From assembly GCA_029204225.1 (NCBI GenBank), contig CM055092.1, positions 26,310,122 through 26,374,121 on the forward strand: a stretch of DNA of 64,000 bases. Direction: 5' to 3'. This DNA comes from Diphasiastrum complanatum. Its lineage: Eukaryota > Streptophyta > Lycopodiopsida > Lycopodiales > Lycopodiaceae. The notes beneath the pieces are model-generated. The model was not told where the DNA came from, searched no databases, and saw nothing but the letters and a program-made list of their open reading frames with translations. The position numbers and the translations under genes were made by a program. How positions within the stretch are numbered: position 1 is the first letter of the stretch; every line of letters begins with the position of its first letter. This document shows, one piece after another, positions 1 through 64,000 of this stretch.

Positions 1-1082
1 CTAAATATAGATGCAGGTGAGTGAAAATAAAAAATGGAGGGAAAAAAACCCAAGACTTGCTTGCACTCTCAACTAATTGCAACAGTCCATCAAGAGCTTG
101 GAATCGTCCTATGATGTCTTATTAGCTATTGACATATACAATTACTATCTTATCTCCTCACATAAAGTATTCACATTCATTAGCATGGAAGAAATGGATC
201 GTGTGTGTAGGATTTGTTGAAGGCAGTTCGTACTACAAAAGTTACTCTTTTGATGTAGGTTTGGGAATGTAGGACTAAATAGAAAAACTTCTCAAAAAAA
301 GCCATGTAGAAGTTGGCAGATAGATTCAGAGTATAGAACATAAGCGTAGTAGACCCACTACTTCTAGCCTTTCTTGGAACTGCTAGCATCTCCACTACAA
401 TAATTTCCACCTCAAGTTGCCTCACGAATGGCATGAGTTAGTTGGATTTGATAGTCAAAGATGTATTGGATTTGACAGTGAAAGATGTCGCGAAACTGTG
501 ATGGAACCAAAACTTCGATGGTAAACATTTTCGTTACCTTGGTCTAAAGTTTGGGCTTTCCAGGCCATCTAGGACTGGTCTATGAAAAAAGTGGATCTTG
601 AATGGATCCAAACTCCCAAAATACTTGGCTAAGATCTTTGCACAACAAGCTACAAAAGCTAGAAATGGCAAAGCATCCTAATGCTACCTTTGATACACAT
701 GAACTTGACAAAGCATTCAAGAGACAAAAGAAACTAATAAAAGGTACTGATGGCAGCCAAAAACAACAGCATACCAGCCCTACAATAGCAACCTACCACT
801 TTTTGAAACCTCTTAAGATCATACACGACAGCTTGAAGACAATACACAAAGCAATGCTCTTAATGGAGGAAGAAACTGTGACAATGATCTATTGATCTCT
901 CTCAACAATACAATAAGTTTCTCCAACCTGTTCTCCACGAATTTCAGCGTAATATAGGTGAGAGAGATGACTCTCTCTCCTCTCTCTAGAACTTAGGACC
1001 CAATTTTAGGGCACCACTAGCCTAAAATAGCCAATTTTATTGTGAGCCAAATTAAGGAGCCTATAAGACTTCTAAAAAGTGT
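1..1082. other. No recognisable gene; decayed repeat-like DNA
   Basis: No protein family is recognisable here on either strand. A 97-codon frame at 602-895 (+) starts MDPNSQNTW and has lysine-rich stretches, but matches no family I know and has no promoter or partner. A short CT/GA-rich patch lies near 960-990. The region adjoins the 3' side of the minus-strand Copia-1, so part of it may be decayed copia or LTR sequence; I could not find a matching 3' LTR. Confidence 0.4.
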
Positions 1083-4000
1083 GATGTCCACGAAGGATCT
1101 TTCATCACCTTTGTTAGAGTCCTTTACCTTTTGCTCCATAGGTGCTTCTATACTCTTACTATTCAGCATATTGAACTTCTTTAACATTGAAAGAGCATAC
1201 TTAGATTGACATACAAAAGCTTTATCTTTAAGAAAGTCATAATCCTAGAATATAGTGAATTTTTCCAAGATCTTGCATCTTGAACTCTTTTCCAAGTGCA
1301 ATCTTGGTTTCCTCAACTAACTTGATACTACTTCCTGTCAGAATGATATCATCAACATAAATAAGAAGAATGACAATATCTTTATCAAAAAACTTGACAT
1401 ATAAGGAAGGATCATAGTTACTAAGATTAAACCCTAGTGACTCAAGAAAGGTGTTAACTCAAGAATACCATGACCTTGGAGCTTGCTTCAATCCATATAA
1501 ACTTTTGAAGAGCAAGCAAACTTTTTCTTTGTCATGGATGAACCCAATAGGCTGATCCATATAAATCTCTTCTTCTAGATACCCATTTAGAAATGCATTA
1601 GAGACATCTAGTTGAAGAACTTGCCAATTGAAAAAACAAGCAAGAGAAATTATGATTCTAATTGATATTATTTTTGCAACTGGGACAAAGGTCTCCTCAT
1701 AATCAAGTCCATAAACTTGAGCAAAACCTTTAGCACAAAGCCTAGTCTTGTACTTGTTGATTGTGCCATCTTGATTATACTTGACTCGAAAAACCCACTT
1801 GCAACCAATGGTATGCTTGTTGGATGGAAAATCCACAAGCTCCCATGTCTTATTGGCCATCAAAGCATCATATTCCTCCTTCATGGCAAGGTACCATTCC
1901 TTCGAGTTGAGTGCATCATATACATCCTTCGGCTCCTCATGAGAAATAAAATAAGCACAATTAGTGGAGTTGATTTCCACTTGCTTGCCTCTATCTTCAT
2001 AGGTAAGCCTTCTAGGCTCGGATCTTTCTCTTTGAGATCTCCTTGGTGAAAAGATTCGAGGTGACTCCTCCTCGATTCTCGGTGACTCCTCCTCGATTCT
2101 CGGCCCCATCTCTCCGTGATAGTCTTCAAGGGTGATGATTGGAGTATCTTTGTGAGAATCTTTGAACTCGGCCTCCTCAAGAATGTGTTTTTGATCTTCA
2201 TGGAATATAACATCTATGCTCTCAATTGTAGTTGAGGTAGAGGGAACATAGATTCTGTAAGCTTTCTTGTTGGATGCATATCCAACCATGATCTCTTTAA
2301 TAGAATTAGCATCATCTCTTTTCCTCGTTTCCAAGGGCATGTTAACAAATCAAGCACAACCAAAAACTCTAAGGTGATCTACCTTAGGTTTCTTCTTAAA
2401 CAAGACTTCAAAAGGTGAATTTCCAGCAAGTGCATTGTGAGGTAATCTATTGCACAAATAGTTTGCACAATTTATAGCTTCACCCCAATATTCAATAGGC
2501 AAAGAAGCTGCTACTCGAATTGCTTTAGCACATTCACATAAAGATCTATTTCTCCTCTTAGCTACTCCATTTTGAGATGGAGAATAAGCACAAGAAAACT
2601 CTCACTTTATTCCTTCACCTTCACAATATTCATGAAACTTGTTGGAGATGTATTCACCTCCTCCATCACATCTTAAAGCTTTAACTTTGAAAGAAAACTG
2701 TTTCTCAACATAAGCTTTGAAGATTATGAAGTGATAAAAAACCATAGCCTTTGAAGAACGTAGATACAACCAAGTATATCTAGTAAAGTCATCAATAAAG
2801 GTGACAAAACATGTTGCACCACCAATGCTTTTAGAAGAGGAAAAATGTACATCTGAGTGTATAAGCTCCAAAGGATGAGTAGTCTTTATAGAAGACTTTT
2901 GGTATGGCTTTCTGTGTGACTTTGCAATGGCACAAGCCTCACAAGACTTGAAATCTTTAAAAAGAGATTTTGGAAGACCAATAGCCTTCACCTTCTTAAC
3001 CATAGAAGACATAGATTTAAAGTTAGGATGACCCAACCTTCTATGCCACAGCTCCTCCTTAGATAACAAAGCAACTTCACAAAGTTTTGCATTCTCATAA
3101 GAATTCAACTTAAAAATTCCACCACATCTAGATCCATCAACAAGGATCTCATCATTTCTCTTGATAAAACAAGTATTGGAGTTGAACTTTACATCACAAC
3201 CATTATCAAGCAACTTTCCCACACTAATTAAGTTCTTTGTGAGTTTTGGAATGAAAAGAATATTAGAAAGTGCAAGAACTTTTGAAGAAGAAAGTTTCAA
3301 TGGAATGTTGCCAATTCCTTCTATTGGGCACTCATGATCATTAACAGTATAAATAGATCTCTTGAGTCCTTTGAAAGGTAAGATTGAGTCAAATGACTCC
3401 TTTGAACATCACATATGTGAAGAAGCTCCAATGTCTATGTACTAAGCTCCATCTTTCTTGAAAGGTGATGAAGAAAAACTGGACACCATGAGTGATCCTT
3501 CTCCATCACTTGCAACAAAATCTTCTTCAATCTCTTTGGAGAGACCAGCTTGCTTGAGTTGGTTTTTCTTCTTAAAGCAATTAGAGACATAGTGCCTCTT
3601 CTTGCCACAGAAGAAACACTTCACTTTCTTCTTCTTGGTCTTTGAGTTAGAAGGATGAGATGTATCATCCTCTTCACCATCTTTTGTCTTGATCTTTGGC
3701 TTTGTCTTTGTTGGATGCTTGAGAGAACTGGTTCTTACCACTTCCTTTCTGCTTGTCTTTGACAAAGAGGGCCTTGTCACTTCCAACATGCTCGATTTTG
3801 TTCATCCTAGAGAGTTTATAGCTTTGTCTAGATTCTTCAGAAATAAGAATTCCTTGAAGAGTTTCTAGATTAGGCAACTCCTCTTTAATAGCAAAAGACT
3901 GAACAAGATTATCATAGTCATCTCTCAAACCATTCAGTATGACTTGAACTAGCTCATCTTGGTTAATAGTAACACCAACACATGAAAGCTCTCTATGTAA

Positions 4001-4393
4001 ATCTTTAACTCTTAGAACATAGTTAGATGCACTCTCTTCACTTCTTTGGAAACTTTGGAAAATCTGATTCCTAAGAGTGAGTATTCTAGAAGTATTCTTT
4101 GCTTCATAGATGGTCTTTAGTGCATCCCAAGCTTCTTTGGCTATAGTGCAAGATCCTATCTCCCTCAGAATTTCATTAGATACATTCATCTTAATGAAAT
4201 GTAGAGCCATTCTAGCTCTCTTCTTATATTTAGGAATTTCAACCTGTGCTTGAGGCTCCTCCTCAACACCAAGCACAATATCCATAACATCCTGGAGAAT
4301 CAAAACAGACTCCATTCTTAACTTCCAAATTGAGTAATTAGAAGTGTTTAGTCTTTCACTGGCTTCTAGAAGATATCCTCCCTGAGATGCCAT
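1083..4393 (-). pseudogene. Copia-1: broken Ty1/copia gag-pol polyprotein
   Basis: A Ty1/copia polyprotein read on the minus strand from the ATG at 4393-4391. In order: a copia-type gag (about 4393-3790); a zinc knuckle of form CX2CX4HX4C near 3610 (CFFCGKKRHYVSNC); a protease active site that reads D-I-G instead of D-S-G, just after an in-frame TAG near 3440; an integrase HHCC region (LWHRRLGHPNF, CEACAIAKSH) and core; and a reverse transcriptase ([35 protein letters not shown]) that reaches a YVDD-type motif and stops near 1083 before RNase H. Gag-to-protease and integrase-to-RT junctions are frameshifted. The integrase third acidic residue is replaced (NGVAK where NGVAE is usual). The primer site and 5' LTR lie at 5119-5131 and from 5132. 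The copy is dead. Copia membership is certain; the 3' end is approximate. Confidence 0.93.
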
Positions 4394-5118
4394 TATAATG
4401 AAGACTTCTTAGTTATTGGATTGAAATATGTTTGAGCTTGTTCCTATCAGACTTAGAGTTGCTGCTCTCTTTCACTATAGGTATTTTCAAGGTTGAACTA
4501 CCTTCCTATGTGAAACACTTGCAACTATATATGAGATGAATCTCAAATATTCAACAAGACCAGTTATATAGATCAGACACACAAAGTGGATTGAGACACT
4601 TTTGGCTAGTTTGAATCCTACTTTTGGCACGTGTGAAATCAAAAGAAAACACAATTGACTCTCAAAAGGCTCAAAAGTGTTCATTTCTTCAGACTCAGTC
4701 TTGATCTTTCGTTTCTTGTGTAGGATGTTCAAAACAATGGATTCAGAACAAAGCAAGATTGAATCAAATCAAAATGTTGTCACTCGGATTTTGGACCTAC
4801 CCCTATCCTCTTTAAGAGCTTATAACTCTTGTTAAACACATCAAATTGATTTGGTTTCAGTTTCTATGGAAAGTACAGATCATAAGCTTTCCATCAAGCT
4901 ATAACATTGTTATCTTTGGATCTATAAGAAAGGAGAACAATATGCGAAATTCCAGAATTCCGTACTACCACATTTCAGGTCTGAAAATTCAGTTCCAATC
5001 CGATTTGATCCAAATACACTTCAGAGAAAGGTAAGAAAAAGTGCAAAACTACTTTTTTGCTTGATTTAGCTCTTAGTTTCTTGTACAATCAGAGATGTTA
5101 GCATGCAAAGCTTAATTT

Positions 5119-5131
5119 GGCTCTGATACCA
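5119..5131 (-). other. Copia-1 primer-binding site (tRNA-Met type)
   Basis: The plus strand reads GGCTCTGATACCA, which is the reverse complement of the plant initiator-tRNA-Met primer site TGGTATCAGAGCC. It sits directly beside a TG dinucleotide at 5132 and about 725 bp upstream of the minus-strand gag start, as expected for Copia-1. Confidence 0.9.
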
Positions 5132-5866
5132 TGACAAAATTTCCAAAAGTCACACGTGTGGGGAATGTCCACAAGTATGATGGATCTAATTAAGCTTTGT
5201 GATTAGCATAGTAACCTGATTCTAGATTGATTAGCAAGATCTAGTTCAGAAGAAATGGCTTAACCACAATCTAGCATGCTAAGCATCAGAATATGGCAAC
5301 TAATCAATAATGAGCAAAAAAACAAGATATCAGTGTATAAGCATTAGCTTCAACACGAGTTAGAGAGAGAAAGATAGAGAGATAACATGCAAAATAGTTT
5401 AGATCCAAAATGACATGAGGTAGCTACAAAACTTTGGTTCTTCATCATTGATTGTGAGGAGAGCTACACATATCTATGAAGTTTGAGGTAGCTCGAGGTA
5501 GAACCACATCCATCCATTCCAAAATGACAACTAAAGTGACCTCTAGAGTCTATGTGACATTTGTCACTTGCCATGCATGAAATTCTACCAACTTTTTACA
5601 AGTGTGCTAGTTCTAACTAACAAAGTACAAATCATCATGCATGTGTCCATTACACTTTGTGCATCCTTGCATGTCACTATGGATCACTTACAATTAATGC
5701 ATGTGAATTGCCATGAGTTTCTACAAGCATGACTGTGCTAATTCTATGTCTACAAACTATATGCAAGTTGTATTCTAGACATTACATAACCATGTAGCTC
5801 AAGTTCTATGTAGGCCAAACTTGGCATTTTGCATTTATGAGCTACATACTTGCATGGTACAACATT
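5132..5866 (-). repeat. Copia-1 5' LTR (outer edge uncertain)
   Basis: The LTR begins TGACAAAATTTCC on the plus strand immediately next to the primer-binding site. Its promoter-distal end resembles the end of the Copia-3 LTR (both have an ACACGTGTG/ACATGTGTG block before the PBS). The stretch 5560-5850 is rich in CATGCA/TGCATG motifs, also as in Copia-3. I place the outer edge near ...GGTACAACA at about 5866, but no second LTR copy is present to confirm this. Confidence 0.6.
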
Positions 5867-6096
5867 TGTAGCAAGCCAAGAAATCAATATGGATTGTTTT
5901 TCCAATCTTAACAAATAAACTCTTCAAAGAGTGTTCGAGCACTTGCTACCATGCTTCAATGCCTACAATCTGCTCAAGAGACTGTTTTCATCAACACTAT
6001 AAGTTTTTTTGCTTTCACCTCTTGTGAAGGACTATCTCACCTCAGTACGGAGCCAGTGGCAAGCTGAACCCAGTAGTCAGGCACTCAGGATTAGAG

Positions 6097-6279
6097 GAGC
6101 TCTGATATCATGTCAATGATCATAAGCAATCACCATAAGAAGGAGAGAGAACACACAATCACTGTATCACACTAACTGAAAGAGAGTACAATGAACCCTG
6201 AATATAGAGAGAGAGAAAAAACTAGTAGTTGACTATAAACTAGCCTACAACTACTTACAGCTGGTAATAACTGTCAACA
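6097..6279 (-). repeat. Short LTR plus degenerate primer site, minus orientation
   Basis: A TG...CA bounded segment (6111-6279, about 169 bp) lies next to GAGCTCTGATATCA (6097-6110), whose reverse complement TGATATCAGAGCTC closely matches the tRNA-Met primer site. The same segment occurs inverted at 13435-13631. It contains GA-rich sequence and stretches resembling a transcription start region. The small size suggests a TRIM-like or otherwise short-LTR family. The internal part of the element (below 6097) is not recognisable. Confidence 0.6.
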
Positions 6280-6283
6280 ATAA

Positions 6284-7060
6284 ATTCGTAAACGGTAACA
6301 AGTTTATCATTGGTTTCTAACACCAAGAAAAATGCATATCCACTAACGTATCTCTTGCATAGTCTAAATTTGAAAATATTCTTAGATTGATTTGTGGTCT
6401 CCATATTCAATGCCAAAATCTCCAAGATTTACCTCATGATGCTTTTATCCATACTCATATTTATACTAGGATTTTCACATGACTTAGTTTGCCAACATAA
6501 AAGCTAAGATTTAGTCTAGTAATAGTTAGTTAGATTAGGCTACCAAATAGCTTTCTATTGAGATTAGTGTCCTTAAGTGATGCTTCACTATCTCCCTTGT
6601 CAAATTTCAAATTCACCTCCTTGGGTGTTTCTATAGATTTATAGTTATCCAATTTAAACATCTTAAATAGTTCTCTTGACACAGAAAACTAGCATTATGG
6701 TTCCTTTAAAAAAAAAAAACTCTTATATACATAAGACGTAATAAAAAAAATCCAAGATTCTTCATTCTAAAATCTTGACTAAGTCCATGCTTAACTTTGT
6801 TAGTTTCTATCTCATTATTTTTCTTACGAGTACAATGTCATTAACACAGAGCAAAATAGAAGTGATATGATCTCCATCAAACTTGTAGTGGAGAGAGTGG
6901 TCATGCTCTAGCTCCTTAGTACTTGCTTGAGTCCGTATAAACTTTTATTGAGATGACAAGCAAGAAGATTATCCTTTCCTTAGACAATGTACCCCTCTAA
7001 CTGCTCCATGTAGATCTCATTCCCCGAGTAATTGTTATAAAGGCACTAGCAACAATTATT
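6284..7060 (-). pseudogene. Heavily decayed copia reverse transcriptase fragment
   Basis: No long frame survives, but minus-strand translation in pieces gives copia RT landmarks in the right order: NEIYMEQ (near 7010), a LACHLNKSLYGLKQ-like block (near 6930-6960), and a VNDIVL block (near 6840) where YVDDI is expected. Further stops and frameshifts follow to about 6330. It is an older insertion than Copia-1 and Copia-2, judging by its decay. No LTR can be assigned to it. Confidence 0.55.
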
Positions 7061-7547
7061 TGATACAATTCTTAACTACAAATAGTGTCATGTGTTGCAT
7101 GTAATTGGCCCATGAGCTTACTAAATGCAAGGCTAAATATAGCCATGGAGCTAAATTAAATTAGATTTAGTCAATCGGATAGTCAATAAAGTGGCTCAAA
7201 CAACTGCGCTTTATTTGTGAATAGCGGAATATTAATAGTGGTTGTACGGACCAATTTAGCTAAATAAGGCCCCAAACTTATAGTAGAGGTGCAAATGACC
7301 ACTGTAAATAGCTGAGGTTGTGTTAACTATTTTTTTTTTTTCATCTATCTAATTTTGAGCTCAATTTTTGACCGATTAGTTTCTATTTTTTGTGTTTTTT
7401 GTCGTTAATTTGCACAATTTGTATGAATTCTTCTACTTGAATATTTCTGCTGCTAATTACTGAGTTTCCATTCCTACACGCCTACGCTCTGAGCAACGAG
7501 CTTCCGTTGCACTCACACCCATTCCTTTACGACATGGTATCAGAGCA
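7061..7547 (+). repeat. Copia-2 5' LTR region and primer-binding site
   Basis: The sequence TGGTATCAGAGCA at 7535-7547 is a tRNA-Met primer site and directly follows a CA at 7533-7534, marking the 3' edge of an LTR. Copia-2 gag starts 130 bp downstream. The 5' edge of the LTR is uncertain; a possible start TGTTGCATG lies near 7110. A T-rich run near 7330-7343 and AT-rich sequence lie within it. There is no matching 3' LTR because the element is cut at 10433. Confidence 0.6.
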
Positions 7548-7677
7548 GGCATTTCAGTAATCTGCATTTCTACTATGGATTATCAGTCTTGTTTCTATCA
7601 AGACATCTTTCTAGCAAACACGAAGCTAATAGTATTCCGACCATCGTTGTTTCTATCAACGATCTAGTCCAACTAGA

Positions 7678-10433
7678 ATGGATCCATCATCCAGTTCATC
7701 TCTCATTGACAAACTCGATGGAGATAACTACCATCTTTGGAAATTCAAGATGAAGGTCATACTTCTAGCTAAAGAACTGTGGGACATCGTTGATGGCATA
7801 GAGGTCAAACCAGAAGGTGATGCAACCATCATCACCGAGTGGAGATTGAGAGATGGCAAAGCATTTGCCATGATCACCCTCAACATTAAGGGTACTCAGA
7901 TCAGCCACATACGTGCTGTTCAGACTGCTAAGGATGCATGGGACATCCTAACAACTCTCTACGACATTAGGGACGTTACATCCAAGCTCCATCTGAGGAA
8001 GAAATTCTTCAACCTCATAATGTCTGAAGCAGATAGTGTTTCGAGTCACCTCAATACCTTCAAGAATCTTATGGAGCAGATGGCTGCAACTGGCTCAGTC
8101 ATAGAAGATTCCAATGCACTTATGACTCTATTATCAAGTCTACCTGAAGCCTACGAAAATTAAAATGAAGAGCACCTCACTCTATCAAGAGTAATTTCGC
8201 TGCTCCTACAAGAGGAGATCAGAAGATCAGCATCTTCCTCAAGCTCAGGATCAGATTCTCAAGTTCTGTATTCAAAAAATCAGAAGTTTAGATCCAAGAG
8301 ATCTACAAAGTTAGGTTATACTGACAAGAAGAGCAACATGCAGTCTAGACCAAATTTTGGTCCATGATTGAATTCAAGCTCTTCATCATTCCAATTGGTG
8401 CAGAAACTATTCTGCAGATACTATAAGAGGAATGGCCACAAAATCAAGGACTGCAGAACTTTGAAGTACAACAACAAAAAGAAGAAGCAATTCCAACAAC
8501 AAGCACATAGTGCTACAGCCAGTCACTCAAATCAACAACAAGAAGAAGAGGAAGATGAAGCAGCTTTCATGACCAAAGTCGGAGAACAATAACATATCGA
8601 TTCCTGGTGTCTAGGCTCCAGAGCAACTCAACACATGACTCACCATCACGACTGATTCAAAGACTACAAGTCATTCACCCACTCTTGAGTTGTGCAGCTT
8701 GGAGACAACTCATCACATTCAATCGAAGGTGAAGGAGTCAGAGTTAAATTCAAAAGATGTGAGGTCGACATTCTCCATGTTCAAAATCTGACCAAGAATC
8801 TATTTTTAGTTAGCAGAATTACCGATTCAGGTCGGAGGGTCGAACTCAATACAAAAGGCTACACAATCCTTGACAAATCCTGGAAGATTCTAGCCTACGA
8901 AAGAAGAAGTGACTATCTTTACAAACTCAGCCATTGCTATTCTTCTAACAGTCAAGCTCTTCATGCAGCCACTTCTGAATTAACTGATATGCTGTGGCAT
9001 TTCAAACTTGGCCATCTTAACTACAACATTATTCAGCAAATGTCAGTTCAGAGTCTAGTTCAAGACCTGTCTTCAGTCAGCAAGCCAACTTCTCCATGCG
9101 AAAGCTGTATTATCAGCTAAGTCCCTTCACTTCAAATTCAGTTCATACATCCAAGGGCTTGCTTGACCTTGTACACAGCGACATTTGTGGCCCGATGCAG
9201 ACTGCTTCCACAAGGGTAGCTCTCTATTTCCTAACCTTCATCGATGACTTCTCTCGAAGGACTACAACCTACTATATGAAGAACAAATCTGAAGCATTCA
9301 AGTTCTTCAAGCAGTTCAAGGCGTCTGCTGAAAACCAGACCCAGAGGAAGATCAAGGCTCTACACACAAATGGACGGGGAGAGTACATCTCCATAGAATT
9401 CAAGGAATTCTGCAAGGCCAACGAGATACTTCAATAGAACACAACCAACTACTCACCTCAGTCCAATGGTGTAGCTGAGCAGAAGAACCGGACACTCATC
9501 AAAAGTGCCATGTCTCTCTTCCAAAGAAGTTCTAGGCATAAGTTGTTACTACAACTGCCTACGTGTAGAATCGATCCATCACCAAAGCCCTAAATGGCAA
9601 GACACCTTATGGGGTGTGGACATGATCAAAACCATCACCCATACATATTCAAGTGTTTGGATGCATTGCTTTCGTTCAGATCCATGAGGATCTAAGAAGA
9701 AAGCTAGATGACAAGAGCAAAAATATGATTTTCATCGACTATTCCCCAGACTACGAGGCATACAAGCTCTACAATCTGGATACCGAGAAGGCATTCACCA
9801 GTAGAGACGTCATTTTTGTGGAAGACCAGTTCATCGACCACAAAGGAAAAGTTGTTGATAAACCTGACTCTAGGATCGAACAACCAATCAATTCCGATCA
9901 AGAGAGTCAGCTGCAGAATCTCGACGCTGACTCAAACAATGAGTCAGAAACTCAACGAGTCAACCCGCATCATAGGACCGAAGTTCAACCCAGAAGGTTG
10001 AACAGGTCCAAACAACCTCCATCCAGATTTATGGATGATCCGACCTGCTACTTTGTGTCGGAACCAAACAAAGGATCGAAAACCGATTCCATGCAAATGG
10101 ATATTCAAGGCAAAGTACGACGTTGAAGGAAGGCTAAATCGTTACAAGGCCAGGCTAGTCTCCAAAGGCTTTTTTTAGATTCCAGACCTAGATTATTCAG
10201 AAATCTTCAGCCCAATCGTCAAACACGTGTCGATCCGCTTACTCCTCTCCTTTGTAGCCGCGATAGATCTCGAAGTCCACCAGATGGATGTCCAAACCGC
10301 TTTCCTCAATGGAACCATCGAAGAAGAGATCTATATGACACAGCCAGAGGGATACGGTCTCAACGACAAACAAAAGCGCCTTGTATGCAATATCCACAAG
10401 GCGCTCTATGGGCTGAAACGGTCACCTGGCACA
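7678..10433 (+). pseudogene. Copia-2: broken Ty1/copia gag-pol polyprotein
   Basis: Starts at ATG 7678 with a copia gag (LDGDNYHLWKFKMK, LWDIVDGIEVKP), interrupted by TAA at 8161. The zinc knuckle near 8407 reads C-x2-Y-x4-H-x4-C, so its second cysteine is lost. The protease active site reads W-C-L-G-S-R-A-T where W-x-L-D-S-G-A-T is usual, so the catalytic Asp and the Gly are both changed. Integrase follows (LWHFKLGHLN; VHSDICGP; LHTNGRGEY, where the catalytic Asp is Asn; NGVAEQKNRTL, where Glu is kept), with frameshifts near 9100 and 9520. A connector (9653-10090) leads, after an apparent internal deletion, into RT (YKARLVSKGF, QMDVQTAFLNGTIEEEIYM, ALYGLKRSPGT). The RT is cut exactly at 10433 by the Copia-3 LTR, before the YVDD motif. 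This is a dead fossil. Confidence 0.93.
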
Positions 10434-11166
10434 TGACCTTATAGATTTGGGCAAGTTGGAGTTAGGTAGATCTAGATTTGATGACATGCATAAAACTAGA
10501 TGACATGCAAAATCAGTTGGAGTGCATGCATGCAACATGCAATCATTACATGCAACATGCAAGTCAGTATACATGTTCTACACATGTCCAAGTCATCTAG
10601 GGAAGTCACATGCAATACATGCAAACACTATTTGACACATGCATGTAGTTTTGTAGGTTTAGAAATTTGACATTTGGACAAAGTAGGTAGGAGTTAGGTG
10701 CAATTTCAACATGCAAGTTGTTAGGTGTCAATATGGTAATAGTTTACACTTGATTAGGTGTAGGGAATGCATTGAATGCAAGGAGTACCACGAATTTTGG
10801 CTCTCCTATATATGTACATACCATTCTCATTCATATCTAATGATGAATCAAGCATTGATAATGTCATAATGTCAAAATTGGATCTCATGCTATTTTGCTT
10901 GTTTTGATATTCTCTTTCTAACTCGAGATTGGTGTCTTCTTCATGCATTATTTTGGTTATGTATTATCTCTATTTGTGAGGAATTAGTTTTGCTTTGATC
11001 TGTAGTATTCGAGATTGTGCTCTAGCCTCAGATCTTTTGGTAGATTGCAGGATTGCTCTAGAGGTGTTTTGTGTGCCACCACAAAGCATGATAAAGATCA
11101 TTCACACATTTGTTGTGGTTCCCCACATGTGTGAAGTTGCTGGATTTTTCACATGGTATCAGAGCC
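10434..11166 (+). repeat. Copia-3 5' LTR (10434-11153) and primer site (11154-11166)
   Basis: The LTR starts TGACCTTATAG exactly where the Copia-2 RT frame is interrupted and ends ...TTTTTCACA next to TGGTATCAGAGCC, a perfect tRNA-Met primer site. Its length is about 720 bp. The segment 10490-10720 holds about ten copies of CATGCA, the RY core bound by B3-domain factors in plants. The sequence ending near the PBS resembles the Copia-1 LTR. There is no 3' LTR because the element is cut off inside gag near 11985. Confidence 0.82.
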
Positions 11167-11606
11167 ATACCATGCGTTGAATGCTACTAACATCAGGTGC
11201 ATGAAGATTTTTCTGTCAATTCAAGCTAGGAAGCTGTTTAGCAGTGTTTTGTTATTTTTTCTTGAACAGTTTTTTGGTGAATGAGATAAATTTCTGTTGT
11301 CATAGTCACATCATTTCACACAAAGAGTTGTGTTTTGAGTTGAATGTGTGTTTCTAGAGTGTTTTTCATTCATTTGAAACTCGTGAAAAAATTTGACATC
11401 AGAATTGTAAGTGCTTCATCAGTAGATAGAGGCTAGATCCAAATCCAAGTTGATTGATTTTCTGTTGTGAGATAGGTCTCACATAGCTGTTGCAAGATTT
11501 TACATAGGATTTGGTAGTATACCCAATTATTTTGGTTCCTATCGTGAAAGAGAAGCAACACATTCAATTCCATTTTGTAGTCCAATTTACAAGAGTCTTC
11601 ACATTC

Positions 11607-11985
11607 ATGGCATCTATAGGAGATTTACTCTTTGAAGCTAGTGAGAGACTAGATACCTCCAACTATTCAGTTTGGAAGGATAGGATAGAATCTTTGTTGG
11701 TTCTTTATGGTGTAATAGACATTGTATTAGGAATTGAAGTTGAACCTGAAGCTTTTGATGAGGCTCAGAGATTCAAGAAGAGAGCAAAGATTGCTCTTCA
11801 TGTCATCAAGTTGAACATCTATGATGAGATGTTGAGAGAAATAAGTTCATGCACCTCAGCCAAGCAGGCTTGGAATATCCTTAAGTCCATTCATGAAGCA
11901 AAGATCATGTCAAGACTTCTTACTCTTAGAAATCAAATCTTTTCTAGTTTCCAAAGAGTTGATGAAAGTGCTTCAAGTTTTGTAA
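11607..11985 (+). pseudogene. Copia-3 gag, truncated
   Basis: The frame from ATG 11607 encodes a copia gag that is clearly related to the Copia-1 gag: both share SERL(D/N)TSNYS(V/I)WK, DIVLG-E-EP, KKRA-(I/L)ALH(V/F)IK and LTLRNQIF-SFQR-(D/S)ESAS. It stops being gag after ESASSFV near 11983, where the sequence abruptly becomes the reverse strand of a gypsy-type zinc knuckle. No zinc knuckle, protease or pol of Copia-3 remains. The break is either a recombination joint or the edge of another insertion. Confidence 0.88.
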
Positions 11986-11989
11986 TGAT

Positions 11990-13268
11990 TTGCCTTTGTT
12001 TGGACATTCTGCAACTTTGTGATTTTCTCCACATGCAAAGCACCCAAGTGGCGCTCTGGTCCAGTTTCTAGATGCTTGTTGTTGCGCGACATCATAAATA
12101 GCATATTGTTTTCAAGAACCACCTTCATGATCATTATTATAATTCCATTGCTCGGTACCTCTATAAGGTTCTGGTTTCATCAGATTAGCAGGAGGAGTAG
12201 AGTGCTTTGGTGGGGATGGCAAAGCTAATCGTTTCGGATATCGAAGACCAGATTGACGAGGTCTAGCTGTCGGATTTCCTCCATATAGTGGTTTTCGATA
12301 TCCCATTTGGGCATATTGTTGCTGAATGATCTAAGGATTGAAGTTGCAAAAAGCAATCTCATGATCAAGTGAATTACACAAATGGCATATAATGAATTCC
12401 ATTTATTTTTTCAATTGAGGACACTCATTCACTGTATGATTTCCCGTACAAATGGAACACCAAAATTTTTTCATGGTAGGAAAAGTCTTTGCAAACTTCT
12501 CAAGTTTCTTGTTTGCTTGTCCATGGAAATCTTCCAATGTTTTGAACTTCTCATCAAATTGCGATTGCAACTTTTCCATCTGTTTCTGTTGGTTCTTTTC
12601 GAGTTTCTTGAACTCATTGAGCATCATCTCTGCAGTAGCATTGACATTCATTGATGCAATAGTGGTGGATGTCGTAGTGGTCTACCCTGCTGTATAAGGC
12701 AATATATTGATATTCGGCTCGTCGTCTGAATCTTCATCCTCCTCTCGTATTGCATCATCCATAGCGTTTTGCAAAGTCGCATACTCATCGTGACGTTTCA
12801 GCTCACGTCTGATCCTTTTAGGAAGGCCTGCCAGGAACCACATAATGATGGCGTCTTTAATAATCAATTTAGGTACACACTCAAATCTGAGGCGTTTTAC
12901 TCGTTCAATGTAATCTCGAACCATTTTTGCTTTCCCATTTTAATCTTACTTAAGAGTAGAAAAGGGTCTTCCATAAACTTCCGAGGTTTGAATCGTGTGA
13001 TAAGGGCTCAGTTGACAGTCTCCAAATTTGTACGCTCAGTTTTATCTTGATTGTAGTACCAATCTTGTGTTGTGCCCGTTAAGGCCATAGGAAAAAGCTT
13101 AAGTTTATCTTGGGGAAAAACTTCGCCATAGACTTCACAAGATTCAGAATAGATCTGAAGAAATCTAACTGGATCTGTTAATCCATTGTATTTGGGTAGA
13201 TCCAAACGGGGTGCTCTCCTAACAATGATTGGATTGACTTCCTGAAAAGCACCTCCAGGGGCAGCCAT
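11990..13268 (-). pseudogene. Ty3/gypsy-type gag with two zinc knuckles, broken
   Basis: Minus strand from ATG 13268-13266. The N-terminal capsid part contains APRLDLPKYNGLTDPVRFLQIYS and KLKLFPMALTGTTQDWYYNQ, typical of the retrotransposon gag capsid family (Retrotrans_gag). After a stop near 13010 a second piece (12924-12682) continues the capsid end. A third piece (12651-12403) is coiled-coil-like (KKLEKNQQKQMEKLQSQ) and ends in a knuckle CSICTGNHTVNEC (CX2CX3HX4C). A basic proline-rich linker follows, then a second knuckle CFACGENHKVAEC near 12040-11995. There is no protease or pol. It may be a gag-only (TR-GAG-like) non-autonomous element or a truncated gypsy. It abuts the reversed Copia-3 gag. 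Confidence 0.78.
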
Positions 13269-13434
13269 CTTTACAGATTAAATCAACCAGACAATGAGAT
13301 TGGATCTAGATTTTCAATCAGGAACTATCTCAGATCAGATCTGCTAGACCTCTTTTACTTGACGAAAATCCAATTCCTAAACTGCGAAAAAGATTATAAG
13401 ATCAACTAATCGATACTTCTAAAAAACGAATTAT

Positions 13435-13631
13435 TGTTGACAGTTGTTACCAGTTGTAAGTAGCTGTAGGCTAGTCTATATTCAACTACTAGTTTTTTTC
13501 TCTCTCTCTTTATATTCATTGTTCATTGTACTCTCTTTCAGTTAGTGTGATACAATGATTGTGTGTTCTTCCTCCTCCTTATGGTGATTGCTGATGACGA
13601 ATGATTGATAGTGTTTATCAGATCATTGACA
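13435..13631 (+). repeat. Short LTR, plus orientation (inverted copy of 6111-6279)
   Basis: A TGTTGACAG...CATTGACA bounded segment of about 197 bp that matches the reverse complement of 6111-6279, including the CTAGTAGTTGA block, a GA/CT-rich run and ACTCTCTTTCAGTTAGTGTGATACA. Similarity runs about 10 bp beyond the TG end into an AATTCGT block. No primer site lies directly after its CA end. It may be a solo LTR or one end of a rearranged element. Confidence 0.6.
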
Positions 13632-14497
13632 CTTGGAAGATTAGGTTGTATCATGGTATTAAAGAAACAAGACACCATTCCTTTATCATCCATTGAGGGA
13701 GATGAGGAAGATGGAAAGTGTATAAAAATTCCAACTTTGAGTTTTGTCTTCAATCTTCACTAGAAAATCATTCTAATTGCCAAGGGTTGTTGCTCCAAAA
13801 GTCACTCATATGTTGCCATGTGTCAAATCGAAGAGGTTTCTTGAATCAAGGGACAATATTTTAGGAGATCAAGGAAATAATTGTGGAGAGGTAATGGATG
13901 AAAATAGAGCTAGCGCACATTGTCTCTTATCCATTTAGGAGAGGTACCTTGAGTCCCAAAAGAGCATTCCATGTGTAGATGAACAAGTTAGCTTTGTTGG
14001 TTGAATCTTAGATTTATTGATAGTTTTGCTTTGTATTGGATCATGATCTATCTTTCATATATTTGTTTTGAATTAGTCATGTGCTCACTCACTCATCTTG
14101 GATTCATTTCGTATAACGGATCTTGAAGTATTTCCTTTTTGTTTCATTACATATGAAGTGGTATACTCATGATGAAGTACTTGCTACGAGTTGCTAATAA
14201 ACATCGAACAAAATTTTTGAACGGATATGATTGTGCCATATTCACCCTTTTCCTTCTTTCAAAAGAATTTGATTGTGTAATTTCTTAACGCTTATTTTTG
14301 TTATGAGATTCAAATTCTCACTTTGAATCAAAATCAATATTTTTCGGGTTCCTGATTTTCTCTTATCACCTTGTTGAGTGACCCTTACAACCATTAAAGG
14401 TCACACTCTAAGACGTTGCCCCTCCTCTTCATTAACCCCATTAACTTCACAAGAACACTTCTCTTTAGACATCAAGTTTTATCATTGTTTTCGTGAG
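13632..14497. other. Intergenic region upstream of MLH1
   Basis: No coding region is recognisable. The last 100-150 bp are pyrimidine-rich and probably contain the MLH1 core promoter and transcription start, but I see no convincing TATA box at a usual spacing. The segment nearest the LTR (13632-13760) looks like leftover LTR-element leader. Confidence 0.4.
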
Positions 14498-14507
14498 GGC
14501 GCCAAAA
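14498..14507 (-). promoter_or_regulatory. E2F site just upstream of MLH1 start codon
   Basis: The plus strand reads GGCGCCAAAA. Its reverse complement TTTTGGCGCC contains TTTGGCGC, a perfect match to the plant E2F consensus TTTSSCGC. It ends 13 bp before the first MLH1 ATG, so it would sit in the promoter or 5' leader. E2F sites are typical of S-phase replication and repair genes, which fits MLH1. Binding is inferred from the motif only. Confidence 0.6.
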
Positions 14508-14520
14508 GAGAGAGAGAGAT

Positions 14521-14742
14521 ATGATGGATTCTAGCGGAAGGACTGCTGTTCCATCCATCAAGCGACTAGACGAGGCCGTAGTGAACAGAATTGCTGCCGG
14601 GGAGGTGATTCAAAGGCCAGCATCTGCTCTCAAGGAGTTGCTGGAGAATAGCCTTGATGCGGGTGCCACATCCATAAGCGTGGTTGTGAAGGAGGGAGGC
14701 CTCAAACTCATCCAAATATCGGATAACGGACATGGCATCTCG
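14521..14742 (+). CDS. MLH1: MLH1 exon 1 (codons 1-74)
   Basis: Exactly 74 codons, ending in phase 0 at GGCATCTCG before GTATCA. It holds the first two ATPase motifs: [14 protein letters not shown] and [11 protein letters not shown], then SDNGHGI. Confidence 0.96.
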
Positions 14743-17700
14743 GTATCAACTCATATTGGTTCCATTCCTAGTTAGCTGGATTTTCTTCACATAAAGTATT
14801 TTCTTGTTTTTTGTAACGGCTTGGAATCTTTTTAAGAAAACACATTTCTGGTACATTCAGTGGTAAACAACAGTGTTTTCATGAACACAATACTCTTTCA
14901 ATTTTATATTACATTGTACTCTTTCTAAGGTTGCTTTGTATGCTTGGTTTTGAAGTATGGATTATATAGATGTTGTGTGCTTAGTAGAGGTCATGGTCGA
15001 TGAAATTGTCATCAAGAAGCAAGAATACTGCTTGTATTGGTCAATAAATGTCGAAGCCTAAGGTAAATTAGTTCGATAGGTATATTCATTCTTACAAAAT
15101 GCACAAGGAGTGACCACATAATTGCTGAGTTGTCTAAGGTGAGGAACTTTTATGCTTGGCAATTGCCTTGAGCTGCCAATTATCCTTGCACTTAAAGAGC
15201 AAGCTTGTGAAAATAGGAGAGATAACAATAGTAAGAACATTACAAATTGATTTTTTGTTTTTCGAATCGATTTAAAACCAAGTCTGGATTTGAATCTTGA
15301 TTATAATGTGTCAAAAAGTTTGAGAACTTTTGGTCAGAAAATGGATTTTTTTTAATGATTTTACGAACTACATTGCAATAGCTCAATTGGATCTTCCTAC
15401 AAAGTCTAGAAGTGAAATAGCTCAAAAGAGAGCTATTTAGATTATTGATGTTAGATTGGGTGTAAAAGCCACACACGCACACAAATCTATTTTTGGCATT
15501 GATGAGGATCTGTGACCTTATGTGCTAATGAAATCCATAGAACTTAAGAGGATTGGTTGCCACAACCTTGATTTATGATGGCAACATGTGGGAAAAGGGT
15601 CATGAAGTTGGGTGGTATTCATTGTTCAAGTTTTTAGGAGTTCAATTGAGTTGGTCTGAAGTATTTGAAGTATTTTTTACCAAAGCAAAACCTAATAGTG
15701 GTCTCGGCAAACATTTGTATAAAGATTGCTTGTGGCTCTAAAATCTATATAGCATTTGATGGTGATGGTTTGTAGAGTTGATATGGCTTCATATGTTGCA
15801 TGCACACGCCAACATGTCTAAAATGAAAAGACATTTTGACTAGTTTAATCATCAATTGCAGTATGAGGATTTGCCAATATTGTGTGAGAGACATACGACT
15901 TCGAAGATAAATTCATACGAAGATCTACAAACAATTACTACTCTTGGTTTTAGAGGGGAAGCATTAGCTAGCATGACATTTGTTGCACATTTGACAGTAA
16001 TCACAATGACGGAAGGCCAAATCCATGGTTACAGGTATTCTCATAAGCTTTTGTTTCAATTGAGTTGTATCATAAGCCACTAGATGTGAAAAATTGTAAC
16101 TGAATATTTTCATAGCATATCTTTCAACCTATTTATGGATGATGATCCTCAATGCTTTTTTATTCGTCATGAGAATTTGTATGTTTCGGTTGACTACATA
16201 TGAGACTTTCCTTTTTTCAGTATTTTGACTATTGCAAATTGCACATTATGTTAATGCTCCTTCCTTAGGGTATCATACAAAGACGGGGCCATGGAGGGAG
16301 AGCCACGTCCTTGTGCTGCAATAAAAGGAACACAAATAATGGTGGGTTTAGGGTTTTCTTTTCAAATAGTTTCCCTCTCATGGTAAAGACGTACCTGCTC
16401 TTCTCTTTATTGTTGCCCACCCCACAACAATTGTTGTTCATACTGCATCCTTGGTTCTATGTTGAGAACTTGATTCAAGACCTACAATGTCATGCTTTGA
16501 GCTATTTGTATCTCTACTTAAAAAATGAAAATTTGTTGGCTTTTAGTGGTAGATTGTGTATAATGTGCTTTGTATCAAGTCGGAATGTGAATTATGTCCA
16601 CCATGTAAAGGCAAGGTTCATAAGCTCTCCATAATTTCAAAATTGTTTGGTCCTTGGAATTGCCTCTTCTTTCGATTCGTTCTTCAAAAGATTCATGGAA
16701 GCATTTGATTTTATTGTCACCTATCGCATCCAAGGATGTGTTGGGATGTTTGATACTTTTGTAGTCACCTCTAATGTACTAGTCACTTGCAATTGTGATG
16801 GTTCAAGGAATCATTAGAAAGACCACTAGTGCTCACTGAAGTGAGTGAAGATTTTCATGATGAAAGTTCATACATTTACAAAAATCGTTCTTTGAGAATG
16901 TGCGAAATTGTTCTCTAAGTGCCATTTTCCTGTTGTTATTTGAATGAACCCCCTTGTCTTTCATTGAATTTCTGTTAAGAGTTATTGTTAGGATCTGCAA
17001 GCGTGAGATACTAGCCTAGTTAGATGAAGCGAGGCCCATACACCATGCCTTTGACGTATATAATGCGGTGGGGGTAACAATGGTATCAAAAAGCTGGCGC
17101 TTACTTGGAGCATCTCGAATAAACTTCCTAAAGCACAACCTCTCTAGTTGGACAAGGGTTTTGACAATCTGCGAGTAAATTATTTGCGAGTTTTATTTAC
17201 AAATGATTTCTAAAATTTCATTGGACATGGTATGCTATCAGATATATAGGATTTATATATAATTGTTTTATATTAGATAAAATTTAACTTTGATTATACT
17301 AATGGATTCTACATAAAAAATGGAGCACTTTTGCTTTTTGGACCATCTCAATTCGAGCAATAGTAAGAAAGTTATGACAGTTCAACGTTTTTTAGACTAG
17401 AAAACATTGTTCCCTTGGAACCTAAAAGGGGTAGCACGCCGACGTGCTATCAATTTGAGTTAAAGACTAAAAGCTTAAATTGGTAGCACGCCGGCATGCT
17501 ACCCCTTTCAAGCTCCAAGAAAAAGAAAATTAGCATAAAAAACCTTGAATGGCGATCGCTTTCTTAATATTGCTCGGATTGAGTTGATCCATAAATGAAA
17601 AATGCTCCATTTTTCATGTAGAATACATTGCTTTAATCAAATTTGATAAAAAAAAAAAAGTGAAAATATCTTATTATTTCATCATCTCAACATAAGCTTA

Positions 17701-20700
17701 ATAGTTAAGTTATAGCCTCCATCTAGAACATACAATAAATTTTTTTTTACCAACGTTGATTTTATGATACCTATCATAGGCTTGGCCACATACCATCATG
17801 TCTTTTAATGTATGGTCGTACATCAATCCTTGGCAGTAGACAAAAAATGTTTTAGCTTGATAAATGTAAAATTAAAGCATAGAACCCACGGTTCTGAGAA
17901 CCGTGGGTCCTGGGAATCGTGGGGTGAACCGTACCACGGTTCATGAACCGTGGTATGGTTCCAGTATTTTATTAATTAATTAATTAATCAATAGCTAATT
18001 AATTAATTGATTAATTTTTTGCAAAATCCCCCCCAAAAGTTGTTTTATCAAAATTAATGGCTATTTAATTTCTATTTTTTGGGGATGGGTCACTGGGTCT
18101 AACAGATTTATTAGATTTACAGATTACAGATTATTAGATTTAATGATTTACAGACTAATGATTATTAGATTAACAGACTTATAATCTATTAGATTAACAG
18201 ATTTACAGATTATTAGATTATTAGATTAACGGATTTACAATTAACATATTAATTCTAATGTTTGTAATACCTAAGCAAATCTGCTTTTTTTTGGCATTTT
18301 TTTGGGCCATTTTTGGGGGTGGCAAACTAAAAAAAAATTAATTAATCAATTGTACGGTCTACCACGGTTCCAGCCAAATTTTTTTGTGAACCGTACGGTT
18401 CTTAGAACCATGGTGAACCATCCATGGTTCATTAATTCTATGAATTAAAGTGATTAAGTTTTCTGCGTTCTCAATGATATAGCATACTATGTAGAATTTG
18501 TAGACAACATGATTTGCAGACATATCTTGTAGCTAGTAAGAAAATAAACAACATGATAATGAAGTATACAAATATATTTCACCGCCAAAAGCGAAGTAGA
18601 ATAAAGCGAAGCGTGTCCCTTCCCGCGTCTAGCTATAGTTGTTTGTCTCATATCAAATGTAGGACCGGAAATGTTGGATATTATTTTTTCTCTCCCTAAT
18701 CCAATAGTTAATCTAGTTCCATTCATGTTGCGTATTTTTACTCGCATTGTCGCAGAGTCTGCAGAAATACACGGGAATCGCAAACAGGTGTCTGTGACAG
18801 TCAAACTATCGAAAGAGGCCTCTCAGTCAAACTATCAAAGGAGTATCGACTGTTGACTATCGACTATCGACTATCGATGCAAGCCCGAATGGTCAATTCG
18901 AACATTCATTGAATCGAACATTTGAGCCTTTGCCAACCTCAACTTCGGCAGACTCGACTCTAGCTCGAATCGACAATTGTCAAGTATCTAATTAGCGTAA
19001 TACCACTCTTAATAGAGCTGATTACAACTAGTTTTGGCACTGTACAACTGATTTGACAATGACAACAACCACCATCGTCTCCTATCCAGATAGTGATAGC
19101 CATGATTGCCGCCTACCTTGATAATGATAGTCACAATCGCAGCCAAGATCCATGTCGACATAAGCTCAATGTGTCTATACATTTGTCTGTGTGTATATAT
19201 ATCATAGTTGCCCAGAAACACGTCTATGGGCAAAGCGTGCCAAAAAAACATGCCCAAAAATTTGCCAAAAAAAAAACATAATATAATTTTTTTTTGTCCC
19301 TCCTTGCGGCCAAAAACGTGCGAACTTTCCCCTTGCAAAAAGGGCCTTCTTCTGGTCACCATTTGTTTCTCCTTCATCTCTCATCAGTTTTTCGTCTGCT
19401 ACGAGATTGACTGCTCTTTCGAATGTCATCTCAGGTAAATTTAAGATGAGCATTCTCAACGGCTGATAAGATGAGGGTAGTGATTTCATAAAGTACATCA
19501 GCTGCTGGGGTGCTGGCACTTGATGCTCTTGTCCAGATGCAGAGAGCTGTGCGAAGATCGTTTTGATCTTCTCGACATGTTGATCCAGCTCATTTCCATC
19601 CCATCGCAAGCTCTGCTGTTGACTATGAAGAAACTTTTGCACCTACTGCTCGAATGACTACCGTAAGGGTAGTCACCCCCTTGGCTGCCCACCATGGATG
19701 GAGTATGCACCAACTCGACATAAAGACCACTTTTCTAAACTGTGATCTTAGAGAAGAGGTGGTATATCTTCAGCAACCTATTGGTTTTTTGGTTGCAGGT
19801 CAAGAAGAAAAGGTGTGCCTACTCAAGAAGGCACTTTATGGGCTGAAGCAAGCACCTAGGATGTGGTATCAAAAGATACGTTCATGTTTTTGTGAACGAG
19901 GTTTAAAAAATAGTCCTAGTGAATCTACGCTTTATATACTGCATACTTCATCATTTATCATCATCATTCTCCTTTATGTTGATGATATCATTGTTATCGG
20001 CAACAATGAGGATCATATTTGCAAACTTAAAATCTAATTTAGCTTCAGTTTTTTATACTTTAGATTTAGGCATGCTCCATTTTTATCTAAAATCACCCAA
20101 AGGGGTTGGCCTAGTTGGTTAGCTTGGCATCCAAAGTTTCTTTGGTCCCAAGTTCGAGCCTCCCTTGAAAACCAAGAAGCATTTTTATCTAAAATCCATT
20201 GACATCACATTGGAAGGTTTTGAAGAGGATCTTTCGATATCTTCAAGGCACACGAGACCTTGGATTGTTTTATCCTACAGGTGGTGATGCTTGCATCTAA
20301 GGAAGCGGACCTCGGGCGCGAACACCCCGGATGCAAATTATTTTTTTTCAAAAAAAAAAAAAAACATATAGGCCCCTCCCCGCTTCCACATGCCCAAAAA
20401 TTATTAAAAATTATTTTCCTCCCCCTCCCCCCCCCTTGGAGTTAATTATTAGGGGGTATTTGGCACATACCTGCCCCTCCGGTTAAAAAAAATGAAAAAA
20501 ATTACCAAAAAAATTTGGAATTTTTTTTTGCAAAAAACCTACCCACTGCCCATGCCTCCCATAATATCTCAGTACCACCAAACGAGCTTGAAAGATGTCC
20601 GTTGTATTATGAGATACGGGAGAGGTATTATTGTCTCTTTCGCGATGGCCCGCATACACTTTGCAGTTTGTCTCCTAGCCTGATACTCGTTGCTTGGGAC

Positions 20701-21166
20701 TTCTTGTTTGTGAGATACTTACTCTCCGTGAGTCTCATCTGCCTGTACCAGATCACCTGGGGTTAGACTCCCAACAACTGCTTCTCACTGGCTTCTTTCG
20801 TACTCGAGCACATGTTGATGACTCCGATGATGAGATTCCTATCCCTGTGCCACCGCAGAAAAAGCCCAGATGTAGTCGGCACTTGCCTCCATCAGGGCCC
20901 ACTGTACGCTCCACTCAGCGGACAATTCACACTTGCTTTCGCTGATATGTACATATTCTCCACCTGGCCCGGGTTGTGGGCATTGGTACTTTTTCTGTAG
21001 TTCTTTTGTTGTACCTGGTGGACTTATTTCACTTCTGCTTTGTTCTACTTTCATTCGTAACTAGTTTATAGCATTTTACGGCCACGTCCTCCTATGGATG
21101 ATGCTCCCACTGTTGCTTGTACATATTTTCCTTTTGGTCTTATGCACCCACTTTCTTCTTTCTTCT

Positions 21167-21232
<66 letters not shown>

Positions 21233-24200
21233 ACCTGGGTTGCTCGACATATATTATTCTAGCTGTCATGGCGCTCTATGAGAGGGTTTTGGGTTGCTTT
21301 CGTCATAGCAGTGGCATTTCTGAGCATATCCGGAGTACTATTGGGGTTAAACAGGGATGCTCTCTTTCATTAGTTCTTTTTGGACCATACATCGATGAGC
21401 TGGAGCGAGTCATTTCTCAGTGTGGCGGGGACGGTTGCAAGCTTGGTGACATTATGATCGATATCCTTCTATATGCAGATGATGTGGTGCTTGCCTCTCA
21501 TACCAGAGAGGGATTACAGAGACAGCTGGATTGCTTATACACCTTTTGGAAGACCAAAATCATGGTCTTCAATACCTCTCGGGCTTTCATGCAGTGTCAG
21601 GAGCTTACCTTTGATGGATGGCCTCTAGAGGTGGTTTCTTCATATACTTACCTTGGGGTGCTCTTCGTTGGTCCTACTTTCAGTATGAGACAGGCAGCTA
21701 CCTCTAGAGTCGAGAAGGGCCATTCTTCCCTGGTCCAGTTGGACAGATTCTGCTTCCGAAAGTCTATTCAGGATACCCCGAGTAAGTGTAGACTTTTTGA
21801 CACCATTGTCACCCCTTCAGCCATGTATGCAGTAGAGATATGGTGTACAGGCTTCTCCTCCTCACATTGGGCCAGCATTTCATGCTTATAGACCACCATG
21901 CTAGCTCGCATGATTCGAGCGAAACCCTCTGTCCCACATGAGATCATCCTTGCAAAGTTTGCCCCCCCCCCCCCCCCCCCCCCCTATCCAGATAGAGGCA
22001 GCCTTCCAGCTTATCACGTACATCCAGAGAGCTCGGGCACTTCCTGATACAGAGCAGAGATACACACGACTTGCACTCATGTCCTGACACCATCTTCAGA
22101 CTCAGGGATACCGGTTATCATGGTTCTCCCAGGCATCACTGTTATGAGCTCGTAACCAGTGCCGAACCCTAAAGAACACAGATAGGTCAGATACCATAGT
22201 CAGGGTTGTGTCCAGTGTACCAAGGGCTCCCAGTTGGGTCCCGACGTGCAGTCGGCCACGTCAGTGCCACGTGGCCGACACTTGGCAGTAGCATGGTACC
22301 AGTCCTCACATTGGGCTAGGAGGGGCTTACTCTATATCAGGGAGTAGGCAAGGTTGGGTGGATCAGTTAGTGTTTGCCCTACTGTGTTGTTAGGATCTAT
22401 TACACTGGTATCAGAGCCATCTCCATCCTAGGGAGTTCAGGAGCAGCAGTAGAGAAAGCTATCAGAAGATAGGAAAGATCTCTTAGTTTCTCAGAAAAGA
22501 TTATAGGAGGAGAATCGCTGTAGGAGCAGCCTTCAAACTTCTGATTTTCACTGAGAAATCACAGTAGCAAGGAGTCAGATTCCAAGTGTAGGTAGCTCGC
22601 TGGAAAAACAGCTGTTTCTCACTGAGTTCAGAGGATTCTCTATAGTTTTCCCAGCGAAATTAGAGTAGGAAGAAGCCAGCACCTCCATCGCTGTACAGTC
22701 AGAGACCTGCATCTGATTTCCAAGGAAAAATTTACTGGTTCTCAGCGAGTTTGAAGCCAAAAAGGAGGAGCAGGGCCAGCGCTGCCAGTGCTTCTGAAAA
22801 TCTGGTTTTTGGACAAGTTTTCGGGCCCCAACGTCAGAGATTTGGAGCAAGAGGATTCCTACCAGATCAGCGAGCAGGAGACTTCTGAAATTTCAGAATT
22901 CAGAAGGGTTTTTGGACTTCAGATTTGCCATTTTGTGGACAAATTGAGATGCTGTCAGACCAGCGAGGGGGGATAGCAAAAGTTTCAGATCTTGTTGCAC
23001 ATTTTCTAACCTCAAATCAGATTGAGGAAGAAGCTGAGAAGGGCTTTTCTTGATTCTCTCTGTGGAAGTACAGTTCTCAGAAAGAGCTAAGTTTCCTTTC
23101 CCTTGTACAGTTGTAAATTAGTCTTGTAGACTTTTTTTCCTTCAGAAGTTAAGGTAGCTCTCTTTCAGTTCCGAAGATGACCACTCCTCAGGGACCTGAT
23201 CAACCCCCGGAGAGAGGCTTTGACGAACTTGAAACAAAAGCCTTGGCTTACAGAAAAGGGAAGGAACCCATGGAAGTAGAAGAACAGGAATAGTTTGCCG
23301 AAGAACTCGACGAACTGGTTACCAAGGAGCAGTTCCTCCAATTGGTAACAGAAGTGGATGAACTGAAGTTGGCATTAGCCAATTTCAAGTCCAGTGTGGA
23401 CGACTCGTTCGCTGAACTCAAAAACTTGATTTTGAGTTCCGCGAAAGGAAGCCTTCCCTCCACTTCTCAGTTATCCCCTTCTCCACTTCCATCAGTTTCG
23501 GGTGAGACTTTACGGTCTCACCCCAGTGTTTTTAAAGACTTAAAACCTCCTACTTTTAATGGGGAAGAGAAGGATAGAAATGCAGATATTCTACAAACCT
23601 TCCTCAGCAAATGGAAGAACATTCATGCTCTTAAACAGACCCCTGACCATTTGCAAGCTATTGAGGCCAGTCTTTCCTTAGGGCCTATGGCCTATAAGTG
23701 GTGGTTAAATCTCCAGGAGACTGGGCAGACTCCCCGGTCATGGAAAGCTTTTGAAGAAGCTTTCCTAAGAGAATTTCTACCAGAGAATGAACTTGATAGA
23801 GCCTGGGAAGCCTGTGAAAGAACAGTAATGGACAAGTCCCTCATCCAATATATCTCGCAGTATCGAGAAGGCCTACTACCCTTGAGCAAGCTCTCAGATA
23901 TGCTCAAATCTATGATGATTCAGTGGGTAGGAAGAGGGCGAGACAACAGCCACTTTCTGAGCAGCCTTCTCAGAAAGACTTTCAATTTAAAAAGAAATTT
24001 TTAAAAAGAAAGAAAGAAGATAAATTTAAAGGTGAAGCTCCTCAGAAACGCTCTTCACTCATACAGCCATTAAAACCAGATGATTTTGAGAAAGCCAAAC
24101 AAGAACGTTTGTGCTTTGTGTGTATGGGCAAGGGACACACAGTCAGACAGTGTCCCAAGGGGCCTTTCACTAAAAAAGATAAGAAAGATAAAAAACAAGT

Positions 24201-27200
24201 TCATCTTGTTCAGACTGTATGTTTCCCCAGTGACTCGGCAGCTTCCGAGATCAAAGTGTATCATGAAGATCATGAACACTGTTGCCAGCTGACCTCTGCA
24301 ATGCTAGCAAGACCCTTTAGCTTTGGGCCGCATGACCTAGTACGTATGCATGGGAAAGTTGGTAACCAGTCAGTAAGAGTCATGGTTGATGATGGGGCAA
24401 CCCATAATTTCATCAACCACACCCTGGTTAAAAAGCTTAAACTACCAGAAGTACCTAGTCAGCATAGGTACATAGTTTCATTAGCTAAGGGTGAAGATAA
24501 AAAAATATGGGAAACTATGGTAAGTAAGTTAAATCTTGGTATTCAGGGGTACCAAGATGAAATAAACTTTTAGATAATGCACCTGGATCGAACAGACATT
24601 GTTCTCGGGAGAGATTGGCTCGACAGTTTAGGACCTTCCCTCCACAGAAACTATCAGGAGAACACCCTCAGCTTTCAGTATAAAGGCCGAGAGATCCAGT
24701 TGCATGGGGAGCATGATGTTCCCAACAGCCCTATGGACTGCAGTTCAGAGCTCTGTCAGCTAATCGGAGACAAAGACCATCAGGTATTCTTATGTGACTT
24801 TCAGTTTATTCCTGAAGTTTCTATTTCCAGTTCTATTCAGCAGAAAATTAGTAAATTAGAAACTTTATTGTCTAAATTTAAAGACGTTTTTTCTGAAGAT
24901 TTACCACATGGTTTACCACCTAGCAGAGAGGTAGATCATGTAATAAACCTAGTACCAGGTACAGCACCTGTTTCTAAACCTCCGTATCGGGTCAGCCGAA
25001 CAAAGGATGAAGAAATAACTAGGCAGTTAACAGACTATCTTGGGAAAGGCCAAATTCAGACCAGTAGTTCACCATGGGCCTCACCAGTCCTATTGGTGAA
25101 AAAGAAAGAGGGGTCTATGCGTCTTTGCGTAGATTACAGAGCCCTCAATAAAGTCACAATTAAGAATAAATACCCTATGCCTCGGGCAGACGAGTTGTTT
25201 GATCAACTCGACGGGGCTAAGTTTTTCAGTAAAATAGACCTCAGATCGGGATATCATCAAGGCCGTATAAAATTGGAAGATGTCTCGAAAATAGCTTTTA
25301 GGACTCGTCACGGTCATTATGAGTTTAAGGTGATGCCATTTGGGCTCACAAATGCTCCAGCTACCTTTATGACCTTGATGAACAGTGTCCTCAGACCATA
25401 CTTGGGTAAGTTTGTAGTCATATTTTTAGATGACATCCTCGTCTACAGCAAAACGAGGAAGGAGCATCTAAAACATCTCAGAAAGGTGTCTCGACTCCTC
25501 AGAAAGCATAAGCTTTATGCTAAACAATCCAAGTGTGAATTCTTCATTGAAGAAGTAGCATATTTGGGTCACATTATCTCATCAGATGGGATTAAGATGG
25601 GCCTGAATAAGGTTAAAGCCATACTCAGTTGGCTGAGATCTCAGAATATTTTAGAACTTCAGATCTTTCTTGGTTTGGTGGGATATTACAGACGATTTGT
25701 CAAGGAATATGCTCAGATAGCAGTTCCCGTGACAAATCTTCTTAAGGGGAAGGGAAAGGAGTTCATTTGGGAGTCCGCACAGTAGGAGAGCTTTGATGCT
25801 CTCAAAACAGCCTTAGCTACAGCACCAGTTTTAAAAGTCGTCGACCCCAATCAGCCATTTGTGGTCGAAACAGATGCTAGCGACTTTGCAGTAGGTGCTG
25901 TGCTAACTCAGGGTGGACGATCAGTTGCGTTCAAGAGTAAAAAACTCGAGCCAGCTCAGACTAGATACAGTGCCTATGAAAAGGAACTCTTTTCTATAGT
26001 ACATGCCCTTAAGACTTGGAGGCATTATTTGTATGGTGCCAACTTTGAGGTCCTGATAGACCATGAGAGATACCTTTGCAATCAACCTGAGCTTAGAGGT
26101 CGGAAAGCTCGTTGGGCAGAGTTGATGCAAGAGTTTGACATGTCTATCAGATATAGACGTGGAAAATTCAATACAGTAGTAGATGCCCTTAGCAGAATGC
26201 CTATGATAAACGAACTGAGTTTTACTCAGATTCGTAATGAGTTACTCGAGTTCTTGAGAGGGAAATGCCAGCATGATGCATTCTTCTCTACTATCTGGAA
26301 CTCAGTCCAAAGCAGACAATTACAGACTCCAGAACCAGTTCTCGGGGCTGGTGCCAGTTCATCCAAGAATACGGCAGCTTCCGTTGAGGATGATGATGAG
26401 TCCGAGTATACGTCGTCAGATGACGTTGAGGATTCTGAGCCTGTATTACCCAAGCAAACCCCAGTGGTTGAGGGTCAGTTGACTCAAGGATTCAAATGGA
26501 AACAATATTCCATTCAGGATGAGTACTTGCTCTATAGAGATAGAGTATGTGTCCCCAATTCAGAGGATTATAGGCAGCAGGTCCTATATGAATGTCATGA
26601 CAATCCTAGCGCGGGACACCCAGGCATATAGAAGACCTATGAGCTTCTTCGTAGGCAATTTTTCTGGCCCAGTATGAAAAAGGATGTCCATTAGTATGTA
26701 ACCAGTTGCCAGAAATGTCAAGTAAATAAAGCAGAGCGTTTAAAGGCAGGAGGGTTGTTGCATCCCTTAGAAATACCAGCTGGTAAATGGGAGAGTATCT
26801 CCATGGATTTTATAGTAGGCCTGCCTAAAACCCAAAAGGGTAATGACGCTATATGGGTCACAGTTGACCGTCTGACCAAAATGGCTCATTTTATTCCGAC
26901 CAAAACAACCGTTAGAGCTCCAGAGTTAGCGAGGTTGTTTGTAGACGGGCTATTTAAATTGTACGGTCTACCTTCCGGCATAGTCAGCGACCGGGACAGT
27001 AAGTTTACTGGAAATTTTTGGAGGGCAGTATTCCATCATCTCCATACTAAACTTAATATGAGTACCACCGACCATCCACAGACGGACGGTCAAACAGAAA
27101 GGGTAAATCAAGTGCTGGAGGATATGCTTCGTGCATACGTCAGCAAGAAGCAGACTAATTGGGAGGAGTATCTCTCGATATTAGAGTTTGCTTACCAAAC

Positions 27201-30200
27201 ATTCAGCTACGGGATACAGCCCATTTATGCTGATGTACGGTTTTCAGCCACGCTCACCCATAGCTGTAGGGTTTAAACAAGAAAAAGTTGAAGCAGCCAG
27301 AAACTTTTTAGAGGACCTAAACCAAATGATAGAACATGCTAAGCGTAGCATTAGACAGTCCCAGGATCGAGCCAGGCATTATGCAGATCCACACAGACGG
27401 GATGTGCAGTTCTCCACTGGTGAAAAAGTCTACTTAAGAGTCCTAGTTGACTCTAAAACCCTCAAATCAGGAGTGTGTGCTAAGTTGTCTCCAAGGTATT
27501 GTGGTCCCTTTACCATCAGTAGGAGACTAGGCGAGGTCACCTATGAACTAGAACTCCCACACAGCAGTAAGGTTTTTCCAGTCTTTCATGTAAGTCAGTT
27601 ACGAAAAGCCTTAACCAGATCAGACAATCTGGTAGGGGACAGTGTTCTAGTTCTCCCATTGGATCCTCAACAACCTCCACATGAACCAGAGGAGATTCTT
27701 GATAGTAGAGAGACGCAGACTCGTCATACTCTATACCGAGAATATCTGGTTAAGTGGAATGATCAGCCTGTTGAGAATGCCACTTGGGAAAGAGGCAGCG
27801 TCCTTCGCAAGATTTTTCTAGACTTTGTCTTAGAGGACCAAGACGGTTCTTAAGGGGGAGGGAGTGTTACGAGCTCGTAACCAGTGCCGAACCCTAGAGA
27901 ACACAGATAGGTCAGATACCACAGTCAGGGTCGTGTCCAGTGTACATGACCAACAGAGCAAGACAGTGTGAGTAGTGTGCCCCAGCACGGTCCATAGCCA
28001 TGGCGGGCCTAACACAGCCTAGGGACCCTGTCAGCAGGATAGGGCTCCCAGTTGGGTCCCGACGTGCAGTCGACCACGTCAGTGCCACGTGGCCGACACT
28101 TGGCAGTAGCATGCTACCAGTCCTCACACTGGGCTAGGAGGGGCTTTCTCTATATCAGGGAGTAGGCAAGGTTGGGTGGATCAGTTAGTGTTTGCCCTAC
28201 TGTGGTGTTAGGATCTATTACAAAATCACACTTCCTCATGGAGACATTCGGTGTCACTATCATGGATCTCCCATTGGGTACACACCAGTACATTAGACGA
28301 TTTTTATACAGAGCATATCTTGACCGTACTTGGCGACGCCAATTGGGGGTTGATCCTGATTACTACCGGATTCACTTTCTAGGATGCCGCTGGACTCCCA
28401 GTTTTACCTCGATATCTGTCTTCAGGACTATCACACAGTCTCTGCTTCACCTTGGGATAGTTTAGAGTCTCCTCGCACCAGTTGGCTATTGAGACTAGCA
28501 GATTCCAGGGTACACCACGAGAGGAGAGATTGTGCCAGCTATGTTCTTTACATGAGGTAGAGTCCGAGGAGCACTTCATCTTCAGATGCCCCATATACTA
28601 TGCGATCAGAGGGAGATACCACTGCCTGTTCCGGGACATGCCTACCACACTCAGATCACTTATTGCATATGAGGATCCTCGCTGTGTTGTGCTCATGATA
28701 CGTGAGATGGTCTTGCTGCGACAGGATAAGTACCAGTCAGTTCACCAGCCACGTTCTAGCTCTTAGGCTCAGATTACATCATTCTTCTCCAGGAGACGAC
28801 CACACCGAGATCCCGAGTCAAATGATGATGACGATGATACACCACCTCACAGATATCAGAGACAGTGTGTCACTCACAGTCATGTGGCATGCCGCACTAC
28901 CCGCCCTGTTATGAGAGCACACCGTTCTCATCCTCCTAGACAACGACGGCGACGACGACGATCCATACAACGTCATGCTACAACTCTTATCACATCCTTT
29001 TTCAGCAGTAGTACTAGATGATATGTTTCTACTTTGAGTAGCTATTTTTGCTTCCGCTTATGGACAGTCTGTAGTTTATAGTTATTTCATCTTTTATGCA
29101 TAGTTTTCTCTCTTGGAGACGTTTATATATGCTTCCAGGGTTACCACATACTTGATATGTACACTTACTGGTCTTATATGGCTTTTGGCATGGAAAAGAT
29201 GTTAATAAAGCTTTCGTTCTTTCTTTCTCTCTCTCTCGCTGCCGATGCCCAGGATAACTGAGATACAACATCAATCTTGCATAGGCCCAATCAACACCAT
29301 CAATCTTGCATAGGCCCAATCAACACCATCAAAAGTTTTCGTGCATAGTAACCAAACATTTTGCATGTTTTGAGGTGCTTGTGTGGTGTGCATCCTTGAT
29401 TCCATAGCTTGAGGAAAACAATTGCAACAAAACTATTGCTCACAATCTTCGGTAGTGGATGTGGTTTAGGGTTTCAGCAGCGTAGATTGTTTTCAGGTCA
29501 ATTCCAAATGTTTTTAGGTCTCAACCAACGAAGTGTCCCTAAAGCCCTGTTTAACGTCGAACTTTGGACGGACGTTTGACCGTCGATCCGTTCCTCATGA
29601 TGTCTGTTCCCACAGGTTCCTATCGAGGTTGTCCATTGACCGAGACAGACGGCACCTGAAACGGATCCCGTTTGGAGAAACTGGGCCGTCGGACGGAAAG
29701 CTGCAAAACTAGTACATTTCGCGTGACCTAATTGCGTTTCTCTCCCATCGAAGGGCCATTTTGACCAAACGATATCCGAATCGAGCAAAGGCTGGATCCG
29801 TTAGGTCCGTATCGGGTTCACGAACATGTGGACTGTATTCCTGGACCATTTTGGTCAATTTCAAATGTTTTCAGGTCCCGACCGACGAAGTGTCCTTGAA
29901 GCCCTATTCAATGTCAAACGTTGGACAAACGTTTTGGGCTGACCGTCGGTCCTGTTTGTCCACTGGTCGAAATAGACGACACATGATATGGATCCCGTTT
30001 GGGAGAAACTGGGCCGTCGGACGGAAAGCTGCAAAACTAGTACATTTCGCGTGACCTAATTGCGTTTCTCTCCCATCGAAGGGCCATTTTGACCAAACGA
30101 TATCCGAATCGAGCAAAGGCTGGATCCGTTAGGTCCGTATCGGGTTCACGAACATGTGGACTGTATTCCTGGACCATTTTGGTCAATTTCAAATGTTTTC

Positions 30201-33200
30201 AGGTCCCGACCGACGAAGTGTCCTTGAAGCCCTATTCAATGTCGAACGTTGGACAAACGTTTTGGGCTGACCGCCGGTCCTGTTTGTCCACTGGTCGAAA
30301 TAGACGACACATGATATGGATCCCGTTTGGGAGAAACTGGGCCGTCGGACGGAAAGCTGCAAAACTAGTCCATTTCGTGTGACCTAATTGCGTTTCTCTC
30401 CCATCGAAGGGCCATTTTGACCAAACGATACCTAAATCGAGGAAGGCTGGATCCATTAGGTTCGTATCGGGTTCACGAACCTGTGGACTATATTCCTGGA
30501 CCATTTTGGTCCATTCCAAATGTTTTCAGGTCCCAACCGACGAAGTGTCCCTGAAGCCCTGTTTAACGTTGAACTTTGGACGGACGTCTGGGCTGACCGT
30601 CGGTCTGTTTCTCGTCCTGTCTGTTCCCACAGGTTCCTATCGAGGTTGTCCACTGGCCGAAACAGACGGCACCTGAAACGGATCCCGTTTCGAGAAACTG
30701 GGCCGTCGGACGGAAAGCTGCAAAACTAGTCCATTTCGCGTGACCTACTTGCGTTTCTCTCCCCTCGAAGGGCCATTTTGACCAAACGATACCCGAATCG
30801 AGCAAGGTTGGATCCGTTAGGTCCGTATCGGGTTCATGAACTTGTGGACTGTATTCCTGGACCATTTTGATCAATTTCAAATGTTTTCAGGTCTCGACCG
30901 ACGAAGTGTCCTTGAAGCCCTGTTTAACGTCAAACTTTGGACGGACGTTCCGGGCTGACCGTCGGTCCGTTCCTCGTCCTATCTGTTCCCACAGGTTCCT
31001 ATCGAGGTTGTCCACTGGCCGAAATAGACGACACCTGAAACACATGCCGTTTGGATAAACCGGGCCGTCAGACGGAAAGCTGCAAAACTAGTCCATTTCG
31101 CGTGACCTAATTGCGTTTCTCTTCCATCGAAGGGCTATTTTGACCAAACGATACCCGAATCGAGCAAGGCTGGATCCGTTAGGTCCGTATCGGGTTCACA
31201 AACATGTGGATTGTATTCTTGGACCATTTTCCAGCTAATGTTCCAAACGAACCCAATATACACAGTTTAAATGTATGCAACACAAGTGCTACTTTGAATT
31301 TTGAATCTGCAAATTGTATCGTGCAATGCGTATCACACAATGAGGAAATACACTCTCGATTTTGCTGTTTTTTTGTTCTATTGTTGCTGTCTTTTTGTGT
31401 ACTGCTGCTTGCTATTCCTCATGTGAGTTCTCCTTTTTCTTCTTTACCTTGTCAGTAGTAGTGTTGAGGCATTGTTGTTGTTATGGTTATGGCTGTGGAT
31501 AGGCAAGAAAGCTTTTAATTCAGTGGCTGTAGTGAACCCTTCCACAATGCAACTATAGTAAAGATTATGCTAGGGTTTAGGGTTGATGCCATTCTGTGAT
31601 AGGCAATCTATGGATACTTTTAGGGTAGGTAGAGAAGTGGATCAGTGTTATGCATGCATGCCCGTTCGAGACTTCGGCTGAACGTTGACTAGTTCCCCTC
31701 ACACACGCAGGCAGAACAATCCTGATTTAATTGGCAACCACTTAAGTGAGTTGTGGCCTTATAGAGACAATGCGGAAACTGTTTAGATGAATGGAACTGG
31801 CGGATTAGAAAACATACCTGTGATAGGACGCGGAATGTGAGCCTCTGCAGCGCCGAAGCTCTCCCACCATGATACGGGCTGCAGCCTATTTGCTCGCATG
31901 CGAGCAAGGTCCTCGCCAAACAATCCCAGGGCGTGCCTGAAATTGAGCAACGGTGTGCGTGAGTTCAATTTAGCAAGCAAAGGGAAGTTGAAAAGCATGC
32001 AAAGGTGGGCGGGGGTAGCGCAAGAGTGTACCTGAACCTCAGCCTCTGACCCTCGAGCTCGCTGCGGTAAACAGGGTCGCTGTAGAGGAGGCGGATGTAT
32101 GTGAACCAGTCCGCACGCAGCTCCCCATGCCGATTGCTATGCCACAACGGATGAAGTATGTGGGCTACATTGTGAATCGGCCGATGAAACTTCTGCCATC
32201 GCTGAGCCTCAGAACAGAATACATGGGGTGCATGACATCCATGAGCTGCTGCATATCAAACCAGAAGGGCTCCATGAAGAGGATGTCGTGGAATGCCGAG
32301 CCCGCTGGGGTCTGGGACAGGTCCATGGCCGTGAACTTTGCCGAAGTGGCCATGCACCGCAAGCATGATGAACTGGTAGGCGAAGCGGGTCGGAGCAGGC
32401 TTCTTCAAATCCAGCCTGCATTGCAAAACGAAATAAGACCCACACACCAAAACGCATTCGCAACCCTAAGCCCTAAACCCTAGAAATATTGGCGTGTGCA
32501 ATGGAACTATAAATGAGCTTAAAAATAAGTAGCTTCTTACCTGCTGAATGTGTGGAAATGAGCAGTGGTGCGGCGTTTGCGTGTGATGAAGTCCACAATC
32601 GCAAGTGCCCTCTTAAGAAGCTCACTGACCCAAGGCAGACGTTCGATGGAATGCAGGAGGAGGTCCAGTGAGTGTGCGGCACATGGAGTCCACACAATGG
32701 AGGGGTACTCTTCCATAAGAAGATCCCCCATACCTCGGCAGTTGGACGCATTGTCCTTCACAACCTATCGCCAACAGTTGATTTAATTAATGTACAACTT
32801 GAAAACACATTGCAATCAATTGAAAACATCCTTAACCTTTGTTAACACATTGCGCAGTAAATGATCAAGCAACCAAGAACTAGTACCTGGACAACGCGTT
32901 GTGGCCCGACCTCCTGTATCGCCTGGCGGATGATGTCGTAGATGTACTCCGCCGTGTGCACTCTCCTTGCCTCAGAGGCGTCGACGCTGCAGAGGAACAT
33001 GGAACCGTAGTAGCTGGAAACAATGATGTTGATGAGTGGACGTTTACGACGATCAGTCCACCCATCAGCCATGATGGAACAGCCGTAACTATCCCAGGCC
33101 TCGTGCAATGCGGCTAGTCTCTCTCTGACCTCGGTAACCCGCCCCTGGAGCAAAGGGCCGCGAAGCGTGGGGGCGGTGGCGGGGGTGGCAGTGGGTGCAC

Positions 33201-33464
33201 TTGTGGAAGGGGTCTCCGCGGCATCTGTGGATGGCTCGTCGGCCTCAACACCTGATTCAGCATATGTCTCGAGAATGCGAGTCCTCTCTGCAGGGGGGAT
33301 GAGTGTACAAAGGCCGATCCCATAGTGTCCACCTGTGGGTTGGACTCGCAACCCCCCCAAATGTGCTCGAACCCGAGAGGCGTTCCTAGTGAACTCCTTC
33401 CGACAAAAAGAGCAACGCCACTTTTTGTCATGCAACGCCTTGTCTCAAATGGGAGAAGCGGCCA

Positions 33465-33521
<57 letters not shown>

Positions 33522-36500
33522 AGCACACACAAATCTAATATCTCTCTCTCTCTCTCTCTCCTCCATCTGCTTACCGCCTCCTATGGCACCTAAGAAAAAG
33601 GAGGGTGTTCTTACACCCCCCTCCCTGTTGGACACCCCCCCATCACCGGTAGTGATGGAGGAGCCGTCTTCGGTGACAGAAACTATCAACATGGCTGCCA
33701 TTGACTACACTCCTTCCAAACCTACCGAAAGTCTTTTTGCTTATGATCTTAGTTTTATCCGGCAAGAAATTCTTGGACTTAAGAAACAACTACACCTCTC
33801 TGAAGCTGAAAATAGCAAGTTAGCTAAGGATCTTTTTGGTGTCACGGAACGTGTGGAGCAGCTTGAGCAAGAAAATATATATCTTAAGCAACGAATTGCA
33901 GAAAAAAGTGCCTTGGAGGAGACTTCCAACAAGATCAATAGCTTGGAGAAACAAGTCGAGGAGACGAAAACGTGGGCAGCACTCTTCAAACCGGGTGATA
34001 TGGGCAGCAAACTCTCATCACTCGCAAAACAGGTTGAAGAAACGACATCGATCCTTAAGCAAGGTAATCACTCTCAGATTTCATCTTTTCCGAAGGAAAA
34101 CGATTTGGAGACAGTTTTGGGTGAACAAGCCAGAAGGGCCAAAAAAGCCTTTAACATTAGAGTAAGAGGCATTGCCAATGGTGGAAAACCGTTGGAAGAA
34201 GCTACGGATTTGCTCATTTCCAAGTTATCTCATGTGGCTGACGGTTTTGATACTGCTTGGCGCAGTAAATTTGATGACAATGTTTTGTTTATCAAGTTCC
34301 GCTCGCTTTCACAACGCAATGCTGCCCTTCGGCTTAGGGCAAAGCTTAAAGGTACTTTCATTTATATGGATGATGACTTAACAAATACTCAATGGTTGGC
34401 AAGAAAAAAGATTATCCTTGAAGCGAAAGAGAAAGGGCAAAGGGTTGTTTTTATTGACGGGAAACCGAGATTTTTCGACCTTCCACAATAGGAACTAGGG
34501 GCCCCCGGATATAGAAGCTACCCGAGATCCCCTACCAATTTGAGACTTGGCTTCTGGAATTGTAATGGTTTTTTATCTTCGTCATCAGCCGGAGACTTTG
34601 CTGATTTTATTAGAAAATGCGACATTTTGTTGTTGGCTGAAACTCATGAGTCCTTATATCATCCTCTTCCAAATATACAGGAGTACTCTTGGCATTCTGC
34701 TTTTCGTCCATTTGTTAGGGGAAAAACTTGTCGAGGATCTGGAGGAGTAGCTTGTTTATACAGAGACACCACAGTTCAGATGGTTAAACAAGATCCATAC
34801 GCTCGCTATATTTGGTTACACATTATTGGCTCACTATTGGGATTACCTCAGGACATCTATATAGCTATATGCTATTTTGCTCCACAGACCTCAGTGTTTG
34901 CTGAGTTTGGCGGGGACCCTTTTCAGGCTCTCTCAGATGATATTGCTATCTTTTCTCAGCAGGGTTCCATTTTACTAGCAGGTAATTTCAACGCCCGCAC
35001 AAGCTCTAGACAAACCGAATTTCATGCAGCTACGGATCTTCTCAGGCTTTACCCTTTGGATAAGGGGCTAGACCGGGTATCACAGGATGCAGACACTCCA
35101 GCTACATCTTTCGGGGAGCAATTGATCACTCTAGCAGAGACACACGCTCTTGCCATTTTGAATGGCCTCACACAGTGGCCTTCCTCATCAGCATATACAT
35201 GCTATCCTCATAGTGGAGGACATAGTGTGGTCGACTACTTCATTGGATCACCTGCTTTGATCTCTCACATTTCTGATTTCTCCATCACACCCCCTACCAT
35301 TTCCGATCACTCACTCTTACACATCTCACTTGGTCACATAACCTCTTCTTTGTAAATTTCTTGCTCTCTTCCCACTCATAAACGTATTCCTTTCACCCAA
35401 TCTGGATTCACTAATTACACCACAATCTTATCCCAACTACTCGCTAACTTCCCGTTCATGGCACCAATTGACCAGCAAGCCACTTTTCTCTCTACATCCC
35501 TCTTAGATGCTGCTTCCTCATCCTTCCCCACCAAAACGACATCATCTCACAGAAGTGTTCACAACAGATGGTATGATGCAGAATGCCGCTCTCTTCACAA
35601 TCATGTGACATATGCCAGGTCACACTCCCCTGCCACACTCAAACAATGCCAGAAAGAATATCATAGAACCACCAGAACAAAGAAGATCAAGTACCTACAA
35701 TCACTCTGCCAAAAAATGATCAACTCTTTAGATTCACCCTCCTCCTCTTTTTTCTGGAAACATTTCACCAGACACTCTTCAACATTGGCCCCCATAGCCA
35801 TCGAATCCTGGATCGAGTATGCCACGGAGTTATATACCACGGACTCTCCTCCTACCTCACTCTCACCGAGACCTGACCACTGCTCACTTTTCACCCCTGA
35901 CATGGTTGAAAACGCCATTAAACATGCCAAACTAAATAAAGCCACTGACTATGACTCCTTAAGTGTAGACTTCCTAAAGCCCGTAGCACATCTCATCTCC
36001 CCTTACATTGCTCATGTTTTTAACACAGCTGTTACTTCTGGTTTTCCTACGGCTTGGTGTACTAATATCCTTCACCCCATCCTCAAGGCAGGTGATCCCA
36101 TGAATGTAGGAAACTACCGCACCATTATGATTGGCCACACTCTAGCTAAGATATATGGCTCTATACTACAGACAGTCACTGGATCTTTTGCTGAAACTGA
36201 GGGTTTACACGCTATGGGTCAAGCTGGTTTCAGACCGGGATATTCTACTTCAGACCAGATCTTCATTTTGAGATGCATTATTGAGGAGGCTCGACATCGG
36301 AAACAGAGAATTTACTGTTGCTTTGTGGATTTTCGCAAAGCTTTTGACTCTGTTCCACGACATCTTCTTTTCCAGAGACTGTCTTCACTTGGCTTTTCAG
36401 AGGATACTATTGCTGCGATCATTACTTTATATGAGCGAGTCTTGGCACGTTTCAGAGATGGTAGTGGCTGGTCCTCACAGATACATTCTACCATTGGGGT

Positions 36501-39500
36501 GAAGCAGGGTTGCCCCTTATCACCCACTCTTTTTGCACTATATATAGATGACCTCGAGCGGATTATTCGCGAGGAAGGTGGAGAGGGCTGTCCCCTAGCA
36601 GACATTATTATCCCCATTCTCTTGTACGCTGATGATGTGGTTCTCCTCTCATCCTCTGCAGCTGGTTTACAGAGTCACCTTTATGCTTTACATCACTTTT
36701 GCCAGCGTTGGGGATTGACGGTTAACCTTAAGAAGACTAAGATTATGGTGTTTAACACCAACAGACAGCATATGAGAGATGTGATTTTCTATTATGACGG
36801 GCTACCGATTGAGATCGTGACCTCCTACACCTATTTGGGAGTTCTTTTCTCTGGTCCGCTACTCACTTTTCGACCAGCAGCCACCGCCAGGCTAAGGGGC
36901 ATACCGCTCTTGTGCATATGGAGAGATTTTGCTCTACTTATTATGTGCAGGATCCTGCTACCAGATGCCTACTATTTTCTGCTACTGTCTCCCCAGTTGT
37001 GCTATATTCGGCTGAGACTTGGTGCCCTGATTTATCACGCGATACATGGAGAGATCTTACTCGTATCCAGATTCTCATGCTCAGTAGGATAATTCGGGCT
37101 AAGCCCTCAGTACCACATGATATCATACTAGCCGAGTTTGCTTCTCCTCCATTAGTTGTTGGTGCTATGTTTCAGATCATCACCTTTCTTCACAGGGTAT
37201 CAGATCTAGATACCTCCAGATACATTGTTGCTGCTCTCACTTCATCTTGTACCCTTGCAGATCAGGGAGCCAAGCACTCTTGGTATCGCAGTGTCTCAGC
37301 CCTTCTTCAGACTTGGGGTTTATCCGCACTTGATCTTCCGAATGGAACCCATGCTTATATCAGACAGCAGATGTACCGGAGCTACATACGCACTATATGG
37401 TCACATCCTGATCCAGATAGGGTCAAGCTACATTATTATGGCACACATCTTTTACGGCTGGACGTTTCGGGCTTGCCTATTCTTCCAGTTTATCTTACAC
37501 AGACGCTATCTTTTGGTCTGAGATATCGTATAGGACAGCTTCGAGTCTCTTCTCATCAGCTTGCTATCGAGACAGGTAGATACACAGACACTCCCAGATT
37601 GCAGCGGATATGTCAGCTTTGTTCTCTTCAGGAGGTGGAAGATGAGTTTCATTTCATCTTTCGCTGCCCAGTATACTATGAGATTAGAGGACGATACCAT
37701 TGTTTATACCGAGATATTCCCCTCACGTTGAGCTCCTTCCTCGAGTATCCAGATGCTAGATGTGTGGGTCTTCTTTTGAGAGAGATGTATATTTTACGAG
37801 CTTCACTTCTACCTACGCTTCAGATATGGATTCCAGTCAGGCTCACATTACTCAGTTCTTCCAGAAGCGAGACAGAGTGGATATTTCGGTTGCGGATTTT
37901 GACGTCCCCGTCCGAAGATCGAAGACACAGAGAGTTTCGGCTCGATCCAGTGCTACTAGATCTTCATACGCCTCCCACCAGCCTACATCACGACCCACTA
38001 CTACCATCACTCATTACTTTCAGCTTGCTCGTAGCTAGTTTCCTCCGCGGAGCAGGTGGTTAAGCTCTTGCTTTGTACCCTCACCAGCTGGTGGTCAAGC
38101 TTGGATACTTTTTCTCTTAGAGACAGAGAGATCGATATTTTAGTTTTAGTTTTACTGTCTTTTCATTGGTAAATAAGTCCTTATGCGGACAATGCTTCTC
38201 ACATTTTGTACTCTCTTTTGTCTTATGTGCCCCTGGGCACCAAAAGACGTTAATAATAATAATTCTAATTCTAATTCTCTCTCTCTCTGTCCTCCTAAAC
38301 CCTAAACCCTAAACCCAAGCACACACACCCTAAACCCTAAACTCACACACACACATCATGTCTCACACACACACACACACACACACACAAATCCTCTCAC
38401 ACAAACACACACACAAAATCCTCACACGCAAATCACCACACACACACACACACATGCACGCACAAATCATCTCACACACACACCATCATCTTTCACACAC
38501 ACGCAAATCACAACACACACACACACCCACATGCACACACACACTCTCTCAATCTCTCTCTTTCAAGCTTACCTTTTATGGCGCACATATCTTACGCAGA
38601 GATGGTTTGGGACTTCCTATTAGACCTTTATATCTATCTCTTCCTCTTTCTTTTGGGCTCCGATACAGGTTGGGATAGTCACGAGTCTCTTCGCATCAGC
38701 TTGCTATCGTGACAGGCAGATATTCAGGCACTTCCGAGAGAGTATCGGATATGTCAGGTATGCACATTGGGTGTAGTGGAGGATGAGTTCCAATCTATCT
38801 TCACATGCCCTACATATTATGAGATACGTGGTCGATATCATTGTTTGTATCGGGACACCCCCATTACCCTTAGTACCTTTTTGGAGTATCAGGATCCTAG
38901 ATGTGTCGGCCTTTTACTACGAGAGATGCTTATGTTGAGAGCCTCTTTGATACCTTTGGAGGGTATTAATGATTCTGGCCAACAGCTTATTACTACCTTC
39001 TTTCAGAAGCGCGAGCGTGTTGACCTATCAGATGATGAGGCAGTCATACCAGTGAGGACGAAGGCCTGCGTGCTCAGCCACCACCTCCTGCCAGATCTAC
39101 ACGAGCCTACAGAGCTACCAGAGCTCCTCGACGCCAGCCACAGATCACAGCTTCTATGGGTATCAGACGTTTTTTTTGAGATTGATATTTTATTCTTCCT
39201 TTAACTTTCCTCAGCATAGCAGGCGGTTAAGCTCTAGCACCTGTACCTTCTTCAGAGCTGGAGGTTAAGCTCTTTTATGCTTTTTATGATTCCATGTTCG
39301 ATATGTCTTCTGACTAGCTAGAGAGATTTCTATACTGTTTTTTCCACTTAGACTAGCATTCTTTTATGTTGCCCGACATGGACAGTGCTTCTATGAGATG
39401 TGTACTTATTTCTTATGTGCTGTTGTAAAGCTACCTTTACAAGCTTTACTTCCGGCGCCAGCTATGTCCCCGGCGCCAGCAGCGCCCTTGCTGCTCCCGG

Positions 39501-42500
39501 CGCCGGCGCCGCTCCCGGCGCCACTGTGACCAAAATCCAGTCGGCGCCAAGTTCCTATGGCTGAAAATCTTTGATCGGTTCTAGCGGAGTCCAGAGAGCT
39601 CAGATCGATGTGCAATCACCTCACACGATCTAGGCATGATTAAAGGAAGCCTGGGGATCAATAAAATCTAGAGAGAGAAAATGACTTTCTAGAAAGAGAA
39701 AATCCTAGAGAGAGAAAAAACGTGCTTTACCAGCTTGGGTAGAGTGCTTGGTATGAGGGGGGGTGCCGAATCACACCAATACTATAGGGGAGTGCGGGTT
39801 GCGACTCAGGGCGAGCTCCAACCAAGTCTCAGCCTCCCTTGCTGGAATGTTGTCATGGCTCTCGCCTTGGCATGCTAGCGCCCCGGAGACTAGGGTCGGT
39901 CACACACTTGAAATGTAACCTTCTCAGATTTATCAATAAAGTGGGATTTTCCTCAAACTGACTCTGATTACCTTCTGGGTTTCAGTGTTCGGTAAAAGCG
40001 CCAGTTGTAAGGCCGCTTTCAAAATTTTTAACTTGGCACATAGCTGAGGGTCGTATCCTGGGACGCCAGCGGTATGCCGTCGGGACCATTCGGTCCGTGG
40101 CGCCAGCGGTATGCTGTCGGGACCATTTGGTCCAAAGAACTGGTTGTTTCCATATCTGTCGCGGCTTGTGGTTCTGAGTGTTCCTTGCATGAACGTGAAT
40201 GGGTTAAGCTCTTGGGGAACGGGCTCTAACCTGTCGGCTGAGTTGGATGGCTTGCTTGGGTGGATGTTACCTGTTTATGGCTGTCAAGTCTGGCGTGGCG
40301 CCAGGTTGGCTTCCAGCGCTCGTGACGAAGCTTTCAGTTGGTTAAGTCTGATGTAAGTCAGACCGCTTGCTTGGAATGGATGTTACTCGTTTGTAACGAA
40401 GCTTCGAGTTGGTTAAGTTTGATGTATGTCGGGCGACTTGCTTGGAGGGAAGTCACCCACGTCGGGACCCCCGATCTGGCATGGCGCCAGGTTGGATCTC
40501 AATGTTGGTTTTCGGAACTTCAAGTTAGTTAAGTCTGATCGTTGTTGGCGAGTTGGCTGCTTGTATGTCAAGTGGGTTTGGATGGCAAGAGTTGAAGGCT
40601 GGGAAGCTAAGTCGTGGTTCCCGGCTCCCTTTGGGATGCCTGCGCTACATGTGGTATCAGAGCCGACTGGCCGGTCAGCTATGCGGATCTCACGGAAATG
40701 GCCACGGTTTGGGGTTCATCAAGACAACTGTTGTGCAAGGTGCTGCCCATAGTGTAAGCACGGGTGCGTCCACGGTCGGGGTGGTCGGCAGAACGGGGGA
40801 CTTGATGAGTCAAGGTGCTGCCCTTGAGGTGTAAGCACGGTCAGTTCTCGTGGTTCGGGCCTGGCGTTGTCTGCACGTAGGACGGATGAGGCAAAGTGCT
40901 GCCTAGGGAGGTGAAAGCACGGTCTGTACCTTGTGGGGTGCGGGGCGACATATTCGAACTGTACGGGTTAACCATTGATACAGAGATGCTGCTCGAATTC
41001 GGGTGTAAAGCACGGGTGGTTAGCTGCCGGTGCGGGATAGCTGCCGATCGTTTAGCTATAAGGGCTATCGACCAAAAAGTGGTGGGGCGTGACTGAGGCA
41101 ATGTGCTGATTAATGGTGAAAGCACGGATGGTTGGAGGGGTGTCCTATGTGGGCTGATTCCGTGATTGATTTGTATGGGCGCGGCCAGGCAAAGGTCCGT
41201 TGGCAGGACCATCTCAAAGGGGGACCTTGTCTTTGTTACTTGTTAGTAAACCTGCCTGAGTGTCTTACTTGTACGTATTCGTGGTGAGTCTTAGTACTCG
41301 TGCTTTGCCTGGTTTGCATGATTGCTTGTGATACAAGGAGCTGATGGCTCGAGAAGGAACCTTTTCTTTTGAAGGCTGATACCATCAAACAAAGAGGACT
41401 ACAAAATCTGTGGGGCGGATTTGCAGTTCAAGTACTCACACGTGAACGACAACGAAACGACTCAATGTTTGCAAAGGATGGATGGCTAGCCTGTTTCTTG
41501 GGTTAGTTTCATTTGCGACAACGCCCACCAGACGCAAGCAGGAAGTCAAAAGTTGGAAAGGGCCATTTCAGGGGAGATCTTCTATGGAGCAGTTGGTCTT
41601 CATTTTGGGACGGCCACCTTCGGAACTGAAACTCACTGAGCATGGGCGATATCCAGAATCTGTGCGGCGGATTTGCAGTTCAAGTACTCGCACGTGAACG
41701 ACAACGAAATGACTCAATGTTTGCAAAGGATGGATGACTAGCCTGTTTCTTGGGTTAGTTTCATTTGGGACAATGCCCACCAGACGCAAGCAGGAAGTCA
41801 AAAGTTGGAAAGGGCCATTTCAGGGGAGATCTTCTATGGAGCAGTTGGTCTTTATTTTGGGACGGCCACCTTCGGAACTGAAACTCACTGAGCATGGGTG
41901 ATATCCAGTATCAGTTGGGTTTTTCCTCAAAGGGGAAAAGACTAGGATCCTCTTCAGAGATTGGCAACAAGTTGGATCGAGCCATAATCCTAGCAGATGG
42001 GAAGCAAAGTGTTGGAAAGGCTTTTTGTCCGAAGAACTCTACTCTAAGTCCGATCAGCTGATTTATTAAGTGGAGGGGAACTATCACACCACACACCTCT
42101 CTCTTTGGGCAAATTTTGAATGAAAGTTGATCAAAATGGGGGCAAATTCAAGGTGACCTAGCCATACTCACACGAGGAGACTGGCGAACTTTGGACCTAA
42201 TAAGTTGACAAGTTTTTGTTGGGAAAGGAAAGCTTGTTATAGGCTTTCTCTGGACCAGCAATGATGAGGAAACATATGAGTACGCTGGCTTGTGTTACGT
42301 GTAAGGCAGCTGATCAATGAAGGAACTGTGAAAGTTGAGTCTTGCATGAAAGGCTTGGTATTTCAAACGGACGTTAAGGGACAGTTCGCGTTGAGATCGG
42401 ATTAGTGCAAACTCTGGGTGCATGTTTCTGATTCAAAGAGAGCTACTTGAAGCCAAGCTCGATGTACACTTCTTGTTTTGACTGTGAGGCAACTGACCGG

Positions 42501-44511
42501 TGATGAAATTGTGAAAGTCAAGTTTTGCGCGACGGACATGGTGCTTCAAACAAACGCGAAGAGATAGTTCGGATGCGGATCAAACTGGTGCGACCCTTTG
42601 GCTTTCCACGAGGTCAATGGTTACATTTGGGCTGATTCAAAGAGCTACTTCAAGCTAAGTGAGAGGTGCATTGCGGAGTACTCAATCTTTGCCTACCTTA
42701 AAGAGCCAAGATGGAAAAGTATCAAGATCAGGCTGGGACAAGGAGAGAAATCAAGGTGGAGAAGCAACAAGGCACGGAGTGGACCATAAAGTGGGCAATC
42801 AAACGATAAATCCTTCGGCTCAGGGAGCCTTGATACCTGTGCGGAACTGAACAAATCTGGAGCTCAGGGAGCTCAACACAAAGTGCATCAAGGACAAATC
42901 AGGAGCTCAAAGGAGTTCCAAAGTCGAAAAGTCAAAAGCGACAGGGGCGAACATTTCAAAGAAAGGCCTCTGTCACCAGTTAATAAGGTTCTCGGGTTTT
43001 ACGAAAGCGATATCAAATCTACGCTTTTCCCAGACAAAGATATATTTTCAAGTTGTGTAATTTTTCAGTACAAAGAGCTGAGCCTCCGACTTGTGGCGTG
43101 CCAGCTTCAATGTTAATAAAAAGTGGCCAGTAAATTGAGTACTGTGCCAAGTAGCTTAAATGTATAGTCATTTTAATTGGGAGACACCTATACTTTAATC
43201 TGACATCTGATGAGGACATCAGATTTTATAAAGGTGGGGTGGATGTTGTAAAGCTACCTTTACAAGCTTTACTTCCGGCGCCAGCTATGTCCCCGGCGCC
43301 AGCAGCACCCTTGCCGCTCCCGGCGCCAACGGCGCCGGCGCCGCTCCCGGCGCCACTGTGACCAAAATCCAGTCGGCGCCAAGTTCCTATGGCTGAAAAT
43401 CTTTGATCGGTTCTAGCGGAGTCCAGAGAGCTCAGATCGATGTGCAATCACCTCACACGATCTAGGCATGATTAAAGGAAGCCTGGGGATCAATAAAATC
43501 TAGAGAGAGAAAATGACTTTCTAGAAAGAGAAAATCCTAGAGAGAGAAAAAACGTGCTTTACCAGCTTGGGTAGAGTGCTTGGTATGAGGGGGGGTGCCG
43601 AATCACACCAATACTATAGGGGAGTGCGGGTTGCGACTCAGGGCGAGCTCCAACCAAGTCTCAGCCTCCCTTGCTGGAATGTTGTCATGGCTCTCGCCTT
43701 GGCATGCTAGCGCCCCGGAGACTAGGGTCGGTCACACACTTGAAATGTAACCTTCTCAGATTTATCAATAAAGTGGGATTTTCCTCAAACTGACTCTGAT
43801 TACCTTCTGGGTTTCAGTGTTCGGTAAAAGCGCCAGTTGTAAGGCCGCTTTCAAAATTTTTAACTTGGCACATAGTTGAGGGTCGTATCCTGGGACGCCA
43901 GCGGTATGCCGTCGGGACCATTCGGTCCGTGGCGCCAGCGGTATGCTGTCGGGACCATTTGGTCCAAAGAACTGGTTGTTTCCATATCTGTCGCGGCTTG
44001 TGGTTCTGAGTGTTCCTTGCATGAACGTGAATGGGTTAAGCTCTTGGGGAACGGGCTCTAACCTGTCGGCTGAGTTGGATGGCTTGCTTGGGTGGATGTT
44101 ACCTGTTTATGGCTGTCCAGTCTGGCGTGGCGCCAGGTTGGCTTCCAGCGCTCATGACGAAGCTTTCAGTTGGTTAAGTCTGATGTAAGTCAGACCGCTT
44201 GCTTGGAATGGATGTTACTCGTTTGTAACGAAGCTTCGAGTTGGTTAAGTTTGATGTATGTCGGGCGACTTGCTTGGAGGGAAGTCACCCACGTCGGGAC
44301 CCCCGATCTGGCATGGCGCCAGGTTGGATCTCAATGTTGGTTTTTGGAACTTCAAGTTAGTTAAGTCTGATCGTTGTTGGCGAGTTGGCTGCTTGTATGT
44401 CAAGTGGGTTTGGATGGCAAGAGTTGAAGGCTGGGAAGCTAAGTCGTGGTTCCCGGCTCCCTTTGGGATGCCTGCGCTACATGTGCCCTTGGGCACCCAA
44501 CAAACATTAAT

Positions 44512-44579
<68 letters not shown>

Positions 44580-47500
44580 GCGCAGGGTAGCGTGGTCTGC
44601 TGCCCCGCGGCCTGTTTTCTAGTTGTTTAAAAAGAAAAAACGTGTCCGCGTCCGGACGTCAGATGCGGACGCAAAATGGCTGCATCCGGGGTGGATGCGC
44701 ATGTCTGGCTTACATGTATGGGTTTAGTGACTCGGATTGGGGTGGTGACCAAGACACGCGACGCTTTACAAGTAGTAATTGTTTTTTTTTGGTGATTCGC
44801 TATTTCATGGTTAAGTAAAAAACAGCCCACCGTAGCTACTTCCTCTTGTGAAGCAGAATATAGAGCGGATTTTACAGCCACTACGGAATGTTTATGGCTG
44901 AGGAGATTACTTGGCGACATGAAGTTTGGGCATCAATCTGCCACACCTCTCTTTTCCGATAGACAAAGTGCTATTGCGATTGCGAAGAATCCAGTCTTTC
45001 ATGCAAGGACCAAGCACATTGAGATCCACTATCATTATGTTCGAGAGAGACTTCTTGAGGGAGACATTGATCTCGAGTATTGTCCCACAGAGGATAATGT
45101 ACCTATATATATTCATGTATCTTCTTCACTATTTGTGTATGCAAGCATAGATCTATTCTTCTTGGAGAGAAGAGAGTCTTTAAGGAGGGCGACCAGCCAT
45201 CTCCTCCCTGTGTGTTTGAGATTCTTTATGTTAAATGCTTTGTTGTTTGATTTATGATTTTCAACAAAAGAACGATAAACTTCATGAAAGTTAGGACAAG
45301 TAAGATAAGCAAAAGGTAACGCATCAAACCAAAGGCGGAATGGTAGCAACAAGACTATGTAACAAAGCAGGAAGATGAGATATGGCGTTAGTGACGACAT
45401 TAGAATGACCAGGCCAATGTAAAATATTAGAATGAAAGGATTGTACAAACTACAACCAACGATACTGACGGTCACTAAGGTCTCTACATCACGTCGAAGA
45501 GCATCAAAGGTTGTTTGACAATTAAGAGTCCAAACAAAAGAGTGGGATTTTTTGAGAAGTGCATGGAGAGGAGCGGCAACAGTGGAGAAATGTGGAATAG
45601 GATGATGAAGGTGAGTGGCCAAACCAAGAAACATACGAACGTAGTGAACATTAGTAGGCCGAGGCCAATCTTGAATGACCTGGACCTTATGAGGGCCAAG
45701 TCGAATACGACAAGCACAAATAAGAAAACCTAAAAACTCAATCTTAGAAACAACAAAGAACACTAAAACAACTTATCAAGCAACTGATGAGTGACAAGTA
45801 ATTGAAAAATAGAGGGAAGATGGGAAACATGATGGGAAAGAGATACGAAGAATAAGAATATCATCAAAGTAAACAACACAACAACCAGTAAGGGGACGCA
45901 CAACATTCTGGAAAGTAGGAGGACCATCAGTAACGCCAAAAGGAAGAACACGAAACTCCTAAAGAGCAAGGTAAGTACGAAAAGCAGTCTTGTACTCATC
46001 AAAAGGGTGCATCATAATCTGATGGTATCTGGAACGAAGGTCAATCTAGTGGTAGGGGCACTCGCCATTTCATTTTGATCATACCACCACATATACGCCT
46101 TTTCGCACAAGAAAATGAGGGCAATCTCCATCTTTGTATTGTCTGGTAAATTGTGCATGGAAAAATGGCTATTCTTGATGCCAATCCTTTTTGTTGCCTA
46201 AAAAGAAATACGAGTCAAACCTGAAACACAAAATGGCTGGCCATGACTGGCTAAGATTATGCCATTCCTACTTGGCGGCCCAGCCCTAGATTTCATTCTA
46301 GGAGTAAGCACATTGAAATTAAATATCATTATGTTAGAAGCAAAAATCTCAACAAAGAGGTAAGCTTAGAGTAATGTCAAATGCCATACATGACTGTAGA
46401 TATATTCACCAAGGCATTGAGCAATGATGCACACAGTAGGTTTTATACTTTGCTGGGGTTGTTGGATTTATTCCTCTCTCCCTAAATCCCATAGTTAATC
46501 TAGATTCATTCTTGTTGCTGCAACATCTCCAAGATTTGGTTTTTTAGGGAATTAATTGCTTGAATCAAATAGAGTTGTTTAATTTCAACTGCGAGCCACA
46601 ATGAGGTTTCTCACCAATGGCTACATTGGCCTCCATTGTGCATTAAGGGAGGTTCACATAGAAAAACTCCAATAGTTAATTTAGAAAATAGCTTAGACAA
46701 CTTGATGCACCTCATCTCTAAACCCATTTAAAAAAGTGAAGCAAAAGTAATTCGGGAGTGGCGCTTATACCCCCTCTTTTTCCACCTCCTTTGACTTTAA
46801 CTAGGTGGTGGGCCCAAAGGGCACCACCTAAGGCTCCACCCTGCCCATAGGTCACCTACTCACTACCTCCCACCTTGGGTCAAGCCTATCCCCCAACTTC
46901 ATGGTCATCCCCCAGGTCACTTGACCATGTGACCTCCTAAACCTTATTGGTACCATATGGGTGGCTCTCAACCATAGTAACAATCGCAGGTACATTGTAG
47001 GTACAACAAGGAGCGATGGAGATAGGAGGGAGATACAGAAAAGGTCTTCAAGGAAGGAGGGAGAAGTACATCTTCCTTTCATTCCTTTGTGTGTTTTTCA
47101 CTAGGAACAAATATTAGTAAGAAATGCTAACTTGTACTTGGAAGGGGAGGGGGGGGTTATGATTCCCCCCCCTCTCCTCTATACCCTCTTTTATACAACA
47201 AGCGTAGCTCAGCTGGGTGGAGTATTGAGGTACAAACCTGCCCACCCTCCAACTTAGGGGGAGGGGACTTCCTCTCCCCTCCTACTTGCAGCCTGCTACA
47301 CAAGTGTAGTCATCATCCAAGGCTATTAAGTCCAAATGCTTAATGTTGGGTGTCTATTGATAGCTCATGAATATCAAAGGTGTATTTTGTGTTAAGGGAG
47401 AACTCAGCAACTTGTGCTGCTTTGCAAAAGGTTATGCAGATGCATGGCAATATTTTGTTGGGATCTTAGTTAGAGCTTGATAATCAGTTGACAACTTGAT

Positions 47501-50500
47501 TCTTTAACTTCAAATCTATATGTGATAGTTTTTTAATGTGCTTATAATATTGTAGAAATATTTCTTGTTTTCATTTTTTTTTAGTAGGTTGAGCGCTAGT
47601 GGATTTTCTTCGACAATTGTATCGTTTCTTGCAATTGGAAGTGACTGTGAAGTTCAACTTTTGTCTATGGGTTCATGCAGGTGGAAAATTTGTTCTACAA
47701 TGTTATTGCTCGAAAGAAGGCTTTCAAAAATCCTAGTGAAGAGTATTCTCGAATTTTGGATGTGATAAGTCGTTATGCCATACAAAAAATTGGTGTCAGT
47801 TTCTCTTGTAAAAAGGTTAGCTTTTCAAAAGATCAGTATGGTATATAATTGTTGTTTTTGCACGTTAGTGATGTCAAAACTTGCTATTATAAGTCTAAAA
47901 CGTTGAAGTTCTTTTTATTGTGGCTTAATGTTTTGTCATTTTTGTGTTGGTATGTTGATTTGGTTCTTTAATTGTGTCTTCTTAACAAGTGATGGGTTTT
48001 CTATCGATCTGTAAGGTCAACTAATGTAAAGTTGAAGTACTGTCTTATATGGTCTACTTTTATTGCGTTAGATGGATGTCAAAAATTATCGATCTTTACT
48101 AGATTGTAGAACATAACTCAATACTGTTTTTCCAAATTTCTTTGGAGCTTCATGTCTATTGTTTCAGTCATGCAATGGATGGTAGGTTGATGGTGTAATT
48201 CTTTTTGATGGACTCTATGAGGATGAGGATTGCATGCTTCTTAATGTTGGAGAGTACCTTGGATCCATATCAACAATAAGTTGTAGCACATCTGTTGCTC
48301 TAACATGCTCAATAGCTTCAATCCACGTCTTCCAATCGTTCTACATTCTTGTCCCATTCTTAATTGTGGATGGATTTTACAAAGTATGACCTCCATCATA
48401 GGCAACATCACCATCAAAAGGATGGGCTTTATTGCCACTCAATTCACTAACAATGAGAGCCATACCATTCTAATGCCCCCTCCCTAATGGGGCTTAATGC
48501 TGCATGGGTGATTATAATCATCCTCTTTAACATTCTTTTTCCCCAACATCTTAGAGGCAGGAGGAAAGGTATTGGACCAATCTCTTTGATGTCTATATGA
48601 AATAGGGAGACTTGCTACATGAAAGGAAATGTTATCATGGTATAACATCCTTAGAACGTCCTAGTCAATTCTTCATCGACCTGGCTCTTACTCCCTAAGT
48701 TGCAAGGTGGTTTGCGTCATAAATCCAGAATGTGAATACAAGGAACTAGAAGTAGCAGCATGAATTGGACATGAAGGACATGAAGAAGACATTGGACTTT
48801 ATTGTGCCATTTGCTTCAAGTCCACACTCCTATGAATGCAAGATTATGGTGAAGATGGAATCCTCCTAGAAGGTCAATGGATCTTGGACACATAGCTTTT
48901 GCTATATTCATACATGTTACAATGGCTTGAAGCATAGTAAACTTATTTGGCAAACATTTTTGTATATTGTAGTGCCCTTCTTTGGAGTGCTACCAAGTCC
49001 ACCACCATATGAAGGTGCACATGATCTATCCCACCAGTTCCTTGCAACACTTGCGCCTCCAACTTGTACATCCTCCCTTACTTGGACATGAGCTATTCAT
49101 AGTTACCTCAACCCCCTATGTCGAGGCCCCATATGTTGTCCTCTTCGGGTCTTCACATCAAGCTCCAACTTGAGCCTTTACTATTGATGATTGTAGAGGT
49201 TGTTGTCTTGTTGGCCGCTTCACTAAGGACTCTTGTCAGCTTACTTTGAAGTTCATTTTCAAAAAGGCCATGCAAGATTTCTTCTGTCCTTTTGCTTGGA
49301 ACTTGCTTTATTGCTTATACTTAAAAAAATTGATGTCCTGTGTGCAATGCTTTTTGATATGCAATACATCCATCACAAATTGCTTGAATCTCCTCGCTTA
49401 ATGCAGGTCTTAAATGTGGTCCATAGGGGGGATAAGGTTTCTAATCACCTATGGGTAGTCAATTCTTCTACCACTGCATAATATTGTAAAAAAGATAGGT
49501 GTACAATCACTAGAATATTTATCTGCTTGAATATCAAATAAAACATAGTTTGAATCTTGCTTCAATGGGTTCGAATTGTTTCATGGCAAAACAATTTCAA
49601 GATTTGCAATCTTAATAAAAAAAAGCAGTAAAAAAAGTTGATTCAAAATTAATTTGAACAAAATCAAAATATTTTTTAATCTTGTTTTTTTTAACTATCC
49701 AATGACAATAAGAAATAATCTGCGGTGTTACAATAGGTGACCTGAATGAAGTTGGAATATAGAATTTTGCCTCCAAATTAAGGAGAAAACACTAACTAGA
49801 CTTCTGCAGCAGCTGAATGAGGATAACGATGATGAATAAAAAGTTACTGGCAATTCCAAACACTAGGGAAGTTTGATTTTTCAGCTAAAAAAGAACTATT
49901 GTACGAAGGGGAAATTAGACGTGATTTTGAGGGGTCTGTACCATTAAAATATAGGGACTAGTGGCTCAAGTATTGGTGGACAAATGGAAAGCCAGAAATA
50001 CAACACAATACATCATTTTCAAGTGGCTTGCCATGGAAAACCAAATGATGCAGATGCCACACGAACAATTCATGCCAAAAGGTGAAAAATTTGTTGCAAC
50101 AAGCTGTATAAAGGGATCTGCAGTGTCTTTACCCACAAGTTTCAAGATTGGAAAAACTGCAATGTCTCGAAAGGAAATGCAACTGAATCAAACATATGGG
50201 ATCAAAGTACAACCCTTAGAAACCCATTCTGACTCTTTTGGGCCGAAACGTACTGTATGTTCCGGAACATACTGGGTCGGAACGTACTAAATAGCTGTAT
50301 TTTTTATACACATGTATTGTATAGAGGAAGAAGATGCAGAGGTTCTGTTTGCAAATGCAAAGCAAATACTCAACCAAGTCTTTCAAAAATCTTGTATCCA
50401 TTTTCTCTGTTTTATTGTGAAACCACCTAGTCATAATTTGTCACTATAGGCCAATTTAAGAGGCCAAAATGAGGGCTGGGTATCTAAATCGCTTATTACG

Positions 50501-51378
50501 GACCAATAATAATTCACTAACCAATCAATAGTGGGCCCCTAGGGAGCAAAGCATAAGGTCTGATTGTCAGGTAATATTACAAGGAACAGAGGCCAAGTAA
50601 CTGTTTGTAATATTCCTGTAACCGCATATAACACCAGTGTTTGTGTATGTTGTGCTAGTATCTACGGGTGTGTGCATGCGTGCAGGCGTATGTGGATACA
50701 TGGGTGGGTTGATTGGGTGTTGAGGGGTTTGCGTGTGTGTCTGTGTGTGCGCGCGGGTGTGTCCAGTGCTATAGTGCAGAGATTGGTATCATATAAGGAT
50801 ATGTTTGTTCAATAAGCATCAATTTTCAGCCCTTGCAAAATGCGTGATATATTTTATCTGCTCTGTCAGCATGGTGACAGTCGTACCGATATTCATACGG
50901 ATTCAACTTCTTCAAGGACGGATGCTATTCGAGCCGTTTATGGTCCAGGTGTTGCGAGAGAGCTGGTCTCTGTCACAGCTTCAGATGATGATCCTTCACA
51001 TTCTATTTTCAAGATGGATGGCTACATTTCAAGTGCAAATTACAGTGCTAAGAAAACAACCATGGTTCTTTTCATAAATGGTAAAGGCTTTGTTTCCACG
51101 ATGAGAGAGAGAGAAGAAAGAAAGCTTTATTAATGTCTTTTCCATGCCAAAGGCATATAAGACAAAAAAGTACATATCAAGTGTGTGGTTCAAATAGGAG
51201 CGTGTAAAACGTCTCCGATAACAATAAAGAAAACTCATATGAAGTGTAGCTACTAAAAACAGCTACCAATATCTGATAACTGCTATTAACTGCTAATGAC
51301 AAAATGTAACTATGATGTTGGTGATGGTATACATGTTTATTCTCATCATTAAATCATCAAATCAAATCCTGCTGCCAC

Positions 51379-51444
<66 letters not shown>

Positions 51445-51797
51445 CAAACGGGGTTTCAACTTGTCATGGGAAAAAATTGTAACCACATTTGCTTGTGACT
51501 CTGGAATGCTTAGTGTTGTAATTAAATGCTTGATGCTTGCAGATCGTTTGGTAGAATGCAGCTCCCTCAAGTGTATATATATCAAGTGTGTGGTGCAAAT
51601 AGGAGCGTGTAAAACGTCTCCGATAACAATAAAGAAAACTCATATGAAGTGTAGCTACTAAAAACAGCTACCATCTAATAGCTTCCAATATCTGATAACT
51701 GCTATTAACTGCTAATGACAAAATGTAACTATGATGTTGGTGATGGTATACATGTATATTCTCATCATTAAATCATCAAATCAAATCCTGCTGCCAC

Positions 51798-51855
<58 letters not shown>

Positions 51856-54676
51856 CAAACGGGGTTTCAACTTGTCATGGGAAAAAATTGTAACCACATT
51901 TGCTTGTGACTCTGGAATGCTTAGTGTTGTAATTAAATGCTTGATGCATGCAGATCGTTTGGTAGAATGCAGCTCCCTCAAGAAGGCAATTGAAGTAGTT
52001 TATGCTGCAATTCTGCCTAAAGCATCCAAACCATTTTTGTACATTTCTATTGCCATGCCTCCCGAGCATGTGGATATCAACATTCACCCAACCAAAAGAG
52101 AGGTGAACACTGTATACCTTTTTGATCTGTTTCCTTGAAAGGCTTTTATTTTTCTATGTCAGATCCATTATTTTAAATCTCTTCCTACCATCTTCAGGGT
52201 TACTTAACATCCTCCCTTGTCGGGAATCGGCTACCAGCCTGACAAGGAAGGAGCAAGTCTTTTTAAAAGTGCTGGTCTCTGCACAGCATACAATCACAGA
52301 TCCACAACACTATGTCCCTTCCTACTCACATTTTTCAGCATCATGTACCTATCTGACAAGAAAAAGCAAGGCTCACTTATATTATTTGTGTATGTGACAA
52401 CCTGATATTTTTTATCAATTAAACTATTATGGGAGCAACGATGTACTGGAAACTGTTATGTGCAAAAGTTGTACAACATCTATTATGATGCCATTTCTAA
52501 GGATTGTCTAAGCTAAGCAGCTGATGCTGGATACATTCTGGCTGTATCATCATTCATGAGCTAATTATTACATAAGTTTGTTCACATAAAAGCACCTAAT
52601 GTGTAGGAACCAAGCATCAGGCTTTTAACAGATGGCTATATTAAAATAGAGGCTGTCAAAGATACATGCTTGATAATTTAACTTGAAAGCATCTATACGA
52701 GAGAATCAGCAGACTTTTATGAAGTCTTTTGATGGGTATTCAGTGCATGGCTTTGTAGTGACCTTGCTCTTTCAATAATTGGGATATTGTCTACCGTTCC
52801 ATGAGCTTACAGAACGTGACTGACAGTTTGAAATTTTCTTTTGACGAGCAAATCCACCAAAGGAGCAATGGCTGGGAAATCGAATCTGTGAGTTTAATCG
52901 AGTGAAAATGGCTGTTTGCTTCGATTTCAGGTTAGCTTTTTGAATCAAGAGAGCCTGATTGATAGCATTCAAAAGGCAATCGAAGCAAAACTTATGCAAT
53001 CCAATACAACTCGAACCTTTTACACACAGGTACTGGAGTTGTTTGATTTCAATAGCAAAATACAACAATAAATAAGATTTGTGACTCTATTCTTTCTAAA
53101 TTTTGCTAGCTTTTTTTTTATGGATTAATCCAGCCATATCATCCATTGTCAATCGACAGCTATTTTAGCATGAATACCAAAATACTCCTTATTCTCTCGA
53201 ATACTTCGTTGCAACGTATGTAAGGGGTACAGGATCCAGATAGTCATCCTCCACGTATTTGGTCATAACAACAGCCAAAAATGCCGTATGCAAATGTATG
53301 TGAGCCTTTTAGGGCCTGTATCCTGCCGCAATTCACGTTTTTTGGGCTTTGGCAATCATCTAAAATAAGCACTTTAGAATATAGAGCTCTTTCTTGTGGT
53401 ATTATAGATACACAGTACAATTCTGCAATACATTATCCTAACATAAGCCCTAAAATTTTTAATCAAAATTTGTTTAAAATGTATGTCTTTAGAAATTTGA
53501 AAATTTTGATGACATGGCGTAATCATCCGTATGCTATTCGAAACATTGGTATGCATTTTTGTTTCAAGGTGCTGTATTGAAAACTTTTTCGTATTCTGGT
53601 AAGTGTGTATTGTAGTTAATGCACATTCTCCATGAGAATCAATATTAAAGCAAGAGGACCGAGCAATGTTCAGTCAGAATGTGTTCAATGGGTGCTGAGG
53701 CAAGCAATGCATCTTTCTGTCTAGTATCCATCTGGGCAGATCTTCTGGAATGGATCCTCGAGATCATATAGCACATAGGCTTTCTCACCTTCACTATACC
53801 CAAGGAAGATACACTTCACGCATTTTGCATCAAGTTTCTTCCGCAAGTCCTTTGGTACATGTGCATAGGCTGTGCACCCAAATACACAAAAGCTGCCCAC
53901 TTTGGGCTTGTTGCCACTATACGCTTCTTCAGGCGTGATTCCTTCAACCACTTTGGTTGGGCTTCTATTCAATAGAAAAACAGAAGTTGCTACCACTTCC
54001 GCCCAAAAGGAATTTGGCAACCCCTTTGCCTTGAGCATGCTCCTTGCACACTCAACCATAGACCTGTTTTTACGCTAGCCACGCCGTTCTGCTGCGGTGT
54101 ATGTGGAGCGGCAAACTGTCCCTTTATCCCACATTCCTTGCAAAGGTCTTTGAACTCATAAGAAATATACTCACCACCCTTATCTGACCTGAGAGTCTTT
54201 AGCCTCTTTCCTGTGTGATTTTCCACCAAAGCTTTCCATTGTTTGAAGTATTTGTAAACTTTAGATTTTTGTCTCAGAAAATAGATCCATACTTCTGTGA
54301 GAAGTCATCTACGAAGGTCATGAAATAGTACGCCCCCCCTGCTGATCTGGTCTGCATGGTACCGCACAAATCTGAATGCACATGCTCAAGAATGCCCTTG
54401 GCCCTTTTTCCTTCGGAAACCTTTGCCTTTGTTGCTTTCCTAGCGCACAAGCCTCACATGTATCTGAAGAAGACTTAATGCTAGGAAGATCTACTACCAT
54501 ATTGTGCTTGTTACAGTTTGTAGTTTACAATTGTGTTGTTCATCTTTTTATGCGTAGTGTTTTTTTCTTGGAGACGTTTATATACGCTCCCATGGTTACC
54601 ACATACTTGATATGTACTCTTATTGGTCTTTTATGCTTTTTGGCATGGAAAAGACATTAATAAAGCTTCTTCTTTT

Positions 54677-54726
<50 letters not shown>

Positions 54727-55765
54727 GATGGCTTCATGCGGATCAGTCCCTCGCGCTACTCCCCCATCTACGGCACCCATCCTATACACTCCCTCCAAAT
54801 CAACCGAACTATTTTCCTCATGGGAAGCTGACCAAATGAAAGCAGATTTCTAGCTTTTGAGCACTTGTTTCCTCACACTTTCTTCATGACCAGGGTTGTC
54901 GACTATCGTGGTTCTCTCAGGCATCCCATTTCCTCCTTGAGTCATTTGGTACCTCCATTACAGAGCTCCCCTTAGGCACTCATCAGTATATCACCACGAG
55001 AGGAGAGACTATGCCTGTTGTGTCCCCTACATGAGATAGAGTCCGAGGAGCATTTCATCTTCAGATGCCCCATATATTATGAGATTAGAGGGAGATATCA
55101 TTGTTTATTCCGTGACACGCCTACTACACTCAGAGCACTGATGGGATATGAGGACTCTCGCTGTGTTGCACTCATGCTACGAGAGATGGTGTTGCTGCGC
55201 CAGGATATGTACCAGACAGCTCACTAGCCACATCCTAGCTCTCAGGAACAGATTATGTCTTTCTTCACCAGGACACGGACACGGCCCGACGACGATGACG
55301 ACGACATACCACCTCACCGATGTCAGAGATAGTGTATCACTCATAGTCATGCATCAGTTCACACTTCTCGTCTTGTTACGAGAGTACACAGTTTTCACCC
55401 TCCTAGACGACGTCAGCGACGGTCCATACCTCCTGATACAGCTCGTATTACGTCTTTTTTCAGCAGCAGCACTATATGACACTATCTGATACTACCTTAC
55501 TCTACTCTACTCGTGGCAGCTATCTGATACTATCTGATACTACTCTACTCTACTCTACTCTACTCCTGGCAGCTATTCTTGCTCCCACTTATGGATAGTT
55601 GGCAGTCTGTAGTTTACAGTTATATTACTCATTTCTCTTTTATGCATAGCTTTTTTTTTCTTGGAGACGTTTATATACGCTCCCATGGTTTTCACATACT
55701 TGACATGTACTCCTTTTGGTCTTATATGCCTTTTGGCATGGAAAAGACATTAATAAAGCTTTCTT

Positions 55766-55811
<46 letters not shown>

Positions 55812-58800
55812 GCGATGGTGATCCTCCACCGCTCCTCCATCACCGCCCTCCTCCATGGCCCGAAAAACCAGGGTGAGCCCTTGCTCCCCCAACCCCCCCC
55901 GCCCCCCTCCATCTCCTCCTACCTCATCCTGCACTCCACCTGCTGCCGCCCTCCACCCTACCCCTGCCCCACCGCTCCACCTGCTGCACCTCCCCCACCC
56001 GTTCCACCTGCTGTCGCCCTCTAGCTCTCCCCCTCCACCCCACATGCTGCCTCCGCCCCACCCAATGCCTCCGCACCTGCTGCCTCCGTCCCTGCTGCCT
56101 CCGCCCCACCTGCTACCTCCGCCCCACCGGTTGCCGCCCTCCATTCTACCTCCTCTGCCCCTGCTGCTGCCCTCTCTATTGTTGTGCAACAGGAGCTTCC
56201 CCCTACTGCTGCGCAGCAGGTTCCCCCCCCCCCCCCCCCCCCCCCCCCCTTCTCCTCGCTTCCCACTCCGGCCCTTCTCCTTCATCTCCTGTCCCTTCCA
56301 CTCCCATCCCTGCCAACGCTGCCTTGGACACCCCCTTTCTATCCAACGCAGACTACACCACCTCCAAATCCTTCGAAAATTTTCTAGCCTACCAATTGAA
56401 AGAGCTGAAAGCAGATGTACAAACCTTGAAACTGGAAATCATACATCTACGCATAGAGAACCAACAACTTCGGATAGAAATGGATAACAAGTGTGCTTCC
56501 CAGCCGCAAGCAGAGACAATGACGAAGTTACAAGACCTGGAACAGCAGTTGAGCCAACACAAAGAATCGACCAAAACATGGGCTTCTACTCTCACCAATG
56601 GTAAAGGTACCAGCCCACCTTGGACAGCCGATGGCGGAAGTAAGTCTGCCCCTCTTTCATCGTTCATTTCCGCTACTCTTACGGAAGAAAAACTTTGAGA
56701 TTCCAAGGCTCTCAATAATAGGGTACGAGGCATTGTCGATACCCAAAACGCCATTGAAGAAGCAAAAAGATTTCTATGTACCACCCTTGGACACAATGTA
56801 GATGGTTTTGATACAGCATGGCGCACCAAAAAAGACACCACTACTTTGGTCCTCCGCTTTAAGTCACTTAGGTATCGTAAAGAAACCTTACGGAAAAGAG
56901 CCAAGTTGAAAGACACCAAGATCTTCATGGATGATGACCTTACCTATATACAGGTTGACGAAAGACGTCAAGCATTCCAAACCGCCAAAGCTACTGGAAG
57001 ATGAGTGATCTATCGAGATGGAGTTGTTCGGTACCTCAATGGTACTACATCCGGAAACAGCCTATAGGAAATTGGGGTCCCTGGGCATGGGAGCATCCCA
57101 GGACCCCCTCCACACCACTTGCAGCTTGGAGTATGGAACTGCAACAACATACACTCACCATCCACGGCTGGAGATCTTATCGACTTCATCACAGATAGAG
57201 ATATACTTTTCTTTATGGAGACACTTGAGAGCCCAAAGCGAGGACTACCCACATTTGTAGGCTACAGATGGGATTCAATTTACAGGACAGAGACGCGATC
57301 AGCGAGTGGCAGAGGTTCAGGTGGAGTGGCATGTCTTTATCGGGAGTCATTACAGTCAGCGATAGAGTTTATCCGACATGATGGACAGGCACGATACATA
57401 TGGGTTCACATTGCTGGACGAGCTATTGGTTTGGATAGGGATCTCTTCATTGCTGCCTGCTACTTTCCTCCAGAGTCTTCCTCCTTTGCGGACGGATCAG
57501 GTTTTGTGATCTTTCAGCAGACATTGTCAGATTCACAGATCGGGGTTATGTCCTTCTCACTGGCGACTTTAATGCTAGGACTGCTACCAGACAGGTGGAT
57601 TTTCATGACACGGATGACATCTTACGTACACGAGCTATTGATTGCGAGGACATTGGTATCACCAGGACCTCAGAGGACGGGATGGGCCCTATCAGGAGCT
57701 ATGGAAAGTACCTTTTACAGATGGGTGAAGCTCATGAGTTGGCCATTTATAATGGCTTAGCTTGTTGGCCACATTCTGGCAGATTCACTTGCCACCCACA
57801 CAGTGGAGGACACAGTGTTGTCGACTATCTCATGGGGTGGGTCACCAGTTTTTATCCCACTCCTGTCCGATTTCCAAATTCTTCACACAACCCTATCCGA
57901 TCACTCCTTTTTATCTTTCAGTATGGGCTCCATCCCGACCTTCCAACCACCCATTATTCCACTCATCTCCCGCGCACCCAAGTACACTTTTGATCATTCC
58001 CACATCCATACATACCAGGAGGCCGCCAACTCATTTCTTCGTCGTTTCCCACACCACACACCATTAGAAATACAAGCTACCTTCCTTACCACTTCACTCC
58101 ATAATGCTGCATCATCTTCGTTTCCCTCCAAGCCACATCGACGCCCACCCACTTCGTCACACCCCATCCAACCTCCCTGGTTTGATGCCGAATGTCGTTT
58201 CCTTCATCTCCAAGTCACCCAAGGTAGACTTCATAACACACATTTTCTCCATGCAGCTCGTCGATCTCTCCATCACACCCTCCGCACCAGAAGTAATGAT
58301 TGTATGAAACCCAAAAAGCGAAAAGCTTAGTCAATTCCCTTTGTAGTTCCTCCACTGGCGCCTTCTGGAGGGAATTCATTCCCCGTATTCCACCTCCCCC
58401 CCTCACTGACCTTCATACTTGGACACATACGCCACTATCTTATATACTGTACCCACAGACACACCCATCTCCATCTCTCCCCGGCCGACTACCTTCACTT
58501 TCTTCACCTCGGACATGGTCTTGACGACCATTAAGAGACTGAAAACCCGTCGCACCCGTGATATTGATGACCTCGAATCCGAACTTCTAATCCATGCTGC
58601 AGGCACACTATCACCTACCCTAGCCACCTTTCTCAATCGAGCAGTTGTCTCCGGCTTCCCTTCCTCCTGGTGTACCAACATCATCCATCCCATTCACAAA
58701 ACTGGTGACCCCATGGACCCTGGTAACTATCGCACCATTATGGTTGGGCACATTATTGCTAAGTTATACGGCACCATCCTCCAGTCAGCAGTTAGTTCTG

Positions 58801-61800
58801 AGGCAGAGTCTAGGCGATTACATGCATTGGGCCAGGCAGGTTTCAGGGCACACTACTCCACTACAGACATATCTTCACTCTTCGGGCCATTATTGAGGAA
58901 GCTATACACAGGAAAGAGCGGGTCTACTATTGTTTTGTTGACTTCAGGAAAAACTTCGACTCTGTTCCACAATCCCTCCTCATCCAGCGGCTCTATGATC
59001 TCGGCTTTTCTACTGATACGATCTTGGCAGTGATGGCACTATATGAGAGAGTCCTTGGTTGTTTTTGGAGTGACATCGGCATCTCAGAGCATATCTGGAG
59101 CACTATTGGTGTTAAACAGGGTTGTTCTCTATCTCCAACCCTGTTTGGGCTATATATCAACGAGCTTGAGAGAGTCATTGAGGGATGTGGTGGCACATGT
59201 TGCAGACTGGGGAGTATCTTGATTGCTATACTTTTATATGCAGATGACGTGGTTCTCTTATCTTCTACCAGAGAGGGATTACAACGACAGCTCGACAGCC
59301 TTCATGCTTTCTATAGTAGATGGGGATTAGGGGTTAGCATATTGAAAACCAAAGTTATGGTTTTCAACACATCGAGAGCTTTTATGCAGCGCCAGGAACT
59401 CATCTTCGACAGGCAGCCCTTGGAGGTTGTATCTTCATACACTTACCTTGACGTACTCTTTACAGGCCCTATCTTTGGTATGCGACAGGCAGCTTCCGCC
59501 AGACTTGGGAAGGGCGACGCCTCCCTTGTCCAGTTAGAGCGTTTATGTTTCAGACGGTTTATTCGGGATGCCCCAAGTAAATACCAGCTTTTTGACACTC
59601 TCGTTACCCCCACAACCCTATATGCAACAGAAGTATGGTGTACGGGTCTTACATCATCGGATTGGGCCCATATTTCACGACTGTAGGTTCTCATGTTATC
59701 TCGAATGATACGGGCTAAGTCGTCCGTCCCACACCAGATTATACTGACAGAGTTCGCGGTTCTACCCATACAGCTATCCGCTATCTTCTAGCTTATCCTA
59801 TATATCCAGCGTATCATGTTGTTACCCACAGATGAGCAGAGATATATACAGATGGCACTTGCTTCATCATGACACCTTTATGACCAGGGACATCGACTAT
59901 CATGGTTCTCTCAGGCCTCCCAGGCTCCAGCTACTGGACACACTTGGCATATCTATCATAGACCTTCCATCAGGCACCCATGAGTACATCAGACGCTTTC
60001 TTTATAGAGCATATATGAGACGGACATGGCAGGGGCAGCTCGGGGTCAAACCCGACTATTATAGGACACTTTCTGGAGCTAGACACAGCAGGACTTCTAG
60101 TTTTGCCACACTACCTCACCTCAGGACTATCTCACGGGCTTCGGTTTCTGTTGGGCCAGTTTCGAGTATCTTCACATCAGTTGGCTATTGAGACTGGAAG
60201 CTTTTAGTGCACCCCTCGAGAGGAGCGGATTTGACAGTTGTGCTCATTAGCTGTGGTCGAGTCAGAGGAGCACTTCCTATTCACATGTCCAGTTTACTAT
60301 GAGATCAGAGGGCGATATCATTGCCTTTTTTCGTCAGACACATGTTACACTGCGGTCCCTTATCTCATACGAGGACCCCCGTTGTGTGGCACTTATGCTA
60401 CGTGAGATGTCCCTCTTACGACAGGACCTATGTCAGGCAGTTCAGCATACTTACCCAGACACACAGTCCCAGATTACATCCTTCTTCTCACGCAGGAGAT
60501 CGCGTTCTGATGCAGACATGACTGACAGCGATTGCGACGACATTCCCAGACCCAGGACGCAGAGGCGACGCACCACCCAGCCTCAGGCAACCATGAGAGT
60601 TACACGTCCCACCAGGCCTCCTAGACAGAGATGCACTACATATGCTCATACTCATCGACGACACTAGCATGCTCTAGTGCTTACTGATGTTACAGCTCGC
60701 ATTACATCCTTCTACAACATCAGCACAGTCCTGACTTCTTGACATGGATACATATGATTTTCATGCACATGCTTTTTCATTTATGTATTTATCTTAGCCT
60801 GTACCAGATGTTTTTTCTTTATTACAGCATTGGAGACGCTTTAGACGCTCTCTTGGTTACCACATACTTGACATGTACTTCTTTTGTCTTATATGCCTTT
60901 TGGCATGGAAAAGACATTAATAAAGCTTTCTTTCTTTCTTTCTCTCTCTCTCTCTCTCTAGTCTTCTCCTTTCATTGCTTGTAGGGTTAGGGTATGATCT
61001 AATGTAATGTTTCATAGCTATTCTTGTAGAAATTAGCTTAAGTTGCTCATTTATGATGTATATGCTTCATTGATGCTAAAACTTGTGATTCAGTTCACAA
61101 TTGGAGGAAGTGAACAAGGCGACTTATGAACTCTTTGATCTTCATCAGGATTCACAATTATCAAAATCAAAACATCTCTTGGAACATAAGAGCCACATAC
61201 CTCTGATCAGAGGTTGTGTTAGGCCATTGTTGAGTTATCTTGGAGGTACCAGGGTCCAAATCTCCCAATTCATGATTTGAAGGAAATGTGTTTTGTAGAA
61301 TTTGTCTTGATTTTATGGGCCTATTCCATGTTCATTGTATATATTCTTTGCTTGATAAGAGAAAGGTTTTGTATTGGAGACAAGTCAAAGATAAGCCCAT
61401 GGAGTGTAGAAGCTTGGTAGCTCACTGTTACCATAATGGTTAGTGTCTTTCCTCACTTTGATCCATATGTAAATAGATAGTAATCCGCAATATTGGTGTC
61501 ATGTGGAGTTGGTCTCTCCAACCATCATGACTATTTGAAAGCATATCAGCAAGGTGAAGATGGTGCCCAACTTCATGGTAAGCACTAAAACCTTTCTCAA
61601 ATAACGATTCAAGTTAGAGGCTGCCAAGTGGGCACACTATGCCTTTTCTATGATAAATGATACTTTTAAGAGAGTTCAATGTCACAACATATAGTCCATG
61701 ACACGTGATGCATGATTGAGTTGATGGTCTAAAAGCTTGTGGGGTGAATCATAGAAAGCTGAAAAGTACACATCTTCTTTCATGTTTAAATCCTATTTCT

Positions 61801-62476
61801 TAAACATCAATATGTTCAATAGCTTTTTTGTACATAAGAAGGGGCCTCATGGGCTATATTGAATTAATTTGAATAGTTCTTACATGTCTACATGCAAATG
61901 ATTATCATGTGACTATAAATCTTGTCTTTGATCTTTAACCTTGGTTTATGGCATGGAATATATTTTACAGGTTTTCCTATTTTTGAAAACAAAATTTCTT
62001 AACCAATATTGCTATATGCATTTAATTTCTAGTCTTGCAATGACTGAATCAAATTCGATCATTCTATGTCTAATAATAAAATGTAGGAATATTTTTTTTA
62101 TATATAAATTGCATATAGATGCTGGTTGATTTGAGGTTAATGGGACTTGTATGCATGGCTGAATTTTATCTTTCTTATGAAGGCGTTGACAGACCAATTA
62201 CAAACCATGTGCTAAAAGAAAGGTGTCATACAAAGTTGCTTACATAGCTTTGTCGGCAATGCACATGTTCTGAATGTCATGCGACTAAGTAAAGCTTTAG
62301 AACATAAATTTCATACCTGAGTTAACGAATGGCACTGAAACTGCTTGTAGTTGCTAATAAAAGTTCTTCAATAGGATATAACATCATCTTATTGTTCGTG
62401 TTCTAACAGACTCTGCTCTCTAGATCTTTGGGTGTACCTGATGAAGCTGAAGAAAGTATGCCAGTACAAACACAAG
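14521..62476 (+). CDS. MLH1: DNA mismatch repair protein MLH1, N-terminal half (8 exons; gene continues beyond 64,000)
   Basis: MLH1 is the MutL homologue that pairs with PMS1, MLH3 or PMS2-type partners in the nucleus to act after MutS proteins find a mismatch, and in meiotic crossing over. Exons: 14521-14742, 15862-16034, 16269-16341, 47681-47815, 50870-51080, 51954-52102, 52931-53029, 62410-62476. All have GT donors and AG acceptors and the phases add up, giving about 376 codons with no stop. GHKL ATPase motifs are intact: motif [12 protein letters not shown] (Glu39, Asn43), motif II DNGHGI (Asp68-Ile73), motif III RHTTSKI and GFRGEAL (103-109). The transducer domain follows and ends with [12 protein letters not shown]. 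The usual plant protein is about 730 aa, so the linker end and C-terminal dimerisation domain lie outside. Two ATGs (14521, 14524) are adjacent; I chose the first. Introns 3 and 7 are packed with transposons. Confidence 0.95.
14743..15861 (+). other. MLH1 intron 1
   Basis: 1,119 bp with GT...AG borders. AT-rich with no recognisable coding or transposon sequence. Small open frames in it match nothing known. Confidence 0.7.
15862..16034 (+). CDS. MLH1: MLH1 exon 2
   Basis: Starts after ...AATTGCAG and reads [34 protein letters not shown] and GQIHGY, ending in phase 2 (AG|GT). It carries the GFRGEAL signature shared by MutL proteins. Intron 2 (16035-16268) is only 234 bp. Confidence 0.96.
16269..16341 (+). 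CDS. MLH1: MLH1 exon 3
   Basis: 73 nt completing an Arg codon across the splice, then [17 protein letters not shown] and KGTQIM, ending in phase 0 before GTGGGT. Conserved MLH1 sequence. Confidence 0.95.
16342..16985 (+). other. MLH1 intron 3, 5' end
   Basis: Start of an intron of 31,339 bp (16342-47680). This first part has no recognisable repeat or gene. A frame near 16440 reads FYVENLIQD, which looks like the start of exon 4 by chance but diverges at once. Confidence 0.6.
16986..17093 (+). repeat. Possible TRIM-like LTR with primer-site remnant
   Basis: A 94-bp segment bounded by TGTTA and TAACA (16986-17079) is followed one base later by TGGTATCAAAAAGC, which resembles the tRNA-Met primer site with changes. 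This is the layout of a very short LTR retrotransposon (TRIM). Only one such copy is visible, so the call is tentative. Confidence 0.35.
17275..17650. repeat. Long foldback (inverted-repeat) element
   Basis: The left arm (about 17275-17465) and right arm (about 17475-17650) are imperfect reverse complements over roughly 180 nt. Paired blocks include ATTCTACATaAAAAATGGAGC with its complement near 17630, CAATxCGAGCAATA, AAGAAAG, and an inner AAGGGGTAGCACGCCG block. Each inner arm is itself a near-palindrome built on GGTAGCACG/CGTGCTACC. RNA from either strand would form one long hairpin. It may be a foldback MITE or a young small-RNA hairpin locus. Confidence 0.75.
17880..18435. repeat. Palindrome-rich element with ACCGTGGTTC motifs and AT-rich minisatellite core
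   Basis: The left end has two perfect palindromes: arms ACCCACGGTTCT around one G (near 17885-17909) and arms TACCACGGTTCA with no spacer (near 17928-17951). The right end has GAACCGTACGGTTC and related inverted copies (18391-18435). The ends are roughly inverted relative to each other. The core contains TTAATTAA runs and a minisatellite of ATTAGATTAACAGATTTACAG-like units (18095-18245). It looks like a MITE-class element of unknown family. Confidence 0.65.
18441..19319. other. Intron 3 DNA with copia LTR remnant
   Basis: The segment 18672-18735 (TGTTGGAT..., CTCTCCCTAATCCAATAGTTAATCTAG) matches the sequence at 46460-46520 that follows a copia RNase H end, so it is an LTR remnant. A short GACTATC tandem repeat lies at about 18850-18875. 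Nothing else is recognisable. Confidence 0.5.
19320..19642 (-). pseudogene. Copia gag fragment (UBN2 type), minus strand
   Basis: The minus-strand frame from 19642 reads [39 protein letters not shown] and [18 protein letters not shown], which is the middle to end of a Ty1/copia gag. It has no start and no zinc knuckle, and it runs into non-homologous sequence near 19320. It abuts, head to head, a plus-strand copia RT that begins at about 19636. Confidence 0.75.
19636..20288 (+). pseudogene. Copia reverse transcriptase fragment, interrupted by a SINE
   Basis: The plus-strand frame starts inside RT at [18 protein letters not shown] and continues through [43 protein letters not shown] to the catalytic [11 protein letters not shown] near 19985. 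After a frameshift it reaches [12 protein letters not shown], where an 85-bp SINE flanked by 17-bp repeats is inserted. Beyond the SINE the copia reading resumes as [19 protein letters not shown] near 20215 and ends by 20288. The YVDD motif is intact but both ends are missing. Confidence 0.88.
20095..20179 (+). mobile_element. tRNA-derived SINE with 17-bp target-site duplication
   Basis: An 85-bp insert has an A box (TTGGCCTAGTTGG) and a B box (AAGTTCGAGCC) at tRNA-like spacing of about 35 nt, so it carries an internal RNA polymerase III promoter. It is flanked by perfect copies of CATTTTTATCTAAAATC at 20078-20094 and 20180-20196. The duplicated bases are copia coding sequence, which proves this is an insertion. 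The 3' end is AAAACCAAGAAG rather than a pure poly-A tail. Confidence 0.88.
20289..20587. other. Low-complexity spacer between copia and LINE-A0
   Basis: No gene. It contains A-rich runs (near 20350 and 20480-20530) and C-rich runs (near 20420-20440). A GCATCCGGGGTG block on the minus strand near 20325 also occurs on plus near 44680, which may be a short shared repeat. Confidence 0.5.
20588..21170 (+). pseudogene. LINE-A0: 3' end fragment of a LINE ORF2 with PIP-box motif
   Basis: The frame opens in the C-terminal part of ORF2 ([23 protein letters not shown]), equivalent to the block after the CCHC knuckle in the other LINE copies here. Slightly further on it reads QLLLTGFF (20775-20798), matching the PIP-box pattern, followed by RTR and an acidic [10 protein letters not shown]. 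The 3' untranslated region then leads into the CT tract at 21171. The usual terminal hairpin and TTAATAA motif are partly lost near 21130-21150. No RT or endonuclease of this copy remains. Confidence 0.8.
21171..21231 (+). repeat. (CT)n tract joining LINE-A0 tail to LINE-A start
   Basis: About 60 bp of nearly pure CT. The upstream side is the 3' tail of LINE-A0; directly downstream the ORF2 reading of LINE-A begins without any spacer. Confidence 0.95.
21232..22139 (+). pseudogene. LINE-A, 5'-truncated ORF2 (RT part) before the gypsy insertion
   Basis: Homology to other LINE copies starts at the base after the CT tract: [42 protein letters not shown], then the catalytic LLYADDVV (near 21465-21490), and [16 protein letters not shown] at 21889-21891 stands where LINE-B has CAG (Gln). 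A run of 24 C (21962-21985) has expanded in the thumb region. The copy is interrupted at 22139 by a Ty3/gypsy element and resumes at 28223. The N-terminal endonuclease and ORF1 are absent. Confidence 0.9.
22140..22404 (+). repeat. Gypsy 5' LTR (265 bp, internally deleted)
   Basis: Starts TGTTATGAGCTCG and ends GGATCTATTACA. It matches the 3' LTR except for a missing block of about 93 bp after GTGTCCAGTGTAC and scattered single changes. It contains GCCACGTGGC (22266-22275), a perfect G-box. Confidence 0.93.
22406..22418 (+). other. Gypsy primer-binding site (tRNA-Met)
   Basis: TGGTATCAGAGCC, one base after the LTR end, complementary to the 3' end of plant initiator tRNA-Met. Confidence 0.93.
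23177..24573 (+). pseudogene. Gypsy gag and protease, broken
   Basis: ATG at 23177 opens a frame that hits TAG at 23291-23293 (codon 39) but continues in frame as gag ([56 protein letters not shown]). A frameshift near 23885 moves the reading into the next frame, which carries a basic stretch, a zinc knuckle [14 protein letters not shown] (near 24111-24152; CX2CX4HX4C) and a protease with [12 protein letters not shown] (near 24385), where D-S-G is usual. The frame ends at TAG 24571-24573, two codons before the next part resumes. Confidence 0.92.
24574..27853 (+). pseudogene. Gypsy pol: RT, RNase H, integrase and chromodomain, broken
   Basis: In order: the protease tail (DIVLGRDWL), RT ([30 protein letters not shown], and an intact FLDDILVYS near 25425), RNase H ([34 protein letters not shown]), the integrase zinc region ([19 protein letters not shown]), and the catalytic core with all three acidic positions ([28 protein letters not shown]). 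[11 protein letters not shown] core and a C-terminal chromodomain follow ([15 protein letters not shown]), placing it with chromoviruses. In-frame TAG stops at 25783, 26629 and 26692 and a 1-nt frameshift near 27200 break it. All stops are TAG at sites where Gln is plausible. The frame ends at TAA 27851-27853, within the polypurine tract. Confidence 0.94.
27852..27864 (+). other. Gypsy polypurine tract
   Basis: AAGGGGGAGGGAG lies directly before the TG of the 3' LTR. It is the expected primer for plus-strand DNA synthesis. Confidence 0.9.
27865..28222 (+). repeat. Gypsy 3' LTR (358 bp)
   Basis: Starts TGTTACGAGCTCG and ends GGATCTATTACA. It is complete relative to the 5' LTR, which lacks about 93 bp. 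The G-box GCCACGTGGC is at 28084-28093. Confidence 0.93.
28223..29240 (+). pseudogene. LINE-A, C-terminal ORF2 part and 3' end after the gypsy insertion
   Basis: Continues ORF2 with [22 protein letters not shown], then a CCHC knuckle [19 protein letters not shown] (near 28533-28589) and [26 protein letters not shown]-box-like block has its first Gln codon as TAG (28764-28766) followed by [11 protein letters not shown] and an acidic run. The ORF ends near 29020 with [12 protein letters not shown]. The 3' untranslated region has GGAGACG...GCTTCC and the terminal hairpin, then TTAATAAAG and a CT tail to about 29240. Confidence 0.9.
29241..29498 (+). other. Spacer between LINE-A tail and satellite array
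   Basis: Contains a short direct repeat of ACATCAATCTTGCATAGG-like units (near 29268-29330) and no gene. Confidence 0.5.
29499..31230 (+). repeat. Satellite-like tandem array, five monomers of 327-361 bp
   Basis: The marker CGAAGTGTCC recurs at 29529, 29886, 30214, 30541 and 30902, giving spacings of 357, 328, 327 and 361 bp; the last monomer runs to about 31230. Long monomers carry an extra block containing TTCCCACAGGTTCCTATCGAGG that short monomers lack. The two middle monomers are nearly identical. No frame is conserved as protein. CG-containing words such as TTTCGCGTGACC recur in every unit. Confidence 0.93.
31231..31817. other. Spacer between satellite array and hAT element
   Basis: No gene is certain. 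The part next to the hAT gene (31690-31817) may hold its last exon or 3' end, since an acceptor-like TCTATAAG occurs on the minus strand, but no hAT dimerisation motif is seen there. Confidence 0.4.
31818..33435 (-). pseudogene. hAT-family transposase with introns (DUF659 type), broken
   Basis: Minus strand from ATG 33435. Exon 1 (33435-32887) encodes a BED-like zinc finger ([23 protein letters not shown]) and the start of the DUF659 core ([20 protein letters not shown]). Exon 2 (32764-32541) has [13 protein letters not shown] and [17 protein letters not shown], hallmark hAT sequence. Exon 3 (32415-32032) has [19 protein letters not shown], then after a frameshift [24 protein letters not shown], and [17 protein letters not shown]. 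Exon 4 (31936-31818) has [26 protein letters not shown] and, in another frame, [11 protein letters not shown]. Every exon border has GT/AG. Frameshifts in exons 3 and 4 make it a likely pseudogene. I found no terminal inverted repeats. GC content is higher than in its neighbours. Confidence 0.85.
33465..33560 (+). repeat. Compound microsatellite (CT)n(CA)n(CG)n ... (CT)n
   Basis: (CT) at 33465-33481, (CA) at 33482-33506, (CG) at about 33507-33520, a short gap, then (CT) at 33541-33560, directly before the LINE-B leader. The alternating CA/CG run is a strong candidate for left-handed Z-DNA. Confidence 0.95.
33583..34491 (+). CDS. LINE-B ORF1 (302 aa, coiled-coil RNA-binding type)
   Basis: ATG at 33583, just after the CT tract and a 22-nt leader, with an intact frame to TAG at 34489-34491. 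The N-terminus is basic (MAPKKKEG, possible nuclear signal) then proline-rich. Residues of about 55-160 form heptad-rich coiled coil ([38 protein letters not shown]). The C-terminal part ([42 protein letters not shown]) resembles the RRM-like RNA-binding half of LINE ORF1 proteins. LINE-F encodes a related protein ([37 protein letters not shown]). The role is to coat LINE RNA. I chose this ATG because longer in-frame starts read through the microsatellite. Confidence 0.85.
   Translation: MAPKKKEGVLTPPSLLDTPPSPVVMEEPSSVTETINMAAIDYTPSKPTESLFAYDLSFIRQEILGLKKQLHLSEAENSKLAKDLFGVTERVEQLEQENIYLKQRIAEKSALEETSNKINSLEKQVEETKTWAALFKPGDMGSKLSSLAKQVEETTSILKQGNHSQISSFPKENDLETVLGEQARRAKKAFNIRVRGIANGGKPLEEATDLLISKLSHVADGFDTAWRSKFDDNVLFIKFRSLSQRNAALRLRAKLKGTFIYMDDDLTNTQWLARKKIILEAKEKGQRVVFIDGKPRFFDLPQ
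34492..38038 (+). pseudogene. LINE-B ORF2: APE endonuclease, RT, CCHC knuckle, PIP boxes (broken)
   Basis: An APE-type endonuclease starts at [11 protein letters not shown] (34534) with the AETH Glu, [19 protein letters not shown] and SDHSLL. The GDFN motif reads GNFNA, so a catalytic Asp is Asn. TAA at 35353-35355 interrupts, and the frame continues. [59 protein letters not shown] and catalytic YADDVV (near 36628). A frameshift near 36895 leads to the C-terminal part with a CX2CX9HX4C knuckle ([19 protein letters not shown]). After another frameshift come [11 protein letters not shown] (37838-37870), a PIP-box match, and the C-terminal [13 protein letters not shown] ending at 38036-38038. 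The enzyme is dead but its domain order is clear. Confidence 0.9.
38221..38288 (+). other. LINE-B 3' terminal hairpin and tail
   Basis: GTGCCC-CT-GGGCAC forms a 6-bp perfect stem, followed by AAAAGACG and TTAATAATAATAATTC, then (TAATTC) and (CT) repeats. The same order (hairpin, A-rich link, TTAATA, CT) ends all other LINE copies with a readable 3' end here, which suggests an RT recognition signal. Confidence 0.8.
38289..38563 (+). repeat. Telomere-type repeats followed by (CA)n-rich microsatellite
   Basis: CCTAAACCCTAAACCCTAAA units at 38294-38316 and CCCTAAACCCTAAAC at 38328-38342 match the plant telomere repeat. A 200-bp region rich in CACACA with AAATC interruptions follows (38343-38545), then a short CT run (38547-38562). 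Confidence 0.92.
38564..39420 (+). pseudogene. LINE-C: 5'-truncated ORF2 end and part of 3' UTR
   Basis: Begins directly after a CT run with [21 protein letters not shown], equivalent to [21 protein letters not shown] in LINE-B, so these two are the closest relatives. The CCHC knuckle region is frameshifted, then [36 protein letters not shown] and the in-frame PIP-box match [11 protein letters not shown] (38980-39012), followed by [11 protein letters not shown]. The 3' untranslated region has two TTAAGCTCT blocks, as in LINE-B. At 39420, inside the terminal hairpin, an LTR element is inserted; the rest of the tail is at 44482-44577. Confidence 0.88.
39421..40649 (+). repeat. LARD-like 5' LTR (1,229 bp)
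   Basis: Starts TGTTGTAAAGC and ends GCGCTACA. Contains six GGCGCC sites at 39454-39548 plus three more near 40098, 40296 and 40481, a tandem pair of 36-bp units with GGACCATTyGGTCC hairpins (40056-40135), and repeated GGTTAAGTyTGATGTA blocks (40338-40430). Confidence 0.95.
40652..40664 (+). other. LARD-like element primer-binding site
   Basis: TGGTATCAGAGCC, two bases after the LTR end, complementary to initiator tRNA-Met. Confidence 0.93.
40740..41124 (+). repeat. Five spaced GTGCT...AGCAC hairpin repeats
   Basis: GTGCTGCC...GTGTAAGCACGG-type units start near 40740, 40815, 40896, 40986 (first base changed) and 41103. Each has 5-bp complementary arms GTGCT/AGCAC around 12-19 nt and is followed by GG. 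Spacing is 75-117 bp. They may be packaging or RNA-structure signals; function is unknown. Confidence 0.75.
41405..41908 (+). repeat. 252-bp tandem duplication inside the LARD-like element
   Basis: The block beginning ATCTGTGsGGCGGATTTGCAG at 41405 repeats at 41657, with few differences, to about 41908. It includes identical GGACGGCCACCTTCGGAACT and GAAACTCACTGAGCATGGG words. Confidence 0.9.
43231..43243 (+). other. LARD-like polypurine tract
   Basis: AAGGTGGGGTGGA directly before the TG of the 3' LTR; purine-rich apart from two T. Confidence 0.75.
43244..44481 (+). repeat. LARD-like 3' LTR (1,238 bp)
   Basis: Nearly identical to the 5' LTR. The main difference is a 9-bp insertion that adds a further GGCGCC unit near 43325-43340, plus about six substitutions. 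Confidence 0.95.
44482..44577 (+). repeat. LINE-C 3' terminus: hairpin remainder, TTAATATAAT and (CT)31
   Basis: Begins TGTGCCCTTGGGCACC, the hairpin split by the LARD-like insertion, then CAACAAACATTAATATAAT and 62 bp of pure CT. Joined to 39420, this matches the LINE-B terminus. Confidence 0.92.
44725..45104 (+). pseudogene. Copia RNase H fragment
   Basis: Plus strand: [18 protein letters not shown], then after a frameshift [52 protein letters not shown] and [15 protein letters not shown], ending at LEYCPTEDN. This is the standard copia RNase H order with the catalytic Asp, Glu and Asp visible. It is isolated, with no RT in front and no LTR behind; the following 45105-45260 is unassigned. 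Confidence 0.88.
45113..46075 (-). pseudogene. Ty3/gypsy reverse transcriptase fragment, minus strand
   Basis: Minus strand from about 46075: [21 protein letters not shown], then [20 protein letters not shown], the catalytic [10 protein letters not shown] (near 45870), and [40 protein letters not shown] and [21 protein letters not shown]. This covers RT fingers to connection. Several stops and a frameshift near 45770 break it. It is a different lineage from the 22-28 kb gypsy element, and no LTR is seen. Confidence 0.87.
46290..46520 (+). pseudogene. Copia RNase H end and start of its 3' LTR
   Basis: Plus strand: [20 protein letters not shown], then [22 protein letters not shown], the usual copia C-terminus, directly followed at 46460 by TGTTGGATTTATTCC, a likely 3' LTR start. 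The LTR piece matches 18672-18735. Only the last 55 codons of the polyprotein remain. Confidence 0.75.
46521..47680. other. MLH1 intron 3, 3' end
   Basis: No gene. A weak tRNA-like stretch (TAGCTCAGCTGG near 47205, then GGTACAAACC) could be a decayed SINE head. C-rich and G-rich runs lie at 47140-47290. The last 40 bases before exon 4 are T-rich and end in ATGCAG. Confidence 0.5.
47681..47815 (+). CDS. MLH1: MLH1 exon 4
   Basis: 45 codons, phase 0 at both ends: [34 protein letters not shown] and [15 protein letters not shown] and SFSCKK are MLH1-specific landmarks. It follows an intron of 31.3 kb. Confidence 0.95.
47816..50869 (+). other. MLH1 intron 4
   Basis: 3,054 bp with GT...AG borders. 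No transposon protein recognised. It contains a perfect 18-bp palindrome GTATGTTCCGGAACATAC (50255-50272) and a GT-rich stretch (50640-50765). A 109-codon frame at 49961-50290 matches nothing I know. Confidence 0.6.
50870..51080 (+). CDS. MLH1: MLH1 exon 5
   Basis: Starts [13 protein letters not shown] after ...CTGTCAG and runs through [35 protein letters not shown] to TMVLFIN, ending in phase 1 (G|GT). The transducer-domain start of MLH1. Confidence 0.94.
51100..51250 (-). repeat. LINE-G: reverse-oriented LINE 3' tail in MLH1 intron 5
   Basis: The reverse complement reads ...GGAGACGTTTTACACGCTCC, CTTATATGCCTTTGGCATGG, AAAAGACATTAATAAAGC, CTTTCTTTCTTC and (CT)n. This is the same 3' end as LINE-A, D, E and F. 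Only 3' untranslated sequence remains. The CT tail is on the LINE sense strand, as in all other copies. Confidence 0.85.
51174..51982 (+). repeat. Tandem duplication (~405-412 bp) covering LINE-G tail, (GA)n and the start of exon 6
   Basis: The unit starting ATATCAAGTGTGTGG occurs at 51174 and 51579. Each unit contains LINE-G tail sequence, a GA microsatellite (51381-51440, 51800-51851), GCAAACGGGGTTTCAAC and the exon 6 acceptor with the first 29 exon bases (51543-51571 and 51954-51982). The second unit has an extra 14 bp and a single base change near the acceptor. Only the second copy continues into the real exon. Confidence 0.93.
51954..52102 (+). CDS. MLH1: MLH1 exon 6
   Basis: Completes the split Asp codon and reads [38 protein letters not shown] and [11 protein letters not shown], ending in phase 0. 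[10 protein letters not shown] is a strongly conserved MutL-family signature. Confidence 0.96.
52103..52930 (+). other. MLH1 intron 6
   Basis: 828 bp with GT...AG borders and no recognisable repeat or gene. Confidence 0.7.
52931..53029 (+). CDS. MLH1: MLH1 exon 7
   Basis: 33 codons in phase 0: [33 protein letters not shown]. Together with exon 6 it forms KREVSFLNQE, a conserved MLH1 junction. Confidence 0.95.
53030..53720 (+). other. MLH1 intron 7, 5' end
   Basis: Start of a 9,380-bp intron (53030-62409). AT-rich, with no recognisable gene or repeat in this part. Confidence 0.6.
53724..54500 (-). pseudogene. Copia integrase fragment, minus strand
   Basis: Minus strand: [17 protein letters not shown] (end of the HHCC zinc region, near 54450), then the catalytic core with [20 protein letters not shown] (Asp present) and [10 protein letters not shown] small deletion shifts the frame exactly where the catalytic Glu should follow, giving SVKTG instead of ERKNR. 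The rest continues in another frame: [27 protein letters not shown]-type, [35 protein letters not shown]. There is no gag or RT. It borders LINE-D, so it may be a fragment inserted within or next to it. Confidence 0.9.
54505..54680 (+). repeat. LINE-D: 3' UTR tail fragment
   Basis: Plus strand: TTTGTAGTTTACAATTGTG, GGAGACGTTTATATACGCTCC, ACATACTTGATATGTAC, the TTTTTGGCATGG hairpin remainder, AAAAGACATTAATAAAGC, then CT. Same 3' end as LINE-A, E and F. Confidence 0.85.
54680..54722 (+). repeat. (CT)n tract between LINE-D tail and LINE-E start
   Basis: About 42 bp of pure CT. The LINE-E leader TCGAGATGGC follows at once. Confidence 0.95.
54723..55809 (+). mobile_element. LINE-E: internally deleted LINE with both ends
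   Basis: ATG at 54728 opens an ORF1 start ([29 protein letters not shown]) similar in layout to the [12 protein letters not shown] region of LINE-B, ending at TAG 54851. The sequence then jumps to the ORF2 C-terminal region ([25 protein letters not shown] knuckle near 55018-55066, [30 protein letters not shown]). TAG at 55225-55227 stands where LINE-A has CAG. The PIP-box match QEQIMSFF (55243-55266), an acidic DDDDDD run and the C-terminal [13 protein letters not shown] follow. The complete 3' end leads into CT at 55771-55809. Roughly 3.5-4 kb is missing, so it resembles a non-autonomous derivative. Confidence 0.88.
55815..57003 (+). pseudogene. LINE-F ORF1 (Pro/Ala-rich and coiled coil), broken
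   Basis: The likely start ATG 55815 leads through a Pro/Ala/Ser-rich region ([23 protein letters not shown]), with TAG near 56022, into a run of 27 C (56223-56249) that changes the frame. After it, the coiled-coil part ([33 protein letters not shown]) lies in the frame around 56324-56698, ending in TGA, and the RNA-binding part ([46 protein letters not shown]) continues to about 57003. It is homologous to ORF1 of LINE-B but has a much longer N-terminal Pro-rich region. The exact start is uncertain. Confidence 0.7.
57100..60721 (+). pseudogene. LINE-F ORF2: APE endonuclease, RT, knuckle, PIP motifs (broken)
   Basis: The endonuclease begins [13 protein letters not shown] (57119) with [15 protein letters not shown] and, after a frameshift, the intact LTGDFNAR type site near 57560, then [44 protein letters not shown], then after a frameshift [32 protein letters not shown], catalytic LLYADDVV (near 59230-59260). 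TAG stops at 59684, 59789 and 60205 fall where LINE-A or LINE-B have CAG. The knuckle region has lost a Cys to TGA near 60230, but [22 protein letters not shown] remains. [12 protein letters not shown] (60464-60499) matches a PIP box and is followed by acidic and Arg-rich stretches. The C-terminal ARITSFYN is at 60695-60718. Confidence 0.9.
60960..62409 (+). other. MLH1 intron 7, 3' end
   Basis: No gene or transposon protein recognised in 1,450 bp. AT-rich. The last bases TTCGTGTTCTAACAG form the exon 8 acceptor. Confidence 0.6.
62410..62476 (+). CDS. MLH1: MLH1 exon 8 (linker region)
   Basis: After ...TTCTAACAG the frame reads [22 protein letters not shown], and meets a donor AAG|GTCAAG at 62477. 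The phase fits exon 7. This falls in the poorly conserved MLH1 linker, so sequence similarity cannot prove it, and the exact donor is a best guess. Confidence 0.65.
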
Positions 62477-64000
62477 GTCAAGCCCATCTCTCTTCGATCT
62501 ACTCAATCTATAGACTTTTTGCCACACCAGAAGGAATTTTGTCCAGAATCTTGATCAGATGTGAATGTACTCATTTTAGTTATCCCATTATTGTAGCTCA
62601 AGTTTTTGCACATCCACAACATCTTAGTGTGTTTAATCGACTTGATGCTGGATCTTATCACCAAAGACATCGGCCTAGAGCTCCATACTGCCTTGATCTT
62701 GGCTATACCCCCACTGGATGAACTAAGGATGCGCATAATAATGTTTTTGACAATTATCCTCTGGAGTCCTCTAATAAGTGGTGAGTTGGTGAGCTTTCTT
62801 TCTTGAGCTTAGAGGTGAGGAGCTCGACTCCAATCCGCTGCACAAATTTGGACATTCAAGAAAAATTATCTATTCTCTACAAAACTACTTCTGGCATGCA
62901 AAGTGGTAGACATGGCTGCTATAGATCAACAAATTTATGTCAGTCACGGAAACGCCACATCTTTTTTCCACGATCATGCTCATAAGCATGGTGGTTGAGA
63001 AAAGTCCAGCATCTTATATGTATAGACTATGCAGACACTACACTTCTTTTCACAAATGTGCTTTTGTTCATTAGATGATGCTGAAATAATATGAGGTCCA
63101 CTATCTTGTCATGTGGTCACTACTTAAGTAACTGGCTAGTATTTGGTCACCGAGTAGGGTCAGGGTCCATCTGGTAGAGCGGCTCCTTGAGAGTCTATAG
63201 GGGGACTCTCTTGCCATGGATGATTGATCACTTGGAGACTTGAGGGTTCTTTGTAGGAGGCTGTTGTGGATGGCCATCTTTTGTAGGACCTGCTGTACAC
63301 TATATATTTAGCTTATTGTCAATAATATTGAGACCCTGGTTGGAAATTGATGTATGGTTCACAGTTTGGTGTCCATTCCCTCTGTTATATAAAATGCCTG
63401 ATGAAAGTTTGGATCAAAGGGCTGTGACTCATCCTTTGGAATCTGAACAATGCCTTGTTGTGCCATTTCAGCAATTACTATTGCTATCTAAGTGCAATGT
63501 ACCAAACGCTCTAGCTTCTTCTCTGATCACAGTTGCAGTTCCATGCACTGTATACTTATTCAGATTAAATGTGGTCTAGTTTAGAACCCCATGCAAATCT
63601 ATAAATTTGTGTCCAGAACTTATGATGCTCAATCTGCACAATTTTATATCAGAATACTTAATGTGAGCTGTGTGCTGGAATTAAAAAAAGCATTGCTGTG
63701 ATGTTTGTAAACTGTGAGTCATGACCAAATATGTCTGTGAGTTTCTGAAATGCGTAGTGTGATAGCTGCAGGGTGCAGCTCCTTCAATCCCATGAATGTT
63801 TTTAATTACTTAATGTCGTTAGATGTTCCAATGCGGGTGTGGTGACTTGAGAGAAGTTAAAATGCTCATGCCTTGATCAGGTAATCCTCACACCATCTAA
63901 AAAATCCACTTCTGTTTTGCCACCAAGGAGTGGAGGTTATTGACAAAGATTCTTTTGTGGAAATGGCAGTGTGATTTGGATTAAGGTTGAGGAGTATATA
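62477..64000 (+). other. MLH1 intron 8 (continues past the window)
   Basis: No later MLH1 exon was found: the conserved VRTD and GRLHA-type linker blocks are absent. No clear transposon protein either. A weak tRNA-like A-box stretch TGGTAGAGCGG lies near 63173. Confidence 0.55.

Follow-up and report, generated by a model that had tools for sequence, protein, structure and literature searches.

How LINE retrotransposons find and hold replicating DNA is an open question even for human LINE-1 (L1), for which two PCNA-binding sites have been proposed. Binding of PCNA by the L1 ORF2 protein (ORF2p) has been reported, as has its requirement for retrotransposition (PMC10830420, PMC7617806; reviewed in PMC5371812). 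The PIP box described for this protein spans residues from about 404 to 419, in a helix between the endonuclease and the reverse transcriptase (RT), whereas a 2025 structure paper argues that ORF2p binds PCNA via a non-canonical wrist-domain site (PUB) and not via the PIP box (PMC7617806). The sequence-only reading that preceded this work had invoked the human PIP box as a precedent; the site itself is now argued to be PUB (PMC7617806). More generally, PCNA motifs lie mostly in disordered regions, and the charge of their flanks tunes affinity (Prestel et al., PMC6881253).

We analyzed a window of 64,000 nt from Diphasiastrum complanatum (GCA_029204225.1, CM055092.1, 26,310,122-26,374,121, forward strand); LINE features are given in window coordinates, all on the + strand. 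A tblastn search of the window, in which the C-terminal region of ORF2 was the query and matches with E up to 1e-3 were accepted, returned six LINE C-termini and no other, the same six (copies A0, A, B, C, E, and F) that had been picked out from the letters. The architecture is clearest in copy B, in which an ORF1-like frame (33256..34491; 411 aa stop to stop, no Pfam match) precedes an ORF2 with an endonuclease domain at 34540..35355 (PF03372, E 2e-13) and a reverse transcriptase at 35458..37092 (PF00078, E 6.7e-34), the two domains sharing one reading frame with one stop between them. Endonuclease and RT thus occur in one ORF2, which makes this a LINE with an APE-type endonuclease. The RT matches structures of both R2 and L1 ORF2p, and a phmmer search with the region before the RT matched no LINE structure for alignment with the L1-type N-terminal PIP helix. 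The C-terminal region of copy B (37467..37790), which contains a C-x2-C-x9-H-x4-C knuckle, served as a query free of the motifs. The stretches 21226-22144 and 28235-29003 are best taken together as a single LINE, copy A, which a Ty3/gypsy element has split.

All six PIP-like motifs noticed earlier, here called motif 1, were recovered with the expected letters and positions: QLLLTGFF in A0 (20775..20798), QAHITQFF in B (37838..37861), QQLITTFF in C (38980..39003), QEQIMSFF in E (55243..55266), QSQITSFF in F (60464..60487), and [TAG]AQITSFF in A (28764..28787), in which the codon for the Gln at position 1, at 28764, is indeed now the stop TAG. The placement of the motif behind a CCHC knuckle stands for copies B, A, and E, which carry C-x2-C-x9-H-x4-C after the RT, but needs qualification for C, whose knuckle has Gln in place of His, and for A0, whose knuckle is mostly absent and whose readable part begins at [10 protein letters not shown]. 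In A0, B, and F the reading frame is broken on the way from the knuckle region to motif 1, and in C it is broken just before the knuckle and again between motif 1 and the second motif described below; in-frame stops occur in the tails of A (one, the TAG), E (two), and F (one). Judged by its letters, motif 1 is of the canonical PIP form, Qxx[I/L]xxFF with arginines after the FF. Among nine diverged copies, Gln occupies position 1 in all except A, where it is the TAG (8/9), and I, L, M, or V at position 4 and aromatic residues at positions 7 and 8 are present throughout (9/9). Intact motif 1 is absent from 4 of 50 readable tails, namely A and its duplicate L023 (both TAG), L058, and L062; decay of the motif is expected in dead copies.

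The picture of a single motif was incomplete, since each of the six window copies also has a second PIP-like motif (motif 2), 39-68 residues after the first and 0-8 residues before the stop. It reads QRTIHTCF in A0 (20916..20939; one residue before the stop), TTLITSFF in A (28980..29003; then SSSTR and stop), TTTITHYF in B (37997..38020; then QLARS and a stop at 38036-38038), TARITSFF in E (55438..55461; then SSSTI and stop), TARITSFY in F (60692..60715; then NISTVLTS and stop), and SMGIRRFF in C (39153..39176), with the stop directly after. In C, as in L053, motif 2 is out of frame with motif 1; the DNA of motif 2 in C aligns with that of motif 2 in copy B. The pattern, aligned across copies by anchoring on motif 2 itself, is mostly [T/S]xx[I/L]xx[F/Y][F/Y]. 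Gln at position 1 is confined to the A0 type (A0 and the related L010, QRTLHTYF), and the other seven of the nine diverged copies have T, S, or F there; we therefore term motif 2 PIP-like rather than a canonical PIP box. An aliphatic residue at position 4 and an aromatic residue at position 8 are present in 9/9 diverged copies, and an aromatic residue at position 7 in 8/9, A0 failing the strict aromatic pattern because of its Cys at that position. Both motifs are reached in a single uninterrupted ORF in L011, which runs from the end of the endonuclease through the RT and the knuckle.

In the six copies the tail, taken to start 20 residues ahead of motif 1 and to run up to the stop, is 76-112 residues long; it is low in complexity, rich in arginine, and variable in length. 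As the sequence-only reading had described, basic residues follow the FF of motif 1 in every window copy (6/6) and an acidic run usually comes after the motif (5/6, copy B having DISVADFD instead). The net charge per residue of the motif 1 flank is +0.36 in A, +0.21 in E and F, 0.00 in A0, and -0.07 in B and C; given the effect of flank charge on affinity (Prestel et al., PMC6881253), the approximately neutral flanks of B and C predict weaker binding.

The PIP positions are under purifying selection across the LINE types. For motif 1, the nine diverged copies gave a pN/pS of 0.08 at positions 4, 7, and 8, compared with 1.01 in the residues upstream and 0.77 at the x positions; the corresponding values for motif 2 were 0.14, 0.93, and 0.98. 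The suggestion that the pattern is kept by selection is thus borne out, with most neighbors drifting. For this reason motif 1 also survived the comparison with its neighbors across types on which the earlier claim had been staked, but not cleanly, as the Thr at position 5 is no less conserved than the Gln in these copies. Only 3 of the 27405 possible four-column sets, the PIP set included, are conserved at least as well as the four PIP columns, and when the linkers of seven tails were shuffled, a motif-2-like pattern arose among the 17 C-terminal residues in 0.14-0.84% of trials, depending on the tail. Because the copies are related, the four-column count is a ranking, and neither figure is a true probability. 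A chance origin of the motifs was rejected on the four-column ranking, the conservation, and the shuffled linkers.

Two LINE types were followed further in the genome, with samples picked by hand from the lists while the tails were unseen. For the A type, a query without the motif led to 20 sampled loci, of which 18 had a tail, and QxxIxxFF was kept in 16 of these 18; the sample leans toward less decayed copies because all picks were rows in which the query stretch is free of stops. The pN/pS values were 0.12 at the key positions, 0.68 upstream, 0.63 downstream, and 0.41 at the x positions, and that of the Gln was 0.72, with pN inflated by the tail-less rows L057 and L061 in the per-column table. 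Arginine is frequent after the FF (second residue, 17/23 rows; third, 18/22; fourth, 18/23; sixth, 19/23), and positions 4, 7, and 8 are conserved to the same degree as positions 5 and 6 and the Ser that precedes the motif. Type B is a young, expanded family ending in a two-motif tail: an identical 108-aa stretch was found at all 150 scored places, the open frame was 1181 aa or longer at 66 of the 150, and both motifs were kept in 20 of 20 sampled copies.

Such close identity among the scored B-type copies raises the question of whether the similarity merely reflects recent common descent or a DNA-level constraint at the LINE 3' end, with the protein unselected; RNA-level constraint is indeed possible at LINE 3' ends. 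In the diverged copies, however, the key codons have accumulated synonymous changes (pS 0.67 for motif 1 and 1.16 for motif 2) with the amino acids mostly unchanged, and pN approximates pS in the upstream codons. Synonymous changes at key codons, those of the A-type sample included, contradict mere recent descent, and we regard this explanation as very improbable.

The tandem-PIP tail is real, under selection, and probably able to bind the clamp. The earlier proposal that the lineage recruits the sliding clamp through this tail is supported in part, by the selection on the PIP positions, by the tail being in frame with the RT in L011 and present in a young family, and by the PCNA_C exons of the host. 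We consider the best explanation, with a probability of roughly 0.7, to be a two-PIP and probably disordered tail of ORF2p that serves as a docking element on the sliding clamp; the disorder, the PCNA binding, and every mechanistic step that follows are what we infer from the motifs. The host genome contains PCNA_C exon-like pieces at C8:61562047-61563156. Where DNA is being replicated or repaired, the tail would tether to the clamp either the RNP of the element or an enzyme already carrying out target-primed reverse transcription. Such docking could favor primed or flapped target sites, could hold the enzyme in place while cDNA is made, and could recruit RNase H2, polymerase, and ligase to act on the second strand. 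With its two motifs on a single flexible arm, the tail could also occupy two PCNA subunits out of three and thereby raise avidity. It is a more tentative proposal, which we hold somewhat less probable than its converse, that this plant LINE lineage evolved a bivalent tail that engages two subunits of one PCNA ring and couples retrotransposition to replicating DNA independently of the mammalian L1 route.

A different hub could be the partner. PIP, RIR, and MIP motifs are related, often share a double-aromatic core, and in many cases bind at least two hubs (ELM 2020), and by this overlap the tail might be a linear motif for the Rev1 C-terminal domain (RIR) or for Mlh1 (MIP box), with PCNA a secondary partner or none. 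Several non-proline residues after the FF of motif 1 would suit such a role, but the RIR and MIP patterns as generally understood leave both the Gln at position 1 (8/9) and the aliphatic residue at position 4 (9/9) of motif 1 unexplained. An RIR, moreover, requires residues after the FF, and in C, A0, and L010 motif 2 ends at the extreme C-terminus, 0-1 residues past position 8, so there is no space for them. We judge binding to Rev1 or Mlh1 unlikely. Slightly less likely still is a role without any host hub, in which the motifs would help ORF2p to fold or to make contact with ORF1p or RNA: conservation by itself names no partner, an arginine-rich tail could touch RNA, and Thr at position 5, together with Ser at position 6 in the A type, is kept though the plain PIP consensus has no need of it. 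Against this, the key positions have the spacing and the residue classes of a known host-hub motif, and do so twice, while the upstream tail residues drift freely and the distance between the motifs varies from 39 to 68 residues. A PIP degron needs T-D at positions 5-6 plus a basic residue at +4; this form was rejected, with Asp at position 6 in 0/9 diverged copies.

No relatives were found in the viral and genome contigs scanned, and a PDB sequence search with the short motif peptides gave no match. Among the literature listings searched, we found no description of a clamp-binding tail in plant LINEs. Two short, portable C-terminal motifs would make the question of how LINEs find and hold replicating DNA testable with peptides. 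The predicted docking tail differs from human L1 in having two motifs, both located after the knuckle in the C-terminal tail, and a lineage with such a tail would point to more than one origin of clamp recruitment among LINEs. PIP boxes are likewise present in other mobile-element enzymes, plants included, namely the transposases of pogo, Tigger, and Lemi1, and a putative one has been noted in the plant element Ac/Ds of maize (PMC5371812), but these are DNA transposons, whereas the elements described here are LINEs. The LINE tail resembles the PIP boxes of p21-like cellular proteins in its short motif with arginines close by (PMC6881253), and is distinguished from them in being carried by a retrotransposon, in being doubled, and in having approximately neutral motif 1 flanks in copies A0, B, and C.

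Six-frame translation placed motif 1, the PIP-like Qxx[I/L]xxFF that follows the CCHC knuckle of ORF2, exactly at all six positions given by the sequence-only reading, in LINE copies A0, A, B, C, E, and F. A tblastn search with the C-terminal part of ORF2 as query returned the same six C-termini in the window and no seventh; an additional weak match (17156-16980, minus strand) covered an earlier part of ORF2 only. Copy B encodes endonuclease and reverse transcriptase domains; ahead of them lies an ORF1-like frame that has no Pfam match. When the frames were read through to the stop codon, a second motif built like the first, mostly [T/S]xx[I/L]xx[F/Y][F/Y] but with Gln and a Cys in A0, was present in 6/6 window copies ([48 protein letters not shown]), 39-68 residues past motif 1 and 0-8 residues before the stop. 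The one-motif tail of the sequence-only reading was thus correct for motif 1 but incomplete, motif 2 having been overlooked in all six copies. Motif 2 of copy C lies in a different frame from motif 1, and its DNA aligns with motif 2 of copy B. Shuffling of the linker residues placed the pattern [ILMV]xx[FYWC][FYW] within 17 residues of the C-terminus in 0.14-0.84% of trials per tail (n = 7 tails, including that of L010, a LINE locus outside the window); the stricter [FYW][FYW] ending is present in six of these tails and absent in A0.

At codons 4, 7, and 8 of motif 1 (aliphatic, aromatic, aromatic), the six window copies gave a pN of 0.04 versus a pS of 0.62, with values of 0.67 and 0.68 for the ten codons upstream and 0.57 and 0.79 for the ten downstream. 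A nine-copy set added three diverged copies from elsewhere in the genome: L010 (motifs [16 protein letters not shown]), L049 (QPHITLFF and SHQITQFF), and L053 (QIQITSFF, with motif 2 represented by an LTSFF core that is frame shifted and adjoins a stop). In this set, pN/pS at positions 4, 7, and 8 was 0.08 for motif 1 and 0.14 for motif 2, far below the upstream values of 1.01 and 0.93, respectively. Because the copies are related, the column-set figures are rankings rather than probabilities: 3 of 27405 four-column sets were conserved like the motif 1 PIP set, itself counted, and 2 of 1140 three-column sets reached the motif 2 set. The sole outside column of equal rank was position 5 of motif 1, where Thr is conserved like the Gln. 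Motif 2 lacks the Gln in 7/9 diverged copies. The A0 type has it (QRTLHTYF in L010); this residue may be ancestral and lost in the other types, or gained in the A0 type.

The genome was searched with the C-terminal stretches of copies A and B that end before motif 1. For copy A, the 150 scored places (of 15260 candidates) were 84-100% identical. From these, 40 places were hand-picked down the list, excluding duplicates and rows with a stop inside the stretch, and every other one was read (20 places, 100 bases each, stopping short of motif 2). Two places (L057 and L061) had no tail, and QxxIxxFF was kept in 16 of the 18 others; in three of these 16 (L059, L066, and L068) its frame differs from that of the upstream stretch. 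The motif is broken in L058, which has TAG for the Gln and lacks one Phe, and in L062, which lacks FF. Positions 2 and 3 differ by subfamily (QAQ, QPQ, QPL, QSL), and most tails have arginines after FF. The key positions had a pN/pS of 0.12 versus 0.68 upstream and 0.63 downstream, but Ser 6 (21/22 rows), Thr 5 (20/23), and Ser -1 (20/22) were kept equally well, which counts against the sharpest reading of the motif.

The copy B stretch yielded 150 scored places of 17118 candidates, all identical over 108 amino acids and including the window's copy B; 66 of them lie in frames that stay open for 1181 amino acids or more. All 20 hand-picked B-type tails carried both QAHITQFF and TTTITHYF, with a single frame open as far as the stop codon, and locus L011 has an unbroken frame from the end of the endonuclease via the reverse transcriptase and knuckle to both motifs. 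The tail therefore belongs to ORF2p in a family that has expanded recently. The identity of 150/150 places, together with the 66 long open frames, indicates that type B multiplied in a very recent burst, and some of the places may be assembly duplicates.

Overall, motif 1 was intact in 46/50 readable tails, comprising the 6 window copies, L010, L011, L023, L024, L049, L053, 20 B-type tails, and 18 A-type tails, a count that includes near-duplicates of B (L011), A (L023), and A0 (L024). The exceptions were A and L023 (both TAG), L058, and L062; L009, L011:9167, L050, L057, and L061 had no readable tail and were left out. These three near-identical second copies lie at most 200 kb right of the window. 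That of A shares its TAG, and those of A and A0 are inverted, an arrangement that hints at an assembly artefact or at a segmental duplication, local and inverted.

Other repeats accompany these LINEs. Copy A is split by an inserted Ty3/gypsy element with a chromodomain (22223-28222), whose flanking repeats of 182 bases (22223-22404 and 28041-28222) are 97% alike. Short TAA or TCTAAT-type repeats follow the 3' ends of copy B (38250-38300) and L011, and CT microsatellites also lie 3' of LINE ends (among 38250-38300, L010, L011, and L024), which might be a 3' tail of these LINEs or a sign of the targets they prefer. Tandem-like arrays occupy 29570-31230 (spacing about 327-362 bases), 41402-41905 (about 252 bases), and 51258-51982 (about 411-419 bases). 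Two repeats separated by about 3.8 kb (39421-39797 and 43244-43629), 100% alike over 300 bases, possibly mark the ends of a young element, and Ty1/copia-type fragments (gag, integrase, RVT_2) occur at 1459-4393 (minus strand) and 11511-12071.

The spacing and residue classes of both motifs fit a PIP box, that of motif 2 without the Gln in 7/9 copies. Prestel et al. (PMC6881253) found that affinity increases with positively charged flanks, across four orders of magnitude, and considered motifs with negative flanks likely non-binding. Copies A, E, and F have positive flanks around motif 1, A0 has flanks of zero net charge, and B and C have slightly negative ones. Motif 2 is positively flanked in 5/6 window copies, the exception being F, where its flanks are slightly negative. 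A genome search for the PCNA_C domain found three exon-like pieces at C8:61562047-61563156, with the same set of three on contig C498. PIP, RIR, and MIP motifs are described as related and often binding more than one hub (ELM 2020). PCNA is therefore the likeliest, though unproven, partner of the tail.

A review (PMC5371812) credits pogo, Tigger, Lemi1, and L1 with PIP motifs and Ac/Ds with a putative one. In agreement with the sequence-only reading, an open-access paper library searched for PIP or PCNA links of LINEs, plants, or transposons listed no such description for a plant LINE. For human L1, PCNA binding is reported to be necessary for retrotransposition (PMC10830420, PMC7617806); it has been proposed to help recruit RNase H2 and locate target DNA that is suitable. 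The tail described here might serve similar roles, and one could speculate that the two motifs of a single arm grip two PCNA subunits; compared with human L1, the putative PCNA contact would sit in a different part of the protein.
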